Made by a program: the position numbers and the translations under genes. Of a stretch of 64,000 nucleotides of DNA, positions 1 to 64,000 are shown piece by piece. Below the pieces are notes generated by a model, which was not told where the DNA came from, searched no databases, and saw nothing but the letters and a program-made list of their open reading frames with translations. The stretch's first letter is position 1. The number at the start of each line of letters is the position of its first letter. The stretch lies in the NCBI RefSeq assembly GCF_000301075.1, contig NZ_JH932293.1, positions 1,399,673 to 1,463,672 of the forward strand. The letters are read 5' to 3'. Source of the DNA: Bergeyella zoohelcum ATCC 43767. Lineage in GTDB: Bacteria > Bacteroidota > Bacteroidia > Flavobacteriales > Weeksellaceae.

Positions 1-1322
<1,322 letters not shown>

Positions 1323-1435
1323 TATTTTACTTAAATTTTCTGAATACTATTTCGAAGTAATTTAGAAAAGTATCCAAAGCATATTGAAAATAAAAAATTA
1401 TATTCTTATTGTTCTTCAAGATGTGATTAGGGCTC

Positions 1436-1472
1436 AAAAAAATACCCCGAAAAAGCATCAAGGTATTTTTTT
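1436..1472 (-). terminator. Terminator after the peptidyl-prolyl isomerase gene
   Basis: AAAAAAATACC (1436-1446) pairs with GGTATTTTTTT (1462-1472), which gives a hairpin closed by A/T runs just after the minus-strand stop at 1487. It would work on the minus strand for the isomerase/ilvE transcript. Confidence 0.6.
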
Positions 1473-1486
1473 GTGTTAAAGATTAG

Positions 1487-2566
1487 TTACTTTACTTTTA
1501 CTAATTCCACATCAAAGATGAGCCAAGCATTAGGAGGGATTACCCCACCTGCTCCTCTTGCTCCGTATGCCAATTCTGAAGGAATGAGTAGCGTAGCTTT
1601 TTCACCTTCTTTGAGTAACATGATGCCTTCATCCCAGCCTGGAATTACTCTACCTGTCCCCACTGGAAACTCTATTGGTTCACCTCTTTTAAATGAATTA
1701 TCGAACTCCGTTCCATTTACTAATCTCCCTGCATAGTGTACTGCTACCATACTTCCTTTACTAGGTGCTTTACCTTCTGCGTTGGTTTGCGTTATTTTAT
1801 AGAAAAGTCCAGAAGCTGTCTTTTCCATTCCTTTAGAAAGCTCTTCTAATTGTTTTTTGGCTTCTTCTTCTAATTTAGCCAAATACGCTTTATTATTTTC
1901 TTGGATTTTTGCTTTTCCTTCATTAAAGATTTTTGCAGCATCATACTTTTTATATTCATCTCCCTTAGTAAATACAGAGACTTTTTCTAGTACCACATCC
2001 GTAACGGGTTTATCTTGAGGGCCTTTTTCTACTTTTGCAATGGTATCTATAACATCTAGCCCATGTACCACCTCACCGAAAACGGTATGCTTACCATCTA
2101 ACCAAGGTGTAGCCACCTGAGTGATGAAAAACTGAGAACCATTGGTATTAGGGCCACTGTTCGCCATAGAGAGAATACCTTTTCCTGTATGTTTCAGGTC
2201 ATTTTTTTCGTCATCAAATCTATAGCCAGGGTCTCCCATACCCGTTCCTTGTGGATCTCCCCCTTGAATCATAAAATTCTCTATAACACGGTGAAATTTA
2301 GTTCCGTCATAGAAAGGCTCTCCAGCTTTTTTCGCTTTATTATCAATTTTTCCTTCTGCTAATCCTACGAAATTAGCTACAGTAACAGGAGATTTCTTAT
2401 CTTCAAACTTCACGAGCATATTCCCTTTAGAAGTCTGTAAGTTAGCATAGACTCCATCTTGAAGTCCATTGAACAATTCTTTATCTACATTCATTTTTTT
2501 ATACATTGGTGTACATCCGATGAGCGAAATTCCTAATCCGATGTACGAGATTAATTTTAAATTCAT
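1487..2566 (-). CDS. Peptidyl-prolyl isomerase lipoprotein, cyclophilin plus FKBP
   Basis: This 359-residue protein carries two unrelated prolyl isomerase domains. The first (about residues 35-200) is a cyclophilin with [14 protein letters not shown] and [15 protein letters not shown]. The second (about 250-359) is an FKBP with [16 protein letters not shown] and [10 protein letters not shown], ending [17 protein letters not shown]. The start at 2566 is chosen because it gives a lipoprotein signal, [18 protein letters not shown], with the lipobox cysteine at residue 18; an in-frame ATG 12 codons upstream would spoil it. The protein should be anchored in the envelope and help periplasmic folding. 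Such cyclophilin-FKBP fusions are known in Bacteroidota. It lies 25 bases downstream of ilvE on the same strand, so co-transcription is likely. Confidence 0.9.
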
Positions 2567-2591
2567 TTTTAGAAAATTTTCAGCTAAGATA

Positions 2592-3671
2592 TTATTTTTC
2601 AAATTGCTGAGCGAAGCCTTTCTCTACTTTTTGTCTCCATCCGAATGGATCTTCCATTCTATTGGCTTGTATTCCTAAGAGTTCTTCTTTTAAAGTCAAA
2701 GCGAAACTTTCTTCTTTGCTCAAAACAGGCAACTCATATTGTTCTCCTTTATAGCCTACCATTCTGAACTGCGTAGTTACTACAGCGGTTCCTACTCCCC
2801 AAATTTCTTTTAGTGAACCATCTTTAATTGCTTCTATTACTTTTTTTACAGCTACAGGTGTTTCGTGTACGGTGATTCCGTTTTTCTTTGCGAGATTAAT
2901 GAAGCTATCACGGGTAACTCCATCTAAAATTTTGTCTGATGTAGGTGGCGTAAAGATTTCATCATTAATTCTTACCATAACATTCATTGTACCACTTTCC
3001 TCGAAATATTCGTGTGTGCTGTCATCGGTCCAAATGATTTGGTCATATCCTTCTTCGATGGCCAATTGAGTAGGATAGAAAGAAGCGGCATAATTTCCTG
3101 CAGCTTTTGCAAAACCTACACCACCACTGGCTGCTCTGGAATAGTAATCAGAAATTTTTACCGCTACTGGTGCAGCATAGTAGCTCTTAGAAGGTGCCGC
3201 CACAATAGCGAACATATATTTATTAGCTACTCTGGCTTTTAGTGCTTCTTCGGTAGCGAAGATAAGCGGACGGATGTAAAGTGCTTTGTCTTCACCATGA
3301 GGAATCCAATCTCTATCAATATCCATTAAAGCCTTAAGCCCATTTATGAAAACTTCCTCAGGAACTTCTGGCATAGCAAGACGCGTAGCTGATTTATTGA
3401 TTCTGGCATAGTTTTTTTCTGGACGGAAAAGGAAGATTTCGCCTTCTGCATCTTTATAGGCTTTCATTCCCTCAAAACAAGCTTGTCCGTAGTTAAACGC
3501 CATATTTGCCGGTGAAAAAGGTAATGCACCGTAAGGAACGATTTTTGCTTCTCCCCAAGCTCCATTTTCATACTCACAGATAAGCATGTGATCAATGAAG
3601 TGATCTCCGAATTCGAAATTGTTAGGGTCAAATTGACCTACTTTAGAGTTCGTGGTTTTTTGAATAATCAT
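2592..3671 (-). CDS. ilvE: Branched-chain amino acid aminotransferase
   Basis: The 359-residue product is a class IV PLP-dependent aminotransferase that exchanges amino groups between glutamate and the keto acids of leucine, isoleucine and valine. Family landmarks are [14 protein letters not shown] near residue 65, [13 protein letters not shown], the PLP-lysine region [12 protein letters not shown] (about 187-198), [10 protein letters not shown] and the phosphate-binding GVGTAVVT. Length and motifs fit the larger BCAT type found in Bacteroidota and eukaryotes. It is the first gene of a two-gene unit with the isomerase downstream. Nothing in the sequence looks broken. Confidence 0.93.
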
Positions 3672-3750
3672 TTTAAGAAAATTTTATTTTTTTATTGTAT
3701 TAAATTTAATTCCGAAAATTACAAAATTTCATGTAAATTTGAAAACTTTT

Positions 3751-4446
3751 ATGAAAAAAAGAGAAATTATCACTACAAAAGACGGGAGTAAAACTCTTAA
3801 AATAAATGAGTTAAATGAGTGTTATCATTCTTCCCATGGTGCTTTACAAGAGGCAGAGCATGTATTTATCAAAAATGGACTTAATCTGATAAAAAAATCA
3901 GAAATCAATATTTTAGAAATGGGTTTTGGGACAGGTTTGAATGTTTTGGTTACTTTTGCTCAATTTTTAAAAAATCTCACTCCTCTAAAAATTAATTATT
4001 TTGGCATTGAAAAATACCCTGTTTCGGAGACTGAAATGGTAAGTTTGGGCTATGAGACACTTTTTTCTGATGAAAAAGTAAAAGATTTTCACCAAAAAAT
4101 TCATCATTCTGAATGGGAGAAACTAATAGAAATAGTACCTCATTTTTCACTTAAAAAAATCAATGCAGATTTTTTTGATGTTGATAAATTGGATTTGCCC
4201 GAAATAGATTTGGTATATTATGATTGTTTCGGTGCAAGGGTACAGCCAGACCTTTGGGAAAAACCTCTATTCGAAAAGGTAGTAAGAGTGATGAATGATA
4301 ATGCCCTTTTAACTACCTATTCATCCAAAGGAAGCGTGAGAAGAACATTACAAGAACTGGGACTAAAAGTGGAGAAAAAAGTAGGGCCTCCCGGGAAAAG
4401 AGAAATGCTCAATGCTTGGAAAGATAAGGACACTTCTGATAAATGA
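3751..4446 (+). CDS. MnmC-like tRNA (5-methylaminomethyl-2-thiouridine) methyltransferase
   Basis: The 231-residue protein matches the methyltransferase domain of MnmC, the last enzyme of mnm5s2U wobble-uridine synthesis, here without the FAD-dependent oxidase domain. Motifs are the SAM-binding MGFGTGLNVLVTF near residue 56, YYDCFGARVQPDLWE near 155, and a C-terminal GSVRRTLQELG and GPPGKREML. The ATG at 3751 is preferred; a TTG 12 bases upstream is possible but sits on a TAAATTTG box (3734-3741) that looks like a flavobacterial -7 promoter element, which would make the leader very short. It diverges from ilvE. Confidence 0.85.
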   Translation: MKKREIITTKDGSKTLKINELNECYHSSHGALQEAEHVFIKNGLNLIKKSEINILEMGFGTGLNVLVTFAQFLKNLTPLKINYFGIEKYPVSETEMVSLGYETLFSDEKVKDFHQKIHHSEWEKLIEIVPHFSLKKINADFFDVDKLDLPEIDLVYYDCFGARVQPDLWEKPLFEKVVRVMNDNALLTTYSSKGSVRRTLQELGLKVEKKVGPPGKREMLNAWKDKDTSDK

Positions 4447-4520
4447 TAAAACAAAGGAAATGATGATGAATATCACAAAAAAAATGATATTAAAAATCAC
4501 TATTTACCATATTTAATTAG

Positions 4521-4528
4521 TAACTTTG
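4521..4528 (+). promoter_or_regulatory. Candidate -7 promoter box before the ferredoxin reductase gene
   Basis: TAACTTTG matches the Bacteroidota -7 consensus TAnnTTTG and lies 18 bases before the ATG at 4547. A good -33 TTTG is not obvious at the usual spacing. Confidence 0.4.
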
Positions 4529-4546
4529 CTCATCAAAATTTCACCC

Positions 4547-5602
4547 ATGATTACAACAGATTTACTCATTATAGGTGCAGGACCTACGGGGCTTTTTGCC
4601 GTTTTCGAAGCAGGATTACTTAAAATAAAATGTCATCTTATAGATGCACTTCCACAGCCTGGCGGGCAGCTGGCTGAGCTATATCCTAAAAAGCCTATAT
4701 TTGATATTCCAGGGTTTCCATCTGTAAATGCAGGAGAATTGGTGGATAATTTAATGGAGCAAATCAAACAGTTCGAACCTGGATTTACCCTTGCAGAAAC
4801 CGCAGTTTCTCTTACTAAAATAGATGATGAATGGTTTGAGGTGGTAACGAATAAAGGAACGGTACATCGTGCGAAAGCTGTAGCCATTGCGGGGGGATTA
4901 GGGACTTTTGAGCCGAGAAAGCCTGACCATTTGGAAAATCTTGCACAGTTTGAAGAAAAAGGAGTAGAATATTTTGTGAAAGACCCTGAACATTTCAGAG
5001 GGAAAACGGTAGTCATTGCAGGGGGTGGAGATTCAGCCTTAGATTGGTCTATCTTCCTTGCCGATGTAGCAAAAAGTGTTACGCTTATTCACCGTAGAAA
5101 TGAATTCCGTGGGGCATTAGATTCGGTAGAGAAGGTACAGAAATTAAAAAACGAAGGTAAAATCAATTTGATTACTCCTGCAGAAGTAGTTGCACTAAAA
5201 GGAGATGAACATCTCCGCGCTATTGTAGTATCTGCTGATGGAGAAGAAAAAGAAATAGAAACAGATTATCTGATTCCTCTTTTTGGGCTTACTCCTAAAT
5301 TGGGAGAACTGGCGAATTGGGGATTAGAAATTGAAAAAAATGCCATTAAGGTAAACAATGCTCTAGACTATCAGACCAATATAGAAGGGGTTTATGCCAT
5401 TGGAGATATTAATACTTACCCTGGAAAACTCAAACTCATTCTTTGCGGTTTCCACGAAGGTACGCTCATGTGCCAAAGCGTGTACAATAGACTGAATCCA
5501 GGAAAAAAATATGTACTTAAATACACCACAGTAAGCGGTATAGATGGTTTTGATGGCACAAGAAAAGAAGCAGAAAAAGCCGTAGTGAAAAAAATAGATT
5601 AA
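4547..5602 (+). CDS. Ferredoxin-NADP reductase, thioredoxin-reductase-like
   Basis: This 351-residue flavoprotein has two dinucleotide-binding motifs, IIGAGPTGLFAVFEAG at the N-terminus (FAD) and IAGGGDSALDW near residue 157 (NADPH), and the FAD-closing segment YAIGDINTYPGKL near 285. The CxxC redox pair of true thioredoxin reductases is absent from the NADPH domain, so it should be a TrxR-like ferredoxin/flavodoxin-NADP reductase. The next gene, 42 bases downstream, encodes a 2Fe-2S ferredoxin, its likely electron partner. The start at 4547 (MITTDLLIIGAG) puts the FAD motif where the family has it; a TTG seven codons upstream overlaps the promoter box. Confidence 0.9.
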   Translation: MITTDLLIIGAGPTGLFAVFEAGLLKIKCHLIDALPQPGGQLAELYPKKPIFDIPGFPSVNAGELVDNLMEQIKQFEPGFTLAETAVSLTKIDDEWFEVVTNKGTVHRAKAVAIAGGLGTFEPRKPDHLENLAQFEEKGVEYFVKDPEHFRGKTVVIAGGGDSALDWSIFLADVAKSVTLIHRRNEFRGALDSVEKVQKLKNEGKINLITPAEVVALKGDEHLRAIVVSADGEEKEIETDYLIPLFGLTPKLGELANWGLEIEKNAIKVNNALDYQTNIEGVYAIGDINTYPGKLKLILCGFHEGTLMCQSVYNRLNPGKKYVLKYTTVSGIDGFDGTRKEAEKAVVKKID

Positions 5603-5644
5603 GAGAGTTATAATTTAAATTCCTAATCCTAGTATTGATCCAAT

Positions 5645-5977
5645 ATGTCTGATATTAATATAAGCATTATCGATAGAGCAGGAGTTACCCATTCTATAGT
5701 AGCTCCCACAGATATGTCTATGAACCTCATGGAAATCATTCGCTCATATGAACTTGCAGAGGAAGGAACCATTGGGGTATGTGGAGGTATGGCAATGTGT
5801 GCTTCTTGCCAAGTGTATGTATTAGAGGGAGCCGAGAAACTTCATTCAATGGAAGATGAAGAAGATGCTATGCTGGCAGAGGCGTATCATGTGAAAGACA
5901 ACTCTAGATTAGGTTGCCAAATTCATATCACAGAGGAATTGGAAGGATTAGCCGTAGAAATTGCTCCATATCCTTAG
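5645..5977 (+). CDS. 2Fe-2S ferredoxin, adrenodoxin type
   Basis: The 110-residue protein has the cluster ligands of adrenodoxin-type ferredoxins: CGGMAMCASC (C-x5-C-x2-C) near residues 46-55 and a fourth cysteine in RLGCQI near 90. The acidic stretch HSMEDEEDAML between them is the usual partner-docking segment. It follows the ferredoxin-NADP reductase by 42 bases and is probably in the same operon, so the pair forms an NADPH-to-ferredoxin electron route for some monooxygenase or desaturase elsewhere in the genome. Confidence 0.92.
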   Translation: MSDINISIIDRAGVTHSIVAPTDMSMNLMEIIRSYELAEEGTIGVCGGMAMCASCQVYVLEGAEKLHSMEDEEDAMLAEAYHVKDNSRLGCQIHITEELEGLAVEIAPYP

Positions 5978-6020
5978 TATTTATATTTTTTCTGATATAT
6001 TTTTTCATTTGAAAGATAAA

Positions 6021-6056
6021 AAAGAAGCTGTCTGAAATTACTCGGACAGCTTTTTT
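6021..6056. terminator. Bidirectional terminator between ferredoxin and OYE genes
   Basis: AAGCTGTCTGA (6025 on) pairs with TCGGACAGCTT (6042-6052), with an A run on one side and TTTTTT on the other. It sits between the convergent ferredoxin and oxidoreductase genes and can serve both. Confidence 0.8.
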
Positions 6057-6075
6057 CAGAGAGGAATATTTTTCA

Positions 6076-7122
6076 TTAATACCCTCTAAGATAAGAATAA
6101 TGCACTATGTTTGCTGCTTTTTGAGTTTCCAGAGACTGCATAAAAATGGTAGGATTTCTCAGTAGTTCCCGTGCCATGAAAATCACATCCGCTTTATTTT
6201 GTAAAAGTATTTCATTGGCCTGTTCTATGGTAGTAATTTTTCCCACTGCTCCCGTAGGAATTTGCACTTCTTTTCTGATGGCTTCCGAAAATGGAACTTG
6301 ATACCCATCAAAAACGGATATTTTGGCTCCATGGATATTCCCACCGCTGGATACATCAATTAAATCTACTCCTCTTGTTTTTAATTCTTGACAAAGCTGA
6401 ATGGACTGTAAAATATCCCAACCGTTCTCTGCGTATTCATCGGCAGAAATTCTTACTAGCAAGGGCATACATTCTGGAATAGATTGTTTTACAGTTTCTA
6501 CTATTTGTAGTAATAATCGGGTTCTATTCTTAAAGTTTCCACCATACTCGTCGGTTCTTGTATTGCTCAGTGGCGAGAGAAACTGATGTAATAAATAACC
6601 ATGTGCAGCATGAATTTCTATAACATCAAATCCAGCTTCTACAGCCCTTGCAGCGGCATGGGTAAAACTCGTGATTATAGATTGTATTTCTGGAATCGTG
6701 AGTGCGTGTGGAAGTGGGTCTTCTGGTTTGTAAGGGAGAGCAGAGGGGGCTACAGTACGCCAAGGATTTTGCTTTTCGGTAAGCTGTTTTCCTTCCCATG
6801 TGGAGGCTTTTCTTCCTGCGTGTGCCAGTTGTATCCCTATTTTGGTGGAGCTATGCTGATGCACGAAATCCGTAATTTTCTTTAAACTGGCTATCTGACT
6901 ATCCTCCCAAAGTCCTAAACATCGATGAGTGATTCTCCCTTCGGGAACTACGGCAGTAGCTTCTACCATGAGGAGCCCCAGATTCGCCAAAGCATATTTA
7001 CCATAATGTACAAGGTGGAAGTCATTAGCAAAGCCATTATCGGATTGATACATACACATAGGGGAAAGCACTAACCGATTTTGTAAGGTCAATTGGTTCA
7101 AAGTAATAGGCTGATAAATCAT
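6076..7122 (-). CDS. NADPH-dependent flavin oxidoreductase, old yellow enzyme (YqjM/NamA type)
   Basis: The 348-residue protein is a single TIM-barrel FMN enzyme that reduces activated double bonds. Landmarks are LVLSPMCMYQSDNG near the N-terminus, with the cysteine that tunes FMN in the YqjM class, GIQLAHAGRKAS, EIHAAHGYLLHQFLSP with the substrate-binding HxxH, and RTDEYGGNFKNRTR. The C-terminus RELLRNPTIF is the usual FMN-phosphate region. It is convergent with the ferredoxin gene and divergent from cytidine deaminase. The physiological substrate cannot be told from sequence. Confidence 0.9.
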   Translation of the reverse strand: MIYQPITLNQLTLQNRLVLSPMCMYQSDNGFANDFHLVHYGKYALANLGLLMVEATAVVPEGRITHRCLGLWEDSQIASLKKITDFVHQHSSTKIGIQLAHAGRKASTWEGKQLTEKQNPWRTVAPSALPYKPEDPLPHALTIPEIQSIITSFTHAAARAVEAGFDVIEIHAAHGYLLHQFLSPLSNTRTDEYGGNFKNRTRLLLQIVETVKQSIPECMPLLVRISADEYAENGWDILQSIQLCQELKTRGVDLIDVSSGGNIHGAKISVFDGYQVPFSEAIRKEVQIPTGAVGKITTIEQANEILLQNKADVIFMARELLRNPTIFMQSLETQKAANIVHYSYLRGY

Positions 7123-7221
7123 AGTAAGTATTTTTTTATTGATTTAGACGAATAGATTTGGTTATTTCGTCAAAAATAATCAATATTGCAAGAAGTTTAC
7201 AATGATTATTAAGAAAATACG

Positions 7222-7698
7222 ATGAAGAAATCCATCCACTTAGAATACGAAGTGATACAAAAAGAAAATTTCTCTGCGGAGGAACAAAAATTATATCTGG
7301 CAGCGAGTGAAATTCGTAAAAAAGCCTATGCCAAATACAGTCATTTTGCGGTAGGCTGTGCTTTACTGATGGAGGATGGAAACATTGTTGTAGGAAATAA
7401 TCAAGAAAATGCCGCTTTTCCTAGTGGTACATGTGCTGAGCGTTCTGCAATTTTTTGGGCAAAGTCTAATTTCCCAAATCTCAAAGTACTTTCCATATTT
7501 ATCATTGGAGGACCAGAAGATGATAGTAAATCCGTTATCACCTCTCCATGTGGTGCATGTAGGCAAAGCCTTTTACAATATGAAATAGAACAAAATCAAA
7601 ATATTTCCCTCTACTTCTCTTCTTATGACGGCAATGCTATTAAAGTAAACAGCATCCAGCACCTATTGCCTTTTTCTTTTGACGGCTCGGAATTGTAA
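7222..7698 (+). CDS. cdd: Cytidine deaminase
   Basis: This 158-residue protein hydrolyses cytidine and deoxycytidine to uridine forms. The zinc site is complete: CAERSAIF, with Cys and the catalytic Glu, and PCGACRQ, with the two further cysteines. YSHFAVGCALL near residue 40 is the substrate pocket of homotetrameric deaminases. Length is typical of the small tetrameric class, with a short extra N-terminus. It is a single-gene unit. Confidence 0.93.
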   Translation: MKKSIHLEYEVIQKENFSAEEQKLYLAASEIRKKAYAKYSHFAVGCALLMEDGNIVVGNNQENAAFPSGTCAERSAIFWAKSNFPNLKVLSIFIIGGPEDDSKSVITSPCGACRQSLLQYEIEQNQNISLYFSSYDGNAIKVNSIQHLLPFSFDGSEL

Positions 7699-7718
7699 TT
7701 TTTTAAAATTGAAAAAAT

Positions 7719-7748
7719 AAAAAAAAACTAAGGCTATTGAAAAGCCTA
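7719..7748 (-). terminator. Terminator of the secreted protein gene
   Basis: On the minus strand AGGCT (7747-7743) pairs with AGCCT (7735-7731) and is followed by a run of eight T (7727-7720). It lies just past the stop of the minus-strand gene ending at 7761. Confidence 0.6.
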
Positions 7749-7760
7749 AATAGACGGGGT

Positions 7761-8636
7761 TTATTTTGGTTTCAAAAAGCTACTCAACATAGGCGGTAGT
7801 CTGTCTTCTGAATAATTTCCCCAAGGGTAAAAACTCATCACACAAGCCATATTTTTACCTCGTACTTTTTGGGTAATGACATAAGTAATATACTCCTGTG
7901 GTATATTGTTTTCGGAGGTAATGCTGTATACCAACTTACGAACCTTGGTAGGAATAGCCTCAAAAAGCATTTCTTCCTCCTTATCAGAAACTAATTTTAC
8001 TTGATTTCCCTGAGGTGGATTTTGGAAGCGTAAAGTTGCTTTTTGTAACTGCATTGCGTTAGCATCTTTGGCTTTTTCTAAACTAGAGTGCACCGACCAG
8101 TTCATTTGTTCGCCTGTTGTTTCATCTGCTAAACGGTCAATTTGTACCCATTTCCAATTTTTATTTTTAGGAATAACTCTACCCCAAAAATTAATTTCTC
8201 CTTTATGTTCAATGGGAAGAGTATCTAATTTGCCTGCCATGAGAAAATCAAAAAAAGCAGTATCCACAGTAATTTTCGGAACTCTATCCACACTGGAAAA
8301 AACAATCTCTACTATTTTTCCTTTCATCACTACATAATAATAGAAGATATGATCATACAAATCTTTTGCAAATGGATAACTTCTGTAAGTGTAGAAATGT
8401 GGGAATTTCAGATGAACATCAGTTTTAATTTCTGATGTATTTTTAGAGACATATTCTTTTTTAAAAATCTCCCATTTTTCAGCGGTATAATCCGTGAATA
8501 TCAACCTAAACATGGTATTTTCATACTTATAAAACACACTCTCTCCTACAATATTCCAGCTTATATTCTCTTTGATAAGCGATTGAGAAAATAGTATTTG
8601 CGTACTTAGCAGCAATAAAAAAAAGATTTTTTTCAT
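7761..8636 (-). CDS. Secreted protein of unknown function
   Basis: I do not recognise this 291-residue protein. It starts with a clear export signal, MKKIFFLLLLSTQILFSQS, cut probably after the FSQ region. The mature part is rich in beta-type and aromatic segments (PHFYTYRSYPFAKDLYDHIFYY, FWGRVIPKNKNWKW) and has no cysteine pair or lipobox. No catalytic motif is seen. It is monocistronic, with a terminator directly downstream. A periplasmic or secreted role is the only safe inference. Confidence 0.8.
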   Translation of the reverse strand: MKKIFFLLLLSTQILFSQSLIKENISWNIVGESVFYKYENTMFRLIFTDYTAEKWEIFKKEYVSKNTSEIKTDVHLKFPHFYTYRSYPFAKDLYDHIFYYYVVMKGKIVEIVFSSVDRVPKITVDTAFFDFLMAGKLDTLPIEHKGEINFWGRVIPKNKNWKWVQIDRLADETTGEQMNWSVHSSLEKAKDANAMQLQKATLRFQNPPQGNQVKLVSDKEEEMLFEAIPTKVRKLVYSITSENNIPQEYITYVITQKVRGKNMACVMSFYPWGNYSEDRLPPMLSSFLKPK

Positions 8637-8718
8637 ATTTTGATGGTTGATATACTCAGAAATAAATAATTATTCTTGTGTTTGGTTAATATGAGAGTAT
8701 TATTTTCATGACATCAAT

Positions 8719-8750
8719 AAAAAAAAACTGTCCCAAAATAGAGACAGTTT
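8719..8750 (-). terminator. Terminator after the acidic small protein gene
   Basis: AAACTGTC (8725-8732) pairs with GACAGTTT (8743-8750). Read on the minus strand it is followed by a long T run. It closes the small gene ending at 8762. Confidence 0.75.
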
Positions 8751-8761
8751 CATTAAAATTA

Positions 8762-9001
8762 TTAGTCGAGCTCTTCATCATCGTATTTAGAAAGCTCTTC
8801 GTCACACCATTTGAATGCTTGTTCTACTACTTTTGTAGCTTCATCTGCTATGGTTTCTTCATCATCTCCTTCTAAATCATCTAGCCATTCTACTTCTTCC
8901 TCTTCTACATTAAGGATGAATCTTGGATATTCAGTATGTACTACGAATAAATCCTCTGGCATTTCAGTATTATCCGCCAATAAAAATTTAGGTAATTTCA
9001 T
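8762..9001 (-). CDS. Small very acidic protein of unknown function
   Basis: The 79-residue protein is strongly acidic, with EEEEVEWLDDLEGDDEE in the middle and KYDDEELD at the end. I have seen short acidic proteins of this kind conserved in flavobacteria but cannot name a function. The start MKLPKFLLADNTEMPEDLF is well set. On the minus strand, TACCTTTG (9025-9018) just upstream fits the Bacteroidota -7 box. It is a single-gene unit with its own terminator. Confidence 0.78.
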   Translation of the reverse strand: MKLPKFLLADNTEMPEDLFVVHTEYPRFILNVEEEEVEWLDDLEGDDEETIADEATKVVEQAFKWCDEELSKYDDEELD

Positions 9002-9074
9002 TTGTTTAAAATTTTACCAAAGGTAACAAAAAAACACATATAAAAATGGTTTTGATAAAAAATATTTTTCGTTA

Positions 9075-9719
9075 CTATTTTTTATTTCTGATTTTATACC
9101 CCATATAGAAAAGAGGGAGTGCCATCACTATGAGTTCCAAGAGATGAGCGATGACAGCACTCGTTGCCATAATAAGTACAAATACTAAGCCCATGACTGC
9201 ACCTCCGATGTGAGCAGCATGTCCTATATTGTCCCCTTGCCTTGGGTTAAGCATCATATACATCGAATATCCGAAATAGAGTAAACCAAAAATAAACCCA
9301 GGGATATGAACAGGAATAGGAAAAATCATCAATCCTAAATAAGGATAGAGTGCTATGGAAGCAAATAATACCCCAGAGACACCACCACTAGCCCCTATAG
9401 CAGAATACCAAGATTGGTCCTTATAAAGGTACATGCAAAAGAGATTTCCTGCAATGATAGAGCCTAAATAAATGGCTAAAAAGGAAAAAGTTCCAAAAGT
9501 ACTCAGTATAATGGGTGAAAATATATAGAGCGTATACATGTTAAAAAGCAAATGAAAAAAATCAGCATGAAGAAACCCCGCCGAAATCATTCTGATGTAT
9601 TCTTTATTGTATTTTATCGCTCCGATATTAAATTTATATTTTTCAAAAACTTCACGATTATTCATCGCTATAATACTTATAATTACAGTGATGGCAATAG
9701 TAATAATGGATATAGACAT
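9075..9719 (-). CDS. Rhomboid family intramembrane serine protease
   Basis: This 214-residue membrane protein has about six hydrophobic segments and the rhomboid signature: HADFFHLLFNMYTL in the second segment, the nucleophile motif GASGGVSG near residue 108, and the catalytic histidine in HAAHIGGAVMG near 167. It cleaves membrane-spanning substrates within the bilayer. The start at 9719 gives the first hydrophobic segment SISIITIAITVIISIIA. Nothing about substrate can be inferred from the neighbours. Confidence 0.9.
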   Translation of the reverse strand: MSISIITIAITVIISIIAMNNREVFEKYKFNIGAIKYNKEYIRMISAGFLHADFFHLLFNMYTLYIFSPIILSTFGTFSFLAIYLGSIIAGNLFCMYLYKDQSWYSAIGASGGVSGVLFASIALYPYLGLMIFPIPVHIPGFIFGLLYFGYSMYMMLNPRQGDNIGHAAHIGGAVMGLVFVLIMATSAVIAHLLELIVMALPLFYMGYKIRNKK

Positions 9720-9926
9720 GGAAATAGTATATATTTATTTATAAGCTGTAAGTTTCAAATAGCAGGGGAAATGGAGGATTTACTTCAAATAATTTACAGC
9801 TTTTCAAACGACCTCAACTCCTTAAATTTTTGGCGGATGATGACTGCCTTTTTGCTTAAAAACCTTCAAACCATTTCAAACTTTTCAAACAACCTCTCAC
9901 CTTAGCTTCTTCATTTTAGGATGATT

Positions 9927-10937
9927 TTACCTCGGTATCTCTATAGATTCTAAGATTTGCTTAATAATTTCGTCTGCGGTAAGTCCCTCCATTTCTCTTT
10001 CTGGAGAAACCACTATACGATGTCTCAACACGGCATAGGCTACTTCCTTAATATCTTCTGGCGTTACAAAATCTCTTCCTCTTATCACCGCAAAGGCTTT
10101 AGAAGCAGTAAGCAATGCTAAACTTGCCCTTGGCGAAGCCCCTAAAAATAGAAATTGATTTTCTCGGGTATTGATAATGATTTTAGCAATATATTCTATT
10201 AAGTGTTGTTCTACGATGACATTTTTTACTATTTCTTGATATTCTGATAATTGCTCACGAGAGAGTACCGCTTGGACTACCTCTGTTTTATCCGCTAATT
10301 TACTATGATGTTGATGATTAATAATCTCTATTTCTTGATGTAAATCAGGGTAACCTACATTAATTTTGAATAGAAATCGGTCAAGCTGAGCTTCAGGAAG
10401 ACGGTAAGTACCTTCTTGTTCCACAGGGTTCTGTGTAGCCAATACCATAAAAGGTTTTTCCATTGGATAACGAGTTCCGTCCATGGTAATTTGCCTTTCT
10501 TCCATCACTTCGAAGAGAGCGGCTTGCGTTTTCGCTGGAGAGCGGTTAATTTCATCTATGAGAATAAAATTAGAAAAAATAGGTCCTTTTTTAAATTCGA
10601 ATTCAGAATTTTTAATATTAAAAACAGAAGTACCCAGAATATCCGAAGGCATAAGGTCTGGAGTAAACTGTATTCTACTGAAATCTACTTTTACCGTTTT
10701 AGAGAGTAATTTTGCAGTAATGGTTTTTGCCACTCCGGGCACCCCTTCTATCAGGCAGTGTCCATTAGAAAGCAATGCAGCAAGAAGGTGTTCTATCATT
10801 GAATCTTGCCCTACAATGACCTTTCTGATTTCTGTTTTTACTTTTTCTAAGCTATTTCTCAACTCAGTAAGTGCTATTCTAGATTCAAAAGGAGGAGTAG
10901 AGGAGGTATTTAAAGAAGCGTTTTCTAGATTTTCCAT
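9927..10937 (-). CDS. MoxR-family AAA+ ATPase
   Basis: The 336-residue protein has Walker A EGVPGVAKT (residues 64-72), Walker B FILIDEINRS near 130, the MoxR-typical PAKTQAALFEVMEERQI, sensor 1 VLATQNPVEQEGTYRLPEAQ and the arginine-finger segment LDRFLFKINVGYPD. MoxR ATPases act as chaperones that load metals or remodel complexes, usually with a DUF58/von Willebrand protein encoded next door. Here no such partner follows within the window: downstream is the rhomboid gene and upstream the prophage begins. The prophage may therefore have been inserted upstream of this locus. Confidence 0.9.
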   Translation of the reverse strand: MENLENASLNTSSTPPFESRIALTELRNSLEKVKTEIRKVIVGQDSMIEHLLAALLSNGHCLIEGVPGVAKTITAKLLSKTVKVDFSRIQFTPDLMPSDILGTSVFNIKNSEFEFKKGPIFSNFILIDEINRSPAKTQAALFEVMEERQITMDGTRYPMEKPFMVLATQNPVEQEGTYRLPEAQLDRFLFKINVGYPDLHQEIEIINHQHHSKLADKTEVVQAVLSREQLSEYQEIVKNVIVEQHLIEYIAKIIINTRENQFLFLGASPRASLALLTASKAFAVIRGRDFVTPEDIKEVAYAVLRHRIVVSPEREMEGLTADEIIKQILESIEIPR

Positions 10938-11049
10938 GAATGTTAATGATTCTTAATTCACAAATTTAAGTATTTCCTATCAAAAAAGAGATAAAAAGTC
11001 AATACAAGTTCAAAATTAAAATCCTTCTTTCCAGAGTTTACGCTGTAAG

Positions 11050-11376
11050 ACTTACAGCATCAGTAGGCGTGTGATAGAAGCCTTGCAGGAGCTGCAGCAA
11101 AAAGGGAGAATAGGTGAAGTAACTCTGCTGATCTCGGATTCTATGATAAAACGGAATCCCGTTGCCATAGATGTACTAGAGGGCGTAGCAAAACATAATG
11201 CTAATTTCAAGGTGAAATACTTTTGGAATCATAGCAAAGTGTGCCTGATAAAAGCGGGGGATTTTCACCTTGTTTTGGAAGGTTCTGGGAACTGGAGCGA
11301 AAACGCTCAGCTGGAACAGTATGTTCTTGCCAATTCAGAAGCCGTGTTTAACTTCAGAAAAACGATATTCGAATGA
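11050..11376 (+). pseudogene. PLD-like protein, C-terminal fragment
   Basis: The frame gives the last two thirds of the PLD-like protein encoded at 44149-44733: RRVIEALQELQQKGRIGEV, the HSKVCLIKAGD motif and GSGNWSENAQ. I count about a dozen mismatches in 355 aligned bases, so it is about 97% identical to the prophage B copy. The N-terminal third and any start region are absent. An internal ATG at 11071 exists but would give a protein lacking the first strand elements, so it is treated as a remnant. Confidence 0.8.
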
Positions 11377-12614
11377 TAGAAATCTTAAAAATGTTCGCAC
11401 TGGTATTGCATTTAGATCGCTCAAAGGGGGAATCAAAATCCAAAAGTGTTACTCTTTCAGTAGATAGTTCTACGGTAAATATTTCTGCACCGTATTGGCT
11501 TACAGTAGAGGCTGTTGGTGGAAATCAAATTGAAGTAATTACGGCTAATTCTGCTACGCTTTTACCAGGTATATACACTGGGGAAGTGATTATTTCTGAT
11601 AGTGTAAATCAAGTTATTGTTAATATGATTATCAATGTTATAGATGCAGAAATTGTTAACGAATTGGAAGAATATAATTTTTGTCTAGACGCAAAGAAAA
11701 TCTATTTCAAACAATATCATCCGAATCTAAAATACAAGCGGGTAAAAATAAATGGCACACAGTATATTTCCAATGAAGAACATCATATACAGCAAATCTA
11801 TGACCTAATATATTTTAATGGAGAGACCAATATAGATATAGGAGAAAAAGTACAACAATTTATAGAGCCCTTTAAAGAGATTTTACTTGATATGGCTTTG
11901 AAGAAACATATTATGAAGCCTATATCCATTCAAATAGATATAGCAAATTTAAATGATAAGTTTGAGGAACTTCATCAGAAAAGTTTGGGAACTTTTTATT
12001 TCTATCCAGGGGAAAAACCTAAAGCTTATCCCTTACTTACTAATCATCGTATTCGTAAGCGTGTGAATTTATCTAAAATGCTTATATCCTACATTGAAGG
12101 GGTTGCTGTCCCTAATACTTGGGGAATACTCAAGTCAATCAATAATGGTGCGGCATATGATATAAGTTGCCTCATTCTTACCGAATACAATCTAAATTTT
12201 CCCAAAGTTTTTAACTTTGGAACAATGAAGGTGATTTCTTTTCCAGCTCCTCAAAATGCTTTTCATATTCAGTGGCTGAATCAAAACTTAGTGCCAGAAT
12301 GGGCCACTTTTACTGGTGAGTTTAAAATTAAAACTGCCTATCATCATACTATAAGCAAAAGTGTTTTTACCAATAAAAAGAAGAAGTACGATTCGGAAAA
12401 AGAAAAATCCTTATCAATCAATACAGGTTTTATTCTGAAAGCAGAAATTCCTATGATAGAAGAAATGATGTCTAGCTCTATTGTTTATATAGAAATGGAT
12501 GATAGGTTATTAAAATGTATCCCTAATGGGGAAAAATTAGATGGCGAAGATAGTACAAATCAGCTTGTTACTTTTGAACTTGAATTTTTAATCATCAGCG
12601 AGATATGGAAGTAA
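11373..12614 (+). CDS. Chimeric tail protein with BACON-like domain (deletion fusion)
   Basis: The 413-residue reading frame is a product of the deletion. Its first 12 residues (MIEILKMFALVL) are the start of the small membrane protein found at 44730 in prophage B; from residue 13 (HLDRSKGESKSKS) it continues as the tail protein found at 59686, lacking about the first 125 residues of that protein. Residues 15-90 form a BACON-like beta-sandwich (WLTVEAVGGNQIEVIT, IYTGEVIISDSVNQV), then about 320 residues of tail protein shared with the B homologue. It inherits the start and translational coupling of the membrane gene (ATGA overlap at 11373). Whether it is made or works is unknown. Confidence 0.72.
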   Translation: MIEILKMFALVLHLDRSKGESKSKSVTLSVDSSTVNISAPYWLTVEAVGGNQIEVITANSATLLPGIYTGEVIISDSVNQVIVNMIINVIDAEIVNELEEYNFCLDAKKIYFKQYHPNLKYKRVKINGTQYISNEEHHIQQIYDLIYFNGETNIDIGEKVQQFIEPFKEILLDMALKKHIMKPISIQIDIANLNDKFEELHQKSLGTFYFYPGEKPKAYPLLTNHRIRKRVNLSKMLISYIEGVAVPNTWGILKSINNGAAYDISCLILTEYNLNFPKVFNFGTMKVISFPAPQNAFHIQWLNQNLVPEWATFTGEFKIKTAYHHTISKSVFTNKKKKYDSEKEKSLSINTGFILKAEIPMIEEMMSSSIVYIEMDDRLLKCIPNGEKLDGEDSTNQLVTFELEFLIISEIWK

Positions 12615-14509
12615 AATTTTTCACAGAAAAAGGAGTGATGGATTTATCCTCACAAAAAATCTCTTTTCAAGAAGGTAACTCAAAACTAAATGATAAACAA
12701 TTAACGAAATTTACTTTTCCGTTTGAAATCTATGTAGATGAAGAATTTACCCATACCTTTGGTGATTATGTAAGCCATGAAGTTTGGGATATTCCCAAAG
12801 TTATCGAAGGGAAATTACTCTTTGAAAATAGAATTCATGATGCAAAACTTGAAATAATGAGTATAGAAGGCAAATTTCTTACGGGCCAAATAGATTTTGG
12901 CTTTGAGGAAATTCCTAATCACGATAAAAAGCTATCAGAATTACCATTGGAAGTTATAGAAGTGGCTAATATATATGAATATGCTGCAGTAGTTTGTTCT
13001 AAAAAATATCCAGAAACTAACTTTAATTTTCCGAGGATCCACACAAAAAAATATAAACCAAGTGAAGTAATGTGGGATGCTTTCGAGGGGTACTATAACC
13101 ATGCTAAAAATGTAAACGGTCAATTAAAATTTGCAGAGAATGTATATCCTACAGAACAAAACGGTTGGACTATTGATAATGTAAACATTGTTCATCCCTG
13201 TCCCCATATTTTGTATTTACTGAAAACGGGTTTTGAAGACGCTGGATATGAGCTACAAGGAGATATTTTACAGGATAAAAATTTACAAGATAAATGGGTT
13301 TTCTCTGGAGGGCAATATTTCAAAAATCAATGGATATTAAATAAAGAAGTACTGAGAGTGAATAAAAACCAGTATAAAAGAAGAAATATAATAAAAAATC
13401 CCCCGAAAACCTATGGAGAATATGAATACGAAGCAGTATTTACTGTTGAGAAAGCGGATCAGTATAGACTGGATTTTCATTTTACCGCTTCTCAGCCTAC
13501 ATGGGTAGCCCCTCGTATTGTCTATTTAAAAATAGAAGTTAATGGGGTGGTAACGGTGATTCCTACTAACAACGAATATGATTTTTTTAAATCTCACTTT
13601 CTGATCATTCAAAATGCAAATACTGAAGTAAAAGTTTCCTTTAGGTATGATATGGAATTAAGAAGTGGAACTGTGGGCGGTTTTCATGGAAGCGGCTCGG
13701 GAACAGATCCTGTAATCCCTGAAATTCTTCTTGCTCATCTTCGTTCTCAGTCTGCTCAAGAGAATGATAGTAATGAAAATGCAGAAGAATATAAAGTAGT
13801 AGTCAATGAAAACAAGATTGACTTAACTAGGGCTGTTCCCAATCTTACTTTTAATGAATTTGTTAATATTATTCAAAATTGGTTTAACTACGATGTACAG
13901 ATATTAGGGCGTACTGTTTATATGAATAAAATAGGTTTTGAAGCTCCTCCAGAGCCTAAGGATTTTAGAGCCTATGAGGTAAAATCTCCTAAGAGAACTC
14001 TAAAAAATGAAAAATCCTTCTTTTTAAAATTCATGGATTTAGATGATGGATATAAGCTAGATGCCGTCTATTATGATAAGAATGGAATGAAACTAAATGG
14101 TGTTCCAGGAAAAACAACATCTACTATAGAAATTAATGGTTATGTAATGCCTATAGCTAAGGCAAAAGAAAACCATACGCCTACCGCTCAAGTTAAAAAA
14201 GATTCGGATACGATTTTATCTTTAGTTCATTATGAAGGCTTAATAAATGGTATGAATGATGCTCTCAATCCTCCAGGTTGTACTTTTCCTTTATTATTTG
14301 AAACGAATTGGGAAAAATGGCTAAGTACTAGAATAAATAGTGATGAATATCAATGGAGTTTTACAGCTGACATAGCAAGATTTAGCCATTTTAAGGTAAC
14401 AGATTATTTGTATTGTTATTCTAAAAAACATATTATTAAAACAATCAATAAAGACAAAATAAGTAGTAACACTTATGAAGTGGAAATCACTACCGAAACT
14501 GTTTTATAA
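12605..14509 (+). CDS. Phage tail protein, homologue of 61245-63149
   Basis: The 634-residue protein has exactly the same length as the tail protein at 61245 in prophage B and is homologous throughout. The best conserved block is around residues 350-390 (YDMELRSGTVGGFHGSGSG, TDPVIPEIL, AHLRSQSAQ). Other shared parts are WVFSGGQYFKNQWILNKEVL and a C-terminal YLYCYSKKHIIK. It starts ten bases inside the preceding gene. The place after the tape-measure/distal-tail genes and before the integrase suggests a baseplate or tail-tip structural protein; I cannot give a more exact role. Confidence 0.75.
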   Translation: MEVKFFTEKGVMDLSSQKISFQEGNSKLNDKQLTKFTFPFEIYVDEEFTHTFGDYVSHEVWDIPKVIEGKLLFENRIHDAKLEIMSIEGKFLTGQIDFGFEEIPNHDKKLSELPLEVIEVANIYEYAAVVCSKKYPETNFNFPRIHTKKYKPSEVMWDAFEGYYNHAKNVNGQLKFAENVYPTEQNGWTIDNVNIVHPCPHILYLLKTGFEDAGYELQGDILQDKNLQDKWVFSGGQYFKNQWILNKEVLRVNKNQYKRRNIIKNPPKTYGEYEYEAVFTVEKADQYRLDFHFTASQPTWVAPRIVYLKIEVNGVVTVIPTNNEYDFFKSHFLIIQNANTEVKVSFRYDMELRSGTVGGFHGSGSGTDPVIPEILLAHLRSQSAQENDSNENAEEYKVVVNENKIDLTRAVPNLTFNEFVNIIQNWFNYDVQILGRTVYMNKIGFEAPPEPKDFRAYEVKSPKRTLKNEKSFFLKFMDLDDGYKLDAVYYDKNGMKLNGVPGKTTSTIEINGYVMPIAKAKENHTPTAQVKKDSDTILSLVHYEGLINGMNDALNPPGCTFPLLFETNWEKWLSTRINSDEYQWSFTADIARFSHFKVTDYLYCYSKKHIIKTINKDKISSNTYEVEITTETVL

Positions 14510-14515
14510 AAAACA

Positions 14516-14554
14516 AAAACCTCTCAAAGGCAATCATTGCCTTTGAGAGGTTTT
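14516..14554. terminator. Bidirectional terminator, long perfect hairpin
   Basis: AAAACCTCTCAAAGGCAAT (from 14516) is followed by its reverse complement ending TTTT at 14554, so both strands get a T run after the stem. It lies between the convergent tail gene and integrase and overlaps the integrase stop codon. The same place in prophage B holds an unrelated palindrome. Confidence 0.88.
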
Positions 14555-15668
14555 AATCGTCTAGTAAAGTCATTGTTTTTACCGTATCAGATTCTACGAT
14601 ATGGACATAAATCATGGTGGTTTTTATGTCCGAATGTGCTAATAAAATCTGTAAATTTTCAACTTTTCCTCCCTTTCGTAAATAATTAGTTGCAAAAGTG
14701 TGTCTAGCAACATGACATGTAATATGCTTTTTAATTCCTAAAAAAACTGCAATTTCTTTAATAGTTTCATTGATAGTCTTAGGTGTAATTTTTTCAATAA
14801 AAAGGCTTTCATCGTATGCAAGTATTTGTTTACATGTTTCATTGGTCATCAATATTTGTTGTTTTTTAGATTTTTGATTCCAAAAATTAAAAAAGCTTTC
14901 ATCAAGCTGTTCTCTCTTTATTTTTAGTAAGTCATTGATTCTAAGTCCTGTCATACAATTAAATAAAAAATATCCTAATGTTTTTTTGTGACTATCTTTA
15001 ATGAACTTAGAAAAATAATACTCTTTCATTATCTCTACTTCAGATAAAGAAAGGTTAGTTCTGTGAGAACGATGCTGTCTGATTTTTATTTGCTCTATAT
15101 CAATATTAAGAATAATACCCCTTTTTTTAGCTAATTTAATGTAGTGTTTAATGACTTTTATATTACTATCAATAGTAACTTCTTGGTTTCCTAATTGATT
15201 TGCTAAGTACCGTCTATATTTAGCAATAAATGCCTCATTTACATCAGCAAATAATAAATTCGGTCTATAAGATTTCAGTTTTTTTAATACAGAGTTGTGA
15301 TTCTTCAGAGAATTTTCTTCCATTGATTTAAGGCTCATTTCATACTCCATGAAAGCAATAAAATCCACTGTTAAATCTGGTCGTTGAAGTAATTCCGCAC
15401 ATTTATCTACTGTAAGTATCTGATTGCTCAGTCTGAATTGAATTTCAATTTTATTTATTTTTGCTTCTATATCACGAAGAAGTAAATTATAATCCACAGC
15501 ATTTTCAAATGATTTATGTACTTCTTGCTTATTCTTATTCCAATATTTTTTATGAACGAAAATTTTTAAAGGAATCTTTTTCCTTTGTTGATGAATGTAA
15601 AGATTGAGATAAATTTGGGATTTTCCATTTTTATCTTGATAATCCTTCAAGAAAAATGAATGTTTCAT
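14553..15668 (-). CDS. int: Phage integrase, tyrosine recombinase (prophage A)
   Basis: The protein has an arm-binding N-terminus (HSFFLKDYQDKNGKSQIYLN), a SAM-like core-binding domain (FIAFMEYEMSLKSMEEN) and a complete catalytic domain: Arg in MTGLRINDLL, HxxR in CHVARHTFATNYL, His/Trp position in LLAHSDIKT and Tyr in MIYVHIVES. The start MKHSFFLKD at 15668 (371 residues) fits other Bacteroidota integrases; an ATG 21 codons upstream (15731) adds a non-typical tail. It is closely related to the integrase at the right end of prophage B, which suggests the same attachment specificity. Confidence 0.9.
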   Translation of the reverse strand: MKHSFFLKDYQDKNGKSQIYLNLYIHQQRKKIPLKIFVHKKYWNKNKQEVHKSFENAVDYNLLLRDIEAKINKIEIQFRLSNQILTVDKCAELLQRPDLTVDFIAFMEYEMSLKSMEENSLKNHNSVLKKLKSYRPNLLFADVNEAFIAKYRRYLANQLGNQEVTIDSNIKVIKHYIKLAKKRGIILNIDIEQIKIRQHRSHRTNLSLSEVEIMKEYYFSKFIKDSHKKTLGYFLFNCMTGLRINDLLKIKREQLDESFFNFWNQKSKKQQILMTNETCKQILAYDESLFIEKITPKTINETIKEIAVFLGIKKHITCHVARHTFATNYLRKGGKVENLQILLAHSDIKTTMIYVHIVESDTVKTMTLLDD

Positions 15669-15731
15669 ACTAGCAAAATTTGATTTAGCACTATGAAACT
15701 CCTGAAAATTTAAGTTGTAAAATTGCTCCAT

Positions 15732-16031
15732 ACCGATTAAAAAAAATTATAACCGGCAGACTTCTGTCCCACATTTTTATTTATGGGACAGGACTTGGGA
15801 CAAAATTGCAAATTTCTACAATAAGAGATATTTTAGAAAGGTGAAATTTTTAAACCCTAAACCCTTAATATTCTTTAACTTAAAAAGACAAATGAGGATT
15901 TATACTATATAAATCCTCACTCAGTCTGTGAACGCGGGAGGAGTATTTTACTCTTTTTTATTTGTTCATTATATATTGATAATTAGTCTTATATGAGAAA
16001 CTGTCAAAAACTGAGTGACAAAATTGAGACA
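15732..16031. other. Junction between prophages A and B, candidate attachment region
   Basis: No gene is seen. In a circular phage genome this place, between the integrase 5' side and the repressor 3' side, is where attP is expected. It contains TGTCCCA (15764-15770) with TGGGACA (15784-15790) and a second TGGGACA (15796-15802), which could be integrase arm sites, and a 12-base perfect stem TGAGGATTTATA / TATAAATCCTCA (15893-15904 and 15908-15919, loop CTA). The core cannot be set because the right attachment site lies outside the window. Confidence 0.4.
15941..15959 (+). terminator. Small terminator hairpin
   Basis: GAGTA (15941-15945) pairs with TACTC (15949-15953) and is followed by six T. 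The stem is short, so the call is weak. Confidence 0.4.
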
Positions 16032-16466
16032 TTATAGCCCGATTAGTTGTTTTAAATGATTCAATCTTTCTGTTTGGTGTTTCATTATTTTATAAGTAGA
16101 TTCCGTTATTTGTTCTATTTCTTTTTGAGTTTGGTATAATAGAGTAAATTCACTTTTTATATTTTCAATTCTTTTTAATGTGGTTTCTGAAGAATAATTG
16201 AATAATGGTTCGTTTAAAATATTTTCTGTAAAAAAATCTTTTCGCTCTGTAATTTCATTTTCAGTTAAAGTATTAATATCTACTTTATACTTCTCACAGA
16301 ACATTCGAACTTTTTCCTCTGGTAATTTAACCCTCCCACTAAGTATTTCAGTGAGATTATTGTTGGATTTATATCCCATTGCGTTAGCAACCTGTCCTTT
16401 TGTAGCAATTTTTTTCTTCTTAAGATCCTCTACTAACGCTTTGAATTTCTTTAGATTTATTTCCAT
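16032..16466 (-). CDS. Phage repressor, helix-turn-helix
   Basis: The 144-residue protein has an N-terminal HTH of the XRE/CI type, KKKIATKGQVANAMGYKSNN with recognition-helix segment NLTEILSGRVKL, and a C-terminal helical, charged part ending in NHLKQLIGL-type sequence, likely for dimerisation. No peptidase motif of the LexA type is seen, so induction would not be by RecA-stimulated self-cleavage. The start MEINLKKFK at 16466 is chosen because the nine codons upstream lie over operator-like repeats. It diverges from the small gene at 16608 across a repeat-rich control region, the usual layout of a lysogeny switch. Confidence 0.78.
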   Translation of the reverse strand: MEINLKKFKALVEDLKKKKIATKGQVANAMGYKSNNNLTEILSGRVKLPEEKVRMFCEKYKVDINTLTENEITERKDFFTENILNEPLFNYSSETTLKRIENIKSEFTLLYQTQKEIEQITESTYKIMKHQTERLNHLKQLIGL

Positions 16467-16478
16467 GATATTGTTTTT

Positions 16479-16575
16479 ACAGAAAATTTTCACAAAAATT
16501 TCTGTAAAAATTTTGTTTTCACAGAAAAATCTGTAACTTTGTCAGGTCACTCTGTAATAATACAATGTAATTACA
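16479..16575. promoter_or_regulatory. Lysogeny switch: divergent promoters with repeated operators
   Basis: For the rightward gene, TTTG (16512-16515) and TAACTTTG (16534-16541) match the -33 and -7 boxes at 18-base spacing. The perfect inverted repeat ACAGAAAAATCTGT (16521-16534) lies in the spacer. A second pair of the same half-sites, ACAGA (16479-16483) and TCTGT (16501-16505), lies toward the repressor gene, and a further TCTGT at 16551. A different palindrome, TGTAATTACA, is at 16566-16575. The geometry fits repressor sites over both promoters. Confidence 0.65.
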
Positions 16576-16607
16576 AAATGTAATGACAAATATAAATAAT
16601 TTTTATT

Positions 16608-16853
16608 ATGAAATTAGATAAAAAAATCCTACATAAGATTATTTCTGACTCTGACTTTAGTCGGAAGTTATCAGAAATTTTAGGAATAAAGCAGAATAGC
16701 GTAGAGCGTTCTGCTAAAAGAGCATTAAGTGGAAATTCCAAACCTTTTTCACTAATGCAGCCTGTAGCCATTAATTTTTATAAAGAAAATGGCTTTAATG
16801 AAGAAGATATCGTTGGTCAAGAATCAGATGATTCTATAAAATCTACCTCATAG
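16608..16853 (+). CDS. Small DNA-binding protein, Cro-like candidate
   Basis: The 81-residue protein is the first rightward gene after the operators. DFSRKLSEILGIKQNSVERS has the spacing of a helix-turn-helix, with EILGIKQNSV as turn and recognition helix. The C-terminus is acidic (NGFNEEDIVGQESDD). Position opposite the repressor and size suggest a Cro-type or early regulator. The function is inferred from place and fold only. Confidence 0.65.
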   Translation: MKLDKKILHKIISDSDFSRKLSEILGIKQNSVERSAKRALSGNSKPFSLMQPVAINFYKENGFNEEDIVGQESDDSIKSTS

Positions 16854-16893
16854 ATTTTATAGGTCGTCTGGTTTTTTTAAAAATATATTCAAT

Positions 16894-17226
16894 ATGGAAA
16901 AACTCCCCTTGAAATTGAACATTTCGGAGATGATAGAAAATATTAATCATCTATCTGAAATAAAATCTATTAAGTTGTTAAAAAATCTATTCCAGTATAA
17001 GAAAGAAGGAATAATTACGGCTTCTGATTTAATAAGAATAGGTATGGGATATAAAGTGTCCATTGGAGAATTAACTATACAGTTACTCAGCATCGATGAT
17101 GAAGATAAACTGATAAAATTCTGTGAATTTATTAGTGATTTGAGCCGTTTTGGGTTTATAGAAAATATTTTCTTACTGAGGAAAATAGCAAACCAAAGAT
17201 TAAAAAAAATATATGAAGAAAAATAA
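16894..17226 (+). CDS. Early phage protein of unknown function
   Basis: The 110-residue protein is mostly predicted helix (ENINHLSEIKSIKLLKNLF, LRKIANQRLKKIYEE) with no metal or nucleotide motif. I do not recognise it. It follows the Cro-like gene by 40 bases and lies before the SSB-tail fragment, so it belongs to the early rightward transcript. Confidence 0.65.
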   Translation: MEKLPLKLNISEMIENINHLSEIKSIKLLKNLFQYKKEGIITASDLIRIGMGYKVSIGELTIQLLSIDDEDKLIKFCEFISDLSRFGFIENIFLLRKIANQRLKKIYEEK

Positions 17227-17248
17227 AAAATAAAGTGGCGTAAGGTTA

Positions 17249-17443
17249 GTCAATATTAATATTTGGGTGAATGACAAGCCCGATGACTACGACAACGATG
17301 CTTCTATCCAAGTGCAGCTGAAAGAAGAATTTATAAAAGCAGGGGAAAAGAACCCCTACATTGGAAATCTCAAGAAGCATACGCCAAAAATCACAGAAGC
17401 AAAAGCTGAGGATTTTGAAGAAGATGATGATTTGCCTTTTTGA
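17249..17443 (+). pseudogene. SSB-like protein, C-terminal fragment with DDDLPF tip
   Basis: The frame reads NINIWVNDKPDDYDNDASIQ and ends EDFEEDDDLPF. The last part is the acidic tip that single-stranded DNA-binding proteins use to hold partner proteins. Phages of Bacteroidota carry SSB-like proteins with a WVNDxPD...NDASI segment; here about the first half is missing and a stop precedes the frame at 17231, without an ATG. It is therefore a remnant. Its last 50 bases are repeated at 19703-19755, after the recombinase/methyltransferase module. Confidence 0.65.
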
Positions 17444-17461
17444 AAAATGTGTAACTGTATT
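17393..17461 (+). repeat. Left direct repeat of SSB tail, flanking module
   Basis: It begins ACAGAAGCAAAAGCTGAGG, runs through the codons for EEDDDLPF and its stop, and ends ATGTGTAACTGTATT. The right copy at 19703-19781 is about 90% identical apart from an 11-base A-rich gap after the stop. The pair encloses the recombinase, methyltransferase and two small genes. Confidence 0.75.
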
Positions 17462-17465
17462 AAAT

Positions 17466-18308
17466 ATGAAAGTAAAAGACATCAAATATACTATAACAGA
17501 AGAAGATTTAAAGTCTTTTGAAAAATATCTTGCTTCTCAAGAGAAAAGCAAAAACACAATTGAGGTTTATCTCTATAGTGTCAAGTTATTTTGTGAAAAA
17601 TTTGGAACTATTACAAAAAACACCTTAATGGCATATAAAGCCTATTTAACGGAAAATAAAGGAGCAAGTACGGTTAATCTTAGATTACAGGCGATTAATA
17701 GTTTTTTAATATTCAAGGACTTTGACCCAAGGTTAAAGGTAAAGTTTGTAAAGGTTCAACAGAAGTCTTTTTTAGAGAATGTAATTTCCATCTCGGATTA
17801 CAATTTCCTTAAAAACAGACTTAAGGAAGATAATAAAATGAAAGACTACTTTATGATATGGTGTTTGGGGGCAACAGGGGCAAGGGTTTCAGAATTAATT
17901 CAGTTGAAAACTGAAAATTTTGAAGATGGCTATCTAGATGTTATCTCTAAGGGCGACAAGTACAGGAGACTATGGCTTCCTAAAACACTTTGTAAAGAAA
18001 TTAGAAAATGGATTAAAGAGAACGGTATTAGAGGATATGTTTTTCAGAATAAATTTGGCGAACGAATTACTACGAGAGGGATTGCAGGACAGCTCAAACA
18101 TTTTGCTAAAAAATACGGGTTAAACCCCAAGGTGGTTTATCCTCACTCGTTCCGTCACATGTTCGCTAAAGAATTCCTTAAAAAACTGAATGATATAGTT
18201 TTTTTGGCAGATCTTATGGGGCATGATAAACTTGAAACCACGAGAATTTACCTCAGGAAAACAGCTGAAGAACAAAGAGCTTTGATTGACAAAATAATAA
18301 AATGGTAA
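17466..18308 (+). CDS. Tyrosine recombinase, XerC/D-like, in the early region
   Basis: This 280-residue protein has a SAM-like N-terminal domain (KSFEKYLASQEKSKNTIEVY) and a catalytic domain with Arg in GATGARVSEL, Lys near SKGDKYRRLWLP, HxxR in PHSFRHMFAKEF, His in LMGHDKLET and Tyr in RIYLRKTA. There is no arm-binding domain, so it resembles Xer-type or integron-like enzymes more than the phage integrase at 63180. The start MKVKDIKYT at 17466 lies right after the left SSB-tail repeat. It probably moves the module in which it sits, or resolves phage dimers. Confidence 0.88.
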   Translation: MKVKDIKYTITEEDLKSFEKYLASQEKSKNTIEVYLYSVKLFCEKFGTITKNTLMAYKAYLTENKGASTVNLRLQAINSFLIFKDFDPRLKVKFVKVQQKSFLENVISISDYNFLKNRLKEDNKMKDYFMIWCLGATGARVSELIQLKTENFEDGYLDVISKGDKYRRLWLPKTLCKEIRKWIKENGIRGYVFQNKFGERITTRGIAGQLKHFAKKYGLNPKVVYPHSFRHMFAKEFLKKLNDIVFLADLMGHDKLETTRIYLRKTAEEQRALIDKIIKW

Positions 18309-18311
18309 TCA

Positions 18312-19046
18312 ATGAAACTCACCAAGAAACAAGCAACACTTCATAATGAGGCAGAAGTTCTTTTGAAGAAAGAAAGGCTTACTGAAGACGATAAATACTT
18401 CATAATGGAGCACTGGCACGAAGCAGCAACCAATGTTAATTCCATAGCTGGAGCATTTTTTACGCCCCTGCAATTGGCAATGGACTTTGCTAACTGCTGT
18501 ATTCCTGAAGGTGCTAAAGTTATAGACTTATGTGCAGGGATTGGAAAGTTGGCGTTTTTCGCTCATCATTTTAAAAAGTGTAGTGTTACCTGCGTTGAGC
18601 TTAATCCTGATTATGTTAGGGTTGGAAGGAAGATTCTTCCAGAAGCCGAATGGTTAAATGCTTCTATTACAGATGGAGCAATATTAGAATTATCAGATTT
18701 TGACATAGCTATATCTAACCCACCTTTTGGATTAATAAAAACAGCTTCAAACAAAACTTGTAAAAGATACACAGGTTCTGAATTTGAGTTTATCACGATG
18801 GATATTGCCTCTCAAGTAGCACAGCTTGGAACATTCATTGTGCCACAAAAAAGCACACCATTTAAGTTTTCACAAAACACCCATTATGAAAGGGTTAAAC
18901 CTGTGGCTAAGTTGGATAAATTCTTAAAAGAAACAGGGTTTGAAATGGAGATTAATGCCTGTATAGATACAGCTTGTTATCTGAATGACTGGAATGGCGT
19001 ATCTCCTCTTTGCGAAGTGATAGAAATAGATTTCAGAGGTAAATGA
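18312..19046 (+). CDS. DNA adenine methyltransferase, N6-type
   Basis: The 244-residue protein has the SAM motif IDLCAGIGKLAFFAHHF near residue 74, an acidic strand end VELNPDYV, and the catalytic motif SNPPFG near 136 of N6-adenine methyltransferases. FFTPLQLAMDFAN before motif I is typical of type I-like and phage stand-alone enzymes. No target recognition domain is evident and no restriction partner lies nearby. It starts four bases after the recombinase stop and overlaps the next gene by four bases, so it is part of a compact module. A role in protecting phage DNA from host restriction is likely. Confidence 0.85.
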   Translation: MKLTKKQATLHNEAEVLLKKERLTEDDKYFIMEHWHEAATNVNSIAGAFFTPLQLAMDFANCCIPEGAKVIDLCAGIGKLAFFAHHFKKCSVTCVELNPDYVRVGRKILPEAEWLNASITDGAILELSDFDIAISNPPFGLIKTASNKTCKRYTGSEFEFITMDIASQVAQLGTFIVPQKSTPFKFSQNTHYERVKPVAKLDKFLKETGFEMEINACIDTACYLNDWNGVSPLCEVIEIDFRGK

Positions 19047-19450
19047 AGCAAAAAAAATGTCCTATCTGCAATGAAGTCAAAAGTATAGAATCTTTTGACC
19101 GATATTTTTCCAAAGAACGGCAAAAATATAGACCCCAAAATTATTGCAAATCTTGCATGAGGATTGAGGCTAATAGACGAGCTAAAGCGTATTATCAGAA
19201 AAATAAACAAAAAGTGCTGACATACGCCAAGGCTTATAGAGAGAGAAACAAACAGGTTTTAACTGAAAAATCAAAGCTAAAGAAAAGAAAGTATAGGACC
19301 ATTCTGAAAGATTGTTATGTAAGAACATTGATTAAGAATAGAGATAATTATGAAAATATACTTTCTGAACCTAAAATGATTGAACTATATAAGGCTAACA
19401 TTTTATTACAAAGAATTAAGAGAAAAATAAATAAATATGGCAAGAAATAA
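19043..19450 (+). CDS. Zinc-finger phage protein, HNH-nuclease-like N-terminus
   Basis: The 135-residue protein begins with CPICNEVKSIESFDRYF and YCKSCMR, two CxxC pairs that form a zinc site like those in phage HNH endonucleases and relatives. The rest is basic and helical (RRAKAYYQKNKQKVLTYAK). No His-Asn-His catalytic set is found, so it is probably a DNA-binding relative without nuclease activity, or a nuclease whose core I cannot see. The start overlaps the methyltransferase stop by four bases. Confidence 0.68.
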   Translation: MKQKKCPICNEVKSIESFDRYFSKERQKYRPQNYCKSCMRIEANRRAKAYYQKNKQKVLTYAKAYRERNKQVLTEKSKLKKRKYRTILKDCYVRTLIKNRDNYENILSEPKMIELYKANILLQRIKRKINKYGKK

Positions 19451-19703
19451 AATTGAAGACCTTAAAAATCATTTGTTCGCTCAGCTTGAGCGTTTGAATG
19501 ATGAAACTATTTCAGAAGAACAAATGAGATCCGAAATAGAAAAATCTAAAGCTATAGAAGGTATTGCTAAACAAATAATAGAAACAGAACGAGTAACAAT
19601 AGATAAAGCTGCATTAATGCTAAAGGCTGTAAATGATGGCTTTATAAACAACAATATTGGTTGTTCTGTTAGTAATATTTTAGGGATTGAACAAAAAAGT
19701 TGA
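19437..19703 (+). CDS. Small phage protein of unknown function
   Basis: The 88-residue protein is helical (LKNHLFAQLERLNDETISEE, KAALMLKAVNDGF) and resembles small conserved proteins found in the early regions of flavobacterial phages. No function is known to me. It overlaps the zinc-finger gene by 14 bases and ends exactly where the right SSB-tail repeat begins, so it is the last gene of the module. Confidence 0.6.
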   Translation: MARNKIEDLKNHLFAQLERLNDETISEEQMRSEIEKSKAIEGIAKQIIETERVTIDKAALMLKAVNDGFINNNIGCSVSNILGIEQKS

Positions 19704-19781
19704 CAGAAGTAAAAGCTGAGGGTTTTGAAGAAGATGATGATTTACCTTTTTGAAAAAAATAAAAAAATGTGTGACTGTATT
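19703..19781 (+). repeat. Right direct repeat of SSB tail, flanking module
   Basis: It carries the codons for AEGFEEDDDLPF and a stop, with no protein in frame before it, then an A-rich spacer and ATGTGTGACTGTATT, which here is the start of the next gene. It is the partner of 17393-17461. Confidence 0.75.
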
Positions 19782-20003
19782 GAAAACATGAAAAAAAGAT
19801 TGTTAGAACAACAGAAAATAGATGACAAGATCATCAAGGATATTGATTTTAACAAAATAAGTTTTTCAATAATAAATAATAGCATTGTATCTGCTACATA
19901 TGAAGAATTTGAAGTTCTTCTTGAAGGTTTAAAACGCCCTAAAAAAATAAAGGTTATGCACACTTATTGTCCCTACTGTGCTGAACCTATATTAAATAAA
20001 TAA
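19767..20003 (+). CDS. Small protein with C-terminal zinc ribbon
   Basis: The 78-residue protein begins MCDCIENMKKRLLEQQK and ends YCPYCAEPILNK, a CxxC pair that with the N-terminal CDC could bind zinc. The middle is plain (FNKISFSIINNSIVSATYEE). Its first 15 bases are duplicated at 17446-17461 next to the left repeat, which indicates that it stood directly after the SSB-like gene before the module came in. Confidence 0.6.
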   Translation: MCDCIENMKKRLLEQQKIDDKIIKDIDFNKISFSIINNSIVSATYEEFEVLLEGLKRPKKIKVMHTYCPYCAEPILNK

Positions 20004-20029
20004 CAGAGTCTCTACCAAAGGTAACAATC

Positions 20030-20090
20030 CTACCTCGTTGTTAGAAAACAGGAAGTAAAAGAATCAAAAGCAATGCGGGGTAGTTTTTTT
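20030..20090 (+). terminator. Possible terminator with long loop
   Basis: CTACCTCG (20030-20037) can pair with CGGGGTAG (20076-20083), which is followed by seven T. The loop of 38 bases makes this uncertain. Confidence 0.35.
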
Positions 20091-20100
20091 AAAAATAAAT

Positions 20101-20349
20101 ATGAAAAAAATCAAAGATTTTTTAAAGCATCTAATGACAATAGATAATTGCATTAGAGAAGCTCGTGATATATTTTTCGACAATCAAGGAATTGAAAAAG
20201 AGAAATACACCATTGAAGAGCTTCAAAAATTAAAAGAGTTGTTTACCACTATTATTTCATCTAAAAAGAAAATGAATAGAGACTACAGCGAGGAGTCTTC
20301 TATTTTAAATGAAATTCAGATGAAAATAGATTCAAAAATATTTGAATGA
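20101..20349 (+). CDS. Small phage protein of unknown function
   Basis: The 82-residue protein is helical and charged (MKKIKDFLKHLMTIDNCI, IEELQKLKELFTTI). It has no motif I know. It stands alone between a possible terminator and the hairpin before the primase-helicase gene. Confidence 0.55.
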   Translation: MKKIKDFLKHLMTIDNCIREARDIFFDNQGIEKEKYTIEELQKLKELFTTIISSKKKMNRDYSEESSILNEIQMKIDSKIFE

Positions 20350-20379
20350 CACATTTCATTTTCATATTTACTATTTTTT

Positions 20380-20407
20380 CCCTGCACTGCCATCGTGCAG
20401 TGCAGGG
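20380..20407 (+). other. Strong hairpin before the primase-helicase gene
   Basis: CCCTGCACTG (20380-20389) and CAGTGCAGGG (20398-20407) form a perfect 10-base stem, followed by TTTTGTT. It could end early transcription or act in the leader of the gene that starts at 20437. Confidence 0.6.
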
Positions 20408-20436
20408 TTTTGTTAACGCAATATTTCATAAGCCTA

Positions 20437-23388
20437 ATGAGTTTCCCTATAAATCAAGATAATATTTTTCAAGCGACCAACGGAGGGCTGGATCTTATTA
20501 CCAGGTTTCTGCCACAGGCTCGGCTGAACAAGCATTTTAAAATTCGTCAAGAGGGTACGGAGTCTGCTAATATTTCTAAGAAAGACGGCGTGTATTTCGT
20601 GAAAGACTGGGGCGATACAGGTGGGTTTTACAGCCAAAGCCGAAATGGAATTCATATTTACGCCAAGGAAATGGGGCTTACTTATTTCGAGGCGTTGCTC
20701 CAGCTAGGCAAAGAGTTGGGAATTCTTGATGATTCCAAAACCAAGCAAAAAAACATCTCCTTTTGCCAGTTTTCCGAGTTCCAAGGTGAGCTGAATGAAG
20801 ACGGTTACTGCTATGAGATTAAAGAATTTACAGACTATGAACTGGAAGTTCTTGGCCCATTGGTAACCAAGGAGGTTTGCCAGAAATACGGACTTTATTC
20901 CTTGAAGTCTTATTCCTGGCTCAAAAAAGAAGAGAGCGTACAGCGTGAGCTGTGCAAGGTATATACGGTGGAATCATCGGACACTTTCCCTGTGTTTGCA
21001 TTCATCGTAACCGAGGGCGGCGGAAAGCCTAAACTATCTTTACAAGAGGGCAAACCCTCCGTGGAACAGCCTCAGCCACAAAGAGAGTGGCTCAAAATCT
21101 ACAAGCCAAAATCAGCTGATAAGAAGTACCGTTTCTCTTATTTAGGCAAAAAACCAGTACAGCATATTTTCGGACTGGAAAATGCTAAAAGCATATACAA
21201 TGCTTTGCAAAATGAGATAGAATACGATGAAGAAGGGTACGCTATAGAACCTCGGGAAAAGAAGCTGGAACGCATCGTTATCTGCTCAGGCGATAGGGAT
21301 TCACTCAATATGGCTTCCACTGGGGAAGTAGTTGTCTGGTTTAATTCCGAGACAGCCGACATCACTGAAAGTCAAATTGGGATGTTGTTCAAATATGCCG
21401 AAGAAGTGGTAAATGTACCAGATCTTGACCCTACAGGTTATGAAGCTGGGAAGAAATTGGCCTTAGAACATATCGAAGTCAAAACGGCTTGGTTGCCTAC
21501 TGAATTGGGCAAGAGAAAGGATTTTCGTGGCAGTCCGATGAAAGATTTCACGGACTATATGAAAACGGAAGCCGAATTTGGCGATAAAGAGCAAAGAGAG
21601 CTACGCCGTAAAGTCAAAAGACTGCTGGAACTGGCAAGACCTGCACGGTTCTGGACGGTAAAATACAAGCGAAATAAGGAGGGCAAAATAGTAGATGGTA
21701 CACCTACTTATTCAGTAAATTATAAAAACGCATTTAACTTTCTGAAGCTAAATGGTTTTTTCAGAATCAAGGATCCACAACGCAAGGAAGGGTACTACTT
21801 TGTTCAGCAGACCAAACATATACTTCGTGAGGTTAATTCACAAGAAATCAAAGACTTTTTCAATGTTTTTTTAGATAAAAAACAAAAGGAAAAAGGATTG
21901 AGACTTTTCCCCGATGAACTGTTAAATATGGTCATCGGCACAGAGGCAGTGAGTGAGAAAAAGCTCGTGAATTTGGAAACCAAAGAATTTGATTTCACAG
22001 ATTACACGCCTAAATCCCAGTACTTTTTCTTTGATAAATTCATTTGGGAAGTGACCAAAGACAAAATAGAGAGAATTGATAAGGGGTATCGTAACTATGT
22101 GATGGAGCAAGATATTCTGAACGAAATCATCTTCAGGCAAACTCGTTGCGAAATCGATTCGTCTAAACTCACGGTAGAAGAGCCGTTTTTTAATATTAAA
22201 AAAGACGACAATGGCAACTGGGACCTGAGTATTCTCCGCAAGGACTGCGATTTTATGAACTATCTTATCAACGCCAGCCGTGTCTATTGGAAGGAAGAAC
22301 TGAAAGAAGTTAAGACTTATCAGTACGACGAATATCTGAATGAAAACAAGTTCATTATCGATAAGCATACGCTTACTGATGATCAAATCTACGAGCAGGA
22401 GTTACATTTCATCAATAAGGTATTTTGCTTCGGCTATATGCTCCATCGCTACAAAGATCCGTCCAAAGCCTGGTGTCTCTACATTATGGACAATGAGGTG
22501 GTGGATGATAACGAGTCGCACGGCCGCACAGGGAAATCCCTATTCTCATCCCTGGCACTCAGACTATTTATGAACTCTAAATATTTAGGTGCAAGAAAGA
22601 AAGGGTTATTGGATAGCGAGTTCTTGTACGATGGCATCACGGAACAAACGGATTATGTTCTCTTTGATGATGCCGATAAGCGTTTCCAGTTCCAGCAGTT
22701 ATTCACAGACATCACGGGCGACTTAAATGTCAATCCGAAGAACCAAAATGCTTATCTCATTCCGTTTTATTTGTCGCCAAAATTCTGCATATCTACCAAT
22801 TACGCTCCCGTAGGCTTAGATTCTTCCTCCAAAGGCAGGGTGCTATTTATGTCTTTTGCCAATTGGTATCACGGTGAAATAGACGGTTTTGCCGAGCGAA
22901 ACCCAATGCACGATTTTGAACATCGTCTGTTCTCGGAGTGGGATATGCCTCAGTGGAATTTATTCCTGAATTTCTCGATGCAATGTCTGCAGTTTTACCT
23001 TTCGGTAACAGAAAAAATAGGAGCACCTGAAGGCAATATCCGTAAACGCAATCTTATTGCGGAAATTGGTGTGGTATTCCTGGAGTGGGCTGAAGATTAT
23101 TTCCAAAATGAAAATGTGGACAATATGGTGTGCCGTAAGGTGGCATACGAGCATCTGAAGAATTACAATAAGACGATGCAAAATATCTCCTCCACGGCAT
23201 TCAAGAAGAAGGTTCAGCAGTTCTGTGAGCTGAAGGGCTACATTTTTAACCCTGCAGATAGAGTAACGGACAAGTCTAACCACCGTATTATGGCTTGGCA
23301 CGAGGGCAAAACAGAGGAACATTTTTATATAGAAATTCCTAAGGAAACCCACGAGGATAACGAAGAAAACGACGATCTATATGGCTGA
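20437..23388 (+). CDS. Replicative primase-helicase, SF3 type
   Basis: The 983-residue protein joins a primase-like front to an SF3 helicase, as in P4-type phage replication proteins. Near residues 284-333 a Toprim-like part has SGDRDSLNMASTG and VPDLDPTGYEAG. The helicase has Walker A GRTGKSLFSS near 695, Walker B YVLFDDAD near 740 and motif C KFCISTNY near 785. No CHC2 zinc finger is seen at the N-terminus. The start MSFPINQDNIF is chosen since the 14 codons upstream run over the preceding hairpin. GC content and codon use look higher than in the phage head genes. It should open and prime the phage origin, probably the repeat cluster at 24.2-24.4 kb. Confidence 0.85.
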   Translation: MSFPINQDNIFQATNGGLDLITRFLPQARLNKHFKIRQEGTESANISKKDGVYFVKDWGDTGGFYSQSRNGIHIYAKEMGLTYFEALLQLGKELGILDDSKTKQKNISFCQFSEFQGELNEDGYCYEIKEFTDYELEVLGPLVTKEVCQKYGLYSLKSYSWLKKEESVQRELCKVYTVESSDTFPVFAFIVTEGGGKPKLSLQEGKPSVEQPQPQREWLKIYKPKSADKKYRFSYLGKKPVQHIFGLENAKSIYNALQNEIEYDEEGYAIEPREKKLERIVICSGDRDSLNMASTGEVVVWFNSETADITESQIGMLFKYAEEVVNVPDLDPTGYEAGKKLALEHIEVKTAWLPTELGKRKDFRGSPMKDFTDYMKTEAEFGDKEQRELRRKVKRLLELARPARFWTVKYKRNKEGKIVDGTPTYSVNYKNAFNFLKLNGFFRIKDPQRKEGYYFVQQTKHILREVNSQEIKDFFNVFLDKKQKEKGLRLFPDELLNMVIGTEAVSEKKLVNLETKEFDFTDYTPKSQYFFFDKFIWEVTKDKIERIDKGYRNYVMEQDILNEIIFRQTRCEIDSSKLTVEEPFFNIKKDDNGNWDLSILRKDCDFMNYLINASRVYWKEELKEVKTYQYDEYLNENKFIIDKHTLTDDQIYEQELHFINKVFCFGYMLHRYKDPSKAWCLYIMDNEVVDDNESHGRTGKSLFSSLALRLFMNSKYLGARKKGLLDSEFLYDGITEQTDYVLFDDADKRFQFQQLFTDITGDLNVNPKNQNAYLIPFYLSPKFCISTNYAPVGLDSSSKGRVLFMSFANWYHGEIDGFAERNPMHDFEHRLFSEWDMPQWNLFLNFSMQCLQFYLSVTEKIGAPEGNIRKRNLIAEIGVVFLEWAEDYFQNENVDNMVCRKVAYEHLKNYNKTMQNISSTAFKKKVQQFCELKGYIFNPADRVTDKSNHRIMAWHEGKTEEHFYIEIPKETHEDNEENDDLYG

Positions 23389-23794
23389 TTTTTTCAGAAC
23401 AACAGATGAAATGCGGAAAATGTTTCCAGCGTTTTCCTTGCATTGCTCCCTGATGAATATTGACATAGTCGGTATTTGGATTCTCAAGACAGGGCAAGTG
23501 ATGACTATTTTGTACAGACAGGGAGAAAAAATAGGCTTTACCTATGAAATGGAAGGGCTTACAGAGGATAAACAGACCAGAGTTTATAAGGACATCCCAA
23601 ACCGTATAGAAGACTTAGAAACCTGGGAAGAGAAATTAGAAGGTAAAGTGCAGGTAATTCGGCCACGCCGTGAGCATTTTGTTTGGGTAAAAGACCGGCA
23701 GCTTGGTATATTAAGAGAGGTAAGAGCGGGGATAAAGAATATAAAAACCCGTAAAGAGTGGAAAAAGAAAAAATTAAAACAAATATCAAAATGA
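23381..23794 (+). CDS. Phage protein of unknown function
   Basis: The 137-residue protein has no motif I recognise. It is basic at the C-terminus (KTRKEWKKKKLKQISK) and has a beta-rich middle (DIVGIWILKTGQVMTILYRQ). It overlaps the primase-helicase by eight bases and the next gene by four, so it is translated with them. A replication accessory role is possible from context only. Confidence 0.68.
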   Translation: MADFFRTTDEMRKMFPAFSLHCSLMNIDIVGIWILKTGQVMTILYRQGEKIGFTYEMEGLTEDKQTRVYKDIPNRIEDLETWEEKLEGKVQVIRPRREHFVWVKDRQLGILREVRAGIKNIKTRKEWKKKKLKQISK

Positions 23795-24030
23795 AGTCAT
23801 TGTTTCTTACGGGATTTACCCAGGTATTTTTAGTGGTGCTAAACACCTACTTTATTGCTAAGGATTTCATTATGGGATTGCTGATTTGTGGTTTCCTAAT
23901 CAGCTATATATGGTCTCACAATGTGAAGAAAGTAGCCTTTGGAAGTGAGAAACAACGGGTAATTTACTCACTTGGAGCGATGTGTGGCAGTTTAGCCGCT
24001 TTCTATTTTGGTAAAATACTAATCAAGTAA
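23791..24030 (+). CDS. Small membrane protein
   Basis: The 79-residue protein has two or three hydrophobic segments (TGFTQVFLVVLNTYFIA, FIMGLLICGFLISYIW, LGAMCGSLAAFYFGKIL). The start is set at the ATG that overlaps the previous stop (ATGA). Its role is unknown; it is the last gene before a strong terminator. Confidence 0.65.
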   Translation: MKSLFLTGFTQVFLVVLNTYFIAKDFIMGLLICGFLISYIWSHNVKKVAFGSEKQRVIYSLGAMCGSLAAFYFGKILIK

Positions 24031-24050
24031 AAACCGCGAGATTTCATTAT

Positions 24051-24080
24051 ATCCTCCCGTGCTTCGGGAGGATTTTTTTA
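24051..24080 (+). terminator. Strong terminator ending the replication operon
   Basis: ATCCTCCCG (24051-24059) pairs with CGGGAGGAT (24065-24073), loop TGCTT, followed by seven T. Confidence 0.9.
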
Positions 24081-24193
24081 TGCCATTCTCAGCGATTGGG
24101 AGCGTCCTAATTTACTGAAATTATAACGAGATTTTACACCGTAGCCATTCGGCCGAGCGGACCACTACCTGCTCCCCACTCCCCTCGTAAAAA

Positions 24194-24428
24194 TTGTAAA
24201 AAAATTGTAAGACTGTAAGGAATTACCGAAAGTGTCGGATTTGTAAGGATTTAGAGCATTACAAAATCTTTTTTCTTTTTGTAAGGAATAGGATAGTCTT
24301 ACAAAAAAAATGTAAGGAAAAACAGCCTTACAAAATCATTTTTGCCGTTTTGGGCTTCCTTACAAATTAAAATTAATGCACAAATGATTGAAAATTATAT
24401 AGTTATGTCAATCCTTACAATCTTACAA
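24194..24428. repeat. Iteron-like TTGTAAGG repeats, candidate phage origin
   Basis: About eleven copies of TTGTAAG(G) or its reverse complement CCTTACAA occur in 235 bases, for example at 24205, 24214, 24241, 24279, 24297, 24310, 24326, 24358, 24413 and 24422. Both orientations are present and spacing is irregular. The whole non-coding stretch 24,081-24,615 has no gene. Position directly after the primase-helicase operon suggests an origin with initiator binding sites. It is not a CRISPR array, since the units are too short and uneven. Confidence 0.6.
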
Positions 24429-24615
24429 AAAAAATCCCGTTTTTAGAGTTTATTTTAATTCTGTGATTTTATTTTCAAATAAAATCCACACAATTAGAAT
24501 CTCAAAATAATGAATAGGAATACAGGATGTTTAATATTAATTTTTTTACTTTAAGTAAATAATTTATTTTATTATTAATCATTGTTTTATGTTTGTTTTT
24601 TTGTAAATTTGTTTT

Positions 24616-25017
24616 ATGAGAAAAAAGCAATCACATATATTGAAGGAAATAAAACTTATTTCTAAAGATTTGCTCGAAAAGGATATGAGTAATGATGAAA
24701 TCTTGCATATCGCTCAGAAAGTAAATTCTATTTATTGTACTCCAGGTACAGCAAAAATGACAATAGAACTAAAACAAGATAAACAAGGAAGTTTTTTCGA
24801 AAAAAAAATTATGTATAGTGTTCCTAGTACACTATTACCTTCAGAGTTGAATAATATTTTTTCTGTGGGAGCGATAGTCGTTTCCACAGAAAAAGAATTT
24901 TTATTTGTATTTTACGGTAATGATTATCAATCGAATGCACCTTTTTCTTTTGATATTTCATCAGATGAGAAGAAAACAATTATTAGTTTTAGTACATTAT
25001 CGCTAAATTATGATTAG
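24616..25017 (+). CDS. Phage protein of unknown function
   Basis: The 133-residue protein starts with a charged helical part (KEIKLISKDLLEKDMSNDE) followed by beta-rich sequence (FSVGAIVVSTEKEFLFVFYG). I do not recognise it. It overlaps the next gene by eight bases and opens the block that leads to the fibre-like protein, so it may belong to the tail-tip or chaperone set. Confidence 0.62.
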   Translation: MRKKQSHILKEIKLISKDLLEKDMSNDEILHIAQKVNSIYCTPGTAKMTIELKQDKQGSFFEKKIMYSVPSTLLPSELNNIFSVGAIVVSTEKEFLFVFYGNDYQSNAPFSFDISSDEKKTIISFSTLSLNYD

Positions 25018-25552
25018 AATTTGCCCTATAGGTGTTCCTGGTTATTTGATTCCCTTTATTAAAAAAGAAATGAATGGAGTTACCGTAATGAAAGATGAAG
25101 GGGATTTCACTGAAATAGAAGTGGATCCTAAATCTATTTTAGGCATGTTTCTTACAAGAAAAATCAGACCAGATTATAAAGTAAAATTTTATGCCCTTAC
25201 TTTATATTCTACTAAAGTGGGATATAAAAGAGCGTTTTCTTCTGAATTATTGGAATTTCAAAACTCTGCTCAATTTCGTGTGGATTTGAGTTTTGAAGAA
25301 TTGGATTCTTTTTATAAATTTTTAGATTGTAATTTTCGTTCATCATTTTATTTTTTTGTGAAAGGATACAGTCTAGGTTCTAATTCTCATCAAAAGATTA
25401 AAGAAGCTATTGAGAAGTTCTGTGATCATTATGAACTTCTTGAATATGGTTACTCTGAAAAACAGCTTCGTAATATGTTTAATCGTTTTCAAAAGAAAGG
25501 AGGTATTTACAAACTACATAAACACGAAAGGTTATCGGGTTTATTCATGTAA
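25010..25552 (+). CDS. Phage protein of unknown function
   Basis: The 180-residue protein starts ICPIGVPGYLIPFIKKEMNG and has SELLEFQNSAQFRVDLSFEELDSFYKFL. The C-terminal part EYGYSEKQLRNMFNRFQKK may be a helix-turn-helix-like helix pair. No known family comes to mind. It ends directly at the first copy of the tagged hairpin leader. Confidence 0.62.
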   Translation: MIRICPIGVPGYLIPFIKKEMNGVTVMKDEGDFTEIEVDPKSILGMFLTRKIRPDYKVKFYALTLYSTKVGYKRAFSSELLEFQNSAQFRVDLSFEELDSFYKFLDCNFRSSFYFFVKGYSLGSNSHQKIKEAIEKFCDHYELLEYGYSEKQLRNMFNRFQKKGGIYKLHKHERLSGLFM

Positions 25553-25596
25553 AATAGTGATGCACGATAAATTCCGTGCTCATTTTATTTTTGACA
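25552..25596 (+). promoter_or_regulatory. Tagged hairpin leader, copy 1
   Basis: AAATAGTGATGCACG is followed by an inverted repeat GCACG...CGTGC and then CATTTTATTTTTG. It lies 56 bases before the ATG at 25608. Four other copies occur at 30003, 33829, 43296 and 55282. Confidence 0.7.
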
Positions 25597-25607
25597 AAAA
25601 TTTGTCA

Positions 25608-27575
25608 ATGAGTAATTTCCGTTTGAATGCTCGTAAGCCTCAAAGAAATAACGCTGGATTAGGAACTCCGAAGGGAGAAATATTTTTATTATATCGAGAA
25701 GACATCGTATCAATGCCTGACATTGATAAAAGAGGGGTTCTCACTTCTGGTGATATAATGATTAAAGCAGGAAGGAGGTTTCATATCCTATATACTACGC
25801 CTACATCTCAAGTACATTATCGTGAAACAGAAGGGGATGTGGATTCTAGAGGTTGGAAAAAGAAAATAACAGGTCATTACCCTGGAGATGAATTAGAAAT
25901 AAATGAATTTGTAAAAAATAATCTCAATCAGGGTTTTATTGCTATCATAAAATCATGTGACTCTGAATTTATGAGAATCTATGGTTCTGTAAATAATCCT
26001 CTTTATTTTACTGGTTCATTTACAGATGACAATGATAAGAAGGGCTATGAGCTTACTTTTGAGCAAAATTTTGCAGATGAAAATCCTGTGCTTTTTTATC
26101 AAGGGAAAATTATTGTAGATGAAGATATTACTAGTTCTGGAGTAGAATATAATGATTTGTATGTAAGGCTGGATGGTAGCAATATATCTGAGCAGCATAA
26201 AATATTTTTAAAAGATATATTAGAAATAGGAAATTTACCTGAGAATATAGCAACAATAGATTCTGAAAATCAAATTAATAATGGTAATGTTTATACTAAA
26301 GAGCAGATAGAAGAAAAACTTAGAACTAAAGTAGCTTTTCCCACAAGATATGCTACGCCAGCAGGTTCCCTTTTAGGACTTGCTGGGCAACAGTTCTTAG
26401 TAGGCTATGAAGAGGAACTCAATACAGTGCCAGGGCAGAACGAACCTCATTATAATGTAGTGCGGTACAGCTTGGAAGATATTGGTAAGAATTTAGCAAA
26501 TTCCAATCTAAAAATCCCACAAGGACAAATCCGTGAGCTTGATGTCACGGGGGCGAAATTGAGGATTAAAGGTTTGGAGGACAAGTCTGCGGACGCATCT
26601 TTCAATAAAATGAAAGTTCAGAATGAGCTAGGAGAAGAGGCAGTCAGCAGTGGTAAACCCGTAATCGAGAGTCTGATGCAGGGCTTACCAAGTAATAAAC
26701 TGAGTAATAATTCTTACGACCCTGCTTATGCCGAATATTTGGTATTTAACCCTGCTACGGGGAAGATAGCTAAAAGCGATAAGCCTCAGATAATTACCAA
26801 TTTCACGGTGCCCAACTCAATAACAATTAATCACAATACCAATGTAGCCAATGTAAACTGGCTACCCAACCCGAGCTATCCACAAGATTTGACCGATACG
26901 CTGGATTTCGTTAAGAGTATTGATAGCATTGGATTTACGCCAGTATTGGCGAACGAGTTTGTCGTAAGGAAGCTCCCTAATAGTAAGTTTCCTTCTTCGG
27001 CGTCATCGTTTGTGATTCCTGATTTTGAATTTAGAAATGGCGAAATGCTTTACAATGGTAACGCAGTGCAGGTTCCCGCTGGATTCAGAGACTTAGACTA
27101 CCAAGCTAATAACGAAGAGAACAACGCGTTGATAAACATCTTTATCAACAAGGAATTACCTGTGGATAAAGATTGGGTACTTAGGTTTAGACTTTTCGGT
27201 TCTGATTTGTTAGGTGGGGTAAATAGTTTCTTTGGTTTCAGAGAAAGTGTTAATCTAGAACCTAATCATGATTTAATCAATGATGTTGTTTTTACAAGGT
27301 TTGGTAGTGGGGGATTCAGAAGTTCATTTGATTATAGGAATAATTCGAGATTAATAGCGAAAGATTTTTTAGATTTTAAGAACAATGACTTCTATATGAT
27401 AAAGAAGGGAAACATCGTAACGCTCTTTACTAGGAGCTATCACGATGGTATTTTGCAAATGGGGGCAATGGGTTATATAAATACTATGAAATACATGGTT
27501 TTCGGATTAAACTTAAATGCCATAATATTCTCCAAATTCTACATGAAGGATGTAAGCTATTGGATTAAAAATTAA
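25608..27575 (+). CDS. Tail fibre-like protein with tail-tube-type N-terminus
   Basis: The 655-residue protein has an N-terminal 165-residue domain homologous to the tube-like protein at 33011: both share NNAGL-TPK, K-G--F-I-Y-T--TQ, PG-E-E--F, N-GFI-I and LTFEQ. A middle part follows (EEKLRTKVAFPTRYATPAGS, RELDVTGAKLRIKGLEDKSA), and a C-terminal part resembling fibre or carbohydrate-binding domains (PDFEFRNGEMLYNG, LINDVVFTRFGSGGF). The start at 25608 (MSNFRLNARK) comes after the hairpin leader; an ATG inside the tag is rejected. Base composition rises in GC from about 26,330, as if the distal part was swapped. A receptor-binding or tail appendage role is inferred. Confidence 0.65.
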   Translation: MSNFRLNARKPQRNNAGLGTPKGEIFLLYREDIVSMPDIDKRGVLTSGDIMIKAGRRFHILYTTPTSQVHYRETEGDVDSRGWKKKITGHYPGDELEINEFVKNNLNQGFIAIIKSCDSEFMRIYGSVNNPLYFTGSFTDDNDKKGYELTFEQNFADENPVLFYQGKIIVDEDITSSGVEYNDLYVRLDGSNISEQHKIFLKDILEIGNLPENIATIDSENQINNGNVYTKEQIEEKLRTKVAFPTRYATPAGSLLGLAGQQFLVGYEEELNTVPGQNEPHYNVVRYSLEDIGKNLANSNLKIPQGQIRELDVTGAKLRIKGLEDKSADASFNKMKVQNELGEEAVSSGKPVIESLMQGLPSNKLSNNSYDPAYAEYLVFNPATGKIAKSDKPQIITNFTVPNSITINHNTNVANVNWLPNPSYPQDLTDTLDFVKSIDSIGFTPVLANEFVVRKLPNSKFPSSASSFVIPDFEFRNGEMLYNGNAVQVPAGFRDLDYQANNEENNALINIFINKELPVDKDWVLRFRLFGSDLLGGVNSFFGFRESVNLEPNHDLINDVVFTRFGSGGFRSSFDYRNNSRLIAKDFLDFKNNDFYMIKKGNIVTLFTRSYHDGILQMGAMGYINTMKYMVFGLNLNAIIFSKFYMKDVSYWIKN

Positions 27576-27581
27576 TTTTAT

Positions 27582-28031
27582 ATGAAAATATTATTAAAGC
27601 AACAAATAAGCGGGAATCAGCTATTCCCAAAAGTAAAAAGATTTGTTACGGTATATGGAACTAATATTGACGGTAGGCATGAGCAGATCGTTATCGATGC
27701 AGATTTTATGCACGAAAACGAGAATGGAGAAGATGTCTCTCATCTATTTGTTAAGAGAATTAAGGATTGGATTGTAAATAACGATACCAAGACGACCATG
27801 AGAGACTTAAGCGGAAACCCCATCCCTAATCCGAATTATGTAACACCTCCATCAGAAGATGAAGAAGATACAAGAACGGAGGATCAAAAGGATGAATACA
27901 TGAAAGCTCCTAGTTTTGATTATTTTTCGGAAATAATTTTAAATCCAGATGCTTCTAACTTGGTAAAATTACTCTCAATTCATATTGCACAAAATGATGC
28001 CGTTGGTTTTTTTGATGAAATTTTAAAGTAA
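27582..28031 (+). CDS. Phage protein of unknown function
   Basis: The 149-residue acidic protein (TPPSEDEEDTRTEDQKDEYM) follows the fibre-like gene by six bases and ends one base into the next gene. The N-terminus ILLKQQISGNQLFPKVKRFV is beta-like. I know no function; it may be a fibre accessory or chaperone. Confidence 0.65.
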   Translation: MKILLKQQISGNQLFPKVKRFVTVYGTNIDGRHEQIVIDADFMHENENGEDVSHLFVKRIKDWIVNNDTKTTMRDLSGNPIPNPNYVTPPSEDEEDTRTEDQKDEYMKAPSFDYFSEIILNPDASNLVKLLSIHIAQNDAVGFFDEILK

Positions 28032-28468
28032 TGAAAATATTATACTTACATAAACCCAAAGGAGTAAAATGGTTTGAACTGTTACCCAAATCCGAACAAT
28101 ATCCCCGCCATTGTAGATTATTAGAAGACTTAGAAATACAGCTCTCTGACGGCTATATTCTGAATATTCCCAAAGGCTACATTTGGGACGGTGCAAGTGT
28201 ACCTAGCTGGTTACATTGGCTGTTTCCTCCCGTGGACGAGGGGGTTATTGGGGATTTAATCCACGACCGACTTTGGGAGGACAAGCAGGGGCAGTTCCAG
28301 TACTTTGGGTACAACATATATAAAGCTCGGAAGTTCGCCGATGACGAGCGGAAACGATGGCGAAAAGCCCACGCCCCGAAGAAATGGGCGTTTAACTGGA
28401 TAAGCCACGCCGTGATTAGATTAATAGGAGGGTTCTACTACTCTCAGCAACTAAAAATACCTAAATAG
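28031..28468 (+). CDS. DUF1353 family phage protein
   Basis: The 145-residue protein has the family pattern GYIWDGASVPSWLHWLFPP, GDLIHDRLWED and FADDERKRW, and the end WAFNWISHAVIRLIGGFYY. DUF1353 proteins occur in many tailed phages, commonly next to lysis or tail genes; their function is not established. It is the first of a compact run leading into holin, spanin candidate and endolysin. Confidence 0.82.
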   Translation: MKILYLHKPKGVKWFELLPKSEQYPRHCRLLEDLEIQLSDGYILNIPKGYIWDGASVPSWLHWLFPPVDEGVIGDLIHDRLWEDKQGQFQYFGYNIYKARKFADDERKRWRKAHAPKKWAFNWISHAVIRLIGGFYYSQQLKIPK

Positions 28469-28470
28469 CC

Positions 28471-28947
28471 ATGATATTAGACATTTTAGATAAAAATTAC
28501 GACAAAATATTACTCACACTACTCATCGTTTCCATAGCGTGGTTAGCTGTAGGTTTAGCAATAGGCATAGACCTAATCTTCGGCGTAAAAAAGGCAAAGA
28601 GTTTAGGCGAATGCACTACCTCTGAGGGATTTCGCAGGACGGTAAACAAAGCCACCTATTATTATGCACTGATGACATTCGGAGTGATTTTCGATGTTTT
28701 TGATGTCGTTACACCTATCTTCATTCCGAATAAAATAGCTACAATTCCATTCTTTACCATCATCGTTGCTTTAGGCTTGGTGCTCAATGAAGCAAAATCT
28801 GTTAGGGAGAAAGCTGAAGATAAGGTAAGACGAAGAAGCGACCAAACATTCAGAGAAGTAATAAAATTAATCAAGGAGCGACAAGACTTAATGGATAATT
28901 TATTAACACATTTAAAAGATGAAAAAAACAAAACCGAAAATCATTAG
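28471..28947 (+). CDS. Phage holin family protein
   Basis: The 158-residue protein has about three or four hydrophobic segments (ILLTLLIVSIAWLAVGLAIG, YYALMTFGVIFDVFDVVTPI, IPFFTIIVALGLVLNEA) and a charged cytoplasmic tail. Layout and sequence resemble the phage_holin_4 type found before endolysins in Bacteroidota phages. Holins open the inner membrane at the set time of lysis. The end overlaps the start of the spanin candidate by 29 bases. Confidence 0.75.
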   Translation: MILDILDKNYDKILLTLLIVSIAWLAVGLAIGIDLIFGVKKAKSLGECTTSEGFRRTVNKATYYYALMTFGVIFDVFDVVTPIFIPNKIATIPFFTIIVALGLVLNEAKSVREKAEDKVRRRSDQTFREVIKLIKERQDLMDNLLTHLKDEKNKTENH

Positions 28948-29476
28948 CTTATTGCTTATAGCTTCCTGCCTATTGCTTATAAATTGCGGAAGCCGTAAAA
29001 TCGACACTCGGAAAAACGAAAAGCAGCAACAAAAGACTGAAACGAAAATCGAGTACAGAGATGTCGTCAGGGAGAGTGTTAGAACCGTCAGAGATACGGT
29101 TTATTTGGAACAAAAAATCGAAGCCAAACAAGAAATTCAACAGCAGAAGCAACGCCAAAAGACGAGCAGAAAAAAAGAGTACCACGAAAACGGTACGCTG
29201 AAATCCGAGTCAGAGGAAAGCATTACAGAATCAGTGCAGATAAATCGGCTTACTTTGGAGAATGATTATTTAAAATCATCGGCTGTTGCTTTGAAAGAAG
29301 AGAATGAAAAATTAGAGAAAAGAGAATCTGCCTACAAATCTGAAATCCACTCTCTAAAAGAAAGGAACAAAACGAAAAAGACCGAACGAGAAGCCTATCC
29401 GTGGTATTACTGGGTAATCGGCAGTATTATTATTTGGGAGGCTTTGAAAATCATTGTGAAATATATAATTAAATAA
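28919..29476 (+). CDS. Candidate unimolecular spanin (lipoprotein with C-terminal TM)
   Basis: The 185-residue protein has a lipoprotein signal, KIISLLLIASCLLLINCGS with lipobox LINC, a long charged coiled-coil middle with many Q, K and E (about residues 35-155), and a C-terminal membrane segment YYWVIGSIIIWEALKIIVKY. Outer-membrane lipid anchor plus inner-membrane C-terminal anchor is the layout of u-spanins such as T1 gp11, which fuse the two membranes in the last lysis step. It lies between holin and endolysin. The alternative is an Rz-like protein with an inner-membrane N-terminus, but the lipobox speaks against this. Confidence 0.7.
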   Translation: MKKTKPKIISLLLIASCLLLINCGSRKIDTRKNEKQQQKTETKIEYRDVVRESVRTVRDTVYLEQKIEAKQEIQQQKQRQKTSRKKEYHENGTLKSESEESITESVQINRLTLENDYLKSSAVALKEENEKLEKRESAYKSEIHSLKERNKTKKTEREAYPWYYWVIGSIIIWEALKIIVKYIIK

Positions 29477-29478
29477 AC

Positions 29479-29922
29479 ATGGCAGTATTTAGCAAAAGAA
29501 GTCTTGATAATTTAAAAGGAGTTCACCCTAATTTGGTAAAACTCATGCAAGAGGCTATTAAAGATAGCCCCGTAGATTTTACCATTACCGAGGGCGTGAG
29601 AACGGCAAAGGCTCAACAAGAGTATTACTCTTGGGGCCGAACTAAAAAAAATCCTCACACGGGGAAAATGACCAAAGTAACTTATGCAGATGGTGTTAAA
29701 CGGAAATCTAATCATCAAGTTAAGGCAGATGGCTATGGCTATGCTGTAGATTTATACCCATTCATTGATGACAAAGTACAAACACGGGGTGATGATGTTA
29801 TTCCAGCATTAAAAGAGATTTCTGACCATATCAAAGCTACGGCTAAGAGATTAGGGATTAATATCGTTTGGGGTGGTGATTGGCGAAAGCCTTATGACCC
29901 GCCGCATTTTCAGCTAGCATAG
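29479..29922 (+). CDS. Endolysin, M15 peptidase type
   Basis: The 147-residue protein has the zinc site of M15 D-Ala/L-Ala-D-Glu peptidases: His in KSNHQVKADG, Asp in GYAVDLYP near residue 95, and His in YDPPHFQLA at the end, with ITEGVRTAKAQQEYY before. It cleaves peptidoglycan cross-link or stem peptides. There is no signal peptide, so it depends on the holin for release. It is the last gene of the lysis cassette. Confidence 0.88.
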   Translation: MAVFSKRSLDNLKGVHPNLVKLMQEAIKDSPVDFTITEGVRTAKAQQEYYSWGRTKKNPHTGKMTKVTYADGVKRKSNHQVKADGYGYAVDLYPFIDDKVQTRGDDVIPALKEISDHIKATAKRLGINIVWGGDWRKPYDPPHFQLA

Positions 29923-29950
29923 ATTAAATTCAGCTAATCTCATATCAAAG

Positions 29951-29984
29951 AAAAAGACTGACAAATAACTTTGTTAGTCTTTTT
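29951..29984 (+). terminator. Terminator after the lysis cassette
   Basis: AAAAAGACT (29951-29959) pairs with AGTCTTTTT (29976-29984); GACAAA and TTTGTT extend the stem. Confidence 0.75.
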
Positions 29985-30002
29985 GATTATTCAAATGTCT
30001 TC

Positions 30003-30046
30003 CGAATAGTGAGGCATGGAGATGCAATAAGTAATATGATTTTTGC
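30003..30046 (+). promoter_or_regulatory. Tagged hairpin leader, copy 2
   Basis: GAATAGTGAGGCATGGAG contains the tag and a short hairpin GCAT-GGAG-ATGC. It stands between the lysis terminator and the protease start at 30050, 47 bases ahead of it. Confidence 0.6.
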
Positions 30047-30049
30047 ATT

Positions 30050-30862
30050 ATGAATTTAATATCTGAAATCATTCGTGGTACTTGGTTGCTAGAGGGAGCT
30101 AATCTTCAGCATTATGAGAAAGTAGCAAAAGCTATATTAGAAAATGCTTCAGTAAAAAAAATTGAACCACAAAGCTATAGTTATATATCTAAACAGGAGA
30201 TAACCAGTAAAGGGGAAGTTATTGAAGTGGATAAAGTAGCAGTGGTCTCTATGATTGGAGAAATGACCAAATACGGAGGGGCTTGTTCTTTTGGTGCAAA
30301 TTATTATACCAATGAAATTTTAAAAGCAAACGCCAATCCAGAGATAAAGGGGATTATCTTGTCCATTGATGGACCTGGTGGAAATGCTGATGCTATTACC
30401 CTCTTTCAATCCATCAAGTCAAAAATCAAAAAACCTGTTATCGCTCTAGTAGATAGAGCATGTTCATTGCATTATTGGATTGCGTCTATGCTTAGTGATC
30501 ATATAATGTTAGGAAACGATTTTACTTCAGAGTGTGGTTCTATTGGTGCTATGATAGTTTTTCAAAAACCAAAAGATGAAATCATTATCATCAGACCTCC
30601 AGAATCTCAAGATAAAAATGAAGATGTTATTAATGCTTTGGCGGGGAATTATGAAGGGTTGGAAAAAAGACTTTCGATAATATCTCAAAGATTTATGAAT
30701 GATGTTAAAACTTATCGTCCACAGGTAAAAGATGAAGCTCTTCATGGTAAAACTTATTTAGCTAAAGAAGCTATTAAAGTAGGGTTGGCAGATAGTATAG
30801 GAGACATGGATAAAGCATATAATCTAGTATTAACACTATTTGAACTTAAACAATTAAAATAA
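30050..30862 (+). CDS. Prohead protease, S49 (SppA/ClpP-like)
   Basis: The 270-residue protein has the S49 pattern: ILSIDGPGGNADAITLFQSI near residue 103, the nucleophile region VDRACSLHYWIASMLSDHIM near 133, and SECGSIGAM near 163. In HK97-like phages such proteases remove scaffold parts from the capsid during maturation. It is directly followed, six bases later, by the capsid gene, which has a scaffold-like coiled coil in front as probable substrate. The typical SAG around the serine is replaced by CSLH, a variation that does not remove the serine. Confidence 0.82.
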   Translation: MNLISEIIRGTWLLEGANLQHYEKVAKAILENASVKKIEPQSYSYISKQEITSKGEVIEVDKVAVVSMIGEMTKYGGACSFGANYYTNEILKANANPEIKGIILSIDGPGGNADAITLFQSIKSKIKKPVIALVDRACSLHYWIASMLSDHIMLGNDFTSECGSIGAMIVFQKPKDEIIIIRPPESQDKNEDVINALAGNYEGLEKRLSIISQRFMNDVKTYRPQVKDEALHGKTYLAKEAIKVGLADSIGDMDKAYNLVLTLFELKQLK

Positions 30863-30868
30863 TTTTAT

Positions 30869-32947
30869 ATGAAATTTAAAAAAATGATTATGAAATTGTT
30901 AGGGTTATCTACCTTAACAATGAGAGACAGCAAGATGGAGCTATCTGCTGAGCAAATGGAGATTTTGGAAAGCTACCTTGGAAAAGAAGATGCTTCTCTT
31001 TTGATTTCACAAGTTAATGAAGAATTAGCAGAAGTGAAAACAGCAAAGCAAGAATTGCAGGAGGTAAAAACAGCACTTGCGGAAAAAGAAGAAGACGCAG
31101 AAGTAAAGGCAAACACTATTACTGCATTGGAAGAAAAAGTAGAGCAATTGGTAAAAGAGAAAGCTGATTTATCTGAAAAAGTAACAAAGCTCAGCAATGA
31201 GCCTGAAACGGAAATTTCAGCTATTGTAGAAAAAATAAAGGAAGGAACTATGACTAAGGTTTTTGCTATAGCGGGACAGTTATTTGGTTTAGAAGGTAAA
31301 GTGTGGGATATCTCTGCACCATGGAATGCTTCAGCGTTAAATGGTGCCAAGGGGTCTACTACGGATTTTGGATCTTCTGCAGTGATTCAAAGAATGAATG
31401 ATGATTTCTTGGATTATGTAAGGCAGTATCCCGAGAAAATAGAAACTTTATTTAATGAGTATTTTAAATTGCCTGAACATTGGCCTCGTGTTACTGGGGT
31501 AATGGATAGACTGATGACGGCTACTATTTCCGTAGCTAATGTTACTCAGCCAAGAAAAGCGAGATGGGCACCTAAAGGAGACATCGTTTTCAAAGCTGAA
31601 GAAATGAGGGTGTATCCTACCCAAATTGACTTGCAATTCAATTATTGGGAAATGCAAAAGATTGAAACCAACTGGTTGAATGGATTCAACAAGGTAGGAA
31701 ATCAAGCCTATAAAATGCCTTTCATTGCTTTCCTATTGATGGAGTTCTTGAAGAAAGCAAGACAAGAAGATGCGGATGTGCTAATTCGTGGGGTGCATGT
31801 AGAAACTCCAGAAGATAGAGAAAAAGACAAACCTGCTCATTATCTATTCAGAGCGAATGGATTATTGAAATTAATCTTTGATGCAAAAACTGCGGGTAAA
31901 TACAGACCGTTCAATCTCGGTGCGTGGTCTTTTGCTGGGGCGGTAGATTACATTGATAACTTCATTAAGCAGCTGCCAGAAAATGTAAGAAATACCGAGC
32001 AGTTGCAGATGGTATTGGCTCCTTCCAAAGTTTTAGACTACAAGAGAAGATACGAGCAAATCTATGGTGGAAATACCGATTACACTGGTTATCCAGAAAC
32101 TCCGAAGGACTACCAAAATATTAAATTCGTGCCTGTTCCATTCTTGGAGGGGTCAGACTTGATTTTGGTAACCACTATGGACAACATCAAAATTTTGGAA
32201 TATAAGCCAGAAGAAAAATCATTGTTCACTATTGAAAAATTTCTAAGAGATGTATATGCTTTTGCAGACTACAGATTAGGAATTGGTATCAATCACATTG
32301 GATTGGCTACAGTAGAAGGAGATCCATTGGCATTGGTTAAACAGGTCATTTGGACCAATAATGTTCCTATGTTTTCGTCTAATTTTTTCGCAACATCTTA
32401 TGATGATAAAACGGGTATTTTAAAGGTAAACCATAACAGAATAAAACCAGATGTAGATTTTACTACAGATATTAGGGAAATATCCGGTAATGTAGGAGAT
32501 CTGTTAATTATTCGTGGAGATATTTCTCTTGGTAGTGCCGTAAAAGTAAAGCATAGTACTAAGATTAAATTAGCTTCTAATGCTGATTTTAATCTTAAAC
32601 TAGGTGGAGATTTAACTTTGATAAAAGTGGCTGATGGTACTTACAAAGAAGTTTCTAGAACTGCTGAGCCTTATTCAGAGGTTACTACAATGGAGTTTGA
32701 TTCTAGTGTTCTAGATTATAAAGCAGATAATCATTCATTTGTTGGTAGTGGTGCTACTACACTTACTAAAATTAATGGAGGTGTAGAAGGAAATAGATTG
32801 AGAATCTATGGTGGTGCAAATGCACTTACTGTCAATAATGTGGCGGGAAATATAAAGGTGGATAGTCAGTGCGTACTAAATAATGCTGCCAAGTATCTCG
32901 ATTTAGTTTTTGTAAATGGGATTTGGACAGAATTAGGTAGAGGGTAA
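30869..32947 (+). CDS. Major capsid protein with scaffold-like N-terminus and added C-terminal domain
   Basis: The 692-residue protein is longer than a usual HK97-type capsid subunit. Residues 25-120 form a charged coiled coil (EELAEVKTAKQELQEVKTAL) of scaffold type. The middle, about 125-500, is the likely capsid fold (PAHYLFRANGLLKLIFDA, LEYKPEEKSLFTIEKFL, YRLGIGINHIGLA). From about 520 there are beta-rich repeats (GDLLIIRGDISLGSAVKVKH, GGDLTLIKVADGTYKEVSR, DLVFVNGIWTELGRG) like decoration domains. The protease gene before it fits. The fold call is by position and general pattern. Confidence 0.75.
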   Translation: MKFKKMIMKLLGLSTLTMRDSKMELSAEQMEILESYLGKEDASLLISQVNEELAEVKTAKQELQEVKTALAEKEEDAEVKANTITALEEKVEQLVKEKADLSEKVTKLSNEPETEISAIVEKIKEGTMTKVFAIAGQLFGLEGKVWDISAPWNASALNGAKGSTTDFGSSAVIQRMNDDFLDYVRQYPEKIETLFNEYFKLPEHWPRVTGVMDRLMTATISVANVTQPRKARWAPKGDIVFKAEEMRVYPTQIDLQFNYWEMQKIETNWLNGFNKVGNQAYKMPFIAFLLMEFLKKARQEDADVLIRGVHVETPEDREKDKPAHYLFRANGLLKLIFDAKTAGKYRPFNLGAWSFAGAVDYIDNFIKQLPENVRNTEQLQMVLAPSKVLDYKRRYEQIYGGNTDYTGYPETPKDYQNIKFVPVPFLEGSDLILVTTMDNIKILEYKPEEKSLFTIEKFLRDVYAFADYRLGIGINHIGLATVEGDPLALVKQVIWTNNVPMFSSNFFATSYDDKTGILKVNHNRIKPDVDFTTDIREISGNVGDLLIIRGDISLGSAVKVKHSTKIKLASNADFNLKLGGDLTLIKVADGTYKEVSRTAEPYSEVTTMEFDSSVLDYKADNHSFVGSGATTLTKINGGVEGNRLRIYGGANALTVNNVAGNIKVDSQCVLNNAAKYLDLVFVNGIWTELGRG

Positions 32948-32954
32948 ATTTAGC

Positions 32955-32986
32955 AGCCATTGGCAGATAGCTAATAGCCAATGGCT
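32955..32986 (+). other. Hairpin between capsid and tube-like genes
   Basis: AGCCATTGGC (32955-32964) pairs with GCCAATGGCT (32977-32986), a perfect 10-base stem followed by TTATTC. It covers the ATG at 32981, which supports 33011 as the start of the next gene, and may reduce read-through or protect the capsid mRNA. Confidence 0.6.
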
Positions 32987-33010
32987 TTATTCAAAATAAA
33001 TAATGTTATT

Positions 33011-33817
33011 ATGAGACAGTTATTAAAATCAAAAAACAATGCAGGACTGCCTACTCCGAAACGCGGGGAAGCCATTGCGGTACTGAATAAAGATGTATTG
33101 AAATTTCCTAAACTTGGAGCTGATGGAGTTACATTAGAAGGAAATTTCATTTTTAAGCCAGGGAAGTCTTTCTTCAAAATTTATATGACTTCTTCTACTC
33201 AAGCAGCTACTTCTGAGGCAGGAGGTAATCCTGATGGAATGGGCTCTAAATCAAAATTTGTGGGAGAACATCCTGGAACGGAGAAAGAAGCAATGGCATT
33301 TTTGAAAAAATATGCCAATGAAGGGTTTATCATTCTTTACGGAGGTTGTGGGACAGATGAATACAAAGTAATGGGATCCCAATGTCACCCTATGAAGTTA
33401 TCTGCTTCCACCAAAGATGATAAAGATAGTAACATTACTACGCTTACTTTTGAGCAAGAAATGCTCAATGATGATAGAGTAATGTTCTATAATGGTGTCA
33501 TAGATTTTATTTCTGCTTTTTCGGCATCAGGAAACTCCATTGCTTTACAGAAAGCTAATGGAAATATAATTCAATTAGCTTCTGCAAATACCACTGCTGA
33601 TATTGCTATCACAGCATCAGATTTTCAGCATGATACTATTGTTTCATTTATAGGAGGGGGTGGAAATGATCCATATAAAATAAAGAATAAACCTTCAGGA
33701 ACGGTATCTATATTGACAAAGGAAGCAAGTGATTGGGTAGCACTACAAGGAGCAGTGATTGATTTCCGCGTGGTAGTTGCTGAAAAAACTTACTTGGTGG
33801 AAGTAGCACGGCGATAA
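33011..33817 (+). CDS. Tail tube-like structural protein
   Basis: The 268-residue protein begins MRQLLKSKNNAGLPTPKRG and has KPGKSFFKIYMTSSTQ, GEHPGTEKEAMAFL and TTLTFEQEMLNDDRVMFYNG. Its first 165 residues are homologous to the N-terminus of the fibre-like protein at 25608. The C-terminal 100 residues (ITASDFQHDTIVSFIGGGGN) form an Ig-like or decoration domain. A virion protein, most likely tail tube or neck, is inferred from position after the capsid gene. An earlier ATG at 32981 lies in a hairpin and is rejected. Confidence 0.6.
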   Translation: MRQLLKSKNNAGLPTPKRGEAIAVLNKDVLKFPKLGADGVTLEGNFIFKPGKSFFKIYMTSSTQAATSEAGGNPDGMGSKSKFVGEHPGTEKEAMAFLKKYANEGFIILYGGCGTDEYKVMGSQCHPMKLSASTKDDKDSNITTLTFEQEMLNDDRVMFYNGVIDFISAFSASGNSIALQKANGNIIQLASANTTADIAITASDFQHDTIVSFIGGGGNDPYKIKNKPSGTVSILTKEASDWVALQGAVIDFRVVVAEKTYLVEVARR

Positions 33818-33828
33818 CCTGATTTTTT

Positions 33829-33874
33829 GTTAAATAGTGAGGCACGATAATAATCGTGCCTTTCCTTTTTTTGT
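33829..33874 (+). promoter_or_regulatory. Tagged hairpin leader, copy 3
   Basis: TTAAATAGTGAGGCACGAT is followed by a perfect stem GGCACGAT-AATA-ATCGTGCC and a T-rich stretch ending TTTTTTTG. The next ATG is at 33878, 47 bases after the tag. Confidence 0.75.
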
Positions 33875-33877
33875 AGC

Positions 33878-34171
33878 ATGAGAAAAATAAACATCTACAA
33901 TGCTCTTCGTGCTATGCGAAAGCTTTCAAAAGAAAATATTCCCTTCAGTATTGAATTTATCTCCTGTAATAGAAGTGAAAAAAGTTCGGAAGGTTGGAAG
34001 CGTGTAGATAAAGCCATTCTCGTTCAAGGTTATAGGAAAGATCAAAGTGGTTACGCTATGAATCTAATCGCTTATGAAAATGCTGAAACAGGACAAAGAC
34101 GACATTTTTGGCTGCCTCTTTTAATGAAATTTAATGGAATAAAAATTACTTATGATAGAGTTCATAGATGA
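33878..34171 (+). CDS. Small phage protein before the portal gene
   Basis: The 97-residue basic protein (INIYNALRAMRKLSKENIPF, GQRRHFWLPLLMKFNGI) is not known to me. It overlaps the portal start by 20 bases and is translated from the third tagged leader. Conserved small proteins at this place occur in related prophages of Bacteroidota, so a head or connector accessory role is possible. Confidence 0.68.
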   Translation: MRKINIYNALRAMRKLSKENIPFSIEFISCNRSEKSSEGWKRVDKAILVQGYRKDQSGYAMNLIAYENAETGQRRHFWLPLLMKFNGIKITYDRVHR

Positions 34172-35501
34172 TAATAATGCCATCGTTGCTGACGCTAATA
34201 GTTCATTCACTTATGAGGTGATTGATAGCAAGAGAGATACACATCAGCCATGGTCTCCGCTAGATGTATTTGATGCCAAACCATTTGTATCTCGTTATGG
34301 AGATTGGAATGTTTTTCCCTATGGGGAAAATAACCAGTTACCTTTAATCATTCGGAACATTGTTTATGGCAATTCCATTGCTCCTGGTATTTTGAATAAA
34401 AAAACGCAACTTAATTGGGGACAAGGTCCAAAGTTGTATGAAGAGCGTTTTGAAAATGGACAACTTCAAAGGTTCTATAAAGATGATTCAGAGGTACAGG
34501 CATGGTTAGATTCTTGGGACTATGAAGATTATTTGGCTCGTTGTGTTACTGATTTTTCTCATATTGAGAGTTGTTATACTAAAGTCATTTTAACTAAAGG
34601 ATGGCGTATAGGCTCTCAGCAGAAAATAGCAAGATTAGAACATATTTCTCCTTGTAAACCAATGGTAGTAGGTAAGAAATTTACTCCTACTCATATTATC
34701 ATCCATAGAGAAGATGAACCAATGGAGTACAATGTTTTCCCAATATTTGATGAACAAAATCCGTTCAAAGCAGGTATTTCTGTGAAATACTCAAATCTTT
34801 ATACTTTTTGTTCAAGTTTTTTTAGTATTCCCCATATTCTAGGGTCTATTCCTTGGATAGTTCAGAGTAGCAATGTACCTAAATTTTTAGCGGCACTTTC
34901 TAAAAATTCTATTAACATTAAGTACCATATCACATCTCCCAAAGAATTTTGGGATGCAAAAAGGGAGGATTTAAAAAGGGAATGTGATGATAAAAATATC
35001 GAGTATAGAGAATCTATGCTCAGAAAATTCCGCAGAAAATTATTAAAAGAAATAACGAATGTACTTTCTGGAATTGAAAACGCTGGGAAATTTTGGCATA
35101 CAGAAAATGTAATGTTTGTGGAAGGTCATAATTTGACCGAATTGGGCTGGAAGATTACCGTAATAGACCAAAAAATGAGAGACACGGTTCAGTCTCAAAT
35201 AGATATTGCGAATAAAGCAGATGCTTCTGTAGCTACAGGCATCGGAATCCATTCTGCACTGGGGAATTTATCTCATGGTGGAAAAAGTGATAGTGGTTCG
35301 GAACAATATTATGCTTTTGATAATTATTTAAAATCTGGTATTGATATGCCAGAAATGGTAGTGATGAAGATGATAAATACTGCTTTGAGAATTAATTTTC
35401 CGAATAAAAGGCTAAAAATGGGCTTTTATCACACCACGCCGAAAAGACAAGAAGAATTAAGTAAAAACGATAGAAATAAATTTGAAAACTATGCAAAATA
35501 A
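34152..35501 (+). CDS. Phage portal protein
   Basis: The 449-residue protein shows portal-like features: PFVSRYGDWNVFPYGENNQL near residue 40, a long helical region with the stem-like KRECDDKNIEYRESMLRKFR, and a C-terminal part with GIHSALGNLSHGGKSDSGSE. Portals form the dodecamer ring through which DNA is packed. Its place between capsid and DUF6712 connector genes agrees. The identification is by pattern from Bacteroidota prophages and not by a strict motif. Confidence 0.68.
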   Translation: MIEFIDDNNAIVADANSSFTYEVIDSKRDTHQPWSPLDVFDAKPFVSRYGDWNVFPYGENNQLPLIIRNIVYGNSIAPGILNKKTQLNWGQGPKLYEERFENGQLQRFYKDDSEVQAWLDSWDYEDYLARCVTDFSHIESCYTKVILTKGWRIGSQQKIARLEHISPCKPMVVGKKFTPTHIIIHREDEPMEYNVFPIFDEQNPFKAGISVKYSNLYTFCSSFFSIPHILGSIPWIVQSSNVPKFLAALSKNSINIKYHITSPKEFWDAKREDLKRECDDKNIEYRESMLRKFRRKLLKEITNVLSGIENAGKFWHTENVMFVEGHNLTELGWKITVIDQKMRDTVQSQIDIANKADASVATGIGIHSALGNLSHGGKSDSGSEQYYAFDNYLKSGIDMPEMVVMKMINTALRINFPNKRLKMGFYHTTPKRQEELSKNDRNKFENYAK

Positions 35502-35607
35502 TAATCCTCCAAAAGGCTGTAAGTTCATAGCTGTACTGCTTTTCATCTTTATGATGTTTTGCACAGGCTATGGTTTTTATAAACTATTTGAACTAATTTT
35601 CAGATAA
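35491..35607 (+). CDS. Small single-pass membrane protein (38 residues)
   Basis: The frame ATG 35491 to TAA 35605-35607 gives MQNNNPPKGCKF followed by one hydrophobic stretch IAVLLFIFMMFCTGYGF and a short tail. It overlaps the portal stop by 11 bases and ends three bases before the next gene, which is the coupling pattern of the real genes around it. Without a homologue search the reality of so short a gene is not certain. Confidence 0.5.
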   Translation: MQNNNPPKGCKFIAVLLFIFMMFCTGYGFYKLFELIFR

Positions 35608-35610
35608 ATA

Positions 35611-36522
35611 ATGAAACTGTTATTTAGTAAAGAAAATTTTTCCGAGCAGTTTAAAGCATTGCTCGGATTTGTGGATGCCGATATGCGATTTAATAGACTA
35701 AAATCTTCTATTGAAATTGCTACTTCAGAAATGATAGATCTTATTGGTCAAAGTGTTTACGATTCATTTTCCAATGAATCAGAACCTAGTGAAATACATC
35801 AGATGGCTAAATATGCTATAGCCTTACAGGCATATAGAATATATGCTCCTACGGCAGATTTAGCTGTTACTAATAATGGGCGTTTGATGCGAAGGGACGA
35901 ACATAATGTATCTGCGTTCCAGTGGCAGATAGAAGAGAACGATAAGGGATTAGCGAATCTCTATTACCGTCATTTAGATAGACTTTTGAAATATATGAAT
36001 GAACATAATATCACCATTCATCTTCAGAAGTATGACCATTCTAAACTTATCATACCGAACTTGAAAACCTTTGAAAGTTTTTTTAATATCAATGAATCTC
36101 ATTATCTATACCTCAAACTTATTCCCGCTATTCGGGACTTTGAAGCAAGTGAAATAAAGCCAAGGGTAAGAGATTTATATCAAGATAAAAATACTTTAGT
36201 TTCCAGAGGTATATGGTATCATATTCAAAGTGCATGCGTAGATTATGCTATGTCTTGGGGGCTTCGTAGATTAAATATTCAATTGTTCCCTAATGGAGTT
36301 TTACAAACTTCTAAAGCTATCAGCCAAGGGGAAAATAAAAAGCGTGGAGATAAATTAGAGTATTTAGAACTCGCCATGCTTTTTGAAAAAGATTATGAGA
36401 AAAAATTAAAAAAAATAGAAGAAGAAATTGCTAGAATACACAAGGAAAACAATTCAGTACAGAAAGGAAATGCTGATTTGGATTTAGGGTTTTGTGTGGG
36501 TGATGGATTTGTGGATTTATAA
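35611..36522 (+). CDS. DUF6712 family, head-tail connector candidate
   Basis: The 303-residue protein has the family start (LLFSKENFSEQFKALLGFVD) and MAKYAIALQAYRIYAPTADL, and a C-terminal coiled coil KIEEEIARIHKENN. DUF6712 proteins are common downstream of portals in Bacteroidota phages and are thought to be connector or neck proteins. It lies three bases after the small membrane gene. Confidence 0.75.
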   Translation: MKLLFSKENFSEQFKALLGFVDADMRFNRLKSSIEIATSEMIDLIGQSVYDSFSNESEPSEIHQMAKYAIALQAYRIYAPTADLAVTNNGRLMRRDEHNVSAFQWQIEENDKGLANLYYRHLDRLLKYMNEHNITIHLQKYDHSKLIIPNLKTFESFFNINESHYLYLKLIPAIRDFEASEIKPRVRDLYQDKNTLVSRGIWYHIQSACVDYAMSWGLRRLNIQLFPNGVLQTSKAISQGENKKRGDKLEYLELAMLFEKDYEKKLKKIEEEIARIHKENNSVQKGNADLDLGFCVGDGFVDL

Positions 36523-36535
36523 TAAAATACATGTA

Positions 36536-37405
36536 ATGATTCCTATAGATATTCCTTCCTTGAATAAAACGCTGTACTTTCCAGAGAATTTGGCTGAGTG
36601 TGATGCTCAGCAATATGCTGATATGGCAAAGCTACTATATATGTATCAAGCCAAAGAAATCTCCTATTTTGATTTTAGAGTATTGGCGGTGTATGCACTG
36701 CTCAATTTAAAAAAGCCAAAAGATTTAAAAAACATCAATCAAAATAGTCTCAAATGGCAAAATATTTACCAATTATCAGAATTGGTAGATGATTTTTTTT
36801 ATAAAGATGATAGAAATGAAACTATTACGATAAAATTAGATTTTATACATAATAATCTCCCTGATTATAGAATATTTACAAAATATTACGGACCTGAAGA
36901 TGGTTTTCAAAATGTGAGTTTTGGGCAATATGTAGATGGTTTAGAAGAGTATATATACTTCCACGAAACAGGTGATGTGGAAGCACTACGATTGCTCTTT
37001 TCTATTTTTTATCTACCAAAAGGCGAAATTTACAATATAGAAATGAGCAGAAAAAGAGCAAAAGGCATTCTGAAATACACGGACATACGGCATTTGTTCG
37101 GATTTTATTTGTTCTTTACTTCTATGCAGCATTATATTCTTAGTGGGCAGCTTTCCGTAATGGGGAGTGAAATAGATTTAGCCATTATCTATCAAGATAT
37201 TGGAAATGAAAAAGAAACAAAATCTACGATTCCAGGTATAGGGATACATAGCGTAATTCATGATTTGGCCGAAAGTGGAGTATTTGGAAATTACAAGGAA
37301 GTAAGGGCTACCAATATGTGGACGATACTTCTACGGCTATATGAACTAAAGAAAAAAGCAATAGACGAAAATAATAAAAGTAATGAGTCCAAAGGAACTC
37401 CGTGA
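36536..37405 (+). CDS. Phage structural protein of unknown role
   Basis: The 289-residue protein starts MIPIDIPSLNKTLYFPENLA, chosen because an ATG 14 codons upstream lies inside the preceding gene. It has helical segments (CDAQQYADMAKLLYMYQ, HLFGFYLFFTSMQHYIL). Proteins of this kind stand at the same place in related prophages. A neck or head completion role is only inferred from context. It overlaps the next gene by 23 bases. Confidence 0.65.
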   Translation: MIPIDIPSLNKTLYFPENLAECDAQQYADMAKLLYMYQAKEISYFDFRVLAVYALLNLKKPKDLKNINQNSLKWQNIYQLSELVDDFFYKDDRNETITIKLDFIHNNLPDYRIFTKYYGPEDGFQNVSFGQYVDGLEEYIYFHETGDVEALRLLFSIFYLPKGEIYNIEMSRKRAKGILKYTDIRHLFGFYLFFTSMQHYILSGQLSVMGSEIDLAIIYQDIGNEKETKSTIPGIGIHSVIHDLAESGVFGNYKEVRATNMWTILLRLYELKKKAIDENNKSNESKGTP

Positions 37406-37826
37406 ATTTATTCACGAATTAAAAACAGAGATTAAAGGCATCAATAGGGCATGGTTGGTAATAGATGACAGCCAATTGGTCAATACTCTAGAACAAAGGG
37501 AAAAGGTAGACAATGCTTATATTATAGGTGTATTGCCTTCCTATGGCACAAGGGTAAAACATAATGATGCCTACAAGCGTACTCTCATTTCTCAGATTCT
37601 GATTTTGGAAAAAACAGACTATTCTGAACTAACAGAGGATGAATTTATAGATGTTTTTGAGCGAACTTATCAGTTAGCAAAAAAAGTGGCCGATAAGCTA
37701 GTAGAAAAAATTTCAGAGAATTGTTTCAGTCCAGAGCTAATGCTGGAGATAGATGATTTGGATATTGTACCTGTATGGAAAAAGGGACAATGCAATGGCT
37801 GGAGCGTAGAATTTTCATTGGAATAA
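37383..37826 (+). CDS. Tail completion-like protein
   Basis: The 147-residue protein has a mixed alpha/beta pattern (KGINRAWLVIDDSQLVNTL, YIIGVLPSYGTRVKHNDAY, LDIVPVWKKGQCNGWSVEFS). The order connector, this gene, gp10-like protein is that of tail terminator genes in siphoviruses. No specific motif is present. Confidence 0.58.
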   Translation: MSPKELREFIHELKTEIKGINRAWLVIDDSQLVNTLEQREKVDNAYIIGVLPSYGTRVKHNDAYKRTLISQILILEKTDYSELTEDEFIDVFERTYQLAKKVADKLVEKISENCFSPELMLEIDDLDIVPVWKKGQCNGWSVEFSLE

Positions 37827-37844
37827 TATGATAATATTTAATGC

Positions 37845-38264
37845 ATGTTAATATCTGAACGCAATTCTTCCGATGGCGTTATAGAAGCGAGATTTATCCG
37901 TGCTGCCCTCCAGCGGTATGGTGAAGATGTAATGGATTCTAGTAAAAAAGCTAGAAGCAAAGCCCGAACTATAGATACAAATAGAACGGGCAAAAAACGA
38001 AAATATAAAACAGGATTTAGCTCTTCAGAGTGGGATAGTGCTTCTACCATTAAAGTAGATAAAAATAAGATGACATATACCATCCCTAAACCCATGCGTT
38101 TTGTGGATATGAAGAAACAAAAGCAAAAAAAGAAACGCAATCATCCAGTACATAATAAGCCTACTTCTGGACATAAACGCTATTTAATTCGTACACTTTC
38201 TTTTGGATTTACAGAAGAAATAAAAGAAAAATTCAGACAATTGGAATATGATGTAAATAATTGA
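37845..38264 (+). CDS. HK97 gp10-like head-tail joining protein
   Basis: The 139-residue protein is very basic (KKARSKARTIDTNRTGKKRK, KKQKQKKKRNHPVHNK) with a conserved ending TLSFGFTEEIKEKFRQL. Size, charge and place fit the gp10-like head-tail joining group. It is the last head-tail gene before the accessory island. Confidence 0.6.
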   Translation: MLISERNSSDGVIEARFIRAALQRYGEDVMDSSKKARSKARTIDTNRTGKKRKYKTGFSSSEWDSASTIKVDKNKMTYTIPKPMRFVDMKKQKQKKKRNHPVHNKPTSGHKRYLIRTLSFGFTEEIKEKFRQLEYDVNN

Positions 38265-38352
38265 TGAACAAAATGATAAGATATTTGAAATCCTTAAAAA
38301 TTTTGCATTGCCTTTAGGTGATGCTTTTTTTTCAAAAAAAATATAAAAAAAC

Positions 38353-38383
38353 TTGCATATAAGTATATAAATGTATATCTTTG
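38353..38383 (+). promoter_or_regulatory. Promoter of hicAB
   Basis: TTG (38353-38355) and TATCTTTG (38376-38383) match the -33 and -7 boxes at 20-base spacing. The spacer has a direct repeat GTATAT...GTATAT that could be a HicB site. Confidence 0.65.
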
Positions 38384-38413
38384 TGCTGTTGAATTGATAA
38401 AGATAAAAGTTCT

Positions 38414-38593
38414 ATGAAATGTAACGAGTTTTTCAGAGAAATCAAAAAGAAAGGTTGGCGATTTCTCAGACAAGGAAAGGGAAGTCACGAAATTTGGACA
38501 AACGGAACAATAGAAGTGAGTATCCCCAACCACGGAAGTAAGGAAATACCTTACGGATTAGAAAAAAGTTTAAGAAAACAAATGGGGCTGTAA
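38414..38593 (+). CDS. hicA: HicA toxin, mRNA interferase
   Basis: The 59-residue protein has the HicA dsRBD-like fold marks: FFREIKKKGWRFLRQGKGSH with the catalytic histidine, EIWTNG, and a C-terminal PNHGSKEIPYGLEKSLRKQ. HicA cuts mRNA when not held by HicB. It is followed 27 bases later by hicB and has its own promoter. The pair probably gives the prophage stability or phage defence. Confidence 0.9.
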   Translation: MKCNEFFREIKKKGWRFLRQGKGSHEIWTNGTIEVSIPNHGSKEIPYGLEKSLRKQMGL

Positions 38594-38620
38594 AAAGCCC
38601 CTATTAAAACCATAATAGCA

Positions 38621-39016
38621 ATGAAAAAAATAGAAATCATAATAGAAAGAGCATCAGACGGTACATACGGTGCTTATGCGAAAAATGTAGAGGGGATTTA
38701 CGGAATGGGCGATGATGTAAGAGCAGTGAAGCAAAGCATCTTAGATGGTATAGATACCATAAAAGAAAATTTTTCAGAAGTGCCTGAAATATTGAAAGGC
38801 TCTTACGAGATAGCATATAAATTTGATACAGAAAGCCTTTTGCAGTACTACAAAGGTATATTGGGAAATCCCGCCTTTGAGAAAATCACGGGCATCAATC
38901 AAAAACAAATACATCACTATGCTACTGGGCTGAAAAAACCACGAGAAGCCCAAAGAAGAAAAATACAAGAGGGACTTCACGCTTTGGGAAGAGAACTTTT
39001 ACAAATAGAACTTTAG
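38621..39016 (+). CDS. hicB: HicB antitoxin with DNA-binding C-terminus
   Basis: The 131-residue protein has the partial RNase H-like HicB fold (IEIIIERASDGTYGAYAKNV, GMGDDVRAVKQSILDGI) and a C-terminal helix-turn-helix (FEKITGINQKQIHHYATGLK). It should bind HicA and repress the hicAB promoter at 38353-38383. The gene ends before a strong terminator. Confidence 0.9.
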   Translation: MKKIEIIIERASDGTYGAYAKNVEGIYGMGDDVRAVKQSILDGIDTIKENFSEVPEILKGSYEIAYKFDTESLLQYYKGILGNPAFEKITGINQKQIHHYATGLKKPREAQRRKIQEGLHALGRELLQIEL

Positions 39017-39049
39017 TATCAATTCAACACTTTTACTTCAGTTCAACCG

Positions 39050-39083
39050 CCCCACAACTAATGTGGGGTTTCTTATTTTTTTT
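39050..39083 (+). terminator. hicAB terminator
   Basis: CCCCACA (39050-39056) pairs with TGTGGGG (39062-39068) and is followed by a T-rich run. Confidence 0.85.
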
Positions 39084-39104
39084 CAAAAATTTTCCTCAAA
39101 AAAC

Positions 39105-39135
39105 TTGCGTAATAATAAAAAGATTATTATATTTG
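39105..39135 (+). promoter_or_regulatory. Promoter of the small gene at 39159
   Basis: TTG (39105-39107) and TATATTTG (39128-39135), spacing 20 bases. Confidence 0.6.
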
Positions 39136-39158
39136 TAGTGTTAAAAAAATCATACAAA

Positions 39159-39311
39159 ATGAAAGTATCAGAAGAAAAGCAGAAAAAGATAGACGAATTG
39201 GTTTTCTATCTTACCTACTACAAAGAGCTAAGTGTAAGGTCTCCAAGAATGAAAAAGACAATGGATAATGAAATAAGAGACTTAATGAAAGAAATTAAAA
39301 AAATGGATTAA
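39159..39311 (+). CDS. Small charged protein (50 residues)
   Basis: The start MKVSEEKQKKIDELVFYLTY at 39159 lies 24 bases after a good -7 box, so longer frames starting at 39063 would begin before the promoter and are rejected. The product is helical and charged (YKELSVRSPRMKKTM, EIRDLMKEIKKMD). A weak hairpin AAAGCCC/GGGCTTT (39318-39341) follows. It could be a small regulator, but the function is unknown. Confidence 0.55.
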   Translation: MKVSEEKQKKIDELVFYLTYYKELSVRSPRMKKTMDNEIRDLMKEIKKMD

Positions 39312-39359
39312 TAACTAAAAGCCCTCTAACAAGGGGGCTTTACAATAAAAAAAAACAAG

Positions 39360-39749
39360 ATGATAGATAAAGTAAGAGAGCTAAAAGAACGCTTCGTAAA
39401 TGCTACGAATGAGCAGGAAAAAGAAGCCATAGATAAAGAAATGCAACTACTCATGAATGAAGACAGCGAACAATGGGCAGAAGCAATGGTAGAAACTTTA
39501 AAAGAAACAAGAATACACGCCGAAAAAATAGTGATAAGGCAACAGCTAGAAAGCGTTTTGCCCATTTTACCACTATCCTATATTGCAGAAAATTATTTCG
39601 GTAAATCAAAAGCGTGGTTCTACCAAAGATTAAACGGAAATTCCGTAAATGGTAAACCTGCGTCTTTTACAGAAGAAGAGATAAAAACCCTAAATTTTGC
39701 CCTGCAAGATTTATCACAAAAATTAGGCTCTATAAGTGTTTCTTTGTAG
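39360..39749 (+). CDS. DUF5053 family protein
   Basis: The 129-residue protein has a helical front (ELKERFVNATNEQEKEAIDK) and the family core ESVLPILPLSYIAENYFGKS followed by AWFYQRLNGNSVNGKPASF and EEIKTLNFALQDL. The core resembles a helix-turn-helix region. DUF5053 is common in Bacteroidota genomes and phages, and its role is not established. It is followed by a strong terminator. Confidence 0.8.
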   Translation: MIDKVRELKERFVNATNEQEKEAIDKEMQLLMNEDSEQWAEAMVETLKETRIHAEKIVIRQQLESVLPILPLSYIAENYFGKSKAWFYQRLNGNSVNGKPASFTEEEIKTLNFALQDLSQKLGSISVSL

Positions 39750-39775
39750 ATACTTGTATGATTTTTTAACACCAC

Positions 39776-39808
39776 GCCCCAAACCTTGAGCCGAGTTTGG
39801 GGCTTTTT
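39776..39808 (+). terminator. Terminator after the DUF5053 gene
   Basis: GCCCCAAAC (39776-39784) pairs with GTTTGGGGC (39795-39803) followed by five T. Confidence 0.88.
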
Positions 39809-39811
39809 GTC

Positions 39812-39845
39812 TTTACAAAGTATATGGACAAAAAGAGTATATTTG
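39812..39845 (+). promoter_or_regulatory. Promoter of the secreted accessory protein gene
   Basis: GTCTTTACAAAG (39809-39820) stands 21 bases before TATATTTG (39838-39845). The same GTCTTTACAAA ... TATATTTG pair occurs at 40773-40807 before the exonuclease gene. Confidence 0.6.
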
Positions 39846-39863
39846 TGGGAAAATTTAAAAAAT

Positions 39864-40712
39864 ATGAGAACACTATTACTTTTATTATTTATGCCATTTT
39901 TAGCGTTGGCTCAAAAATCTGATTCCTTAAATTTTTTTGCTTCCATTGATATTGATACTCCGTTGTACAAAACATTTTCACAAGATGGATGTAAATTGTC
40001 TAATAAAGTATTAGATAGCGAAGCGTATAGAGATAGTCTAAATATTTTCCAAGTGAATGATGTATATAAATGTGGGGATAAAATTGTTTTTAAAGGTTAT
40101 CATACAGGGGGTGAATATTTTTCAGAATATGATGCTGAAACATTTCTTTTATATAAAGATACTGAAAAGATAGAACTGAATCAATTTATAGATAATGTAA
40201 ATATCGCAAAGGAAAAAACAGACCTTAGAGAGTATTCTAAACAGAAATCCATAGTGAATCTGAAATATTTATTTTTAAAAGAATTTGAAAAGCTTGATTC
40301 TTATAAAAAGTATGGAGTAGCTATTATGAGGGCTGTGCCTACGGATAATTATTCTATGACTGGGGCAGAGTTTAAGATAATGAATGTTTCTAAAAAAACA
40401 ATTAAATACATTACTTTCAATTTCTATGGGCTAAACCCTGTAAAAGACAAGGTCTTGTATAAAGCTGGTGCTTATAATGCTTCAAGAAAAGGTATAGGTC
40501 CAGTAGAACAATACGATACAGGTTCTTGGGAGTTTGATAATGTATGGCTTACAGATGTGGTAAATACGCTCAAACTTTTCTCTGTAAATATTATATATAT
40601 GGACGGAACTTCTAAAGCCGTTAAAATAACAGATGATGTTTGGCTAGATGATGATATAATAGATAACATTAATTTATTGAATAGTCTATTAGATAAAGCG
40701 GAAGGGAAATAA
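39864..40712 (+). CDS. Secreted accessory protein of unknown function
   Basis: The 282-residue protein has an export signal MRTLLLLLFMPFLALAQK with cleavage after ALA. The start is set here since it lies just after the promoter. The mature part has a repeated beta pattern (GDKIVFKGYHTGGEYFSEYD, KTIKYITFNFYGLNPVKDK, NIIYMDGTSKAVKITDDVW), similar to host lipoprotein-like proteins. As part of the accessory island it is probably expressed from the prophage and changes the host envelope. No known family is recognised. Confidence 0.72.
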   Translation: MRTLLLLLFMPFLALAQKSDSLNFFASIDIDTPLYKTFSQDGCKLSNKVLDSEAYRDSLNIFQVNDVYKCGDKIVFKGYHTGGEYFSEYDAETFLLYKDTEKIELNQFIDNVNIAKEKTDLREYSKQKSIVNLKYLFLKEFEKLDSYKKYGVAIMRAVPTDNYSMTGAEFKIMNVSKKTIKYITFNFYGLNPVKDKVLYKAGAYNASRKGIGPVEQYDTGSWEFDNVWLTDVVNTLKLFSVNIIYMDGTSKAVKITDDVWLDDDIIDNINLLNSLLDKAEGK

Positions 40713-40721
40713 ATCTAAAAA

Positions 40722-40750
40722 AAATCTGCAACTTTTTGCAGATTTTTTTG
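40722..40750 (+). terminator. Terminator after the secreted protein gene
   Basis: AATCTGCAA (40723-40731) pairs with TTGCAGATT (40736-40744), followed by T. Confidence 0.82.
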
Positions 40751-40772
40751 TATTTACTCTTTGTCTTTACAA

Positions 40773-40807
40773 AATGTCAAGACAAAAACTATTTAAGCGT
40801 ATATTTG
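40773..40807 (+). promoter_or_regulatory. Promoter of the exonuclease gene
   Basis: GTCTTTACAAAATG followed by TATATTTG (40800-40807), a near copy of the promoter at 39809-39845. Confidence 0.6.
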
Positions 40808-40823
40808 TAGGAAAAAATATATT

Positions 40824-41735
40824 ATGGATTTTGTTGCAATAGATTTTGAAACAGCGAATGAACTTCGTTCAAGCACTTGTGCTGTTGGGGTTTGCGTGGT
40901 AGAAAACTCAAAGATTGTAGAAGAAAGAGAATGGCTTATTCAGCCTTTTGAAAATCGTTATAGTAAGATAAATATCAATATTCACGGTATTACTCCAGAA
41001 ATGACAGCTGACAAACCTACATTTATAGAGGTGTGGGATGAAATAAAACCTTACATTGATAACAGAACTATTATCGCTCATAATGGAGAAAATTTTGAAA
41101 GAACTGTTTTAGAACAAACTTTGAAGTTATACAATCTCTCCATTTACGACCTTTCTTTTAAAATGGTTGATACGCTTACGCTTTCTAAAAATTTATTCAA
41201 ACATCTAAAAGATTATACACTTCAAGATATTTGTCAATTGGTTGCCGTTCCTTTTGAAAATTCAAAGTATCACAATGCTTTATACGATGCTAAGAAAACA
41301 GCAGAATTGGGATTGTTGTTATATGAGCATTTTACTTTGGATTCTAATTTTAATTTTACTTTAGATTATGTTCCTAAATCAAGAGCAAGAAAAGGAAGTT
41401 TATTAGGTAGTAATAAAGAAGAAATTGCTAAAAATAAGGAAGCAAGAAAAATATCATCGGAACTAAAACAAATGAAAACTGATGTGGAAGACACCTCTCA
41501 TCCTTTATATCAAAAAAGAGTGGTGATAACGGGTGTATTTCAGTCGTTTCCTGTAAGAGAAGAAATGGCAAAATTACTATACAACATAGGAGCAGATATT
41601 AATACCTCTATATCTTCCAGAACCGATTTTGTAGTAATAGGCGAAAAGGCTGGTCCAAAAAAGTTGGAACAAATAGAAAAACTTGGAATAGCCACCATAG
41701 ATGAACAAGAATTTTTGAAACTATTCAACTTATAA
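40824..41735 (+). CDS. DEDDh exonuclease with C-terminal BRCT domain
   Basis: The 303-residue protein has exonuclease motifs Exo I VAIDFETANE near the N-terminus, Exo II IIAHNGENFERTVL near residue 92, and Exo III YHNALYDAKKTAEL near 152, as in DNA polymerase III epsilon. The aspartate usual in Exo II is replaced by glutamate. A linker leads to a BRCT domain from about residue 230 (KRVVITGVFQSFPVREEMAK, SSRTDFVVIGEKAGPKKLEQ). BRCT-linked epsilon-like proteins occur in Bacteroidota and Firmicutes; this one lies among prophage accessory genes. A DNA repair or defence-related nuclease role is inferred. Confidence 0.85.
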   Translation: MDFVAIDFETANELRSSTCAVGVCVVENSKIVEEREWLIQPFENRYSKININIHGITPEMTADKPTFIEVWDEIKPYIDNRTIIAHNGENFERTVLEQTLKLYNLSIYDLSFKMVDTLTLSKNLFKHLKDYTLQDICQLVAVPFENSKYHNALYDAKKTAELGLLLYEHFTLDSNFNFTLDYVPKSRARKGSLLGSNKEEIAKNKEARKISSELKQMKTDVEDTSHPLYQKRVVITGVFQSFPVREEMAKLLYNIGADINTSISSRTDFVVIGEKAGPKKLEQIEKLGIATIDEQEFLKLFNL

Positions 41736-41737
41736 TT

Positions 41738-42232
41738 ATGGCAAAAAGAGTGAATTTCCCCAAACCATTATTTCTTAATTCTAGAGTGATAGATATTTTC
41801 AGAGAGCGTTTTTTGGTGAATGTTAGATTTAATACATTTTCTGGGATATATGTATATTGTTCTAAAAACATTAAAGAGAAATCCATACCTTACAAAGTAG
41901 GCGAATTTAATGGGATATGTGTAAGTGATTCTTGGAAAGAGGAAAAAAATGATTTTTCTATTTTCATTATCAGTGATGAAGATTATGACAATGCTTTGAA
42001 TGGTAATTATTCAGAAGATGTTTTGTTCTTTATTAATAGAGTGAACAAAAGGCAAAGCCTTGCAGATGAAAAAAATAAAAAAATATCTGCAGATGTTATG
42101 ATAATAAAAGAAACGGATTTTTTACAATATTATTCTGATAGAAAAAGGTTTATACAAAAATATTTTAAAGCAGAATACCAAGATAATTTGTATGAGGAGA
42201 TGTTAAAAAAGCCACAAAACGAATTATTTTAA
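41738..42232 (+). CDS. Protein of unknown function, coupled to the exonuclease
   Basis: The 164-residue protein starts two bases after the exonuclease stop, so both are made from one transcript. It has FPKPLFLNSRVIDIFRERFL, VCVSDS-like GICVSDSWKEEKNDFSIFII and an acidic C-terminus. No motif is recognised. A partner of the exonuclease is possible by coupling only. Confidence 0.65.
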   Translation: MAKRVNFPKPLFLNSRVIDIFRERFLVNVRFNTFSGIYVYCSKNIKEKSIPYKVGEFNGICVSDSWKEEKNDFSIFIISDEDYDNALNGNYSEDVLFFINRVNKRQSLADEKNKKISADVMIIKETDFLQYYSDRKRFIQKYFKAEYQDNLYEEMLKKPQNELF

Positions 42233-42245
42233 AATTTTTCTTTTT

Positions 42246-42271
42246 TTGTCCAAACAAAATGTCTATATTTG
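42246..42271 (+). promoter_or_regulatory. Promoter with structured leader downstream
   Basis: TATATTTG (42264-42271) is a good -7 box. The -33 candidate TTTTTTTG (42241-42248) is closer than usual, spacing 15-16 bases. Confidence 0.5.
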
Positions 42272-42274
42272 CAC

Positions 42275-42383
42275 CGCAACACTTAATTATTTGCGGGGCA
42301 TTCCGTTAGATTTTATCATATTATATATAAACGCATTGGCGTGGTGATTCCGTTCTATTTGTTTCGCAAGTAGTGAGTGTTGC
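42275..42383 (+). promoter_or_regulatory. Structured 5' leader of the gene at 42434
   Basis: CGCAACACT (42275-42283) can pair with AGTGTTGC (42376-42383), and inside it TTGCG (42291-42295) with CGCAA (42365-42369). GCGTGG near 42340 can pair with CCACGC near 42398 as an alternative. The leader between promoter and gene is about 160 bases, unusually long here, so an attenuator or small-RNA role is possible. Confidence 0.5.
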
Positions 42384-42433
42384 AACTTAGGGAAAGCCAC
42401 GCTTTCTTTTTTATCAAAATATATTTTTTACAA

Positions 42434-42778
42434 ATGCAACACTCGGTAAAAAATCACACACAAGGGAATAATAGTATCTTGTCTGTAGCGGCTACTCCAC
42501 GACACGGAGCCATTTCTAAAAGAAGAAGAAAGCTATTCAGCTTAAAAAAGTCATTAGTTTCTCCAGCTCAATTTATTAAGCTATACGGTGGTTCTTTCCA
42601 AATGAAGAGAGAAAACGGCGTGTATTTCTGTCGTTTCAAAAATAAAGAGCAAAATGCGTACGCTTGTGGTGCTACCTTTACTAGAGCGTACCGCAGATGC
42701 CTGCAGATATTCCACGAGAGATATTCTGAAATATCAAATATCAAACTTCAAATGTCAAACCCTAAAACCGTAGCGTAA
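42434..42778 (+). CDS. Small basic protein of unknown function
   Basis: The 114-residue protein is basic (GAISKRRRKLFSLKKSLVS, ATFTRAYRRCLQIFHERY) and has Cys in YFCRF and YACGATF. The start at 42434 follows the structured leader. DNA or RNA binding is suggested by charge only. It is the last gene of the accessory island. Confidence 0.6.
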   Translation: MQHSVKNHTQGNNSILSVAATPRHGAISKRRRKLFSLKKSLVSPAQFIKLYGGSFQMKRENGVYFCRFKNKEQNAYACGATFTRAYRRCLQIFHERYSEISNIKLQMSNPKTVA

Positions 42779-42783
42779 TTATA

Positions 42784-43050
42784 ATGGAGGATTTTACTTA
42801 CCCACTTGCTATATTCTTAGCAGATTTTCATGATAAGGCTAAGGAGGATAAGAAGTTTATCTACAAGATTCTGGAAGCACAAAAAGAGATACTGAAGACT
42901 GATGAAGTTTCGGAAACAGAGTTTATAAAAGAGCTTCTGGATGAGATTATAAAACTCCATCATCTTTGCGAAGCATATAAGGATGAGTTTTATAAGTTTT
43001 TACACGCATTTGCAGATCTTAACTACATATTCAGGAAAGAAAATGGATAG
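42784..43050 (+). CDS. Small helical phage protein
   Basis: The 88-residue protein is helical and acidic (KFIYKILEAQKEILKTDEVS, ELLDEIIKLHHLCEAYKDEF). No family is recognised. It overlaps the next gene by eight bases. Confidence 0.6.
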   Translation: MEDFTYPLAIFLADFHDKAKEDKKFIYKILEAQKEILKTDEVSETEFIKELLDEIIKLHHLCEAYKDEFYKFLHAFADLNYIFRKENG

Positions 43051-43270
43051 CATGGAAACGAGGGTTTACTATAGGAATACGGTAGATTTAGAAGATGAGA
43101 ATGAAAATTTCGTAGAGGCAGAAAGTCTTTTCTACCGAGAAGGGGACACAATGATATTAGAAGATGAAGATGTGTACATTACTTTTCCATTTGATAAGAA
43201 TATTTTTAGATATGTGGGGATGGCGGCTTCATCTGTAGGATTAGTTAACAAAAAAAATCACTATAAATAA
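43043..43270 (+). CDS. Small acidic phage protein
   Basis: The 75-residue protein MDSMETRVYYRNTVDLEDEN is acidic and has no known motif. The start at 43043 overlaps the stop of the gene before; an ATG nine bases later is equally possible. It is followed by the fourth tagged leader. Confidence 0.55.
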   Translation: MDSMETRVYYRNTVDLEDENENFVEAESLFYREGDTMILEDEDVYITFPFDKNIFRYVGMAASSVGLVNKKNHYK

Positions 43271-43295
43271 GACATTTGACCAACGATTTTTCTTA

Positions 43296-43341
43296 TTAAA
43301 TAGTGATGCACGGCAACTCAAATGAGTTGCCTTTTTTTGTG
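43296..43341 (+). promoter_or_regulatory. Tagged hairpin leader, copy 4
   Basis: TTAAATAGTGATGCAC is followed by a perfect stem GGCAACTC-AAAT-GAGTTGCC and eight T with a G, as in copy 3, but the stem bases differ fully. The ATG at 43356 is 58 bases after the tag. Confidence 0.75.
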
Positions 43342-43355
43342 TAAAATTTGAGATA

Positions 43356-44171
43356 ATGAAAAATAAGGCAATAGCGATTATTAAAAGCACGAAAAGACCA
43401 CAAGAAAAATTCAATGAATTTTTGAATATCCTTATTCTTAGCAGCGGTAATCCTAATTTGATTCGTAGTTATAACGCCAGAGGATATACAGAAGAAGGGT
43501 TGGTTTCTTTGGAATATGATATAAAGCAACATCTACAGATATCTGATTCTGAAATCAGAAATTTCAAGGAAGAAGAAGCTAAAATCAATACACAGGAAGC
43601 TGAAAATGAAGTAACAGTAGGGCGTCAGCCATTGAAAAGCCGTTTCTCTGAAATCCTCCAAGAACTCAATGACGAAGAAAAAACAGGGCTAAAACTTTCT
43701 ACCAGTTATCCATTCCTAAGAGATGAGAATTGTCCAGTGGAATTTAAAATTTTGGTAAATGATGCTATCACTGCATTTACAAAGGCAAAGGAAAAGCATG
43801 AGGTACTACAAGCAGTGGGAGATAAGGAAGAAGCAGAAAATAATGAAGAAATTTATGCAATAGCAGAGGACCTTCTGAAAAATTTTGAACTCAATAGAGA
43901 GATACATGCTGAGCTAGAACATTATGCCAAGACTGGTGAAGTTCTTGGGGAGCATGAAATTTTTGGAGATCTAAGGCTTCAGAGAAAGGTAGATGCTATG
44001 AGCATGGAAGATTTAGCCAAGGCCCGTAATAATGTAAAATCAAATATTTCTAAGGCAAAAAAGAAAATAGAAGAGTCTCAAACTACAGAAGACAAAGAGA
44101 AACACGCTAAAAAACTGGCTGAATTTGAAAAAGAGCAATCTCTAATCAATGAAAGGCTTAAAGCAGAATAA
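43356..44171 (+). CDS. Phage protein with long coiled coil, unknown role
   Basis: The 271-residue protein begins NKAIAIIKSTKRPQEKFNEF and ends in a long charged coiled coil (about residues 215-271: KSNISKAKKKIEESQTTEDK). The middle has LKLSTSYPFLRDENCPVEFK. I know it only as a phage-type protein encoded next to the PLD-like gene. It is the first gene after the fourth tagged leader and overlaps the next gene by 23 bases. Confidence 0.65.
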   Translation: MKNKAIAIIKSTKRPQEKFNEFLNILILSSGNPNLIRSYNARGYTEEGLVSLEYDIKQHLQISDSEIRNFKEEEAKINTQEAENEVTVGRQPLKSRFSEILQELNDEEKTGLKLSTSYPFLRDENCPVEFKILVNDAITAFTKAKEKHEVLQAVGDKEEAENNEEIYAIAEDLLKNFELNREIHAELEHYAKTGEVLGEHEIFGDLRLQRKVDAMSMEDLAKARNNVKSNISKAKKKIEESQTTEDKEKHAKKLAEFEKEQSLINERLKAE

Positions 44172-44733
44172 GTTTTTTTCGTTAAAAGATTTTAGCGAAA
44201 AAAAAGAGCTGCCAAAACTGGGTGAATCCAAATCCCATTCTGCCTATCTCAATAGTCATTTGGAACGGATTGATAATCTTAATGATTTGGTGCGTATTCC
44301 TCAGGAGGGCGAAATATTTTTCTTGCATACAGTAAAGGCATTTAATGCCTTTACTTTTATCCCTTGGTTGGCAAAAAGGCATTTTATAGAAGAACTCTAT
44401 GCTTCTACTTACAGCATCAGTAGGCGTGTGATAGAAGCCTTGCAGGAACTGCAGCAAAAAGGAAGAATAGGTGAAGTAACTCTACTTATCTCGGATTCTA
44501 TGATAAAACGGAATCCCGTTACCATAGATGTACTAGAGGGCGTAGCAAAACATAATGCTAATTTTCAAGTGAAATACTTTTGGAATCATAGCAAAGTGTG
44601 CCTGATAAAAGCGGGGGATTTTCACCTTGTTTTAGAAGGTTCTGGGAACTGGAGCGAAAACGCTCAGCTGGAGCAGTATGTTCTTGCCAATTCAGAAGCC
44701 ATATTTAACTTCAGAAAAACGATATTTGAATGA
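44149..44733 (+). CDS. Phospholipase D-like (HKD) protein
   Basis: The 194-residue protein has one PLD-type motif near residues 145-175: NHSKVCLIKAGDFHLVLEGS followed by GNWSENAQLEQYV, where H-x-K and GSxN are the conserved parts of the superfamily. PLD proteins of this size act as nucleases or phosphodiesterases after dimerising. The N-terminus holds FTFIPWLAKRHFIEELY. The C-terminal two thirds are repeated almost identically at 11050-11376. It is coupled by ATGA to a membrane protein gene, and stands before terminase; a role in packaging, DNA processing or exclusion of other phages is possible. Confidence 0.7.
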   Translation: MKGLKQNKFFSLKDFSEKKELPKLGESKSHSAYLNSHLERIDNLNDLVRIPQEGEIFFLHTVKAFNAFTFIPWLAKRHFIEELYASTYSISRRVIEALQELQQKGRIGEVTLLISDSMIKRNPVTIDVLEGVAKHNANFQVKYFWNHSKVCLIKAGDFHLVLEGSGNWSENAQLEQYVLANSEAIFNFRKTIFE

Positions 44734-44987
44734 TAGAAATCTTAAAAATGTTCGCACTGGTATTGCTCCAAAATGCCAGCTTTACAATGGTAAGCCGTGC
44801 GAGAAATAGCAATAGCTTAGGGTATAATGCCATTGCCAGTGTTATCAGCAATGGCATTTGGCTATTGGTTATTCGCGAAATAGTTCAGAATTTTGACCGA
44901 CCTATTATGATGATAGCCTATCTCATAGGCTCTGTATTAGGTTCTGTATCCATGCAATATATTTCAATGAATTTTTTTGAACGGTGA
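44730..44987 (+). CDS. Small membrane protein coupled to the PLD-like gene
   Basis: The 85-residue protein has two or three hydrophobic segments (MFALVLLQNASFTMVSRA, NAIASVISNGIWLLVIREIV, MMIAYLIGSVLGSVSMQY). It starts with ATGA overlap to the PLD-like gene. Its first 12 codons are found fused to a tail gene in remnant A. The function is unknown. Confidence 0.72.
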   Translation: MIEILKMFALVLLQNASFTMVSRARNSNSLGYNAIASVISNGIWLLVIREIVQNFDRPIMMIAYLIGSVLGSVSMQYISMNFFER

Positions 44988-45029
44988 GCCACCGTAGGCA
45001 ATTATTTTATCACTTTTTTTTAAAAAAAT

Positions 45030-45356
45030 ATGATAGCCACACTTCGTCTTGCCGATGAACAGCTGGAACAAATAGAGCAATTGGCTGGTGCAGGATATGC
45101 TCCTTGGCAAATAGCCATGTATCTAGATGTACCCAAAAAGGAATTTATGAAAGATTGGAACAATAAAGATTCCCTTATTCGTTATCATTATGACAGAGGT
45201 ATTTTGCTGGTAGATGCACAGGCTGGGATGAAATTGGCAGAAAATGCAATGGCGGGGAATATTACGGCTCATCAGCAATTGGAGAAAGTAAGAAGGGGGC
45301 AAAAATTAGATGCATTGAAAAAAAGGATTTTATATGGCGAAGAAGAGATTGATTGA
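45030..45356 (+). CDS. Terminase small subunit-like protein
   Basis: The 108-residue protein has a helix-turn-helix EQIEQLAGAGYAPWQIAMYL followed by DVPKKEFMKDW, and a helical C-terminus. Order before the terminase large subunit and the DNA-binding front suggest the small subunit that recognises phage DNA. It overlaps the next gene by 23 bases. Confidence 0.65.
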   Translation: MIATLRLADEQLEQIEQLAGAGYAPWQIAMYLDVPKKEFMKDWNNKDSLIRYHYDRGILLVDAQAGMKLAENAMAGNITAHQQLEKVRRGQKLDALKKRILYGEEEID

Positions 45357-45984
45357 CTATGAACTTAGTGATTTGTACGAATGGATAGAAGAAGGGCAGC
45401 CCTCAGCGGTTCCTGAAGCATTTGCCTCGTATGTCAGTCTGCTGGATAAAATCCGTGGTATGATGCTTCGGCACGACATTTATGGAAGTAAAGAAGCTAT
45501 TATAAAACATCTTATTGCCTTTGAACCAGAACTGAAAGGTAATAGATTAAAGGCTACACAATTCTATAATGAAGCCATAGAGTACTTCTATTCAGATAAT
45601 CAAATTTCCAAAGTAGCTTGGAGAAATCTCTATGCCGATGAACTAGATAAGGCATATAACCTAGCGATAGCTTTGGCCGAAAATACTGGAGATATAGAAA
45701 AGGCTTCCAAAATAAAAGAAAGAGCCGCCAAGATGCGAGGCTTGGACAAGGATGATCCTGTACAGCTTCCAGATGAAGCACTTCAAAAGCCATTTAAAAT
45801 ATACACCATGGAAATGGATAAGCATTTCGAACTGCCTAATGAAGATAGAAAAGCCATAGAACTATGGATAGACGAAAATACACCAGAACTTACAGAGAAA
45901 CACAGGGAAAGGCTGAAACAAGAATCTTTGATTTTACCAGTTAAACTTTTTCAGGATGAAGAAGAAAATCCACGCAAGGACTGA
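45334..45984 (+). CDS. Terminase-associated phage protein
   Basis: The 216-residue protein lies between small and large terminase genes with overlaps on both sides. It is helical (SKEAIIKHLIAFEPELKGNR, ADELDKAYNLAIALAENTGD) and resembles proteins found at the same place in Bacteroidota prophages. It may be part of the small subunit; the exact role is unknown. Confidence 0.65.
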   Translation: MAKKRLIDYELSDLYEWIEEGQPSAVPEAFASYVSLLDKIRGMMLRHDIYGSKEAIIKHLIAFEPELKGNRLKATQFYNEAIEYFYSDNQISKVAWRNLYADELDKAYNLAIALAENTGDIEKASKIKERAAKMRGLDKDDPVQLPDEALQKPFKIYTMEMDKHFELPNEDRKAIELWIDENTPELTEKHRERLKQESLILPVKLFQDEEENPRKD

Positions 45985-47671
45985 TTTTAAAGATGTAGAA
46001 GTGCGTTTTGCTACTTGGCTCAAGATGGTTACAGACCTGATGCAAGTTAAGAATCAATATCTTATTCTTGGGCGTGGTACGGGAAAAACGACCGACTATC
46101 TGGCTGAACGCTCCATGGACATCTGCTATGAGATGCCAGGATGCTACATTGCCATTGTGGGAGATACTTATACTAATTTGCTGAAGAATGTAGTACCTTC
46201 CCTTATTGAGGGTTGGAATAGAAAAGGTTGGGTGGAAGGAATTCATTATGTGGTGGATGAACCACCTCCTGCTCATTTTAAAAAACCGTACAAAGCCCCA
46301 CAAACTTATAAGCATACTATTTCTACATTTACGGGGAATTTCTTCAATTACATTTCCATGGATACGCCCAGCTCTGGAGCGGGAAACTCTTATCAGCATT
46401 TGATAGGAGATGAAACGAAGTATTTGGAAAAAAAGAGGATAGATAGACTTTTCCCCGCCTTGCGTGGAGATTCTACTATTTTTGGGCATTCTCCATATTA
46501 TTTGGGAGTTACATTTACTACTGACTATCCTAATGTGATTATGCCAGGGGAGTATGACTGGATTTTGGATAGGGAAAAGGAGATGAATGTGCAGCAGATG
46601 AAATATCTGCTACAGATTTCTTTGGAACTGAATGAAGCCAAAGCTGATGCGTTGAGATATGCACGGAAGAGAAACAAAGGATTGCTAAACAAGGCTAAAA
46701 GGAAAATAGCCAAGTTGTTGGAGCTTCATACGCGGTTAAGAAAGGATTCTACATTTTTTTACATCGCTTCATCGTTTGTTAATGTGGATGTGCTAAGGCT
46801 GGATTATTTTAAAACAGCCTTAGCATCACTAGGAGAAATAGAGTTTAACACTTCTATATTATCATTTAAGCCACAGGTGGAATCTGGAGACAAATTCTAT
46901 GTATCCTTTGAAAATAGGCATATATATGATGATGGTATTGACTTCCATTATTATCAGCGGTTCAGTACTGGAGACGATGCGGAACTAAACGCTGATGGTT
47001 TAAAGTACTGTAATCCGAATATACCATTGGAAATAGGGGTGGATTTCGGTTCACAATGTTCCATGGTAGTGGCTCAATCAAATAAATCTCTGATTAGAAT
47101 ACTCAAGAACTTCTACACTTTAGCTCCTGAATCATCGGAGCAACTTTGCTCTAAATTCTTGGAATTCTTTAAAAATCATAAGAAGAAAGTTATCGATTTA
47201 TATTTTGACCGCTCAGGAAATCAATATCAGAACCTAGGAAGGGATTGGGCATCGGAGATTAAGAAATTTTTAGAATTCGATGCCAATGGAGTTAAGACAG
47301 GGTGGTCTGTTGTTCTCAAAAGTAGAAATCAAGGAAATATAGAGCAACAAACAGAGTTTCAAATGGCAAAAGCGATGATGAACGGAACCTATAAAGGATT
47401 GCCTGAAATCCTCATTGATAAATATCAGTGCCGTGAACTTATTTCGTCTATGAATGTGGCCAAACAGATCGTGAAGCCCAACAAAAAGGGAGTAAAACAG
47501 TTGTTCAAAGATAAAAGTTCAGAGAAATTGCCACTAAAGAAACTGCCTATGTACTCTACAAATATGTCCGATGCTATGAAGTACTTGATATGCCGTAAAG
47601 AATGGCTGCAAATTCTGGGAGATCAAAAGAAAATTCAAGACTGGGGAACTCCTGAAGTTCTAGGGGATTGA
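45956..47671 (+). CDS. Terminase large subunit
   Basis: The 571-residue protein has an ATPase domain with Walker A ILGRGTGKTT near residue 38 and Walker B QHLIGDETKYL near 147, and a nuclease domain with the RNase H-like acidic strands IGVDFGSQCSMVV near 360 and VIDLYFDRSGNQYQ near 418. It pumps and cuts phage DNA. Unusually, the terminase follows the head genes. It begins inside the preceding gene (overlap 29 bases). Confidence 0.9.
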   Translation: MKKKIHARTDFKDVEVRFATWLKMVTDLMQVKNQYLILGRGTGKTTDYLAERSMDICYEMPGCYIAIVGDTYTNLLKNVVPSLIEGWNRKGWVEGIHYVVDEPPPAHFKKPYKAPQTYKHTISTFTGNFFNYISMDTPSSGAGNSYQHLIGDETKYLEKKRIDRLFPALRGDSTIFGHSPYYLGVTFTTDYPNVIMPGEYDWILDREKEMNVQQMKYLLQISLELNEAKADALRYARKRNKGLLNKAKRKIAKLLELHTRLRKDSTFFYIASSFVNVDVLRLDYFKTALASLGEIEFNTSILSFKPQVESGDKFYVSFENRHIYDDGIDFHYYQRFSTGDDAELNADGLKYCNPNIPLEIGVDFGSQCSMVVAQSNKSLIRILKNFYTLAPESSEQLCSKFLEFFKNHKKKVIDLYFDRSGNQYQNLGRDWASEIKKFLEFDANGVKTGWSVVLKSRNQGNIEQQTEFQMAKAMMNGTYKGLPEILIDKYQCRELISSMNVAKQIVKPNKKGVKQLFKDKSSEKLPLKKLPMYSTNMSDAMKYLICRKEWLQILGDQKKIQDWGTPEVLGD

Positions 47672-47702
47672 TAAATTTTAACAAAATTTTAACACTTGAA
47701 AA

Positions 47703-47734
47703 TTTGGAAATAAGGCGTAAACGCCTTATATTTG
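47703..47734 (+). promoter_or_regulatory. Promoter with 18-base palindrome in the spacer
   Basis: TTTG (47703-47706) and TATATTTG (47727-47734) match the -33/-7 boxes at 20-base spacing. The spacer holds TAAGGCGTAAACGCCTTA (47711-47728), a perfect inverted repeat ending on the -7 box, so a repressor bound there would block the promoter. It drives the helicase/PAPS-reductase-like/ParB operon. Confidence 0.72.
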
Positions 47735-47799
47735 CAGTATAAATAATTCAATAACTATTTAAAACTCCGGAGCAGGAGGATAAAGTCAGCGAACGCAAA

Positions 47800-48255
47800 A
47801 TGAAAACTTTTTTAATTCAGTCGCCTTGTTACAGAGCTAACGGACATTATGGTTCTTATTATTCAATTGCCTTTACAGATAATGAAGGCAATGTAATTAA
47901 AGGATACGGAGACCACATTTCCGAATTATCTTACGGAGTAAAAAATGTATATGAAGCAGAAGGCACTTCTTTCTCAGATTCGGATAGATTTATAACCATA
48001 GAAGAAGTAGAAGTAGATGAAGCAGAATTTGAAACGTTTCTTGAAAAAAGACGAGAATACAACAGATTATGTGAAGAAGTAAACAGAAAAAGAGATAAGC
48101 GTTTCGGCACTAACACATACAAGTATGTATATGGGCAAAAAAAAGGGCAAAAAGAAAGAGAGCAAGAGTTAAGAGATTGGGAATTAGAGAATAGAGTCCC
48201 TTATGTCGATTACTACGATTTTCTAAAAAGCGTTAAAAATGGCAACTTGGGATAA
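47800..48255 (+). CDS. Protein of unknown function, first gene of the helicase operon
   Basis: The 151-residue protein starts MKTFLIQSPCYRANGHYGSY and has a coiled charged middle (EFETFLEKRREYNRLCEEVN). An AGGAGGATAAAG stretch upstream is a rather good ribosome binding site for this phylum. No family is known to me. It overlaps the next gene by 17 bases. Confidence 0.65.
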   Translation: MKTFLIQSPCYRANGHYGSYYSIAFTDNEGNVIKGYGDHISELSYGVKNVYEAEGTSFSDSDRFITIEEVEVDEAEFETFLEKRREYNRLCEEVNRKRDKRFGTNTYKYVYGQKKGQKEREQELRDWELENRVPYVDYYDFLKSVKNGNLG

Positions 48256-48670
48256 AATATTCATAAACTCCCAAAATATTATTTCAGAGACTGACCGGGC
48301 ATTTCTAATAAAAATGCCCAATAGGTCTCAATATAAGGGATATGCATTTTGGCATCCGAAGAAATTAGTTCGGTTACAAGGAGGAAAGGGCTATCATATA
48401 ACTTTTTCGTTTACAGAAGATTTTGAATTTCGGGTAATTCTTTACGGGCAAGGAAGATTTAATAGTAAAACCATTATTCGGCAAGAGTACCTAACTCCGA
48501 ATGAAATGCGAGAAGCCTTCGGGGTAGTAGATAAAGAGGTAAACCGAGCTGTTGAGCAAGAGACCTTGAAAATTATAGAAAAAGAAACGGTAGAAGTGGA
48601 AATAACCCACCACGAACCCGAGAGGGTAGAGACTATTTCAGATAACAGCATAAAAGATTTAAAGAAATGA
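48239..48670 (+). CDS. Protein of unknown function in the helicase operon
   Basis: The 143-residue protein has ETDRAFLIKMPNRSQYKGYA, FWHPKKLVRLQGGKGYHITF, and an acidic C-terminus. A small beta fold is likely. It overlaps the helicase gene by four bases. No motif is recognised. Confidence 0.65.
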   Translation: MATWDKIFINSQNIISETDRAFLIKMPNRSQYKGYAFWHPKKLVRLQGGKGYHITFSFTEDFEFRVILYGQGRFNSKTIIRQEYLTPNEMREAFGVVDKEVNRAVEQETLKIIEKETVEVEITHHEPERVETISDNSIKDLKK

Positions 48671-49890
48671 GGCTCTTACCCCAACAAGAAAAAGCCCTTG
48701 CCCACCGCTCTGACTGGAAGGTGGGGGCTTTATTTATGAAAATGGGTACAGGCAAAACCCGTGTTACCGTTGAGTTGGTCAATCAAGTAGAAGATTTAGA
48801 TTTAGTAGTATATGTCGCTCCCCTGCGGATAATTCAACCGAAAGAACCAAATATTCCGAAGATTTCCGATGAAGTACAGAAATGGGGCGGCTTCAAAGCC
48901 AAAGAAGTGATTTACATCGGCGTAGAAACTATTGGGCAGTCGGATAGGCAATTTTTGCAGCTGTTCAAAAAAATATCTACCACTTGGAAGACTTTCCTTG
49001 TCGTGGACGAGAGTATCAAAATTAAGAACATCGGTGCCAAAAGAACCCAACGGTTGCTGCAACTATCGGAAATGGTAGAGTTCAAATTGATTTTGAACGG
49101 TGAACCCGTAACCCGTGATTTATTGGATTTGTACCCGCAGATGAATTTCCTTGACCCTCGCATTTTGCGAATGAGTTTACCAGAATTTAAAAATACTTTT
49201 TGCAGATACACCACTGTCACCAAGCGTTTCGGTGGGTATAAGGAGTATTCCAAAGAGTTCATTACAGGATACGAAAACATTGATTATCTGTACTCACTCA
49301 TTGGGCAATATGTATTTGAGTCCGATTTGGATTTACAAATTCAGCAGATTTACGAAGATGTTAGCTACTCCATTAGTGATGAAGATAAGCAGGAGTATTA
49401 CCGATTGAAAACGGAATATTTAGACGATGAAAAGCTGATGATGATGAATAATAATATTTTCTTGGAACTTACGCAGAAAATGCAACACGGCTACTGCTGT
49501 TCCGAAGAGAAATTTGAAGCGGTCAAAGAGTGGTTCGGGAAATATCCCGAAGAAAAAAGCATAATTTTCGTGAAATATATCCGCTCAATGGAAGAATGCA
49601 AACGGAGATTTCCGAAAGCTACCGTACTGAATTACAAGACGGGAAGCTACGGACTGAATCTACAGCATCTACCATACACGGTGTATTTTGACAAGACTTG
49701 GGATTATGGCGATGTTGCCCAATCCAAACACAGGAATTATCGTGTTGGGCAAGAGCAAGACTGCAGATATTTGAGCCTTACTGGAGATGTCGGGCTTGAA
49801 ACCTTGATTTCTGAAAATAATAAGAAGAAAATTGGAGTTTCGGAATATCTGAAGAAAATTAGTAGAGAACAATTAAGAAAAGTGTTATGA
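48667..49890 (+). CDS. SNF2-like DNA helicase/translocase
   Basis: The 407-residue protein is a compact SF2 enzyme: motif I MKMGTGKTRVTVEL near residue 25, the DEAD-type box as VVDESIKIKN near 112, motif III LNGEPVTRDLLDLYPQMNFL, and motif VI QSKHRNYRVGQ near 352, as in SNF2 proteins. It lacks a nuclease domain. Phages often carry such helicases in replication or recombination clusters. Here it is coupled (ATGA at both ends) to genes for an unknown protein and PAPS-reductase-like and ParB-like proteins. Confidence 0.85.
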   Translation: MRLLPQQEKALAHRSDWKVGALFMKMGTGKTRVTVELVNQVEDLDLVVYVAPLRIIQPKEPNIPKISDEVQKWGGFKAKEVIYIGVETIGQSDRQFLQLFKKISTTWKTFLVVDESIKIKNIGAKRTQRLLQLSEMVEFKLILNGEPVTRDLLDLYPQMNFLDPRILRMSLPEFKNTFCRYTTVTKRFGGYKEYSKEFITGYENIDYLYSLIGQYVFESDLDLQIQQIYEDVSYSISDEDKQEYYRLKTEYLDDEKLMMMNNNIFLELTQKMQHGYCCSEEKFEAVKEWFGKYPEEKSIIFVKYIRSMEECKRRFPKATVLNYKTGSYGLNLQHLPYTVYFDKTWDYGDVAQSKHRNYRVGQEQDCRYLSLTGDVGLETLISENNKKKIGVSEYLKKISREQLRKVL

Positions 49891-50759
49891 AAAAATATTT
49901 GGTTTCCAATAGTATTCCCGAAAGAATGCATTTTATAAAAAAAGTAAAACCATTCGGGAAGCGATTTGCGGTTTACAACAAAATACCGTTAAGGGGTTTG
50001 GAAAGTTATTTTGATAAATTCATAAAGCTGGATGAACTTTATGACGATCAAACCTTTTTAAAACTTTTAGGGCAAGTGGATAGCAAAACGACTTTATTTT
50101 TGATTGATTTAGGGTTAGATTATTGCTCATTCCAAGCGAATTACATCAAGCCTTACACGAAGTTGCATCCGCTTTCGCAACAAGCGAAAGAAACTTTTAT
50201 CATTGACGGGTTTGCATTCTACAACACGGAAAAAGCAATTTATCGCCCATTTTTGTACATCGACCCAAATATCATAGGAAGCTCAGTACAAGAATTTTAT
50301 AACACGGGTGCATATAAAGATTTTGATGGGAATCAAGTCGAAAACTATTATAAAAAAATTGCTCCGTATATGCAGATTTCTACCCAACCGCTGGAATTGG
50401 AGGTTGTGAAATATTCGCCTACAAAAAAAGAAAAGGCAGAATATGAAAAACTGAAAAAACAGATTATTATGGTGGATAAATTCAGCAAACCGAAAGTAAT
50501 CCGGATGCTTATCGATTACATTGAAAATACCGAGAGCAAAAAGAAAGCGATTAAAAAAGAAATTGATGCGGACGCCATTCAAATCATTCGCAACGATGCG
50601 AATGGCAGGAAAAATTTATACAAAGAAATTCTGTTGAAAAATCCTAAAAAAGTAATTTTTTACAGTTCTGAATATTACGGAGCTGACGAGATAGAATTGT
50701 CTTTGACCTTTGGAGCTTTGGAACGACATAACAAACTTATAGCGTTACTCAATGGCTAA
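49887..50759 (+). CDS. Protein of unknown function between helicase and PAPS-reductase-like genes
   Basis: The 290-residue protein starts KKYLVSNSIPERMHFIKKVK and has LFLIDLGLDYCSFQANYIKP, AFYNTEKAIYRPFLYIDPNI and a basic C-terminal helix region with NTESKKKAIKKEIDADAIQI. I do not recognise it. Overlaps of four and eight bases with both neighbours suggest it works with them. Confidence 0.7.
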   Translation: MKKYLVSNSIPERMHFIKKVKPFGKRFAVYNKIPLRGLESYFDKFIKLDELYDDQTFLKLLGQVDSKTTLFLIDLGLDYCSFQANYIKPYTKLHPLSQQAKETFIIDGFAFYNTEKAIYRPFLYIDPNIIGSSVQEFYNTGAYKDFDGNQVENYYKKIAPYMQISTQPLELEVVKYSPTKKEKAEYEKLKKQIIMVDKFSKPKVIRMLIDYIENTESKKKAIKKEIDADAIQIIRNDANGRKNLYKEILLKNPKKVIFYSSEYYGADEIELSLTFGALERHNKLIALLNG

Positions 50760-51882
50760 AAAAATATACAATAGAGATAAAAATGTGTATCAAGCTGCCT
50801 TGGAGCGGATGGAATATATTTTTGATAACTACAAAAATGTAGTGGTTTCGTTGTCGGGCGGGAAAGACAGCACGATTTGTACTTACTTGGCTCACGAAGT
50901 AGCTCAAAAAAAAGGAAGAAAATTTTATTTGTTCTATCTTGACCAAGAAATTGAATACAGCAGTACTATTGATTTCATTGATAAAATGATGAAATTGCCT
51001 ACAGTTATTCCGCTGTGGTTTCAAATTCCGTGTATGCTTACGAACACCAGTTCGATGAGTCAAAACGAAATAGACCCTTGGAATCCCGAAAAAAAATCGG
51101 TTTGGATTCGTGGACAAAAAATAAAGGCAACCAAAGAAATTACTTGGGATGTTTCCGATGTGCCGTATCAATTTCCTGAAAAGAAAATGTACGGATTTTA
51201 CGGATTAGTACAATGTATGGAGGCTTTGTTCCGTAATGCAGAATCAACAGCACAAATTATTGGGTTACGAGCCGATGAAAGCCTTGACCGATTCAGAGCT
51301 GTAACAAAGAATCCCGGCGTAAAAGGCATACCTTGGTCAACCAAAGGAAATCATCACATCAAATTTTATCCGATATACGATTGGAACTTCCGAGACATTT
51401 GGATTTACTTGGCAAAGAATAATTTGGACTACAACAAGATGTACGATTACTTTTGGCTCAAAGGTTATTCGCCTAATAAAATGCGATTATCCAATCTATT
51501 GCATGAAAAAGCCTACGAGTGCATTGCCGATCTGCAGGAGTTTGAACCGAAACTATTTGACCGAATGATTGACAGATGTCAGGGAGTTTCCACAGCACAG
51601 GAATACGCAGGGCGTGGTGGCGGAATTTACAAAGCTGAGAAATTGCCCAAAAACTTTGCTACTTGGATCGAATATCGGGATTATCTACTGGACACACTGC
51701 CTAATCAGGAACACGCCGATATTTTTCGAAAACGATACTCCAAGCAATATCAGAATGATTATGTTGTGAAGCAACAGGTAAATAGGATACTTATTTACGA
51801 CATTCACAACTTCAAGAAAATAAACAATTTTGAATTTGACCCAGCAGAAAAAATACGAGAAAAATGGATGCAAATTTTATAA
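50752..51882 (+). CDS. PAPS reductase-like protein, DUF3440/IbrA type
   Basis: The 376-residue protein has the PP-loop of ATP-using sulfur-transfer and reductase enzymes, VVSLSGGKDSTICTYLAHEV near residue 30, then YLDQEIEYSSTIDFI, IIGLRADESLDRFRAV near 170 and FYPIYDWNFRDIWIYLAKNN near 205. The ending with LLHEKAYECIADLQEFEPKL is the DUF3440-like part seen in IbrA. It lacks the CxxC Fe-S ligands of assimilatory enzymes. IbrA-type proteins are found beside ParB-like IbrB in phages and islands, as here. DndC of DNA phosphorothioation is related, but DndD/DndE partners are missing. The substrate is unknown. Confidence 0.82.
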   Translation: MAKKIYNRDKNVYQAALERMEYIFDNYKNVVVSLSGGKDSTICTYLAHEVAQKKGRKFYLFYLDQEIEYSSTIDFIDKMMKLPTVIPLWFQIPCMLTNTSSMSQNEIDPWNPEKKSVWIRGQKIKATKEITWDVSDVPYQFPEKKMYGFYGLVQCMEALFRNAESTAQIIGLRADESLDRFRAVTKNPGVKGIPWSTKGNHHIKFYPIYDWNFRDIWIYLAKNNLDYNKMYDYFWLKGYSPNKMRLSNLLHEKAYECIADLQEFEPKLFDRMIDRCQGVSTAQEYAGRGGGIYKAEKLPKNFATWIEYRDYLLDTLPNQEHADIFRKRYSKQYQNDYVVKQQVNRILIYDIHNFKKINNFEFDPAEKIREKWMQIL

Positions 51883-52445
51883 AAATAAATACTAAAGAAG
51901 ATTTCCTAAAATGGAAGTCCAACCAATGTATATATGAAGAAAATGGGATAAAATTCCCTGTTTTGAACGCCGTTTTGGTTCATAAATCAATGATTTTACC
52001 CAACGATTACAACCCTAATCACGTAGCAAAGGATAAAATGGAGTTACTGAAAACCTCCATCGTTGAAAATGGTTTTGCTTTCGGGATTGTCGCTATTTTT
52101 GACAATGAAATCGACAAATTTGTTATTATTGACGGGTATCACCGTGATGTTATCACAGGGAAAAAGTGGCTTGATCTTACTTACAAGCCATTAGTTATTC
52201 TTGACCATTCTATGGAAAAAAGATTAGCAGCAACGGTACAATTCAACAAAGCTCGGGGCGTTCACAAAATCGACTTGAATGCTGAACTGGTTAAGCGAAT
52301 GATAGAACTCGGTATGGAGGATTACGACATTTGTAAACAGTTAGGCATAGATGCTGACGAGTTTTTACGACTAAAACGAAACGTAAAAATCGCAGAAATA
52401 TATAAGGATTTAGAATTTTCAAATTCTTGGGAAGTAGGTAATTAA
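51864..52445 (+). CDS. ParB/Srx-domain protein, IbrB type
   Basis: The 193-residue protein has the ParB/sulfiredoxin fold: NDYNPNHVAKDKMELLKTSI, the conserved DGYHR motif near residue 90 in FVIIDGYHRDVITGKKW, and a following helix-turn-helix with MEDYDICKQLGIDADEFLRL. It overlaps the PAPS-reductase-like gene by 19 bases, and the two form the IbrA/IbrB pair. IbrAB were described as regulators of immunoglobulin-binding Eib proteins in E. coli; in phages the role is not clear. The domain can be an NTPase or DNA-binding module. Confidence 0.82.
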   Translation: MDANFIKINTKEDFLKWKSNQCIYEENGIKFPVLNAVLVHKSMILPNDYNPNHVAKDKMELLKTSIVENGFAFGIVAIFDNEIDKFVIIDGYHRDVITGKKWLDLTYKPLVILDHSMEKRLAATVQFNKARGVHKIDLNAELVKRMIELGMEDYDICKQLGIDADEFLRLKRNVKIAEIYKDLEFSNSWEVGN

Positions 52446-52469
52446 ATTAGAAAAAATGGAAATAAAATT

Positions 52470-53438
52470 ATGTTATCTATTTTCAAAAAAAAACAAGACA
52501 TAGTACCTCTATTAGAGGTACTTATCTCAGATATAAAGAATAAAAAAATATTGACTTTGAAAAACAAACCTTATAAAGATAATTCCTTTCACTCGGGGCG
52601 TACTGCTTTGGTAAATCTCAAAGAATTTTTATCTGACGCCCCTTTGTATATCAATGATTTTACCACTGATTTCTTAAAAGGATTTGGTATGTTTATGAAT
52701 GAAAAAGGATTGTCAATGAATAGCGTTACCAACAATGTAAAGTCTCTTATTACGCTAGTAGATAGATTGATAATAGAGCGTAGAATTACTGTAGGCAAAG
52801 ATTTCAAAGTGCCTACTATCAATATGCCTAAGGAAATTACAACGGCAGTTTTCACAACAGAAGCTGAGATAGATTTACTTGCTAATATGGATCTCAGCCT
52901 TACTGAAAAATTATGTAGAGTGCGGGATGTGTATATCATTCAGGCTTACACAGGATTGCGTTTTTCTGATATGATAAAAGTAATACAATCACCACAATCC
53001 TATTATAAAGAGCAAGATGGAACAGCTTATTTTTGTTTAAAATCAACAAAAACAGAGCAAGATTTATTTATTCCGTTAAAAAAAATAGTTGTAGATATTC
53101 TTGTTCGGAGAAATTTTAAATTTGGAAAACCTTTCACATTACATCATTATAATAAAAGACTAAAAGAATTATTTAAGTCTGTAGGAATAAATGAAACCAT
53201 AGTAAAATATATTACCATAGGAGGCGAACGAAAAGAAATTCATTTGGAAAAATGGAAAATGATTTCCAGCCATACGGCAAGAAGAAGTTTTGCAACAAAT
53301 GCCTATTTAAAAGGGGTACCTACATCTTTTGTTAGAAAAATCACAGGCCATACCACAGAAGAAAGTTTGCTCCGATACATAAGAGCAAATAATCATGAAA
53401 TTGCGTTAAAATCGAAAGAATATGATTTTTTTAAGTAA
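52470..53438 (+). CDS. Tyrosine recombinase in the accessory region
   Basis: The 322-residue protein has a SAM-like N-terminal domain (SFHSGRTALVNLKEFLSDAP, LSMNSVTNNVKSLITLVDRL) and catalytic residues Arg in YTGLRFSDMI, HxxR in SHTARRSFATNAYL, His in ITGHTTEESL and Tyr in LLRYIRANN. It differs from the integrase at 63180 and from the enzyme at 17466, so it belongs to the accessory cassette. It follows the ParB gene by 24 bases and may have brought the cassette in. Confidence 0.85.
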   Translation: MLSIFKKKQDIVPLLEVLISDIKNKKILTLKNKPYKDNSFHSGRTALVNLKEFLSDAPLYINDFTTDFLKGFGMFMNEKGLSMNSVTNNVKSLITLVDRLIIERRITVGKDFKVPTINMPKEITTAVFTTEAEIDLLANMDLSLTEKLCRVRDVYIIQAYTGLRFSDMIKVIQSPQSYYKEQDGTAYFCLKSTKTEQDLFIPLKKIVVDILVRRNFKFGKPFTLHHYNKRLKELFKSVGINETIVKYITIGGERKEIHLEKWKMISSHTARRSFATNAYLKGVPTSFVRKITGHTTEESLLRYIRANNHEIALKSKEYDFFK

Positions 53439-53460
53439 TTTTGCCGGAAATAATATCGTA

Positions 53461-53688
53461 ATGGCAACAGAAGAAATTATAAAGAAGCGACAAAAAGTCG
53501 CCGAAATTATTAGAAATAAAAGAAAAAGCATGGGATTAACACAAGAAGAACTTGCCGAAAAGGTGGGCTTCAATACGAGTACTATATTAAGGATAGAAAC
53601 TTGTAAATTTTCACCCAATGCAGACCAATTGTATCTAATCGCCAAAGTATTGGACATAGAAATCTCCTTTGATGGAGAAAAGATATAA
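53461..53688 (+). CDS. XRE-family helix-turn-helix regulator
   Basis: The 75-residue protein is a simple HTH: MGLTQEELAEKVGFNTSTIL with RIETCKFSPNADQLYLIAKV. It starts 23 bases after the recombinase stop, with an earlier in-frame ATG overlapping that gene judged less likely. It could bind the palindrome at 47711-47728 or act on the recombinase gene; this is not shown. Confidence 0.82.
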   Translation: MATEEIIKKRQKVAEIIRNKRKSMGLTQEELAEKVGFNTSTILRIETCKFSPNADQLYLIAKVLDIEISFDGEKI

Positions 53689-53701
53689 ATGAATTCCTCT
53701 G

Positions 53702-53742
53702 CTCGGCTGAGACGCCTAAGCGGCGAAGCCGAAATTTTTTTT
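53702..53742 (+). terminator. Terminator after the HTH gene
   Basis: TCGGCT (53703-53708) with inner CGCC pairs with GGCG and AGCCGA (53727-53732), followed by eight T-rich bases. Confidence 0.78.
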
Positions 53743-53747
53743 GAGCA

Positions 53748-53777
53748 TAAAAAAAGCCGTAAAAAAAATACGGCTTT
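53748..53777 (-). terminator. Terminator of the RadC-like gene
   Basis: AAAGCCGTA (53753-53761) pairs with TACGGCTTT (53769-53777). On the minus strand a T run follows. It overlaps the stop at 53776. Confidence 0.7.
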
Positions 53778-54213
53778 AAATTTGTCCATTGTCTGCAAAA
53801 CTATAATAATCATCAAGCGTCAAAATGATATGGTCTAATAATTTAATATTCATAAGTTCGCCAATGTCTTTAATCTTTTTAGTTAGCAAAATATCTTCCC
53901 TGCTTGGTTCTAATTTTCCCGATGGATGGTTGTGGCAAACTATAATTGCGGTTGCCAAACATTGAAAAGCGGGTGCAAAAATCAATCTGACATCGACTAC
54001 CGTGGAAGTGATTCCCCCTTGTGAAATTTTACGCCATCCAATGATTTCATTAGAATTATTAAGATAGAGAGCATAAAAAGACTCGTAAATTTCCAAATCT
54101 TCATAAATATTTCGAAATGCTTTAATTGCATCTTCATCATTTGTTATGCCGTATTTAAATGAGGATTCAGTTGTTTTATCTAGGTGGATTTTAATTTCCT
54201 GTAAATAAGTCAT
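53776..54213 (-). CDS. RadC-like JAB/MPN domain protein
   Basis: The 145-residue protein has the RadC core with the metal motif VCHNHPSGKLEPSREDILLT near residue 93 and LLDHIILTLDDYYSF near 128. It lacks the N-terminal HhH part of chromosomal RadC. Short RadC proteins are frequent on mobile elements of Bacteroidota; the function is not settled (DNA processing or de-ubiquitinase-like). It stands on the minus strand in an otherwise plus-strand phage region. Confidence 0.85.
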   Translation of the reverse strand: MTYLQEIKIHLDKTTESSFKYGITNDEDAIKAFRNIYEDLEIYESFYALYLNNSNEIIGWRKISQGGITSTVVDVRLIFAPAFQCLATAIIVCHNHPSGKLEPSREDILLTKKIKDIGELMNIKLLDHIILTLDDYYSFADNGQI

Positions 54214-54225
54214 TTGGGTGTATTT

Positions 54226-54447
54226 TTAAAATTGATAATCTGCAAAATCTGAATGTTCATTGAAATAATTGAGAAATAAATCTATAATTCTCAGAGGAAG
54301 TTGTTCCTCTCTTATCCTTTCATTTTTTGCTATTTTCTTAAAATAGTGATAATCTACCCAATTGAAATATTTGGAAAATCCTAATTTTTTAAGCTCTTGA
54401 AAAACAATGTCAGAAGTTTTTTGTAGTTTTGTTGCTGTAGAATTCAT
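54226..54447 (-). CDS. Small protein of unknown function
   Basis: The 73-residue protein (TATKLQKTSDIVFQELKKLG, FSKYFNWVDYHYFKKIAKNE) is helical, basic to neutral. It precedes the RadC-like gene by 12 bases. The leader AGTAAAGTAAACAAAATGA is nearly identical to that of the gene at 54937. Confidence 0.6.
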   Translation of the reverse strand: MNSTATKLQKTSDIVFQELKKLGFSKYFNWVDYHYFKKIAKNERIREEQLPLRIIDLFLNYFNEHSDFADYQF

Positions 54448-54481
54448 TTTGTTTACTTTACTTATTTAACGAATGGATTTT

Positions 54482-54519
54482 TAACCCTCCCACTCTGCCA
54501 AGTGAGAGGGTTCGTTTTT
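54482..54519 (+). terminator. Hairpin with T run on the plus strand
   Basis: AACCCTCCCACT pairs with AGTGAGAGGGTT, with one mismatch, and is followed by CGTTTTT on the plus strand. On the minus strand the T run is missing, so it may protect against read-through from the left. Confidence 0.5.
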
Positions 54520-54937
54520 ATATTTGGAAAGTCGATATTTTTATTTCGCTTTCTCTTATCATTTCATCCAACTTATCAGAACAAATATCAAGCAGTTCAC
54601 TAATGATAGTCCCGTTGGTTATCTCAAAACTTTCGTTATTATCGTTCATAATCATTAATTTTTCCTTAAACCCATCTCTAGAAACCATAAAGGCAGTAAG
54701 AGTGTCCCTTTTTTCTTTCAAAAATTTGTGCTTATCAGCCATTTTTTGAAACACTTCAAGGTTTTTAATTCTTTGTTCTGCGTTCCCTGAGTTTAAAATA
54801 GCGTTTAATTCTATTTTTTTGGTTTCAAACTCTTGTTTTGTGCTTTTTGCCGTTACATTTGTTTTTGTTGTTTTAGCGTTTTCTGTGGCAGTTGCTACTG
54901 TCTTCACAACTTTGCCATTTTGTCCTATAGTACTCAT
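54518..54937 (-). CDS. Protein of unknown function on the reverse strand
   Basis: The 139-residue protein starts MSTIGQNGKVVKTVATATEN with a Thr/Ala/Lys-rich front, then a coiled coil (GNAEQRIKNLEVFQKMADKH, KFLKEKRDTLTAFM) and an acidic C-terminus. The start is set at 54937, downstream of the promoter at 54957-54988. No family is recognised. Confidence 0.62.
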   Translation of the reverse strand: MSTIGQNGKVVKTVATATENAKTTKTNVTAKSTKQEFETKKIELNAILNSGNAEQRIKNLEVFQKMADKHKFLKEKRDTLTAFMVSRDGFKEKLMIMNDNNESFEITNGTIISELLDICSDKLDEMIRESEIKISTFQI

Positions 54938-54956
54938 TTTGATTACTTTACTAATG

Positions 54957-54988
54957 TAAAGATACGAAAAAATAAAATGATATACAAA
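54957..54988 (-). promoter_or_regulatory. Promoter of the reverse-strand gene at 54937
   Basis: On the minus strand TTTG (54988-54985) and TATCTTTA (54964-54957) fit the -33 and -7 boxes at 20-base spacing; the last base of the -7 box deviates. Confidence 0.58.
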
Positions 54989-55021
54989 TATATACCTGTT
55001 AAATAATACTTTTTTATACAT

Positions 55022-55337
55022 TTTAGAAAAATTCTAAACAAGTCTTTTTTACTATATCATTTTTTATTTTTTTCAGATAAAAAAATAAATTTAAAAATTA
55101 AGATACTGAAAATCAACAATCAAACCTATCGTGTAAATTTATACGATAGGTTTGATTGCGTTCCCCTCCGACGCCGCTCCCTGACCTTATTGCCGTTGCC
55201 TTGTTTCTTGCTTATATAGAAATATGGCAATAGCCTTTAAACCCCACCATTTAAATAAAAGCACCACAGGTGCGATTCCGCTGAAATAGTGAGGCATAAC
55301 CATTGGGCAACGATGCTTTACTTCGTACAAAAAAATA
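55022..55337. other. Non-coding stretch before the tape measure gene with long hairpin
   Basis: No gene is seen. AATCAAACCTATCGT (55118-55132) pairs perfectly with ACGATAGGTTTGATT (55143-55157), loop 10 bases; with no T run after it. A locally GC-rich piece follows (GCGTTCCCCTCCGACGCCGC at 55158 on). It probably marks the right border of the inserted accessory region. Confidence 0.5.
55282..55326 (+). promoter_or_regulatory. Tagged hairpin leader, copy 5
   Basis: TGAAATAGTGAGGCATAACC keeps the tag; the stem is weaker, GCAT (55293 on) with ATGC near 55314. The tape measure ATG at 55338 is 54 bases from the tag. Confidence 0.55.
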
Positions 55338-58300
55338 ATGGCAAGAAAGATTTCGGATGAATTAATTGATTTAAAAATCGTAGTGAATGGCGACGAAGCT
55401 CAAAAACGCGTAGCTGATTTGGAAAAAGAAAATGAAAAACTATCTGAAAGCCTGAGAGAACAAAAGAAGATTATGGAGAATCTTTCTCGGCAAAGAAAAA
55501 AAGATTCGGAAGAATATAAAAATGCTGAAAAAGAGGTAAAAAAACTTACTGAAGCTATAGCAGATAACAAAAAGATTATAGACATTGAAATACATGGTAT
55601 GAATATCATGTCATTGACTATGCAACAATTACAAAAGAGAGCTAACGATTTAAGACATGTGCTGACTCATATGGCTCCAGGTACGGATGAATTTAAGGCA
55701 ACCCAAGCCGAATTATCACAGATTAATACGCGTATAAATGAGCTTCGTTCAGGTTCTCGTGCAGCAACTAGTACGCTTAACAATCTAGCAGATAAATTCA
55801 ATCACTATTCAGGAATGGCAGTAGCACTGTCTGCTACATTAGTAGGTGTAGGTATGAGCATTCAGTCCACCATTGATCTTAATAATAAGATGGCAGATGC
55901 TCAAACTGCTGTAGCTAAGACTACAGGGATGACCGATAAACAAGTAAAAGAACTTACTAATTCTTTTTCCGAATTCGATACAAGAACAAAAAACATAGAC
56001 TTACTCAAAATAGCAGAAATAGGCGGTCGTCTTGGAGTACCAAAAAACGAAATCAAAGAATTTACCCGTGAAGTAGATAAGGCTTATGTAGCACTTGGCG
56101 ATTCATTTAGTGGTGGAGTAGAAGCGGTGGCAAATAAGTTAGGAAAAATAAAAGGATTGTTTAGGGAAACGAAAGATCTGGATATGGCTACTGCTATTAA
56201 TCAAATAGGTTCATCTATGAATGATCTAGGTGCTTCGGGAGCAGCTTCTGAAGAAAATATTGCTGAATTCACTGTGCGTGTAGGAGCCTTGCCAGATAAG
56301 CTAAAGCCTACTGTAGCGGAAGCTATGGCATTAGGTGCTGCATTTGAAGAAAGTGGTGTAGACGCAGAACGAAGTGCTACGGCCTATTCTAATTTTATAA
56401 AAACAGCAGCCACAGATACTGAAGGATTTGCTAGGATAATGAATGTTCCTGTTCAGCAGGTAAAGGATATGATTAATTCAGATCCTACAGAATTCTTTTT
56501 AAAATTCTCAGAGGGACTAAAAGGATTAGATGCTACGGAAGTATCTGCTATATTAAAAAGTTTAAAACTCAATGACCAATATTTAACCTCCATTGTAGGA
56601 GCTGCTTCTGAAAAAACGGAGCTATTCCGGAAATCTATTGAGAGATCTAACCAATCATTAACAGAAGCTACATCTTTACAAGAAGAATTTAATAAAGTAA
56701 ATAATAATGCAGCTGCCATTTATGAGAAAGTACAGAAAAAGTTTTTGGGGATTTTCCAGACAGAAGCCGTTGCCAATACTTTGAATTGGCTGATAGAAAT
56801 GTTCGGAAGACTATTAGGCGTTACTATCGATAATGGAGAAGAACAAAGTAAATTATCTAAAATACTTATTGGAGTAACAAGAATCATAGCAATTGTAGGA
56901 GCTGGAATTATTTCCACCAGCGTTGCAATGGCTTTATATAATGGCTTAATAAAAGAGAGCATAGTTAGAACTATAGCTTTGGAAGCAGTAGAAAAAGCAA
57001 GAATGTTAAGATTAAGGCTCATTACTATACTTCAGACAGGTTGGAATTTAGCTATAGGTGCAGGCGGTGCGGCTGTGGCAAAATTCATTTCTCTATTGGG
57101 ATTTAAAACAATAGCCACAAATTTACAAACGGCAGCACAAACGAAATTAAATGCAGCAATGTCTGCAAATCCAATAGGAGCGGTCATTGCCTTAGTTGGT
57201 CTTTTGGTTACCGCTATTCTTACTTATAATAGCGTAATAGGGGATACAGAAAAGAAACAAAAAACATTAAATGATGTGATGAAAGATGCCACGGATAGGG
57301 CGGCAGATGAAACTTCTGCATTGGATATCCTCTATAAAAAAGCTACTGATGATAAACTTAGCAGAGAAGAAAGATTAAAAGCAGTGCAAAAGCTACAAGA
57401 ACAATATCCTTCTTATTTCAAAGATATAAATGCGGAAATCATTATGAATGGAAAGGCAGCAGATAGCTATTACGCTTTGCGTGATGCTATTTTAGCATCT
57501 GCCAGAGCGGAAGCTATCAAAGATGAATTAAAAGAAAGACAAAAGGAAAGGCTTAAGAGAGATGAACAACTGAATCAAAAAATTGAAAATGAAAAGAAGA
57601 AATATACTGAATTGTCGTCTAATGAAAAGCACGAAGAAACCATTTATTTAGGTGGGGACGAATTTGGCATTGGTCAAACAGTAACTTTAAAGAATAAAGA
57701 TTTAAAAGTAGCTAGTAAAAAGCGATGGACTAATTTAGTTGCACAGCAAATGAGAAATAAAATAGAAGATGAAAAAGCAGACTCATTTTTAACAGATGCT
57801 TTGGTTAAAGAAGAAAAAGCTTCAGCAAAATTAAGAGCAGATAAAGAAGCTGCCCTAAAAAAACAATTGGAAAAATCTAATTACATTGTTCCTACAAGCG
57901 GTGGAGATGCTACAGGAAAAGATCCAAAGAAAACTGAAGCGGAGCGAAGAGCCGAACAAGAAGCGATAAAATACAAAGAACAAAAGGATAAGCTGCTGAA
58001 AGAACAAGAAAAGTACGATGAGCAAAGTAAAGCCATTGAACTGAAAGCACGGGAAATGAGAATGGAACTGATGGAGGAGGGATATAATAAAGAATTGGAA
58101 AAAATACGATTAGAAGAAGCTAAAAAATTAAATGAACTGGAAAAACAAAAACATTCCGAAGCAGAACTGAAAAAGTTAGATGAAATAATTGCTAAAGAAA
58201 CGGGGGAAGAAAAACAAAAGTTTGAAGCAATCAAAACCCAATGGCTAAAACATAACGCAGACCTTACCGAGCTTAAAAAGCAGGAGGAAACCATTTCAGC

Positions 58301-59684
58301 ATTAAAGATTAAAGTTTTAAAAGAAAAATTCATCGCCGAAGACCTTAAAAGAGCTGAAGAAGTCTTTAATAAAAAGGTAATGGAGCAGAAGACAAAGGAA
58401 AATGAAATGATTGCTTCGTTGGAAACCGTCGAGCAACAAAAAGCCTTTCTAAAAGATAAAATCTCCAAAGATGAGTATAATAAAATTAGAACCTGGGAAG
58501 ATGGCAAAAATGCCTTGCAAAAACATTACGCCAAAGAAAGTCTCAAAATACAGGAAGCATATATAAAAGAGCAGATTAAAAATTTGGCAGATATTCCAGA
58601 TGCAGCACTTACACAGGAACAGGTAAAGGCCCTTGAAGGAATGAAGGCTAAATTGGCAGAAATAGGCGTAGAGTTAGGAGTTATAAGAGCAGGTGAAGCC
58701 CAAAACAGCCTTTCCACACTATCAGGATTTAGCGGTTCTGCAGATATTTTGGGATTGACACCAGAACAATGGGAAGCAATGTTCATTAATTGGGACACTT
58801 TGGAAGGTAAAATACAAAGAATAGGGGCTGCAATGAAAATTGCCCAAAACATTATGACATCTTATCATCAGTTCGCTAAAGCTAATCAAGAAGCTGAACT
58901 ACGAAGATTTGAAGTAGCTCACGAAAGAAAAAAGAAAGCTCTAGAAACTCAATTAGCAGCAGGATTAATTTCTCAGCAAGAATACAAACATAAAACCATT
59001 GCTAATGAAAATGAATTAGCAATGAAAAAATGGCAATTAGAATTCGATGCCACAAAAAGAGAAAAAAATATGAAGATAGCAGATGCTGTTGGGAACACCG
59101 CATTAGCGGTAATGAATATTTGGTCCAAACATGCCAAAAATCCTTGGATGGCCGCTGCACTTACTGCTGTAGCTACTGCTATGGGAGCGGTGCAAGTGGC
59201 AACCATAGAAAGACAGCCACTACCAGAACCGCCAGTGGTGGTAGGTGCACAAAGTGGTTATTATCCTGTAATTCGTAAACAGGATGGCAAAATGTTCCAA
59301 GCTAAAAAGCAAGTAAGCAAGAGTGGTATTTATGATGAACCTACAATGCTGGTAGGTGAGCAAGGAAAAAACTTCCCTGAATTAGTAGTTTCCGGAAAAG
59401 CAATGAAGCGTATAGACCCTAAACTTAAGAAGGATTTTATGAATGAAGTTGCCCGGGTAGAAGGATTTGAAAAAGGATTTTATCCTCAATTAGTTATGGA
59501 TTCCAAGACTTCTGATGAAGTAATGAAAAAGATATTGAATGCTTTAGAAAAAAATACTGAAGCATTAGAAAAATTAGAACGAAATGGGGTAAGAGGTGTT
59601 TTTGAAAAAAATGCCAGAACGGGTAAAGATCTCGAAGAAATGCAAAAAGAATACAGAAGATTAATAGAAAAAAACAAACATTAA
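55338..59684 (+). CDS. Tail tape measure protein
   Basis: At 1448 residues this is the longest phage protein, as usual for tape measures. The N-terminal 100 residues are coiled coil (KENEKLSESLREQKKIMENL), followed by the TMP core (MADAQTAVAKTTGMTDKQVK, GALPDKLKPTVAEAMALGAA). Hydrophobic segments lie near residues 512-540 and 608-632 (ANPIGAVIALVGLLVTAIL). Residues 690-1100 are a very charged coiled coil, then a conserved C-terminal region (AVGNTALAVMNIWSKHAKNP). It sets tail length and may form a channel in the host membrane. It is translated from the fifth tagged leader. Confidence 0.9.
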   Translation: MARKISDELIDLKIVVNGDEAQKRVADLEKENEKLSESLREQKKIMENLSRQRKKDSEEYKNAEKEVKKLTEAIADNKKIIDIEIHGMNIMSLTMQQLQKRANDLRHVLTHMAPGTDEFKATQAELSQINTRINELRSGSRAATSTLNNLADKFNHYSGMAVALSATLVGVGMSIQSTIDLNNKMADAQTAVAKTTGMTDKQVKELTNSFSEFDTRTKNIDLLKIAEIGGRLGVPKNEIKEFTREVDKAYVALGDSFSGGVEAVANKLGKIKGLFRETKDLDMATAINQIGSSMNDLGASGAASEENIAEFTVRVGALPDKLKPTVAEAMALGAAFEESGVDAERSATAYSNFIKTAATDTEGFARIMNVPVQQVKDMINSDPTEFFLKFSEGLKGLDATEVSAILKSLKLNDQYLTSIVGAASEKTELFRKSIERSNQSLTEATSLQEEFNKVNNNAAAIYEKVQKKFLGIFQTEAVANTLNWLIEMFGRLLGVTIDNGEEQSKLSKILIGVTRIIAIVGAGIISTSVAMALYNGLIKESIVRTIALEAVEKARMLRLRLITILQTGWNLAIGAGGAAVAKFISLLGFKTIATNLQTAAQTKLNAAMSANPIGAVIALVGLLVTAILTYNSVIGDTEKKQKTLNDVMKDATDRAADETSALDILYKKATDDKLSREERLKAVQKLQEQYPSYFKDINAEIIMNGKAADSYYALRDAILASARAEAIKDELKERQKERLKRDEQLNQKIENEKKKYTELSSNEKHEETIYLGGDEFGIGQTVTLKNKDLKVASKKRWTNLVAQQMRNKIEDEKADSFLTDALVKEEKASAKLRADKEAALKKQLEKSNYIVPTSGGDATGKDPKKTEAERRAEQEAIKYKEQKDKLLKEQEKYDEQSKAIELKAREMRMELMEEGYNKELEKIRLEEAKKLNELEKQKHSEAELKKLDEIIAKETGEEKQKFEAIKTQWLKHNADLTELKKQEETISALKIKVLKEKFIAEDLKRAEEVFNKKVMEQKTKENEMIASLETVEQQKAFLKDKISKDEYNKIRTWEDGKNALQKHYAKESLKIQEAYIKEQIKNLADIPDAALTQEQVKALEGMKAKLAEIGVELGVIRAGEAQNSLSTLSGFSGSADILGLTPEQWEAMFINWDTLEGKIQRIGAAMKIAQNIMTSYHQFAKANQEAELRRFEVAHERKKKALETQLAAGLISQQEYKHKTIANENELAMKKWQLEFDATKREKNMKIADAVGNTALAVMNIWSKHAKNPWMAAALTAVATAMGAVQVATIERQPLPEPPVVVGAQSGYYPVIRKQDGKMFQAKKQVSKSGIYDEPTMLVGEQGKNFPELVVSGKAMKRIDPKLKKDFMNEVARVEGFEKGFYPQLVMDSKTSDEVMKKILNALEKNTEALEKLERNGVRGVFEKNARTGKDLEEMQKEYRRLIEKNKH

Positions 59685-59685
59685 A

Positions 59686-61254
59686 ATGACAGATAAAAGC
59701 ACTTACTTTATTTCTTACAATGTATCAACTGATGAGTTAGAAGGAGATTTAAGCATACAATGTAATCCTGCAGGAACAGGAGCAAATAAAAATTTAAAGT
59801 TTCATCCATCTACTACAGATTTATCTTTTTTAAAAACAGGTAATGAAACTTTTTCCATTCAAAAAGGAAGCAGTTTTGATACCTTAAAACACCGTTTATT
59901 AAATGGTGAACAAGTAAATTATCCTGCCAAAGAATTTTTGAGCACTGCTTTTAGTTCTCGTCCTGTTTATGATTTCAATGTAAATATTAAGGCTATAGCT
60001 AGTACTGGTTCTGAACCATTAAGTGTTTTCCCTACTGCTTTAAAATTTGATTTAGATCGCTCAAAAGGTGAATCAAAATCCAAAAGTGTTACTCTTTCAG
60101 TAGATAGTTCTACGGTAAGTATTTCTGCACCATATTGGCTTACAGTAGAGCCTATTGGTGGAAATCAAATTGAAGTAGTTACGGCTAATTCTGCCATGCT
60201 TTTCCCAGGTATATACACTGGGCAAGTAATTATCTCTGACAATGTAAATCAAGTTACTATTGATTTAATTATCAATGTTATAGAAGCAGAAGTTATTAAT
60301 GAACTTGAGCAATATAATTTTTGCTTAGACGAAAATAAACTTTATTTTCATAAGTATAATCTGAATTCCAAATTCAAAAAAATTTCCATTCTTGGTACTC
60401 AAGATATTTTGGGAAATATCATTTCTTTTTCAGAGCATTATCATGTGATGTATTTTAATGAAAAAGCCGAAATTGATGTTGGGAAAAAAATACATCAGTT
60501 TATTAAGAGAAATGAATTACTTTTATTAAATGCTCCTTTAAAATCTCATACGATGAAGCCCATTAAAGTGGAAATACATCTTGAAGATCTTGATGAAAAA
60601 TTCAGTTCATTAGATAAGGTAAAATTAGGAGATTTTTACTTTTACCCTGGGAAACGACCAAAATGTTATCCCTTACTCACCAATCACAAATTTAGACGAA
60701 GAGTAACAGGGTCTAAATTGTTAATTCCCTATGTGGAAGGAGAAATTCATCCGTTTGCTTGGGGAGTTCTTCAGACTATCGTAAATGGTACTCATAGAGA
60801 AGTGAGTACATTAAAAATAACGGATGAGAACATGAATTTTCCTAAAAAGAAAAATTTTGGAACGGTAAAAGTAGTTACATTTCCAAAGACCAAACATGTA
60901 ATTCATGTTCAGTGGTTGAATCAAAATTATTGTTCTGAATGGGCATCTTTTACAGGAGAATACCAAGTAAAAGGTAGTTTTAATCATACTATTTCTAGAA
61001 GCGTTTTCTCCGATAAAATAAAAAAATACGATTCGGAAAAAGAAAAGGTCATCGAAATTAATACGGGTTTCATTTTAAAAGATGAAATTTCGATGATAGA
61101 AGAAATGATGGAATCTCCATTAGCGTTTATAGAATTAGAAGATAGAATATTAAAATGCATTCCTAATTCTGAAAAAATAAATGGCGAAGATAGTACAGCC
61201 CAATTAATTGCCTTTGATTTACAACTATTAATTATTGATGAAATATGGAAGTGA
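59686..61254 (+). CDS. Tail protein with BACON-like domain (distal tail candidate)
   Basis: The 522-residue protein starts one base after the tape measure stop. Residues 125-205 form a BACON-like beta-sandwich (VTLSVDSSTVSISAPYWLTV, GIYTGQVIISDNVNQVTIDL), a domain linked to carbohydrate or surface binding in Bacteroidota and their phages. The remaining part (PLLTNHKFRRRVTGSKLLIP, HVQWLNQNYCSEWASFTGEY) is shared with the gene at 11373. Order after the tape measure suggests the distal tail protein. Confidence 0.7.
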   Translation: MTDKSTYFISYNVSTDELEGDLSIQCNPAGTGANKNLKFHPSTTDLSFLKTGNETFSIQKGSSFDTLKHRLLNGEQVNYPAKEFLSTAFSSRPVYDFNVNIKAIASTGSEPLSVFPTALKFDLDRSKGESKSKSVTLSVDSSTVSISAPYWLTVEPIGGNQIEVVTANSAMLFPGIYTGQVIISDNVNQVTIDLIINVIEAEVINELEQYNFCLDENKLYFHKYNLNSKFKKISILGTQDILGNIISFSEHYHVMYFNEKAEIDVGKKIHQFIKRNELLLLNAPLKSHTMKPIKVEIHLEDLDEKFSSLDKVKLGDFYFYPGKRPKCYPLLTNHKFRRRVTGSKLLIPYVEGEIHPFAWGVLQTIVNGTHREVSTLKITDENMNFPKKKNFGTVKVVTFPKTKHVIHVQWLNQNYCSEWASFTGEYQVKGSFNHTISRSVFSDKIKKYDSEKEKVIEINTGFILKDEISMIEEMMESPLAFIELEDRILKCIPNSEKINGEDSTAQLIAFDLQLLIIDEIWK

Positions 61255-63149
61255 TATTTTATTCTGATAAAGGTATTTTAAATCTTTCTTCTTTGAAAAT
61301 TTCTTTTCAAGAAGAAAATTCTAAACTAAATGATAAGCAACTTACCAAATTTACATTTCCATTTGAAGTGTATATGGATGATGATTTCATCCGAACTTTT
61401 GGTGATTATATTAGCCATGAAAATATTGATTTAGAAAAGTTTATCAATGGGCATTTACTTTTTGAAGGGAAAATGTACGAAGCAAAACTTGAAATTATCA
61501 GTATTGAAGGTATTTTTCTCACGGGGCAAATAGATTTTGGGTTTGACCAAATTCCTAATTATGATAAAAAACTTTCAGAACTTCCTCTAGAGGTTTTAGA
61601 AGTAACGGATATTTATAATCATGCGGCTGATATAGTATCTAAAAAATTTCCTGAAACTAATTACAATTTCCCAAGAATATACACTAATAAATACAGTCCT
61701 ACAGAAGTAATGTGGGATGCTTTTGAAGGGTATTATAATCATACCATTATAGAAAATGGTGAGTTGAAATTTGCTAAAAATGTTTTTCCTACAGAGCAAA
61801 ATAACTGGACAATAGATAATGTGAACATCATACATCCATGTCCTTATTTACTCTATTTATTGAGTATAGGCTTTGCAGATGCGGGATATGAGCTTAAGGG
61901 AGATATTTGGTTAGATGAGAATATAAAGGATAAATGGGTTTTTTCAGGAGGACAATATTTCAAAAATCAATGGATATTAAATAAAGAAGTATTAAGGATT
62001 AATAAAAGTCAGTACAAAACAAAGAATATTATTAAAAACCCTCCTAAAACTTATGGAGAATATATATATGAAGGCATTTTTACCATTGAAAAAGCTGATG
62101 AATATAGATTAGATTTCCATTTCTCGGCATCTCAGCCCACATGGGTAGCACCCCGTATTATTTATTTAAAAATAGAAATAGATGGGATAGTTACTGTGGT
62201 TCCCACCAATAATGAGTTTGATTTTTCTAAATCTCATTTTTTTAATATTCAAAATCCTAATACTCAGGTAAAAGTTACATTTAGGTATGATATGGAATTA
62301 AGAAGTGGAACCGTGGGCGGTTTTCATGGAAGCGGCTCGGGAACAGATCCTGTAATTCCTGAAATTCTTGTTGCACATCTTCGTTCTCAGTCTGCTCAAC
62401 AGACTGATAGTAATGAAAATGCAGAAGAATATAGAGTAGTTATAAATGAAAATAAAATAGATCTTAAAAGGGCAGTTCCAGACATGACATTTAGTGAGTT
62501 AATAAATATTATTCAGAATTGGTTTAATTACGATTTAACAATCATAGATAAAAATGTTTATATGAACAAAGTGGTTTCTCAAACCACTCCAATACCAAAA
62601 GATTTTAGAAAATATGAAATACTAAAGCCTAAAAGAACTCTTCAGGTAGATAAGTCTTTTTTATTGAAATTCATGGACTTTGATGAAGGTTATAAATTGG
62701 ATTCAGTTTTTTATGATAAAAACGGAATGAAGCTCAATGGGAAAGAAGAAAAGGAAACAAAAGTAATTGAAATCAACGGATATGTAATGCCAGTAGCAAA
62801 AGCGAAAGAAAATCATACTGCAACGGCTCATGTTAAAAAAGATTCGGATACTATACTTTCATTAGTACATTACGAAGGTTTAGTGAATGGAATTAATAAT
62901 GCCACTTATCCTACTGGAACTACTTTCCCTATTCTATTCAAAAATTATTGGGAAAAATGGCTGAATCAAAGAGTAAACAATGAGGAATATTCTTGGAATT
63001 TTATAGCCAATATCTCTGAATTTAGCCAATATGATATATCCCACTATTTGTATTGCTATTCAAAAAAACATATTATCAAAAGAATAAATAAAGATAAGAT
63101 AGGAGATAATACCTATCAAATAGAAATAACCACCGAAACGATAAAATAG
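61245..63149 (+). CDS. Phage tail protein, baseplate candidate
   Basis: The 634-residue protein has the same length as the one at 12605 and is homologous over its full length, with near-identical DNA around 62280-62400 (YDMELRSGTVGGFHGSGSG). Other parts have drifted (residues 45-60, 430-460). It overlaps the preceding gene by 10 bases. Place at the end of the tail genes suggests a tail-tip or hub protein. Confidence 0.75.
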   Translation: MEVIFYSDKGILNLSSLKISFQEENSKLNDKQLTKFTFPFEVYMDDDFIRTFGDYISHENIDLEKFINGHLLFEGKMYEAKLEIISIEGIFLTGQIDFGFDQIPNYDKKLSELPLEVLEVTDIYNHAADIVSKKFPETNYNFPRIYTNKYSPTEVMWDAFEGYYNHTIIENGELKFAKNVFPTEQNNWTIDNVNIIHPCPYLLYLLSIGFADAGYELKGDIWLDENIKDKWVFSGGQYFKNQWILNKEVLRINKSQYKTKNIIKNPPKTYGEYIYEGIFTIEKADEYRLDFHFSASQPTWVAPRIIYLKIEIDGIVTVVPTNNEFDFSKSHFFNIQNPNTQVKVTFRYDMELRSGTVGGFHGSGSGTDPVIPEILVAHLRSQSAQQTDSNENAEEYRVVINENKIDLKRAVPDMTFSELINIIQNWFNYDLTIIDKNVYMNKVVSQTTPIPKDFRKYEILKPKRTLQVDKSFLLKFMDFDEGYKLDSVFYDKNGMKLNGKEEKETKVIEINGYVMPVAKAKENHTATAHVKKDSDTILSLVHYEGLVNGINNATYPTGTTFPILFKNYWEKWLNQRVNNEEYSWNFIANISEFSQYDISHYLYCYSKKHIIKRINKDKIGDNTYQIEITTETIK

Positions 63150-63181
63150 TATGTCTCCGACATTAATGTCGGAGACATACT
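63148..63181. repeat. Perfect 34-base palindrome between tail gene and integrase
   Basis: AGTATGTCTCCGACATT (63148-63164) is followed directly by its reverse complement to 63181. It overlaps the stop codons of both convergent genes. It could act as a terminator although no T run follows. In remnant A the same site has a different perfect hairpin. Confidence 0.8.
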
Positions 63182-64000
63182 AATCAAGCAGTTTCATAGA
63201 TTTTATAGTCTCTGACTCCACAATGTGTACATAAACCATTGTGGTTTTTATATCGGAATGAGCTAAAAGAATTTGTAAATCTTCCACTTTTCCACCACGA
63301 CGAAGATAATTAGTGGCAAAAGTATGTCTAGCAATATGACAAGTAACATGCTTTTTAATTCCAAGAAAAACAGCTATTTCTTTGATAGTTTCATTGATAG
63401 TTTTTGCTGTTACTTTGTTAATAAAAAGTTCAGGATCATGGGTCAAGATCTTTTTACATGTTTCATTGGTCATTAATATTTGTTGTTTTTTTGATTTTTG
63501 ATTCCAAAAGTTAAAAAAATCTTCATTCAACTGTTCTCTTTTGAGCCTGAGTAAGTCATTTATTCTCAATCCTGTCATACAATTAAATAGAAAGTATCCA
63601 AGCGTTTTTTTATGACTCTCCTTAATGAAGTTTGAAAAATAATATTCTTTCATTCTTTCTACTTCTGCTAGAGAAAGATTCGTCCTATGGCTTCTATGTT
63701 GCCTGATTTTTATTCGTTCTAAGTCAATATTTATGATTAGTCCTCTTTTCTTTGCTAATTTAATATAGTGTTTTATCACTTTTATATTACTATCAATGGT
63801 TGCTTCTTGATTGCCTAATTTAGTAGCTAGATATTGTCTATATTTAGCTATAAAAAGTTCATTTATATCTGCGAATAAAATATTCTGTTTGTATTTTTTC
63901 AGTTTTTTAAGTACGGATTCATGGTTTTTTATTGAATTTTCTTCCATCAACTTTAAACTCATCTCGTATTCTACAAAAGATATAAAATCAATAGTAAGAT
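63180..64000 (-). CDS. int: Phage integrase, tyrosine recombinase (prophage B), 5' end outside window
   Basis: The frame is open to the window end and gives the C-terminal 272 residues. Catalytic residues are complete: Arg in MTGLRINDLL, HxxR in CHIARHTFATNYL, LLAHSDIKT and Tyr in MVYVHIVES. Upstream of the internal Met at 63962 it continues as LTIDFISFVEYE, like LTVDFIAFMEYE in the integrase of remnant A, so the gene goes on beyond 64,000 with the SAM-like and arm-binding domains. The two integrases are close relatives. Confidence 0.9.
   Translation of the reverse strand, partial: LTIDFISFVEYEMSLKLMEENSIKNHESVLKKLKKYKQNILFADINELFIAKYRQYLATKLGNQEATIDSNIKVIKHYIKLAKKRGLIINIDLERIKIRQHRSHRTNLSLAEVERMKEYYFSNFIKESHKKTLGYFLFNCMTGLRINDLLRLKREQLNEDFFNFWNQKSKKQQILMTNETCKKILTHDPELFINKVTAKTINETIKEIAVFLGIKKHVTCHIARHTFATNYLRRGGKVEDLQILLAHSDIKTTMVYVHIVESETIKSMKLLD

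Follow-up and report, generated by a model that had tools for sequence, protein, structure and literature searches.

A repeated tag ahead of the late operons

The window analysed here is a stretch of 64,000 nt of Bergeyella zoohelcum ATCC 43767, and it carries a prophage that is best explained as a temperate phage related to the Duneviridae (Flavobacterium phages laban6-1 and 6H, and Cellulophaga phage Ingeline). Its forward-strand genes include a head maturation protease (phrog_53; 30050-30862), a 97-aa protein that precedes the portal-region gene (33878-34171), a 271-aa protein that is the first in a gene run to the terminase (43356-44171) and the tape measure protein (55338-59684). Each of these is preceded by a copy of a 13-base tag, AAATAGTGAKGCA, on the same strand (copies 2 to 5, respectively), and copy 1 follows a gene for a 180-aa protein (25010-25552), the last base of whose stop codon is the first base of the tag. 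The tag is exact in copy 1 (25552-25564), copy 3 (33832-33844), copy 4 (43298-43310) and copy 5 (55284-55296), and carries one mismatch in copy 2 (30004-30016), which reads GAATAGTGAGGCA.

Without its first base the tag is the 12-mer AATAGTGAKGCA, which occurs exactly five times in the window as compared to 0.03 expected, a number reached by none of 100 shuffles, and all five copies lie within this one prophage ahead of late operons. In the whole 2.33-Mb genome it is found six times on the forward strand, five of them in the prophage, and the sixth (C1:719998) lies outside it and lacks a TTTG at the proper place. These counts establish that a repeated tag in front of phage late genes, as described in an earlier note on this DNA, is real. 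The coordinates given there were right within 0-3 bases, the mismatch of copy 2 has to be added, and the distance from the tag start to the start codon, given as 47-58 bases, was measured as 46-58 nt. Two further searches were set aside as too loose. Tolerating two mismatches gave 10 tag matches against 5.5 expected, which is no clear enrichment (10 was reached in 6 of 100 shuffles), and a spaced pattern with three mismatches, in which the final four bases were shifted by one, gave 16 matches against 18.3.

A -7-like box at a fixed distance

In all five copies TT[TC]G ends 41 nt past the first base of the tag and an A stands at the expected +1, while ahead of 46 other genes TT[TC]G is present at 31 of 2622 positions. 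The gap between the tag and this 8-base, -7-like box is 21 nt. In Flavobacterium johnsoniae 4-5 nt are described between the -7 box and the transcription start (PMC6847099), and this distance was used to place the predicted starts. The box of copy 1, TATTTTTG (25586-25593), gives a predicted start at 25598 ahead of the ATG at 25608. The boxes of copy 2, GATTTTTG (30038-30045), and copy 3, TTTTTTTG (33866-33873), place the start on the A of the start codon itself, at 30050 for the protease and at 33878 for the 97-aa protein, so that both mRNAs are predicted to be leaderless. Copy 4 has the same TTTTTTTG (43332-43339; predicted start 43344, ATG 43356) and copy 5 has TTACTTCG (55318-55325; predicted start 55330, ATG 55338). 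The predicted starts thus lie 3' of both tag and hairpin, 0-12 nt ahead of the start codon, and the tag of copy 1 is located at about -46 to -34. What the earlier note had taken for a T-rich stretch after the stems is this box.

In the -7 box and its spacing from the start, the copies resemble the primary-sigma promoters of Bacteroidota (-33 TTTG / -7 TAnnTTTG; described in PMC6847099), since TT[TC]G is at its fixed place in five of five copies and the pooled box of the related phages is TATTTTTG, the start itself being predicted. The full TAnnTTTG is present only in copy 1, and the boxes of copies 2-5 deviate from it. Unlike in those promoters, a lineage-specific tag takes the place of the -33 element: TTTG is not at its place in any of the five copies, which read GGCA or TGCA there, and many relatives read AACA or CACA. 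In F. johnsoniae the -33 element is described as weak anyway (PMC6847099). A scan for E. coli-type promoters between 43100 and 55400 found 41 with 42.6 expected, the consensus being uninformative for this host. The tag most likely serves as a promoter element at the DNA level and not as an RNA leader.

The same layout in related phages

Five homologous junctions were surveyed in 28 phages including that of the window, which gave 108 sites. A lineage-specific tag was present at 96 of them and none at 12. The lineage words had been set after viewing the sequences, and at sites with two matches preference went to the match that had a box at 29. The G of the box lies exactly 29 nt after the tag core at 74 of the 96 tagged sites, at 28 or 30 at five, and elsewhere or nowhere at 17, which include sites of G211, G213, G214, Ingeline and others. 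Removal of four near-duplicate phages left 85 tagged sites, with the box at 29 in 66, at 28 in five and at every other offset in at most two; pooled over these the box reads TATTTTTG, and an A stands 5 nt past its G in 67. Single tag matches may be due to chance, because some lineage words have only 6-7 letters. Two loci (L004 and L006) are outside the count as no word was set for either, and no shared word was found in L004 and L005.

A motif-independent test was applied to the 16 phages with five readable junctions, each compared with 300 random gene sets. In 12 of them, 3-5 junctions have a common exact 8-mer (0-10 of 300 random sets), which is part of the tag in 11 and a T-run word in the twelfth (G185a). 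The test failed in G213 (296 of 300 random sets), G214 (31), G311 (298) and Ingeline (27); the tags of G311 vary, which explains its failure. In addition, a shared-word scan of 11 viral loci recovered lineage words in five (L080, L083, L084, L089 and L091), and those of the remaining loci were read by eye. Other Bacteroidota phages have the same layout with the word TGTCCTTT. Neither the fixed distance between tag and box nor the tag as one lineage's version of a wider element figured in the earlier note.

One genome, G185, contains two prophages, one of them tagged with TGTAACA and the other with GCGTCACA, which means that the host alone cannot set the specificity. Since tags differ between lineages, even within one genome, a phage protein should read them.

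A candidate reader of the tag

The protein encoded at 25010-25552 on the forward strand is probably the best candidate for this role, judging from gene position and conservation. It belongs to phrog_21888, a family of unknown function, and its gene lies directly 5' of the first late promoter. Homologs are present in all 16 phages profiled, that of laban6-1 being gp042, and in 27 of 27 phages a tag is found within 40 nt before to 110 nt after the candidate's stop codon, with the box at 28-30 in 23 and lacking in four. The C-terminal part is predicted to be helical and HTH-like (helices 127-140, 143-146 and 150-163); the best structural matches of its model are weak (Z 4.8 or less), and several of them are DNA-binding (TnpE, GerE, SaFadR). 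VIA-align values (best Z 5.7 for the whole protein and 4.8 for the C-terminal part) are within the noise of the tool. No Pfam match was obtained at E up to 1, Foldseek searches of the PDB and a viral library yielded nothing at E 0.001 or better (best viral match 1.0e-3, TM 0.15), a PDB sequence search gave three matches with a best E of only 0.57, and an NCBIfam search gave chance-level matches only. The phrog search returned only phrog_21888 for 14 of 15 family members, plus weak single matches.

The N-terminal part of the vL085 protein is nearest to that of the window (56%, among six compared), but the last helix of this protein is nearest to that of a TGTAACA phage (72%, as compared to 28% to the window's); the tag of vL085 is TGTAACA. 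Across 22 phages tag similarity tracks both protein parts (partial correlations 0.35 and 0.29), a result that shared ancestry alone could produce.

We propose, with a probability of about 0.8, that each tag forms the upstream half of one of five phage late promoters that act in coordination, and that the tag is bound by a phage-encoded activator, likely the product of 25010-25552. The phage-specific tag would occupy about -46 to -34, the region in which the -33 TTTG is normally read by the host sigma factor, with a host-type, TAnnTTTG-like -7 box 21 nt past it. By binding the tag, the activator may replace or remodel the absent -33 contact and would switch the late operons on together, and tag and reader would change together between phage lineages. 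The sequence itself shows the tag, its fixed spacing, its change between lineages and the place of the candidate gene, and what is inferred from it is the promoter function, the start sites, the identity of the activator and its mode of action. The earlier note was right to see an element common to the late operons, which probably controls late gene expression in phages of this group.

The same promoters may possibly be read by a phage sigma factor or by another phage protein, although we regard this as clearly less probable. The fixed distance fits sigma-type recognition, but a host-type -7 box speaks for the host sigma factor, and no sigma-like Pfam match was found among 10 prophage proteins searched. 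A second conserved small gene, at 24616-25017 on the forward strand, overlaps the candidate activator gene, and its product could be an alternative candidate or a partner. Its product is among 14 other queried window proteins that are also present in 16 of 16 phages, and the gene adjoins the regulator gene in most of the phages examined; however, about 2-9 kb separate its homolog from the regulator gene in laban6-1, 6H and Ingeline. A LuxR-family regulator of laban6-1 was also considered as activator and rejected, being present in only four of 16 phages.

It is unlikely that the tag is instead the operator of a phage repressor which silences the same promoters in the lysogen. A site at -46 to -34 could be blocked too, and a second half-site could be formed by the inverted arms that resemble the tag in copies 1, 3 and 5; against this, no counterpart of the HTH gene at 16032-16493 turned up in the other 15 phages profiled. 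Furthermore, promoters that miss the -33 element and have several poor -7 boxes should need help, which speaks for activation.

Hairpins near the tags

The earlier note had placed an inverted repeat or stem after each tag. Folding of the stretch from tag to start codon gave z values of -4.1, -0.4, -4.5, -3.3 and -2.4 for copies 1 to 5, so that four copies fold better than shuffles and copy 2 does not. Intrinsic terminators nested in the promoter (a GC-rich stem and a T tract between tag and box) were called in copies 3 and 4 only, at 33839-33862 and 43312-43331, and these hairpins look like terminators packed into a promoter; the one of copy 4 also came up in a second scan, whose range covered copies 4 and 5. 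In copy 1 a weaker hairpin followed by a T-rich stretch (25556-25584) may be a nested terminator of the regulator operon; the classifier did not score it as a terminator, and the z of -4.1 applies to the whole stretch. None was called between tag and box in copy 2 or copy 5, and copy 2 has a terminator-like hairpin on its 5' side (29951-29984), all on the forward strand. In the relatives the tag stays, while the hairpin may precede it, stand between it and the box, or be missing. At five p97 sites the tag itself forms the 5' arm of a hairpin (about -13 to +21); the classifier listed such hairpins but did not class them as nested, which makes its 'none' class too large.

The hairpins near the tags would mostly be intrinsic terminators of the preceding operon. 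Where they lie between tag and -7 box, the T tract would double as part of the box, and they would stay out of the new mRNA.

The reading first offered, a transcribed element with tag and hairpin in the 5' leader of the late mRNAs that acts in attenuation, processing or stability, now appears improbable. It could draw on the four copies that fold better than shuffles, on copies 3 and 4, whose stems are clean and have T tracts, and on read-through transcripts from upstream, which would include tag and hairpin and in which an RNA role is conceivable. RNAalifold, however, found 0 pairs common to the five copies, and this, together with the shifting or missing hairpin of the relatives, gives no support to the claim that structure rather than sequence is kept. 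Rfam gave no match at gathering thresholds in the window. The tag keeps an exact distance to the -7 box, and the predicted starts lie downstream of the hairpin, on the start codon itself at 11 of 18 protease sites and 10 of 13 p97 sites with the box at 29. Finally, chance or a mobile-repeat artefact, with which the lack of clear enrichment of the two-mismatch tag would agree, can practically be dismissed given the excess of the exact 12-mer, the recurrence of the layout with different words in related phages and the 12 of 16 phages that pass the 8-mer test.

Comparison with known phage switches

Phage Mu C and Mor are phage activators of late or middle promoters whose upstream elements are poor. 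The promoters proposed here differ from theirs in host and box, and the candidate has no Pfam match that would link it to them. In the middle promoters of phage T4 a MotA box is described as centred at -30, 12 +/- 1 bp from the -10 box, with MotA and AsiA acting there (PMC2988021). By sequence, the present layout is similar in that a host -10-type box is kept and a phage element takes the place of the upstream sigma contact (PMC2988021). It differs in that the element lies at -46 to -34 and 21 nt from the -7 box, to which the 12 +/- 1 bp spacing does not apply, and in that late genes and a Bacteroidota box are involved rather than middle genes. A phage DNA-binding protein is described as reading the T4 box (PMC2988021), and the candidate protein would do so here; it had no Pfam match of any kind at E up to 1.

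Ltr of the staphylococcal phage Phi13 is encoded upstream of the late promoter P23, which it is described to activate (PMC13123087), and the candidate gene, which lies directly 5' of a proposed late promoter and in all 27 phages has a tag near the stop codon, is similarly placed. Unlike the single late promoter with four direct repeats described for Ltr (PMC13123087), about five dispersed promoters have one tag each. No sequence match to Ltr was found for the candidate in the Pfam, NCBIfam and phrog searches. The hairpins of copies 3 and 4, in turn, are like intrinsic terminators but are nested inside a promoter.

A possible common late-gene switch

The openly licensed literature that was searched contained no description of late-gene activation in temperate Bacteroidota phages. 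If the promoter reading is true, genomes can be searched for its layout, there is a candidate activator that makes clear predictions, and the reader/word pairs, which may not overlap, would be of use as inducible promoters in Bacteroidota. Most of the hairpins also find an ordinary explanation in this reading, which cautions that nested terminators can be misread as RNA control elements.

A broader proposal, about as likely as not, is that temperate Bacteroidota phages have one late-gene switch in common, for which the literature searched gave no description. It would consist of a new family of small activators, made up of phrog_21888 and perhaps of distant relatives in Bacteroidales. Each activator would read a 7-9-bp word of its own, set at a constant distance from the host -7 box and standing in for the -33 element. 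Words would diverge along with their readers, so that even two prophages of the same cell would have mutually insulated switches, and several capsid-gene mRNAs would start at the start codon. One Bacteroides protein gave an unconvincing probability of 2.5% against the family profile, and with an alignment of ten relatives the value rose to 66% over 140 columns, which is suggestive only. In six of nine loci of distant homologs from other families or orders, which were examined, no fixed-distance promoter downstream was established; in one distant-homolog locus (L075) TGTCCTTT lies about 130 nt downstream. Near the relatives of the Bacteroides protein TGTCCTTT was found at 12 sites in 18 loci, nine of them within about 55 nt of the end of the relative's gene and without the box, and the box is in place at only three.

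Probable promoter layout of the tagged sites

The tag AAATAGTGAKGCA has exact copies at 25552 (copy 1), 33832 (copy 3), 43298 (copy 4) and 55284 (copy 5), while copy 2 at 30004 differs from it at one position, and the 12-mer AATAGTGAKGCA is found five times in the window, always on the plus strand, against an expectation of 0.03; the five tagged sites before phage genes described in the earlier note are therefore real. All five copies precede prophage genes, and the PHROGs matched by proteins of this prophage include those for integrase, endolysin, head maturation protease, terminase and tape measure. On the forward strand of the whole genome AATAGTGAKGCA is present six times; the sixth copy is not in the prophage and lacks a correctly spaced TTTG.

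An alignment anchored on the tag shows more bases common to all five copies, namely TT at offsets 38-39, a pyrimidine at 40, G at 41 and A at 46, and the few further columns that agree do so at the level chance would give. These common columns fit the Bacteroidota -7 element TAnnTTTG (the box); upstream of 46 other prophage-region genes, TT[TC]G stands at 31 of the 2622 positions examined (60 nt per gene). In Flavobacterium johnsoniae, transcription is described as starting 4-5 nt downstream of the -7 element (PMC6847099). The tag would span -46 to -34, which is the place expected for the -33 TTTG of the host sigma factor, and GGCA or TGCA stands at that TTTG place in the five copies. We estimate the probability that late promoters are real at these sites at about 0.8.

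The predicted starts precede the start codons by 10, 0, 0, 12 and 8 nt (copies 1-5). Among sites with the box at 29 nt from the tag core, those of the window genes at 30050 (protease) and 33878 (p97, 97 aa) included, 11 of 18 protease sites and 10 of 13 p97 sites have their predicted start on the A of the start codon, hence no leader at all would exist there. Leaderless mRNAs are thus predicted, from inferred starts, at 30050 and 33878 and in relatives.

Conservation in related phages

A portal-region protein was matched at 14 places in 13 of 320 same-family genomes, own genome included. The comparison drew on the 13 prophage regions in the remaining 12 genomes, on the phages laban6-1, 6H (Flavobacterium) and Ingeline (Cellulophaga), and on viral contigs gathered via the portal protein and the candidate regulator. 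The sequences preceding gene starts were scanned for shared words on the 5' side of TT[TC]G, at the window's tag offset +/-1 and then over a wider range, which yielded the lineage-specific words AATAGTTTGGCA, TTAGYTTGGCA, TGTAACA, GCGTCACA, ATGTCACA and others; on the opposite strand, the wider scan of seven sequences gave a single pair, in 6H, and none in the other six.

In 28 phages including the window's, homologous genes served to delimit five junctions: one follows the regulator, and the others precede the protease, p97, g4 at 43356 and the tape measure at 55338. L004 and L006, two loci with no word set, were left out, as were tape-measure matches weaker than 1e-30. The lineage's tag is present in 96 of the 108 readable junctions and missing from 12. 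In 74 of the 96 tagged sites the G of the box lies exactly 29 nt downstream of the tag core and in 5 it lies 28 or 30 nt downstream; the other 17 have the box at another distance or lack it. For these counts the lineage words, some of just 6-7 letters, were set after the sequences had been viewed, and the match with the box at 29 was preferred at sites with two. After removal of the near-duplicates vL082, vL084, vL087 and G213, 66 of 85 tagged sites remain at 29 and 5 at 28, with other offsets each represented at most twice.

A motif-free test determined, for each phage, the largest number of junctions that have an exact 8-mer in common and set it against 300 random gene-start sets. All five junctions are readable in 16 phages; 12 of these reach 3-5 junctions, as do 0-10 of the 300 random sets, and the shared 8-mer is part of the tag in 11 of these 12 (a T-run word in prophage G185a). 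G213, G214, G311 and Ingeline did not pass (296, 31, 298 and 27 of 300 random sets, respectively), and among phages with fewer junctions only vL091 is informative (3/3).

The putative reader of the tag

Late promoters with a phage-encoded reader are very likely. Genome G185 carries two prophages of this family, on contigs C7 and C2, with different tags, therefore the specificity should be phage-derived. An iterated profile search found 15 of 44 window proteins in 16 of 16 phages, all in late operons except an integrase, whose ubiquity probably reflects cross-matches among integrases, and the products of 25010-25552 and 24616-25017. The former (180 aa, phrog_21888) is moderately likely to be the activator, and the latter remains as a second candidate reader or partner. 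In 27 of 27 phages a tag lies between 40 nt before and 110 nt after the stop codon of the 25010-25552 homolog; the box is absent at 4 of these sites.

The predicted structure of the 25010-25552 protein (mean pLDDT 76, pTM 0.72) has an alpha/beta N-terminal part, and its C-terminal helices may be arranged like a helix-turn-helix, a suggestion only, with weak structural matches. Among nine closer relatives, tag similarity tracks the last helix (r 0.88, partial 0.81) and not the N-terminal part (r 0.60, partial -0.13), values given without probability and with helix limits set after viewing the model. Over 22 phages both parts correlate alike with tag similarity (partial 0.35 and 0.29), which is what common descent would give. 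Contig vL085 is a telling single case: its N-terminal part is 56% identical to the window's protein, the nearest of six compared, whereas its last helix is closer to that of a TGTAACA phage (72% identity) than to the window's (28%), and vL085 has TGTAACA as its tag.

This is also the logic of T4 middle promoters, which retain the -10 box but have a phage box in place of the -35 element (PMC2988021), although the spacing differs, and of staphylococcal Ltr, which is encoded upstream of the late promoter it activates (PMC13123087). The database searches with the candidate gave no sequence match to either system. The main text of the Ingeline paper (PMC8776804) contains promoter, late gene and terminator zero times each, and the open-licence papers searched gave nothing relevant.

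A tentative wider range

In Ingeline, a Bacteroides phage, a Porphyromonas phage and Bacteroidales contigs, TGTCCTTT stands in place of the other tags. With the box taken as T[TC]G whose G is the 36th base from the word's first T, a distance equal to that of the 7-letter cores in other lineages, it is present on the forward strand in loci L071 (5/7), L092 (3/4), L093 (3/3), L006 (3/3), L028 (3/3) and L030 (5/5, overlapping L006), and at 0 of 4 reverse-strand sites. The first TGTCCTTT of the Bacteroides phage, which lacks a box, comes directly after a gene annotated as transcriptional regulator, and the family of this gene gives a collinear but weak profile match (66%) to the 25010-25552 candidate. 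In loci that carry relatives of this gene, the box accompanies only 3 of 12 TGTCCTTT sites, therefore extension of the promoter system to these phages is tentative.

Hairpins and the RNA reading

The earlier note read tag and hairpin as an RNA-level element or processed leader. Hairpins do accompany the copies: nested and terminator-like at copies 3 and 4 (33832, 43298), terminator-like and upstream of the tag at copy 2 (30004), weaker and nested at copy 1 (25552), and at copy 5 (55284) a tag-to-box hairpin without a clean T tract, with a long inverted repeat ~130 nt upstream. RNAalifold found zero common pairs among the five, Rfam gave zero matches, and in relatives the hairpin changes position or is missing; together with the predicted leaderless starts at protease and p97 sites, this makes the RNA reading unlikely. 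It lies before the tag, its T run leading into it, at g4 of G031 and 6H, for example; and between tag and box at p97 and g4 in the window, in G309 and in G311. In several GCGTCACA phages it is likewise nested at p97, with the tag as its 5' arm. Terminators of the preceding operon explain these varying positions. At p97 of G083, G078, G185b, G227 and G241 (e.g. locus L043 near 19640-19680), the nested hairpin arises from the tag pairing with a near reverse complement of itself, and identical bases serve as tag and terminator arm.

Other features of the window

The region 11050-15365 appears to be the right-hand end of another prophage related to this one, with 11410-15365 matching 60050-63989 at 74% and 11050-11409 matching 44407-44766 at 96%. 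A cargo-like segment between the terminase and RadC genes (47800-53438) encodes an SNF2-like helicase and a PAPS-reductase/DUF3440 protein, together with a tyrosine integrase of its own; its partial matches to defence models, DrmD, BrxP and DndC among them, are weak, and G241 is the only one of the 13 fetched relatives to have homologs of most of the segment. In addition, 40824-41735 encodes an RNase T-type exonuclease domain fused to a BRCT domain.

Follow-up and report, generated by a model that had tools for sequence, protein, structure and literature searches.

IbrA and IbrB of Escherichia coli are known solely as a co-activator of prophage (eib) genes, under a name found in PMC4490671 and PMC5736727. 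The same two adjacent families, one with PAPS_reduct and DUF3440 domains and the other ParB-like, occur in the E. coli ibrAB islands, as YbdN/YbdM in strain K-12 and as lmo1310/lmo1309 in Listeria, and many such pairs stand without an SNF2 motor. The papers found on IbrA/IbrB do not describe a motor, tail-bearing adaptors or the 290-residue protein P290 as parts. The Listeria operon lmo1311-lmo1309 has an order like that of the operon studied here, with a small gene of ~124 aa followed by SNF2, DUF3440 and ParB genes; its small protein likewise ends in a related tail, and its motor is ~42% identical to the one described below. It differs in its chromosomal position beside pyrH-frr, in an additional SAM methyltransferase gene and in the lack of P290. 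Flavobacterium phage FCL-2 and Streptococcus phage D4276 also carry small gene(s), SNF2, IbrA and IbrB consecutively and lack P290; the FCL-2 cassette has the order IbrB-IbrA, and an AcrIIA5 gene lies immediately upstream of that of D4276.

Dnd/Ssp phosphorothioation likewise involves a PAPS-reductase-like PP-loop protein and a ParB/Srx-superfamily protein (DndC and DndB), while the Dpd 7-deazaguanine, DISARM, Zorya and BREX type 4 systems each join an SNF2/SF2 helicase, a ParB-like protein or a PAPS-reductase protein to further parts. An earlier note on this DNA had recognised no system by name, and searches of PADLOC, NCBIfam and open literature gave none with such a composition; the system is apparently undescribed so far.

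The window, the 64,000-nucleotide stretch of Bergeyella zoohelcum DNA that was analysed, contains all six open reading frames (ORFs) of the operon within 47800-52445 (151, 143, 407, 290, 376 and 193 aa). Consecutive genes overlap by 17, 4, 4, 8 and 19 bases, within the 4-19 bases claimed previously. The features are as follows:

47704..47734, + strand: promoter-like site of Bacteroidetes type, with TTG at 47704 and TATATTTG at 47727-47734
47710-47729, + strand: perfect 9-bp inverted repeat ATAAGGCGT-AA-ACGCCTTAT between both promoter elements, a possible operator
47800..48255, + strand: 151-aa accessory protein without the tail and without an assigned known fold; relatives in loci L097, L107, L128 and L139
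48239..48670, + strand: 143-aa small adaptor (phrog_27058, E 1.7e-33); predicted beta domain at residues ~5-85, helices and a disordered C-terminal tail
48593..48667, + strand: adaptor C-terminal tail VEITHHEPERVETISDNSIKDLKK, a motif common to unrelated small proteins of other SNF2 loci, with low pLDDT
48667..49890, + strand: 407-aa SNF2-like motor (phrog_62); Walker A G27-T31, DES 114-116 and QxxxRxxRxG 352-361 all intact
49887..50759, + strand: 290-aa pseudo-SNF2 protein (P290); two-lobed SNF2 fold in the model, lacking Walker A and DExx box
49894..52465, + strand: exchanged segment, P290-IbrA-IbrB here and IbrA431-IbrB165 in L097, whose motor gene is 88% identical
50752..51882, + strand: IbrA, 376 aa; PAPS-reductase-like with PP-loop SGGKDS and DUF3440, from a family without a conserved cysteine
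51864..52445, + strand: IbrB, 193 aa; ParB/Srx fold with invariant N.YNPN, DG.HR and N.ARG.H motifs
52470..53438, + strand: 322-aa tyrosine recombinase, which accompanies the cassette in L097
53422..53688, + strand: 88-aa HTH_3 regulator, the final gene of the block common with L097

The only sizeable gap upstream of the operon (47672-47799) contains the promoter-like site, and transcription from one promoter, as proposed earlier, is plausible from the sequence; a sigma-70 scan yielded 26 promoter-like sites, a number similar to that in shuffled sequences (21.2, sd 4.3). The transcription unit may reach 24 bases further, into the integrase and HTH genes, to end at 53688. The block common to the window and L097 spans 47727-53688. 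The phage encodes additional integrases at other positions.

The 407-aa protein belongs to the SNF2 ATPases. Its two RecA lobes contain helicase motifs I, II and VI, which are near-invariant among 93 sequences, and its Pfam SNF2-rel_dom score is 34.6 bits (cut-off 24.9). Direct searches with P290 returned nothing, giving it the appearance of an orphan; its SNF2 fold emerged from an alignment of the family, a comparison of profiles and structure modelling. Its structure model (pLDDT 86.6) matches this fold with Z 15.8 over 269 aligned residues (rmsd 3.6), and the profile-profile comparison with the motor gave E 3.3e-7; a control comparison with IbrA indicated no similarity. Among the 21 members of the P290 family, none contains a GxGKT/S-type motif and only one a DExx-like string, which excludes P290 from the active SNF2 ATPases. 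P290, as modelled, is thus a degenerate SNF2 relative devoid of ATPase motifs. Of the three proteins left unrecognised in the earlier note, the 143-aa and 290-aa proteins are now placed, and the 151-aa protein remains without a known fold; the previous SNF2, PAPS-reductase-like and ParB-like calls stand, the last through phrog_2159 and the others through Pfam.

IbrA scores 63.8 bits against PAPS_reduct (cut-off 22.5) and 40.4 bits against DUF3440 (cut-off 25), placing it in the IbrA family, in which the PP-loop and a DxE/GxRxxES substrate site are invariant. An alignment of 157 IbrA sequences contains no conserved cysteine, the best column having Cys in 78, and IbrA therefore lacks the catalytic residue that defines CysH-type assimilatory PAPS/APS reductases. 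IbrB had no match in Pfam; phrog_2159 (E 2.8e-37) and profile matches to the ParB structures 4umk and 7ol9 assign it to the ParB/Srx superfamily, and its motifs are near-invariant in the family alignment, with DG.HR invariant.

The lack of a conserved cysteine in IbrA argues against Dnd-type sulphur chemistry. The DndC profile gave IbrA only 26.7 bits in PADLOC and 20.8 bits in NCBIfam (cut-off 290), the motor is of SNF2 type rather than SMC-like, and no DndA/D/E or SspABC partner occurs among the operon genes, as noted previously; Dnd-type phosphorothioation was rejected. Matches of the motor to DrmD (36 bits, cut-off 950) and ZorD (31, cut-off 1500) in NCBIfam and to DpdE (36.9 bits) in PADLOC are similarly weak, and TGT, DrmB/C, ZorAB and PglZ/BrxC partners were not found among the operon genes. 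With scores far under curated cut-offs and partners missing, membership in DISARM, Zorya, Dpd or BREX was likewise rejected.

Across species-representative genomes of several phyla, IbrA and IbrB lie downstream of 62 of the 63 motor relatives with enough downstream sequence, and 56 of 62 viral SNF2 loci with sufficient room carry both genes downstream. The persistence of this trio across phyla supports a functional linkage, as the earlier note had argued from gene overlaps, and answers its concern that the set might not be conserved together. The four-gene core of small adaptor, SNF2 motor, IbrA and IbrB is widespread and the exact six-gene set is rare; judged from these sequences, the window operon is one copy of a widespread system. 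Nor is the system a phage-only trait, since Listeria sensu stricto carries the trio as a chromosomal operon. Packaging was considered as a defining context on account of a TerL related to that of the window near 38 loci, and was dismissed since the cassette has other surroundings in Streptococcus phages and Listeria. The combined set comprised 157 IbrAB loci, 64 of them without an SNF2 motor.

The small proteins upstream of the motor have unrelated N-terminal domains and a common tail, disordered in the adaptor structure model, that ends in approximately NNxIxELK(R/K). A survey of 5,497 ORFs of this size identified 105 with the tail: 104 are located upstream of an SNF2 gene at a distance of up to 2.5 kb, and the remaining one just downstream of such a gene. 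Tail genes are present at 77 of 84 short-SNF2 loci and absent from all 9 long-SNF2 loci and all 64 motorless IbrAB loci. Non-homologous adaptors conserve the tail residues and encode them with different codons; selection therefore acts on the protein, and a mere RNA signal such as a ribosome site is ruled out. One adaptor type resembles the Cas8c C-terminus (E 1.4e-9), and a fold search with the 143-aa adaptor gave no trustworthy match (Foldseek best E 0.64; best Z 3.6). The HARP-like appearance of the long-clade adaptor L278 had no Pfam support. At the other end of the cassette, the IbrA/IbrB block has been swapped as a unit behind near-identical motors, with the breakpoint at the motor stop codon and backgrounds 98-99% identical.

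We tentatively favour, at somewhat less than even confidence, a motor-driven machine for nucleic-acid modification as the product of the operon. The SNF2 protein, with its intact motifs, would act as an ATP-dependent DNA translocase, and the small adaptor would provide a DNA- or target-recognition domain that docks on the motor via its disordered tail. With its PP-loop, IbrA may use ATP to activate a substrate; it would form an obligate pair with IbrB, a putative nucleotide-binding protein, for group transfer. P290 follows the IbrA lineage, with or without an active motor, and would for that reason probably scaffold IbrAB. The target would most likely be DNA, going by the adenine-DNA-methyltransferase-like and other modification genes linked to the operons of relatives. 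At 12 of 23 P290 loci, often immediately 3' of IbrB, there is a gene for a DPPW protein with DpnA/CcrM/MboIIA as relatives (PDB profile E 3.5e-7); a methyltransferase-like gene occurs at just 1 of 78 short-SNF2 loci without P290, and ParB_N, SAM-methyltransferase and glucosyltransferase genes lie near motorless IbrAB loci. These relatives strengthen the DNA modification that the earlier note suggested beside anti-restriction and anti-phage defence, but the window operon itself contains no methyltransferase, and such methyltransferase or glycosyltransferase genes may lie nearby as ordinary phage cargo or because the phages are related. Phages would likely use the machine for marking or protecting their own DNA; the copies on chromosomes suggest a broader role.

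An unlikely alternative is gene-expression control, in which SNF2 and IbrA/IbrB strip or re-set DNA-bound proteins and thereby switch on prophage or host genes. It accords with the annotation of IbrA/IbrB as co-activators of prophage gene expression, the source of the Ibr name (PMC4490671, PMC5736727), with the helical, DNA-binding-like C-terminal end of IbrB, with the XRE regulator cluster downstream of 35 of 93 SNF2 loci, and with matches of P290 and the motor, by fold or sequence, to chromatin and polymerase remodellers. However, it leaves unexplained both the invariant PP-loop and substrate site of IbrA and the adenine-DNA-methyltransferase-like partner, and the cassette is also carried by virulent phages such as FCL-2, for whose genome no integrase or repressor was reported (PMC4541368). 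Prophage-borne anti-phage defence, with the adaptor recognising invading DNA, the motor translocating and IbrA/IbrB damaging or marking it, is improbable: exchangeable recognition-like adaptors and IbrAB block swaps, the latter typical of arms races, speak for it, and the SNF2 protein weakly resembles DrmD, DpdE and ZorD as IbrA does BrxP/DndC, but the operon genes showed no recognisable nuclease or other effector domain, PADLOC reported no complete defence system, and host defence is less expected in the virulent FCL-2 and D4276. That IbrA is a phage-borne PAPS reductase supplying sulphur assimilation is very improbable despite its PAPS_reduct domain, the agreeing database annotation and the rise of cys-regulon genes (~1.8-2.8) alongside derepressed ybdN (log2 5.5) in an E. 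coli citR mutant (PMC9068703), and assimilatory sulphur reduction was rejected because conserved cysteines are missing and IbrA is constantly partnered by a motor and a ParB-fold protein rather than by sulphur enzymes.

New here are the tail common to unrelated adaptors, the SNF2 fold of P290 and the exchange of IbrA/IbrB as a unit. Phages commonly carry IbrA/IbrB-type genes, and these are mostly dismissed as auxiliary metabolic 'PAPS reductase' genes or 'ParB partition' proteins, labels that are both disfavoured because the reductase cysteine is missing and the constant partner at motor loci is an SNF2 translocase. If the proposed modification machine is extended to its relatives, the loci in phages, prophages and bacterial chromosomes could represent, as a possible but still doubtful generalisation, a so far unrecognised class of modular DNA- (or DNA-protein-) modification system. 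In such a class, an SNF2 motor programmed by exchangeable, tail-plugged recognition proteins would deliver IbrA/IbrB, sometimes on a dead-SNF2 scaffold, to install a new modification without cysteine-based sulphur chemistry. The system lends itself to direct tests through the putative docking tail on unrelated small proteins, the dead-motor subunit and the swapped enzyme blocks, and chromosomal homologues are available in genetically tractable hosts, Listeria sensu stricto and E. coli K-12 (ybdNM).

All six overlapping open reading frames (ORFs) described in the earlier note were recovered, with successive overlaps of 17, 4, 4, 8 and 19 bases. They and the surrounding features are arranged as follows.

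47800-52445, forward strand: six-gene operon encoding a 151-residue protein, a 143-residue adaptor, a 407-residue motor, the 290-residue P290, IbrA (376 residues) and IbrB (193 residues)
47710-47729: perfect 9-bp inverted repeat flanked by both promoter-like elements
52470-53438: tyrosine recombinase gene travelling with the cassette
53422-53688: gene for an 88-residue HTH_3 protein, ending the cassette
47727-53688: entire cassette
14553-15731, 17361-18308 and 63180-63962: the other three of four tyrosine recombinase genes within 64 kb

Domain searches identified the motor as SNF2, the 376-residue protein as PAPS_reduct plus DUF3440 and the 193-residue protein as a member of a ParB-like family, and returned no confident family for the 151-residue protein. 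The operon resides in a prophage of a 2.33-Mb bacterial genome, preceded by a terminase gene called from a weak phrog_2 match, and the nearest relatives of its motor in a species-level genome scan belong to Bacteroidota. The inverted repeat is perhaps an operator for the HTH protein.

Related motors and IbrA proteins were detected by tblastn in 490 and 215 phage records, respectively, and the same gene row is annotated in Flavobacterium phages FCL-2 and 23T, Streptococcus phages D4276 and PY2, and Lactobacillus phage AQ113. Among 80 viral contigs selected by the motor alone, 62 extended at least 2.5 kb downstream; these encoded IbrA (60/62), IbrB (58/62) or both (56/62), in either order. Since some viral contigs are near-duplicates, the better figure comes from a separate scan that took one genome for each species and yielded 75 loci in Bacteroidota, Bacillota, Verrucomicrobiota, Spirochaetota and other phyla, with both proteins at 62 of the 63 loci with room. 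The constant core consists of small gene, SNF2, IbrA and IbrB, the exact six-gene set with P290 being rare. The SNF2-IbrA-IbrB system, which the earlier note could not name, is real and conserved and apparently still nameless: in the open literature IbrA and IbrB occur mainly as annotations, and no paper there treats the three as one system, although subscription papers and preprints, outside this scope, may hold an earlier description. In the paper on FCL-2, two ORFs preceding IbrAB were reported as common to the phage and a host genome (PMC4541368). In phage D4276 (L006, 4576-5369), the small gene is immediately preceded, with almost no gap, by the anti-CRISPR gene acrIIA5, so the cassette there occupies a known anti-defence spot.

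The trio also extends beyond phages. In Listeria sensu stricto it is chromosomal, flanked by pyrH-frr and transketolase genes (one record labelled plasmid carries this same housekeeping region); a published comparison has lmo1309, lmo1310 and lmo1311 in all sensu stricto species, whereas in sensu lato they are missing or diverge strongly (PMC5736727).

P290, previously listed as unrecognised, gave no match in direct sequence searches alone. Its relatives turned up elsewhere as proteins of 245-345 residues encoded immediately before IbrA, and the resulting family profile matched the motor (E 3.3e-7, probability 93) and not IbrA. Its AlphaFold2 model (pLDDT 86.6) matches SNF2 ATPases from end to end (Foldseek E 4e-6; Z 15.8, 269 residues). 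Together with the absence of Walker A from 21/21 family members, this profile and modelled fold identify P290 as a pseudo-SNF2 subunit. Of its 23 loci, 6 have a short motor, 7 a long motor and 10 none; all nearest relatives of the window IbrA have it, indicating that P290 belongs with this IbrA lineage.

The enzyme block is exchanged between otherwise similar loci. Two related prophage contigs of the Flavobacterium 1H/23T kind (L115 and L116; compare L008 and L126) have flanks 98.5-99.9% identical, yet from the motor stop codon to about 1.7 kb beyond, their IbrAB pairs are unrelated and oppositely ordered. L097, the contig with the cassette closest to the window's, matches the latter across 47727-48670 (91%), the motor (88%) and 52466-53688 (92%), but has a different IbrA-IbrB pair without P290 and an otherwise unrelated context. 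The cassette is therefore mobile among phages, with replacement of the IbrAB block within it. L097 also bears an insertion with a 293-residue gene between small gene and motor (4583-6001), and its small gene extends past the tail to 216 residues.

With their last 32 residues removed, the pre-motor small proteins formed four sequence clusters (56, 17, 8 and 7 members) and two singletons. The two largest may be distant relatives, since both align around (E)TxKAxLIxxxxxxWIPKS; the others look unrelated, and one cluster matches the Cas8c/Csd1 C-terminus, also in Pfam. At six loci (L135, L155, L157, L168, L170 and L234), such type I-C CRISPR-like small proteins are fused to the tail. The proteins of all clusters end in this tail, approximately E-H-x-P-E-K-I-x-P-x-N-N-x-I-x-E-L-K-R/K. 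Among 5,497 ORFs of that size, 105 bear it; 104 of these precede an SNF2 gene by no more than 2.5 kb, and the remaining one closely follows such a gene. It was found at 77/84 short-SNF2, 0/9 long-SNF2 and 0/64 motorless IbrAB loci, and at 23/35 loci with a high-scoring motor in genomes outside the profile's training set; one locus can hold up to three tail genes. Its N, I and L positions are kept across clusters, mostly by different codons, and only the codon difference is informative, the sequences having been picked by a motif containing these residues. The tail, disordered in the window adaptor model, would serve as a docking peptide for the motor, letting different recognition domains plug in. 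At some long-SNF2 loci (L263, L268, L269, L275 and L278), the upstream small protein ends in a different, acidic GIIEDLxDDE-like tail, which may be a docking peptide parallel to the first.

The 157 IbrA sequences keep the PP-loop, D64xE66, GxRxxES and YPxxDW almost without exception but have no comparably conserved cysteine, which is evidence against a catalytic cysteine like that of CysH and against a conserved iron-sulphur site. IbrB retains N.YNPN, DG.HR and N.ARG.H and matches ParB structures; the motor retains Walker A, DES and QxxxRxxRxG. In E. coli K-12, the IbrAB pair exists without a motor as ybdNM; a citR mutant derepresses ybdNM and raises cys-regulon genes alongside, perhaps a hint of the pair drawing on sulphate activation, although flagellar genes change too and the link may be indirect (PMC9068703).

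The main reason for preferring nucleic-acid modification lies in the methyltransferase- and glucosyltransferase-type neighbours of IbrAB in relatives. A protein of about 210 residues, a relative of DpnA, CcrM and MboIIA that contains DPPW and a C-terminal SAM-site-like motif, is encoded close to IbrA at 12/23 P290 loci, either following IbrB or separating P290 from IbrA; it is missing from the window operon. Of the 64 motorless IbrAB loci, 39 carry a second ParB_N protein, 32 a SAM methyltransferase and 19 a glucosyltransferase-like gene. Gene linkage, the common tail, the pseudo-motor fold and the exchange of blocks are established by these data, whereas docking, chemistry and role in the cell or phage are inferred. 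On the best reading, the system is a machine that modifies nucleic acids, driven by a motor and fitted with plug-in adaptors.
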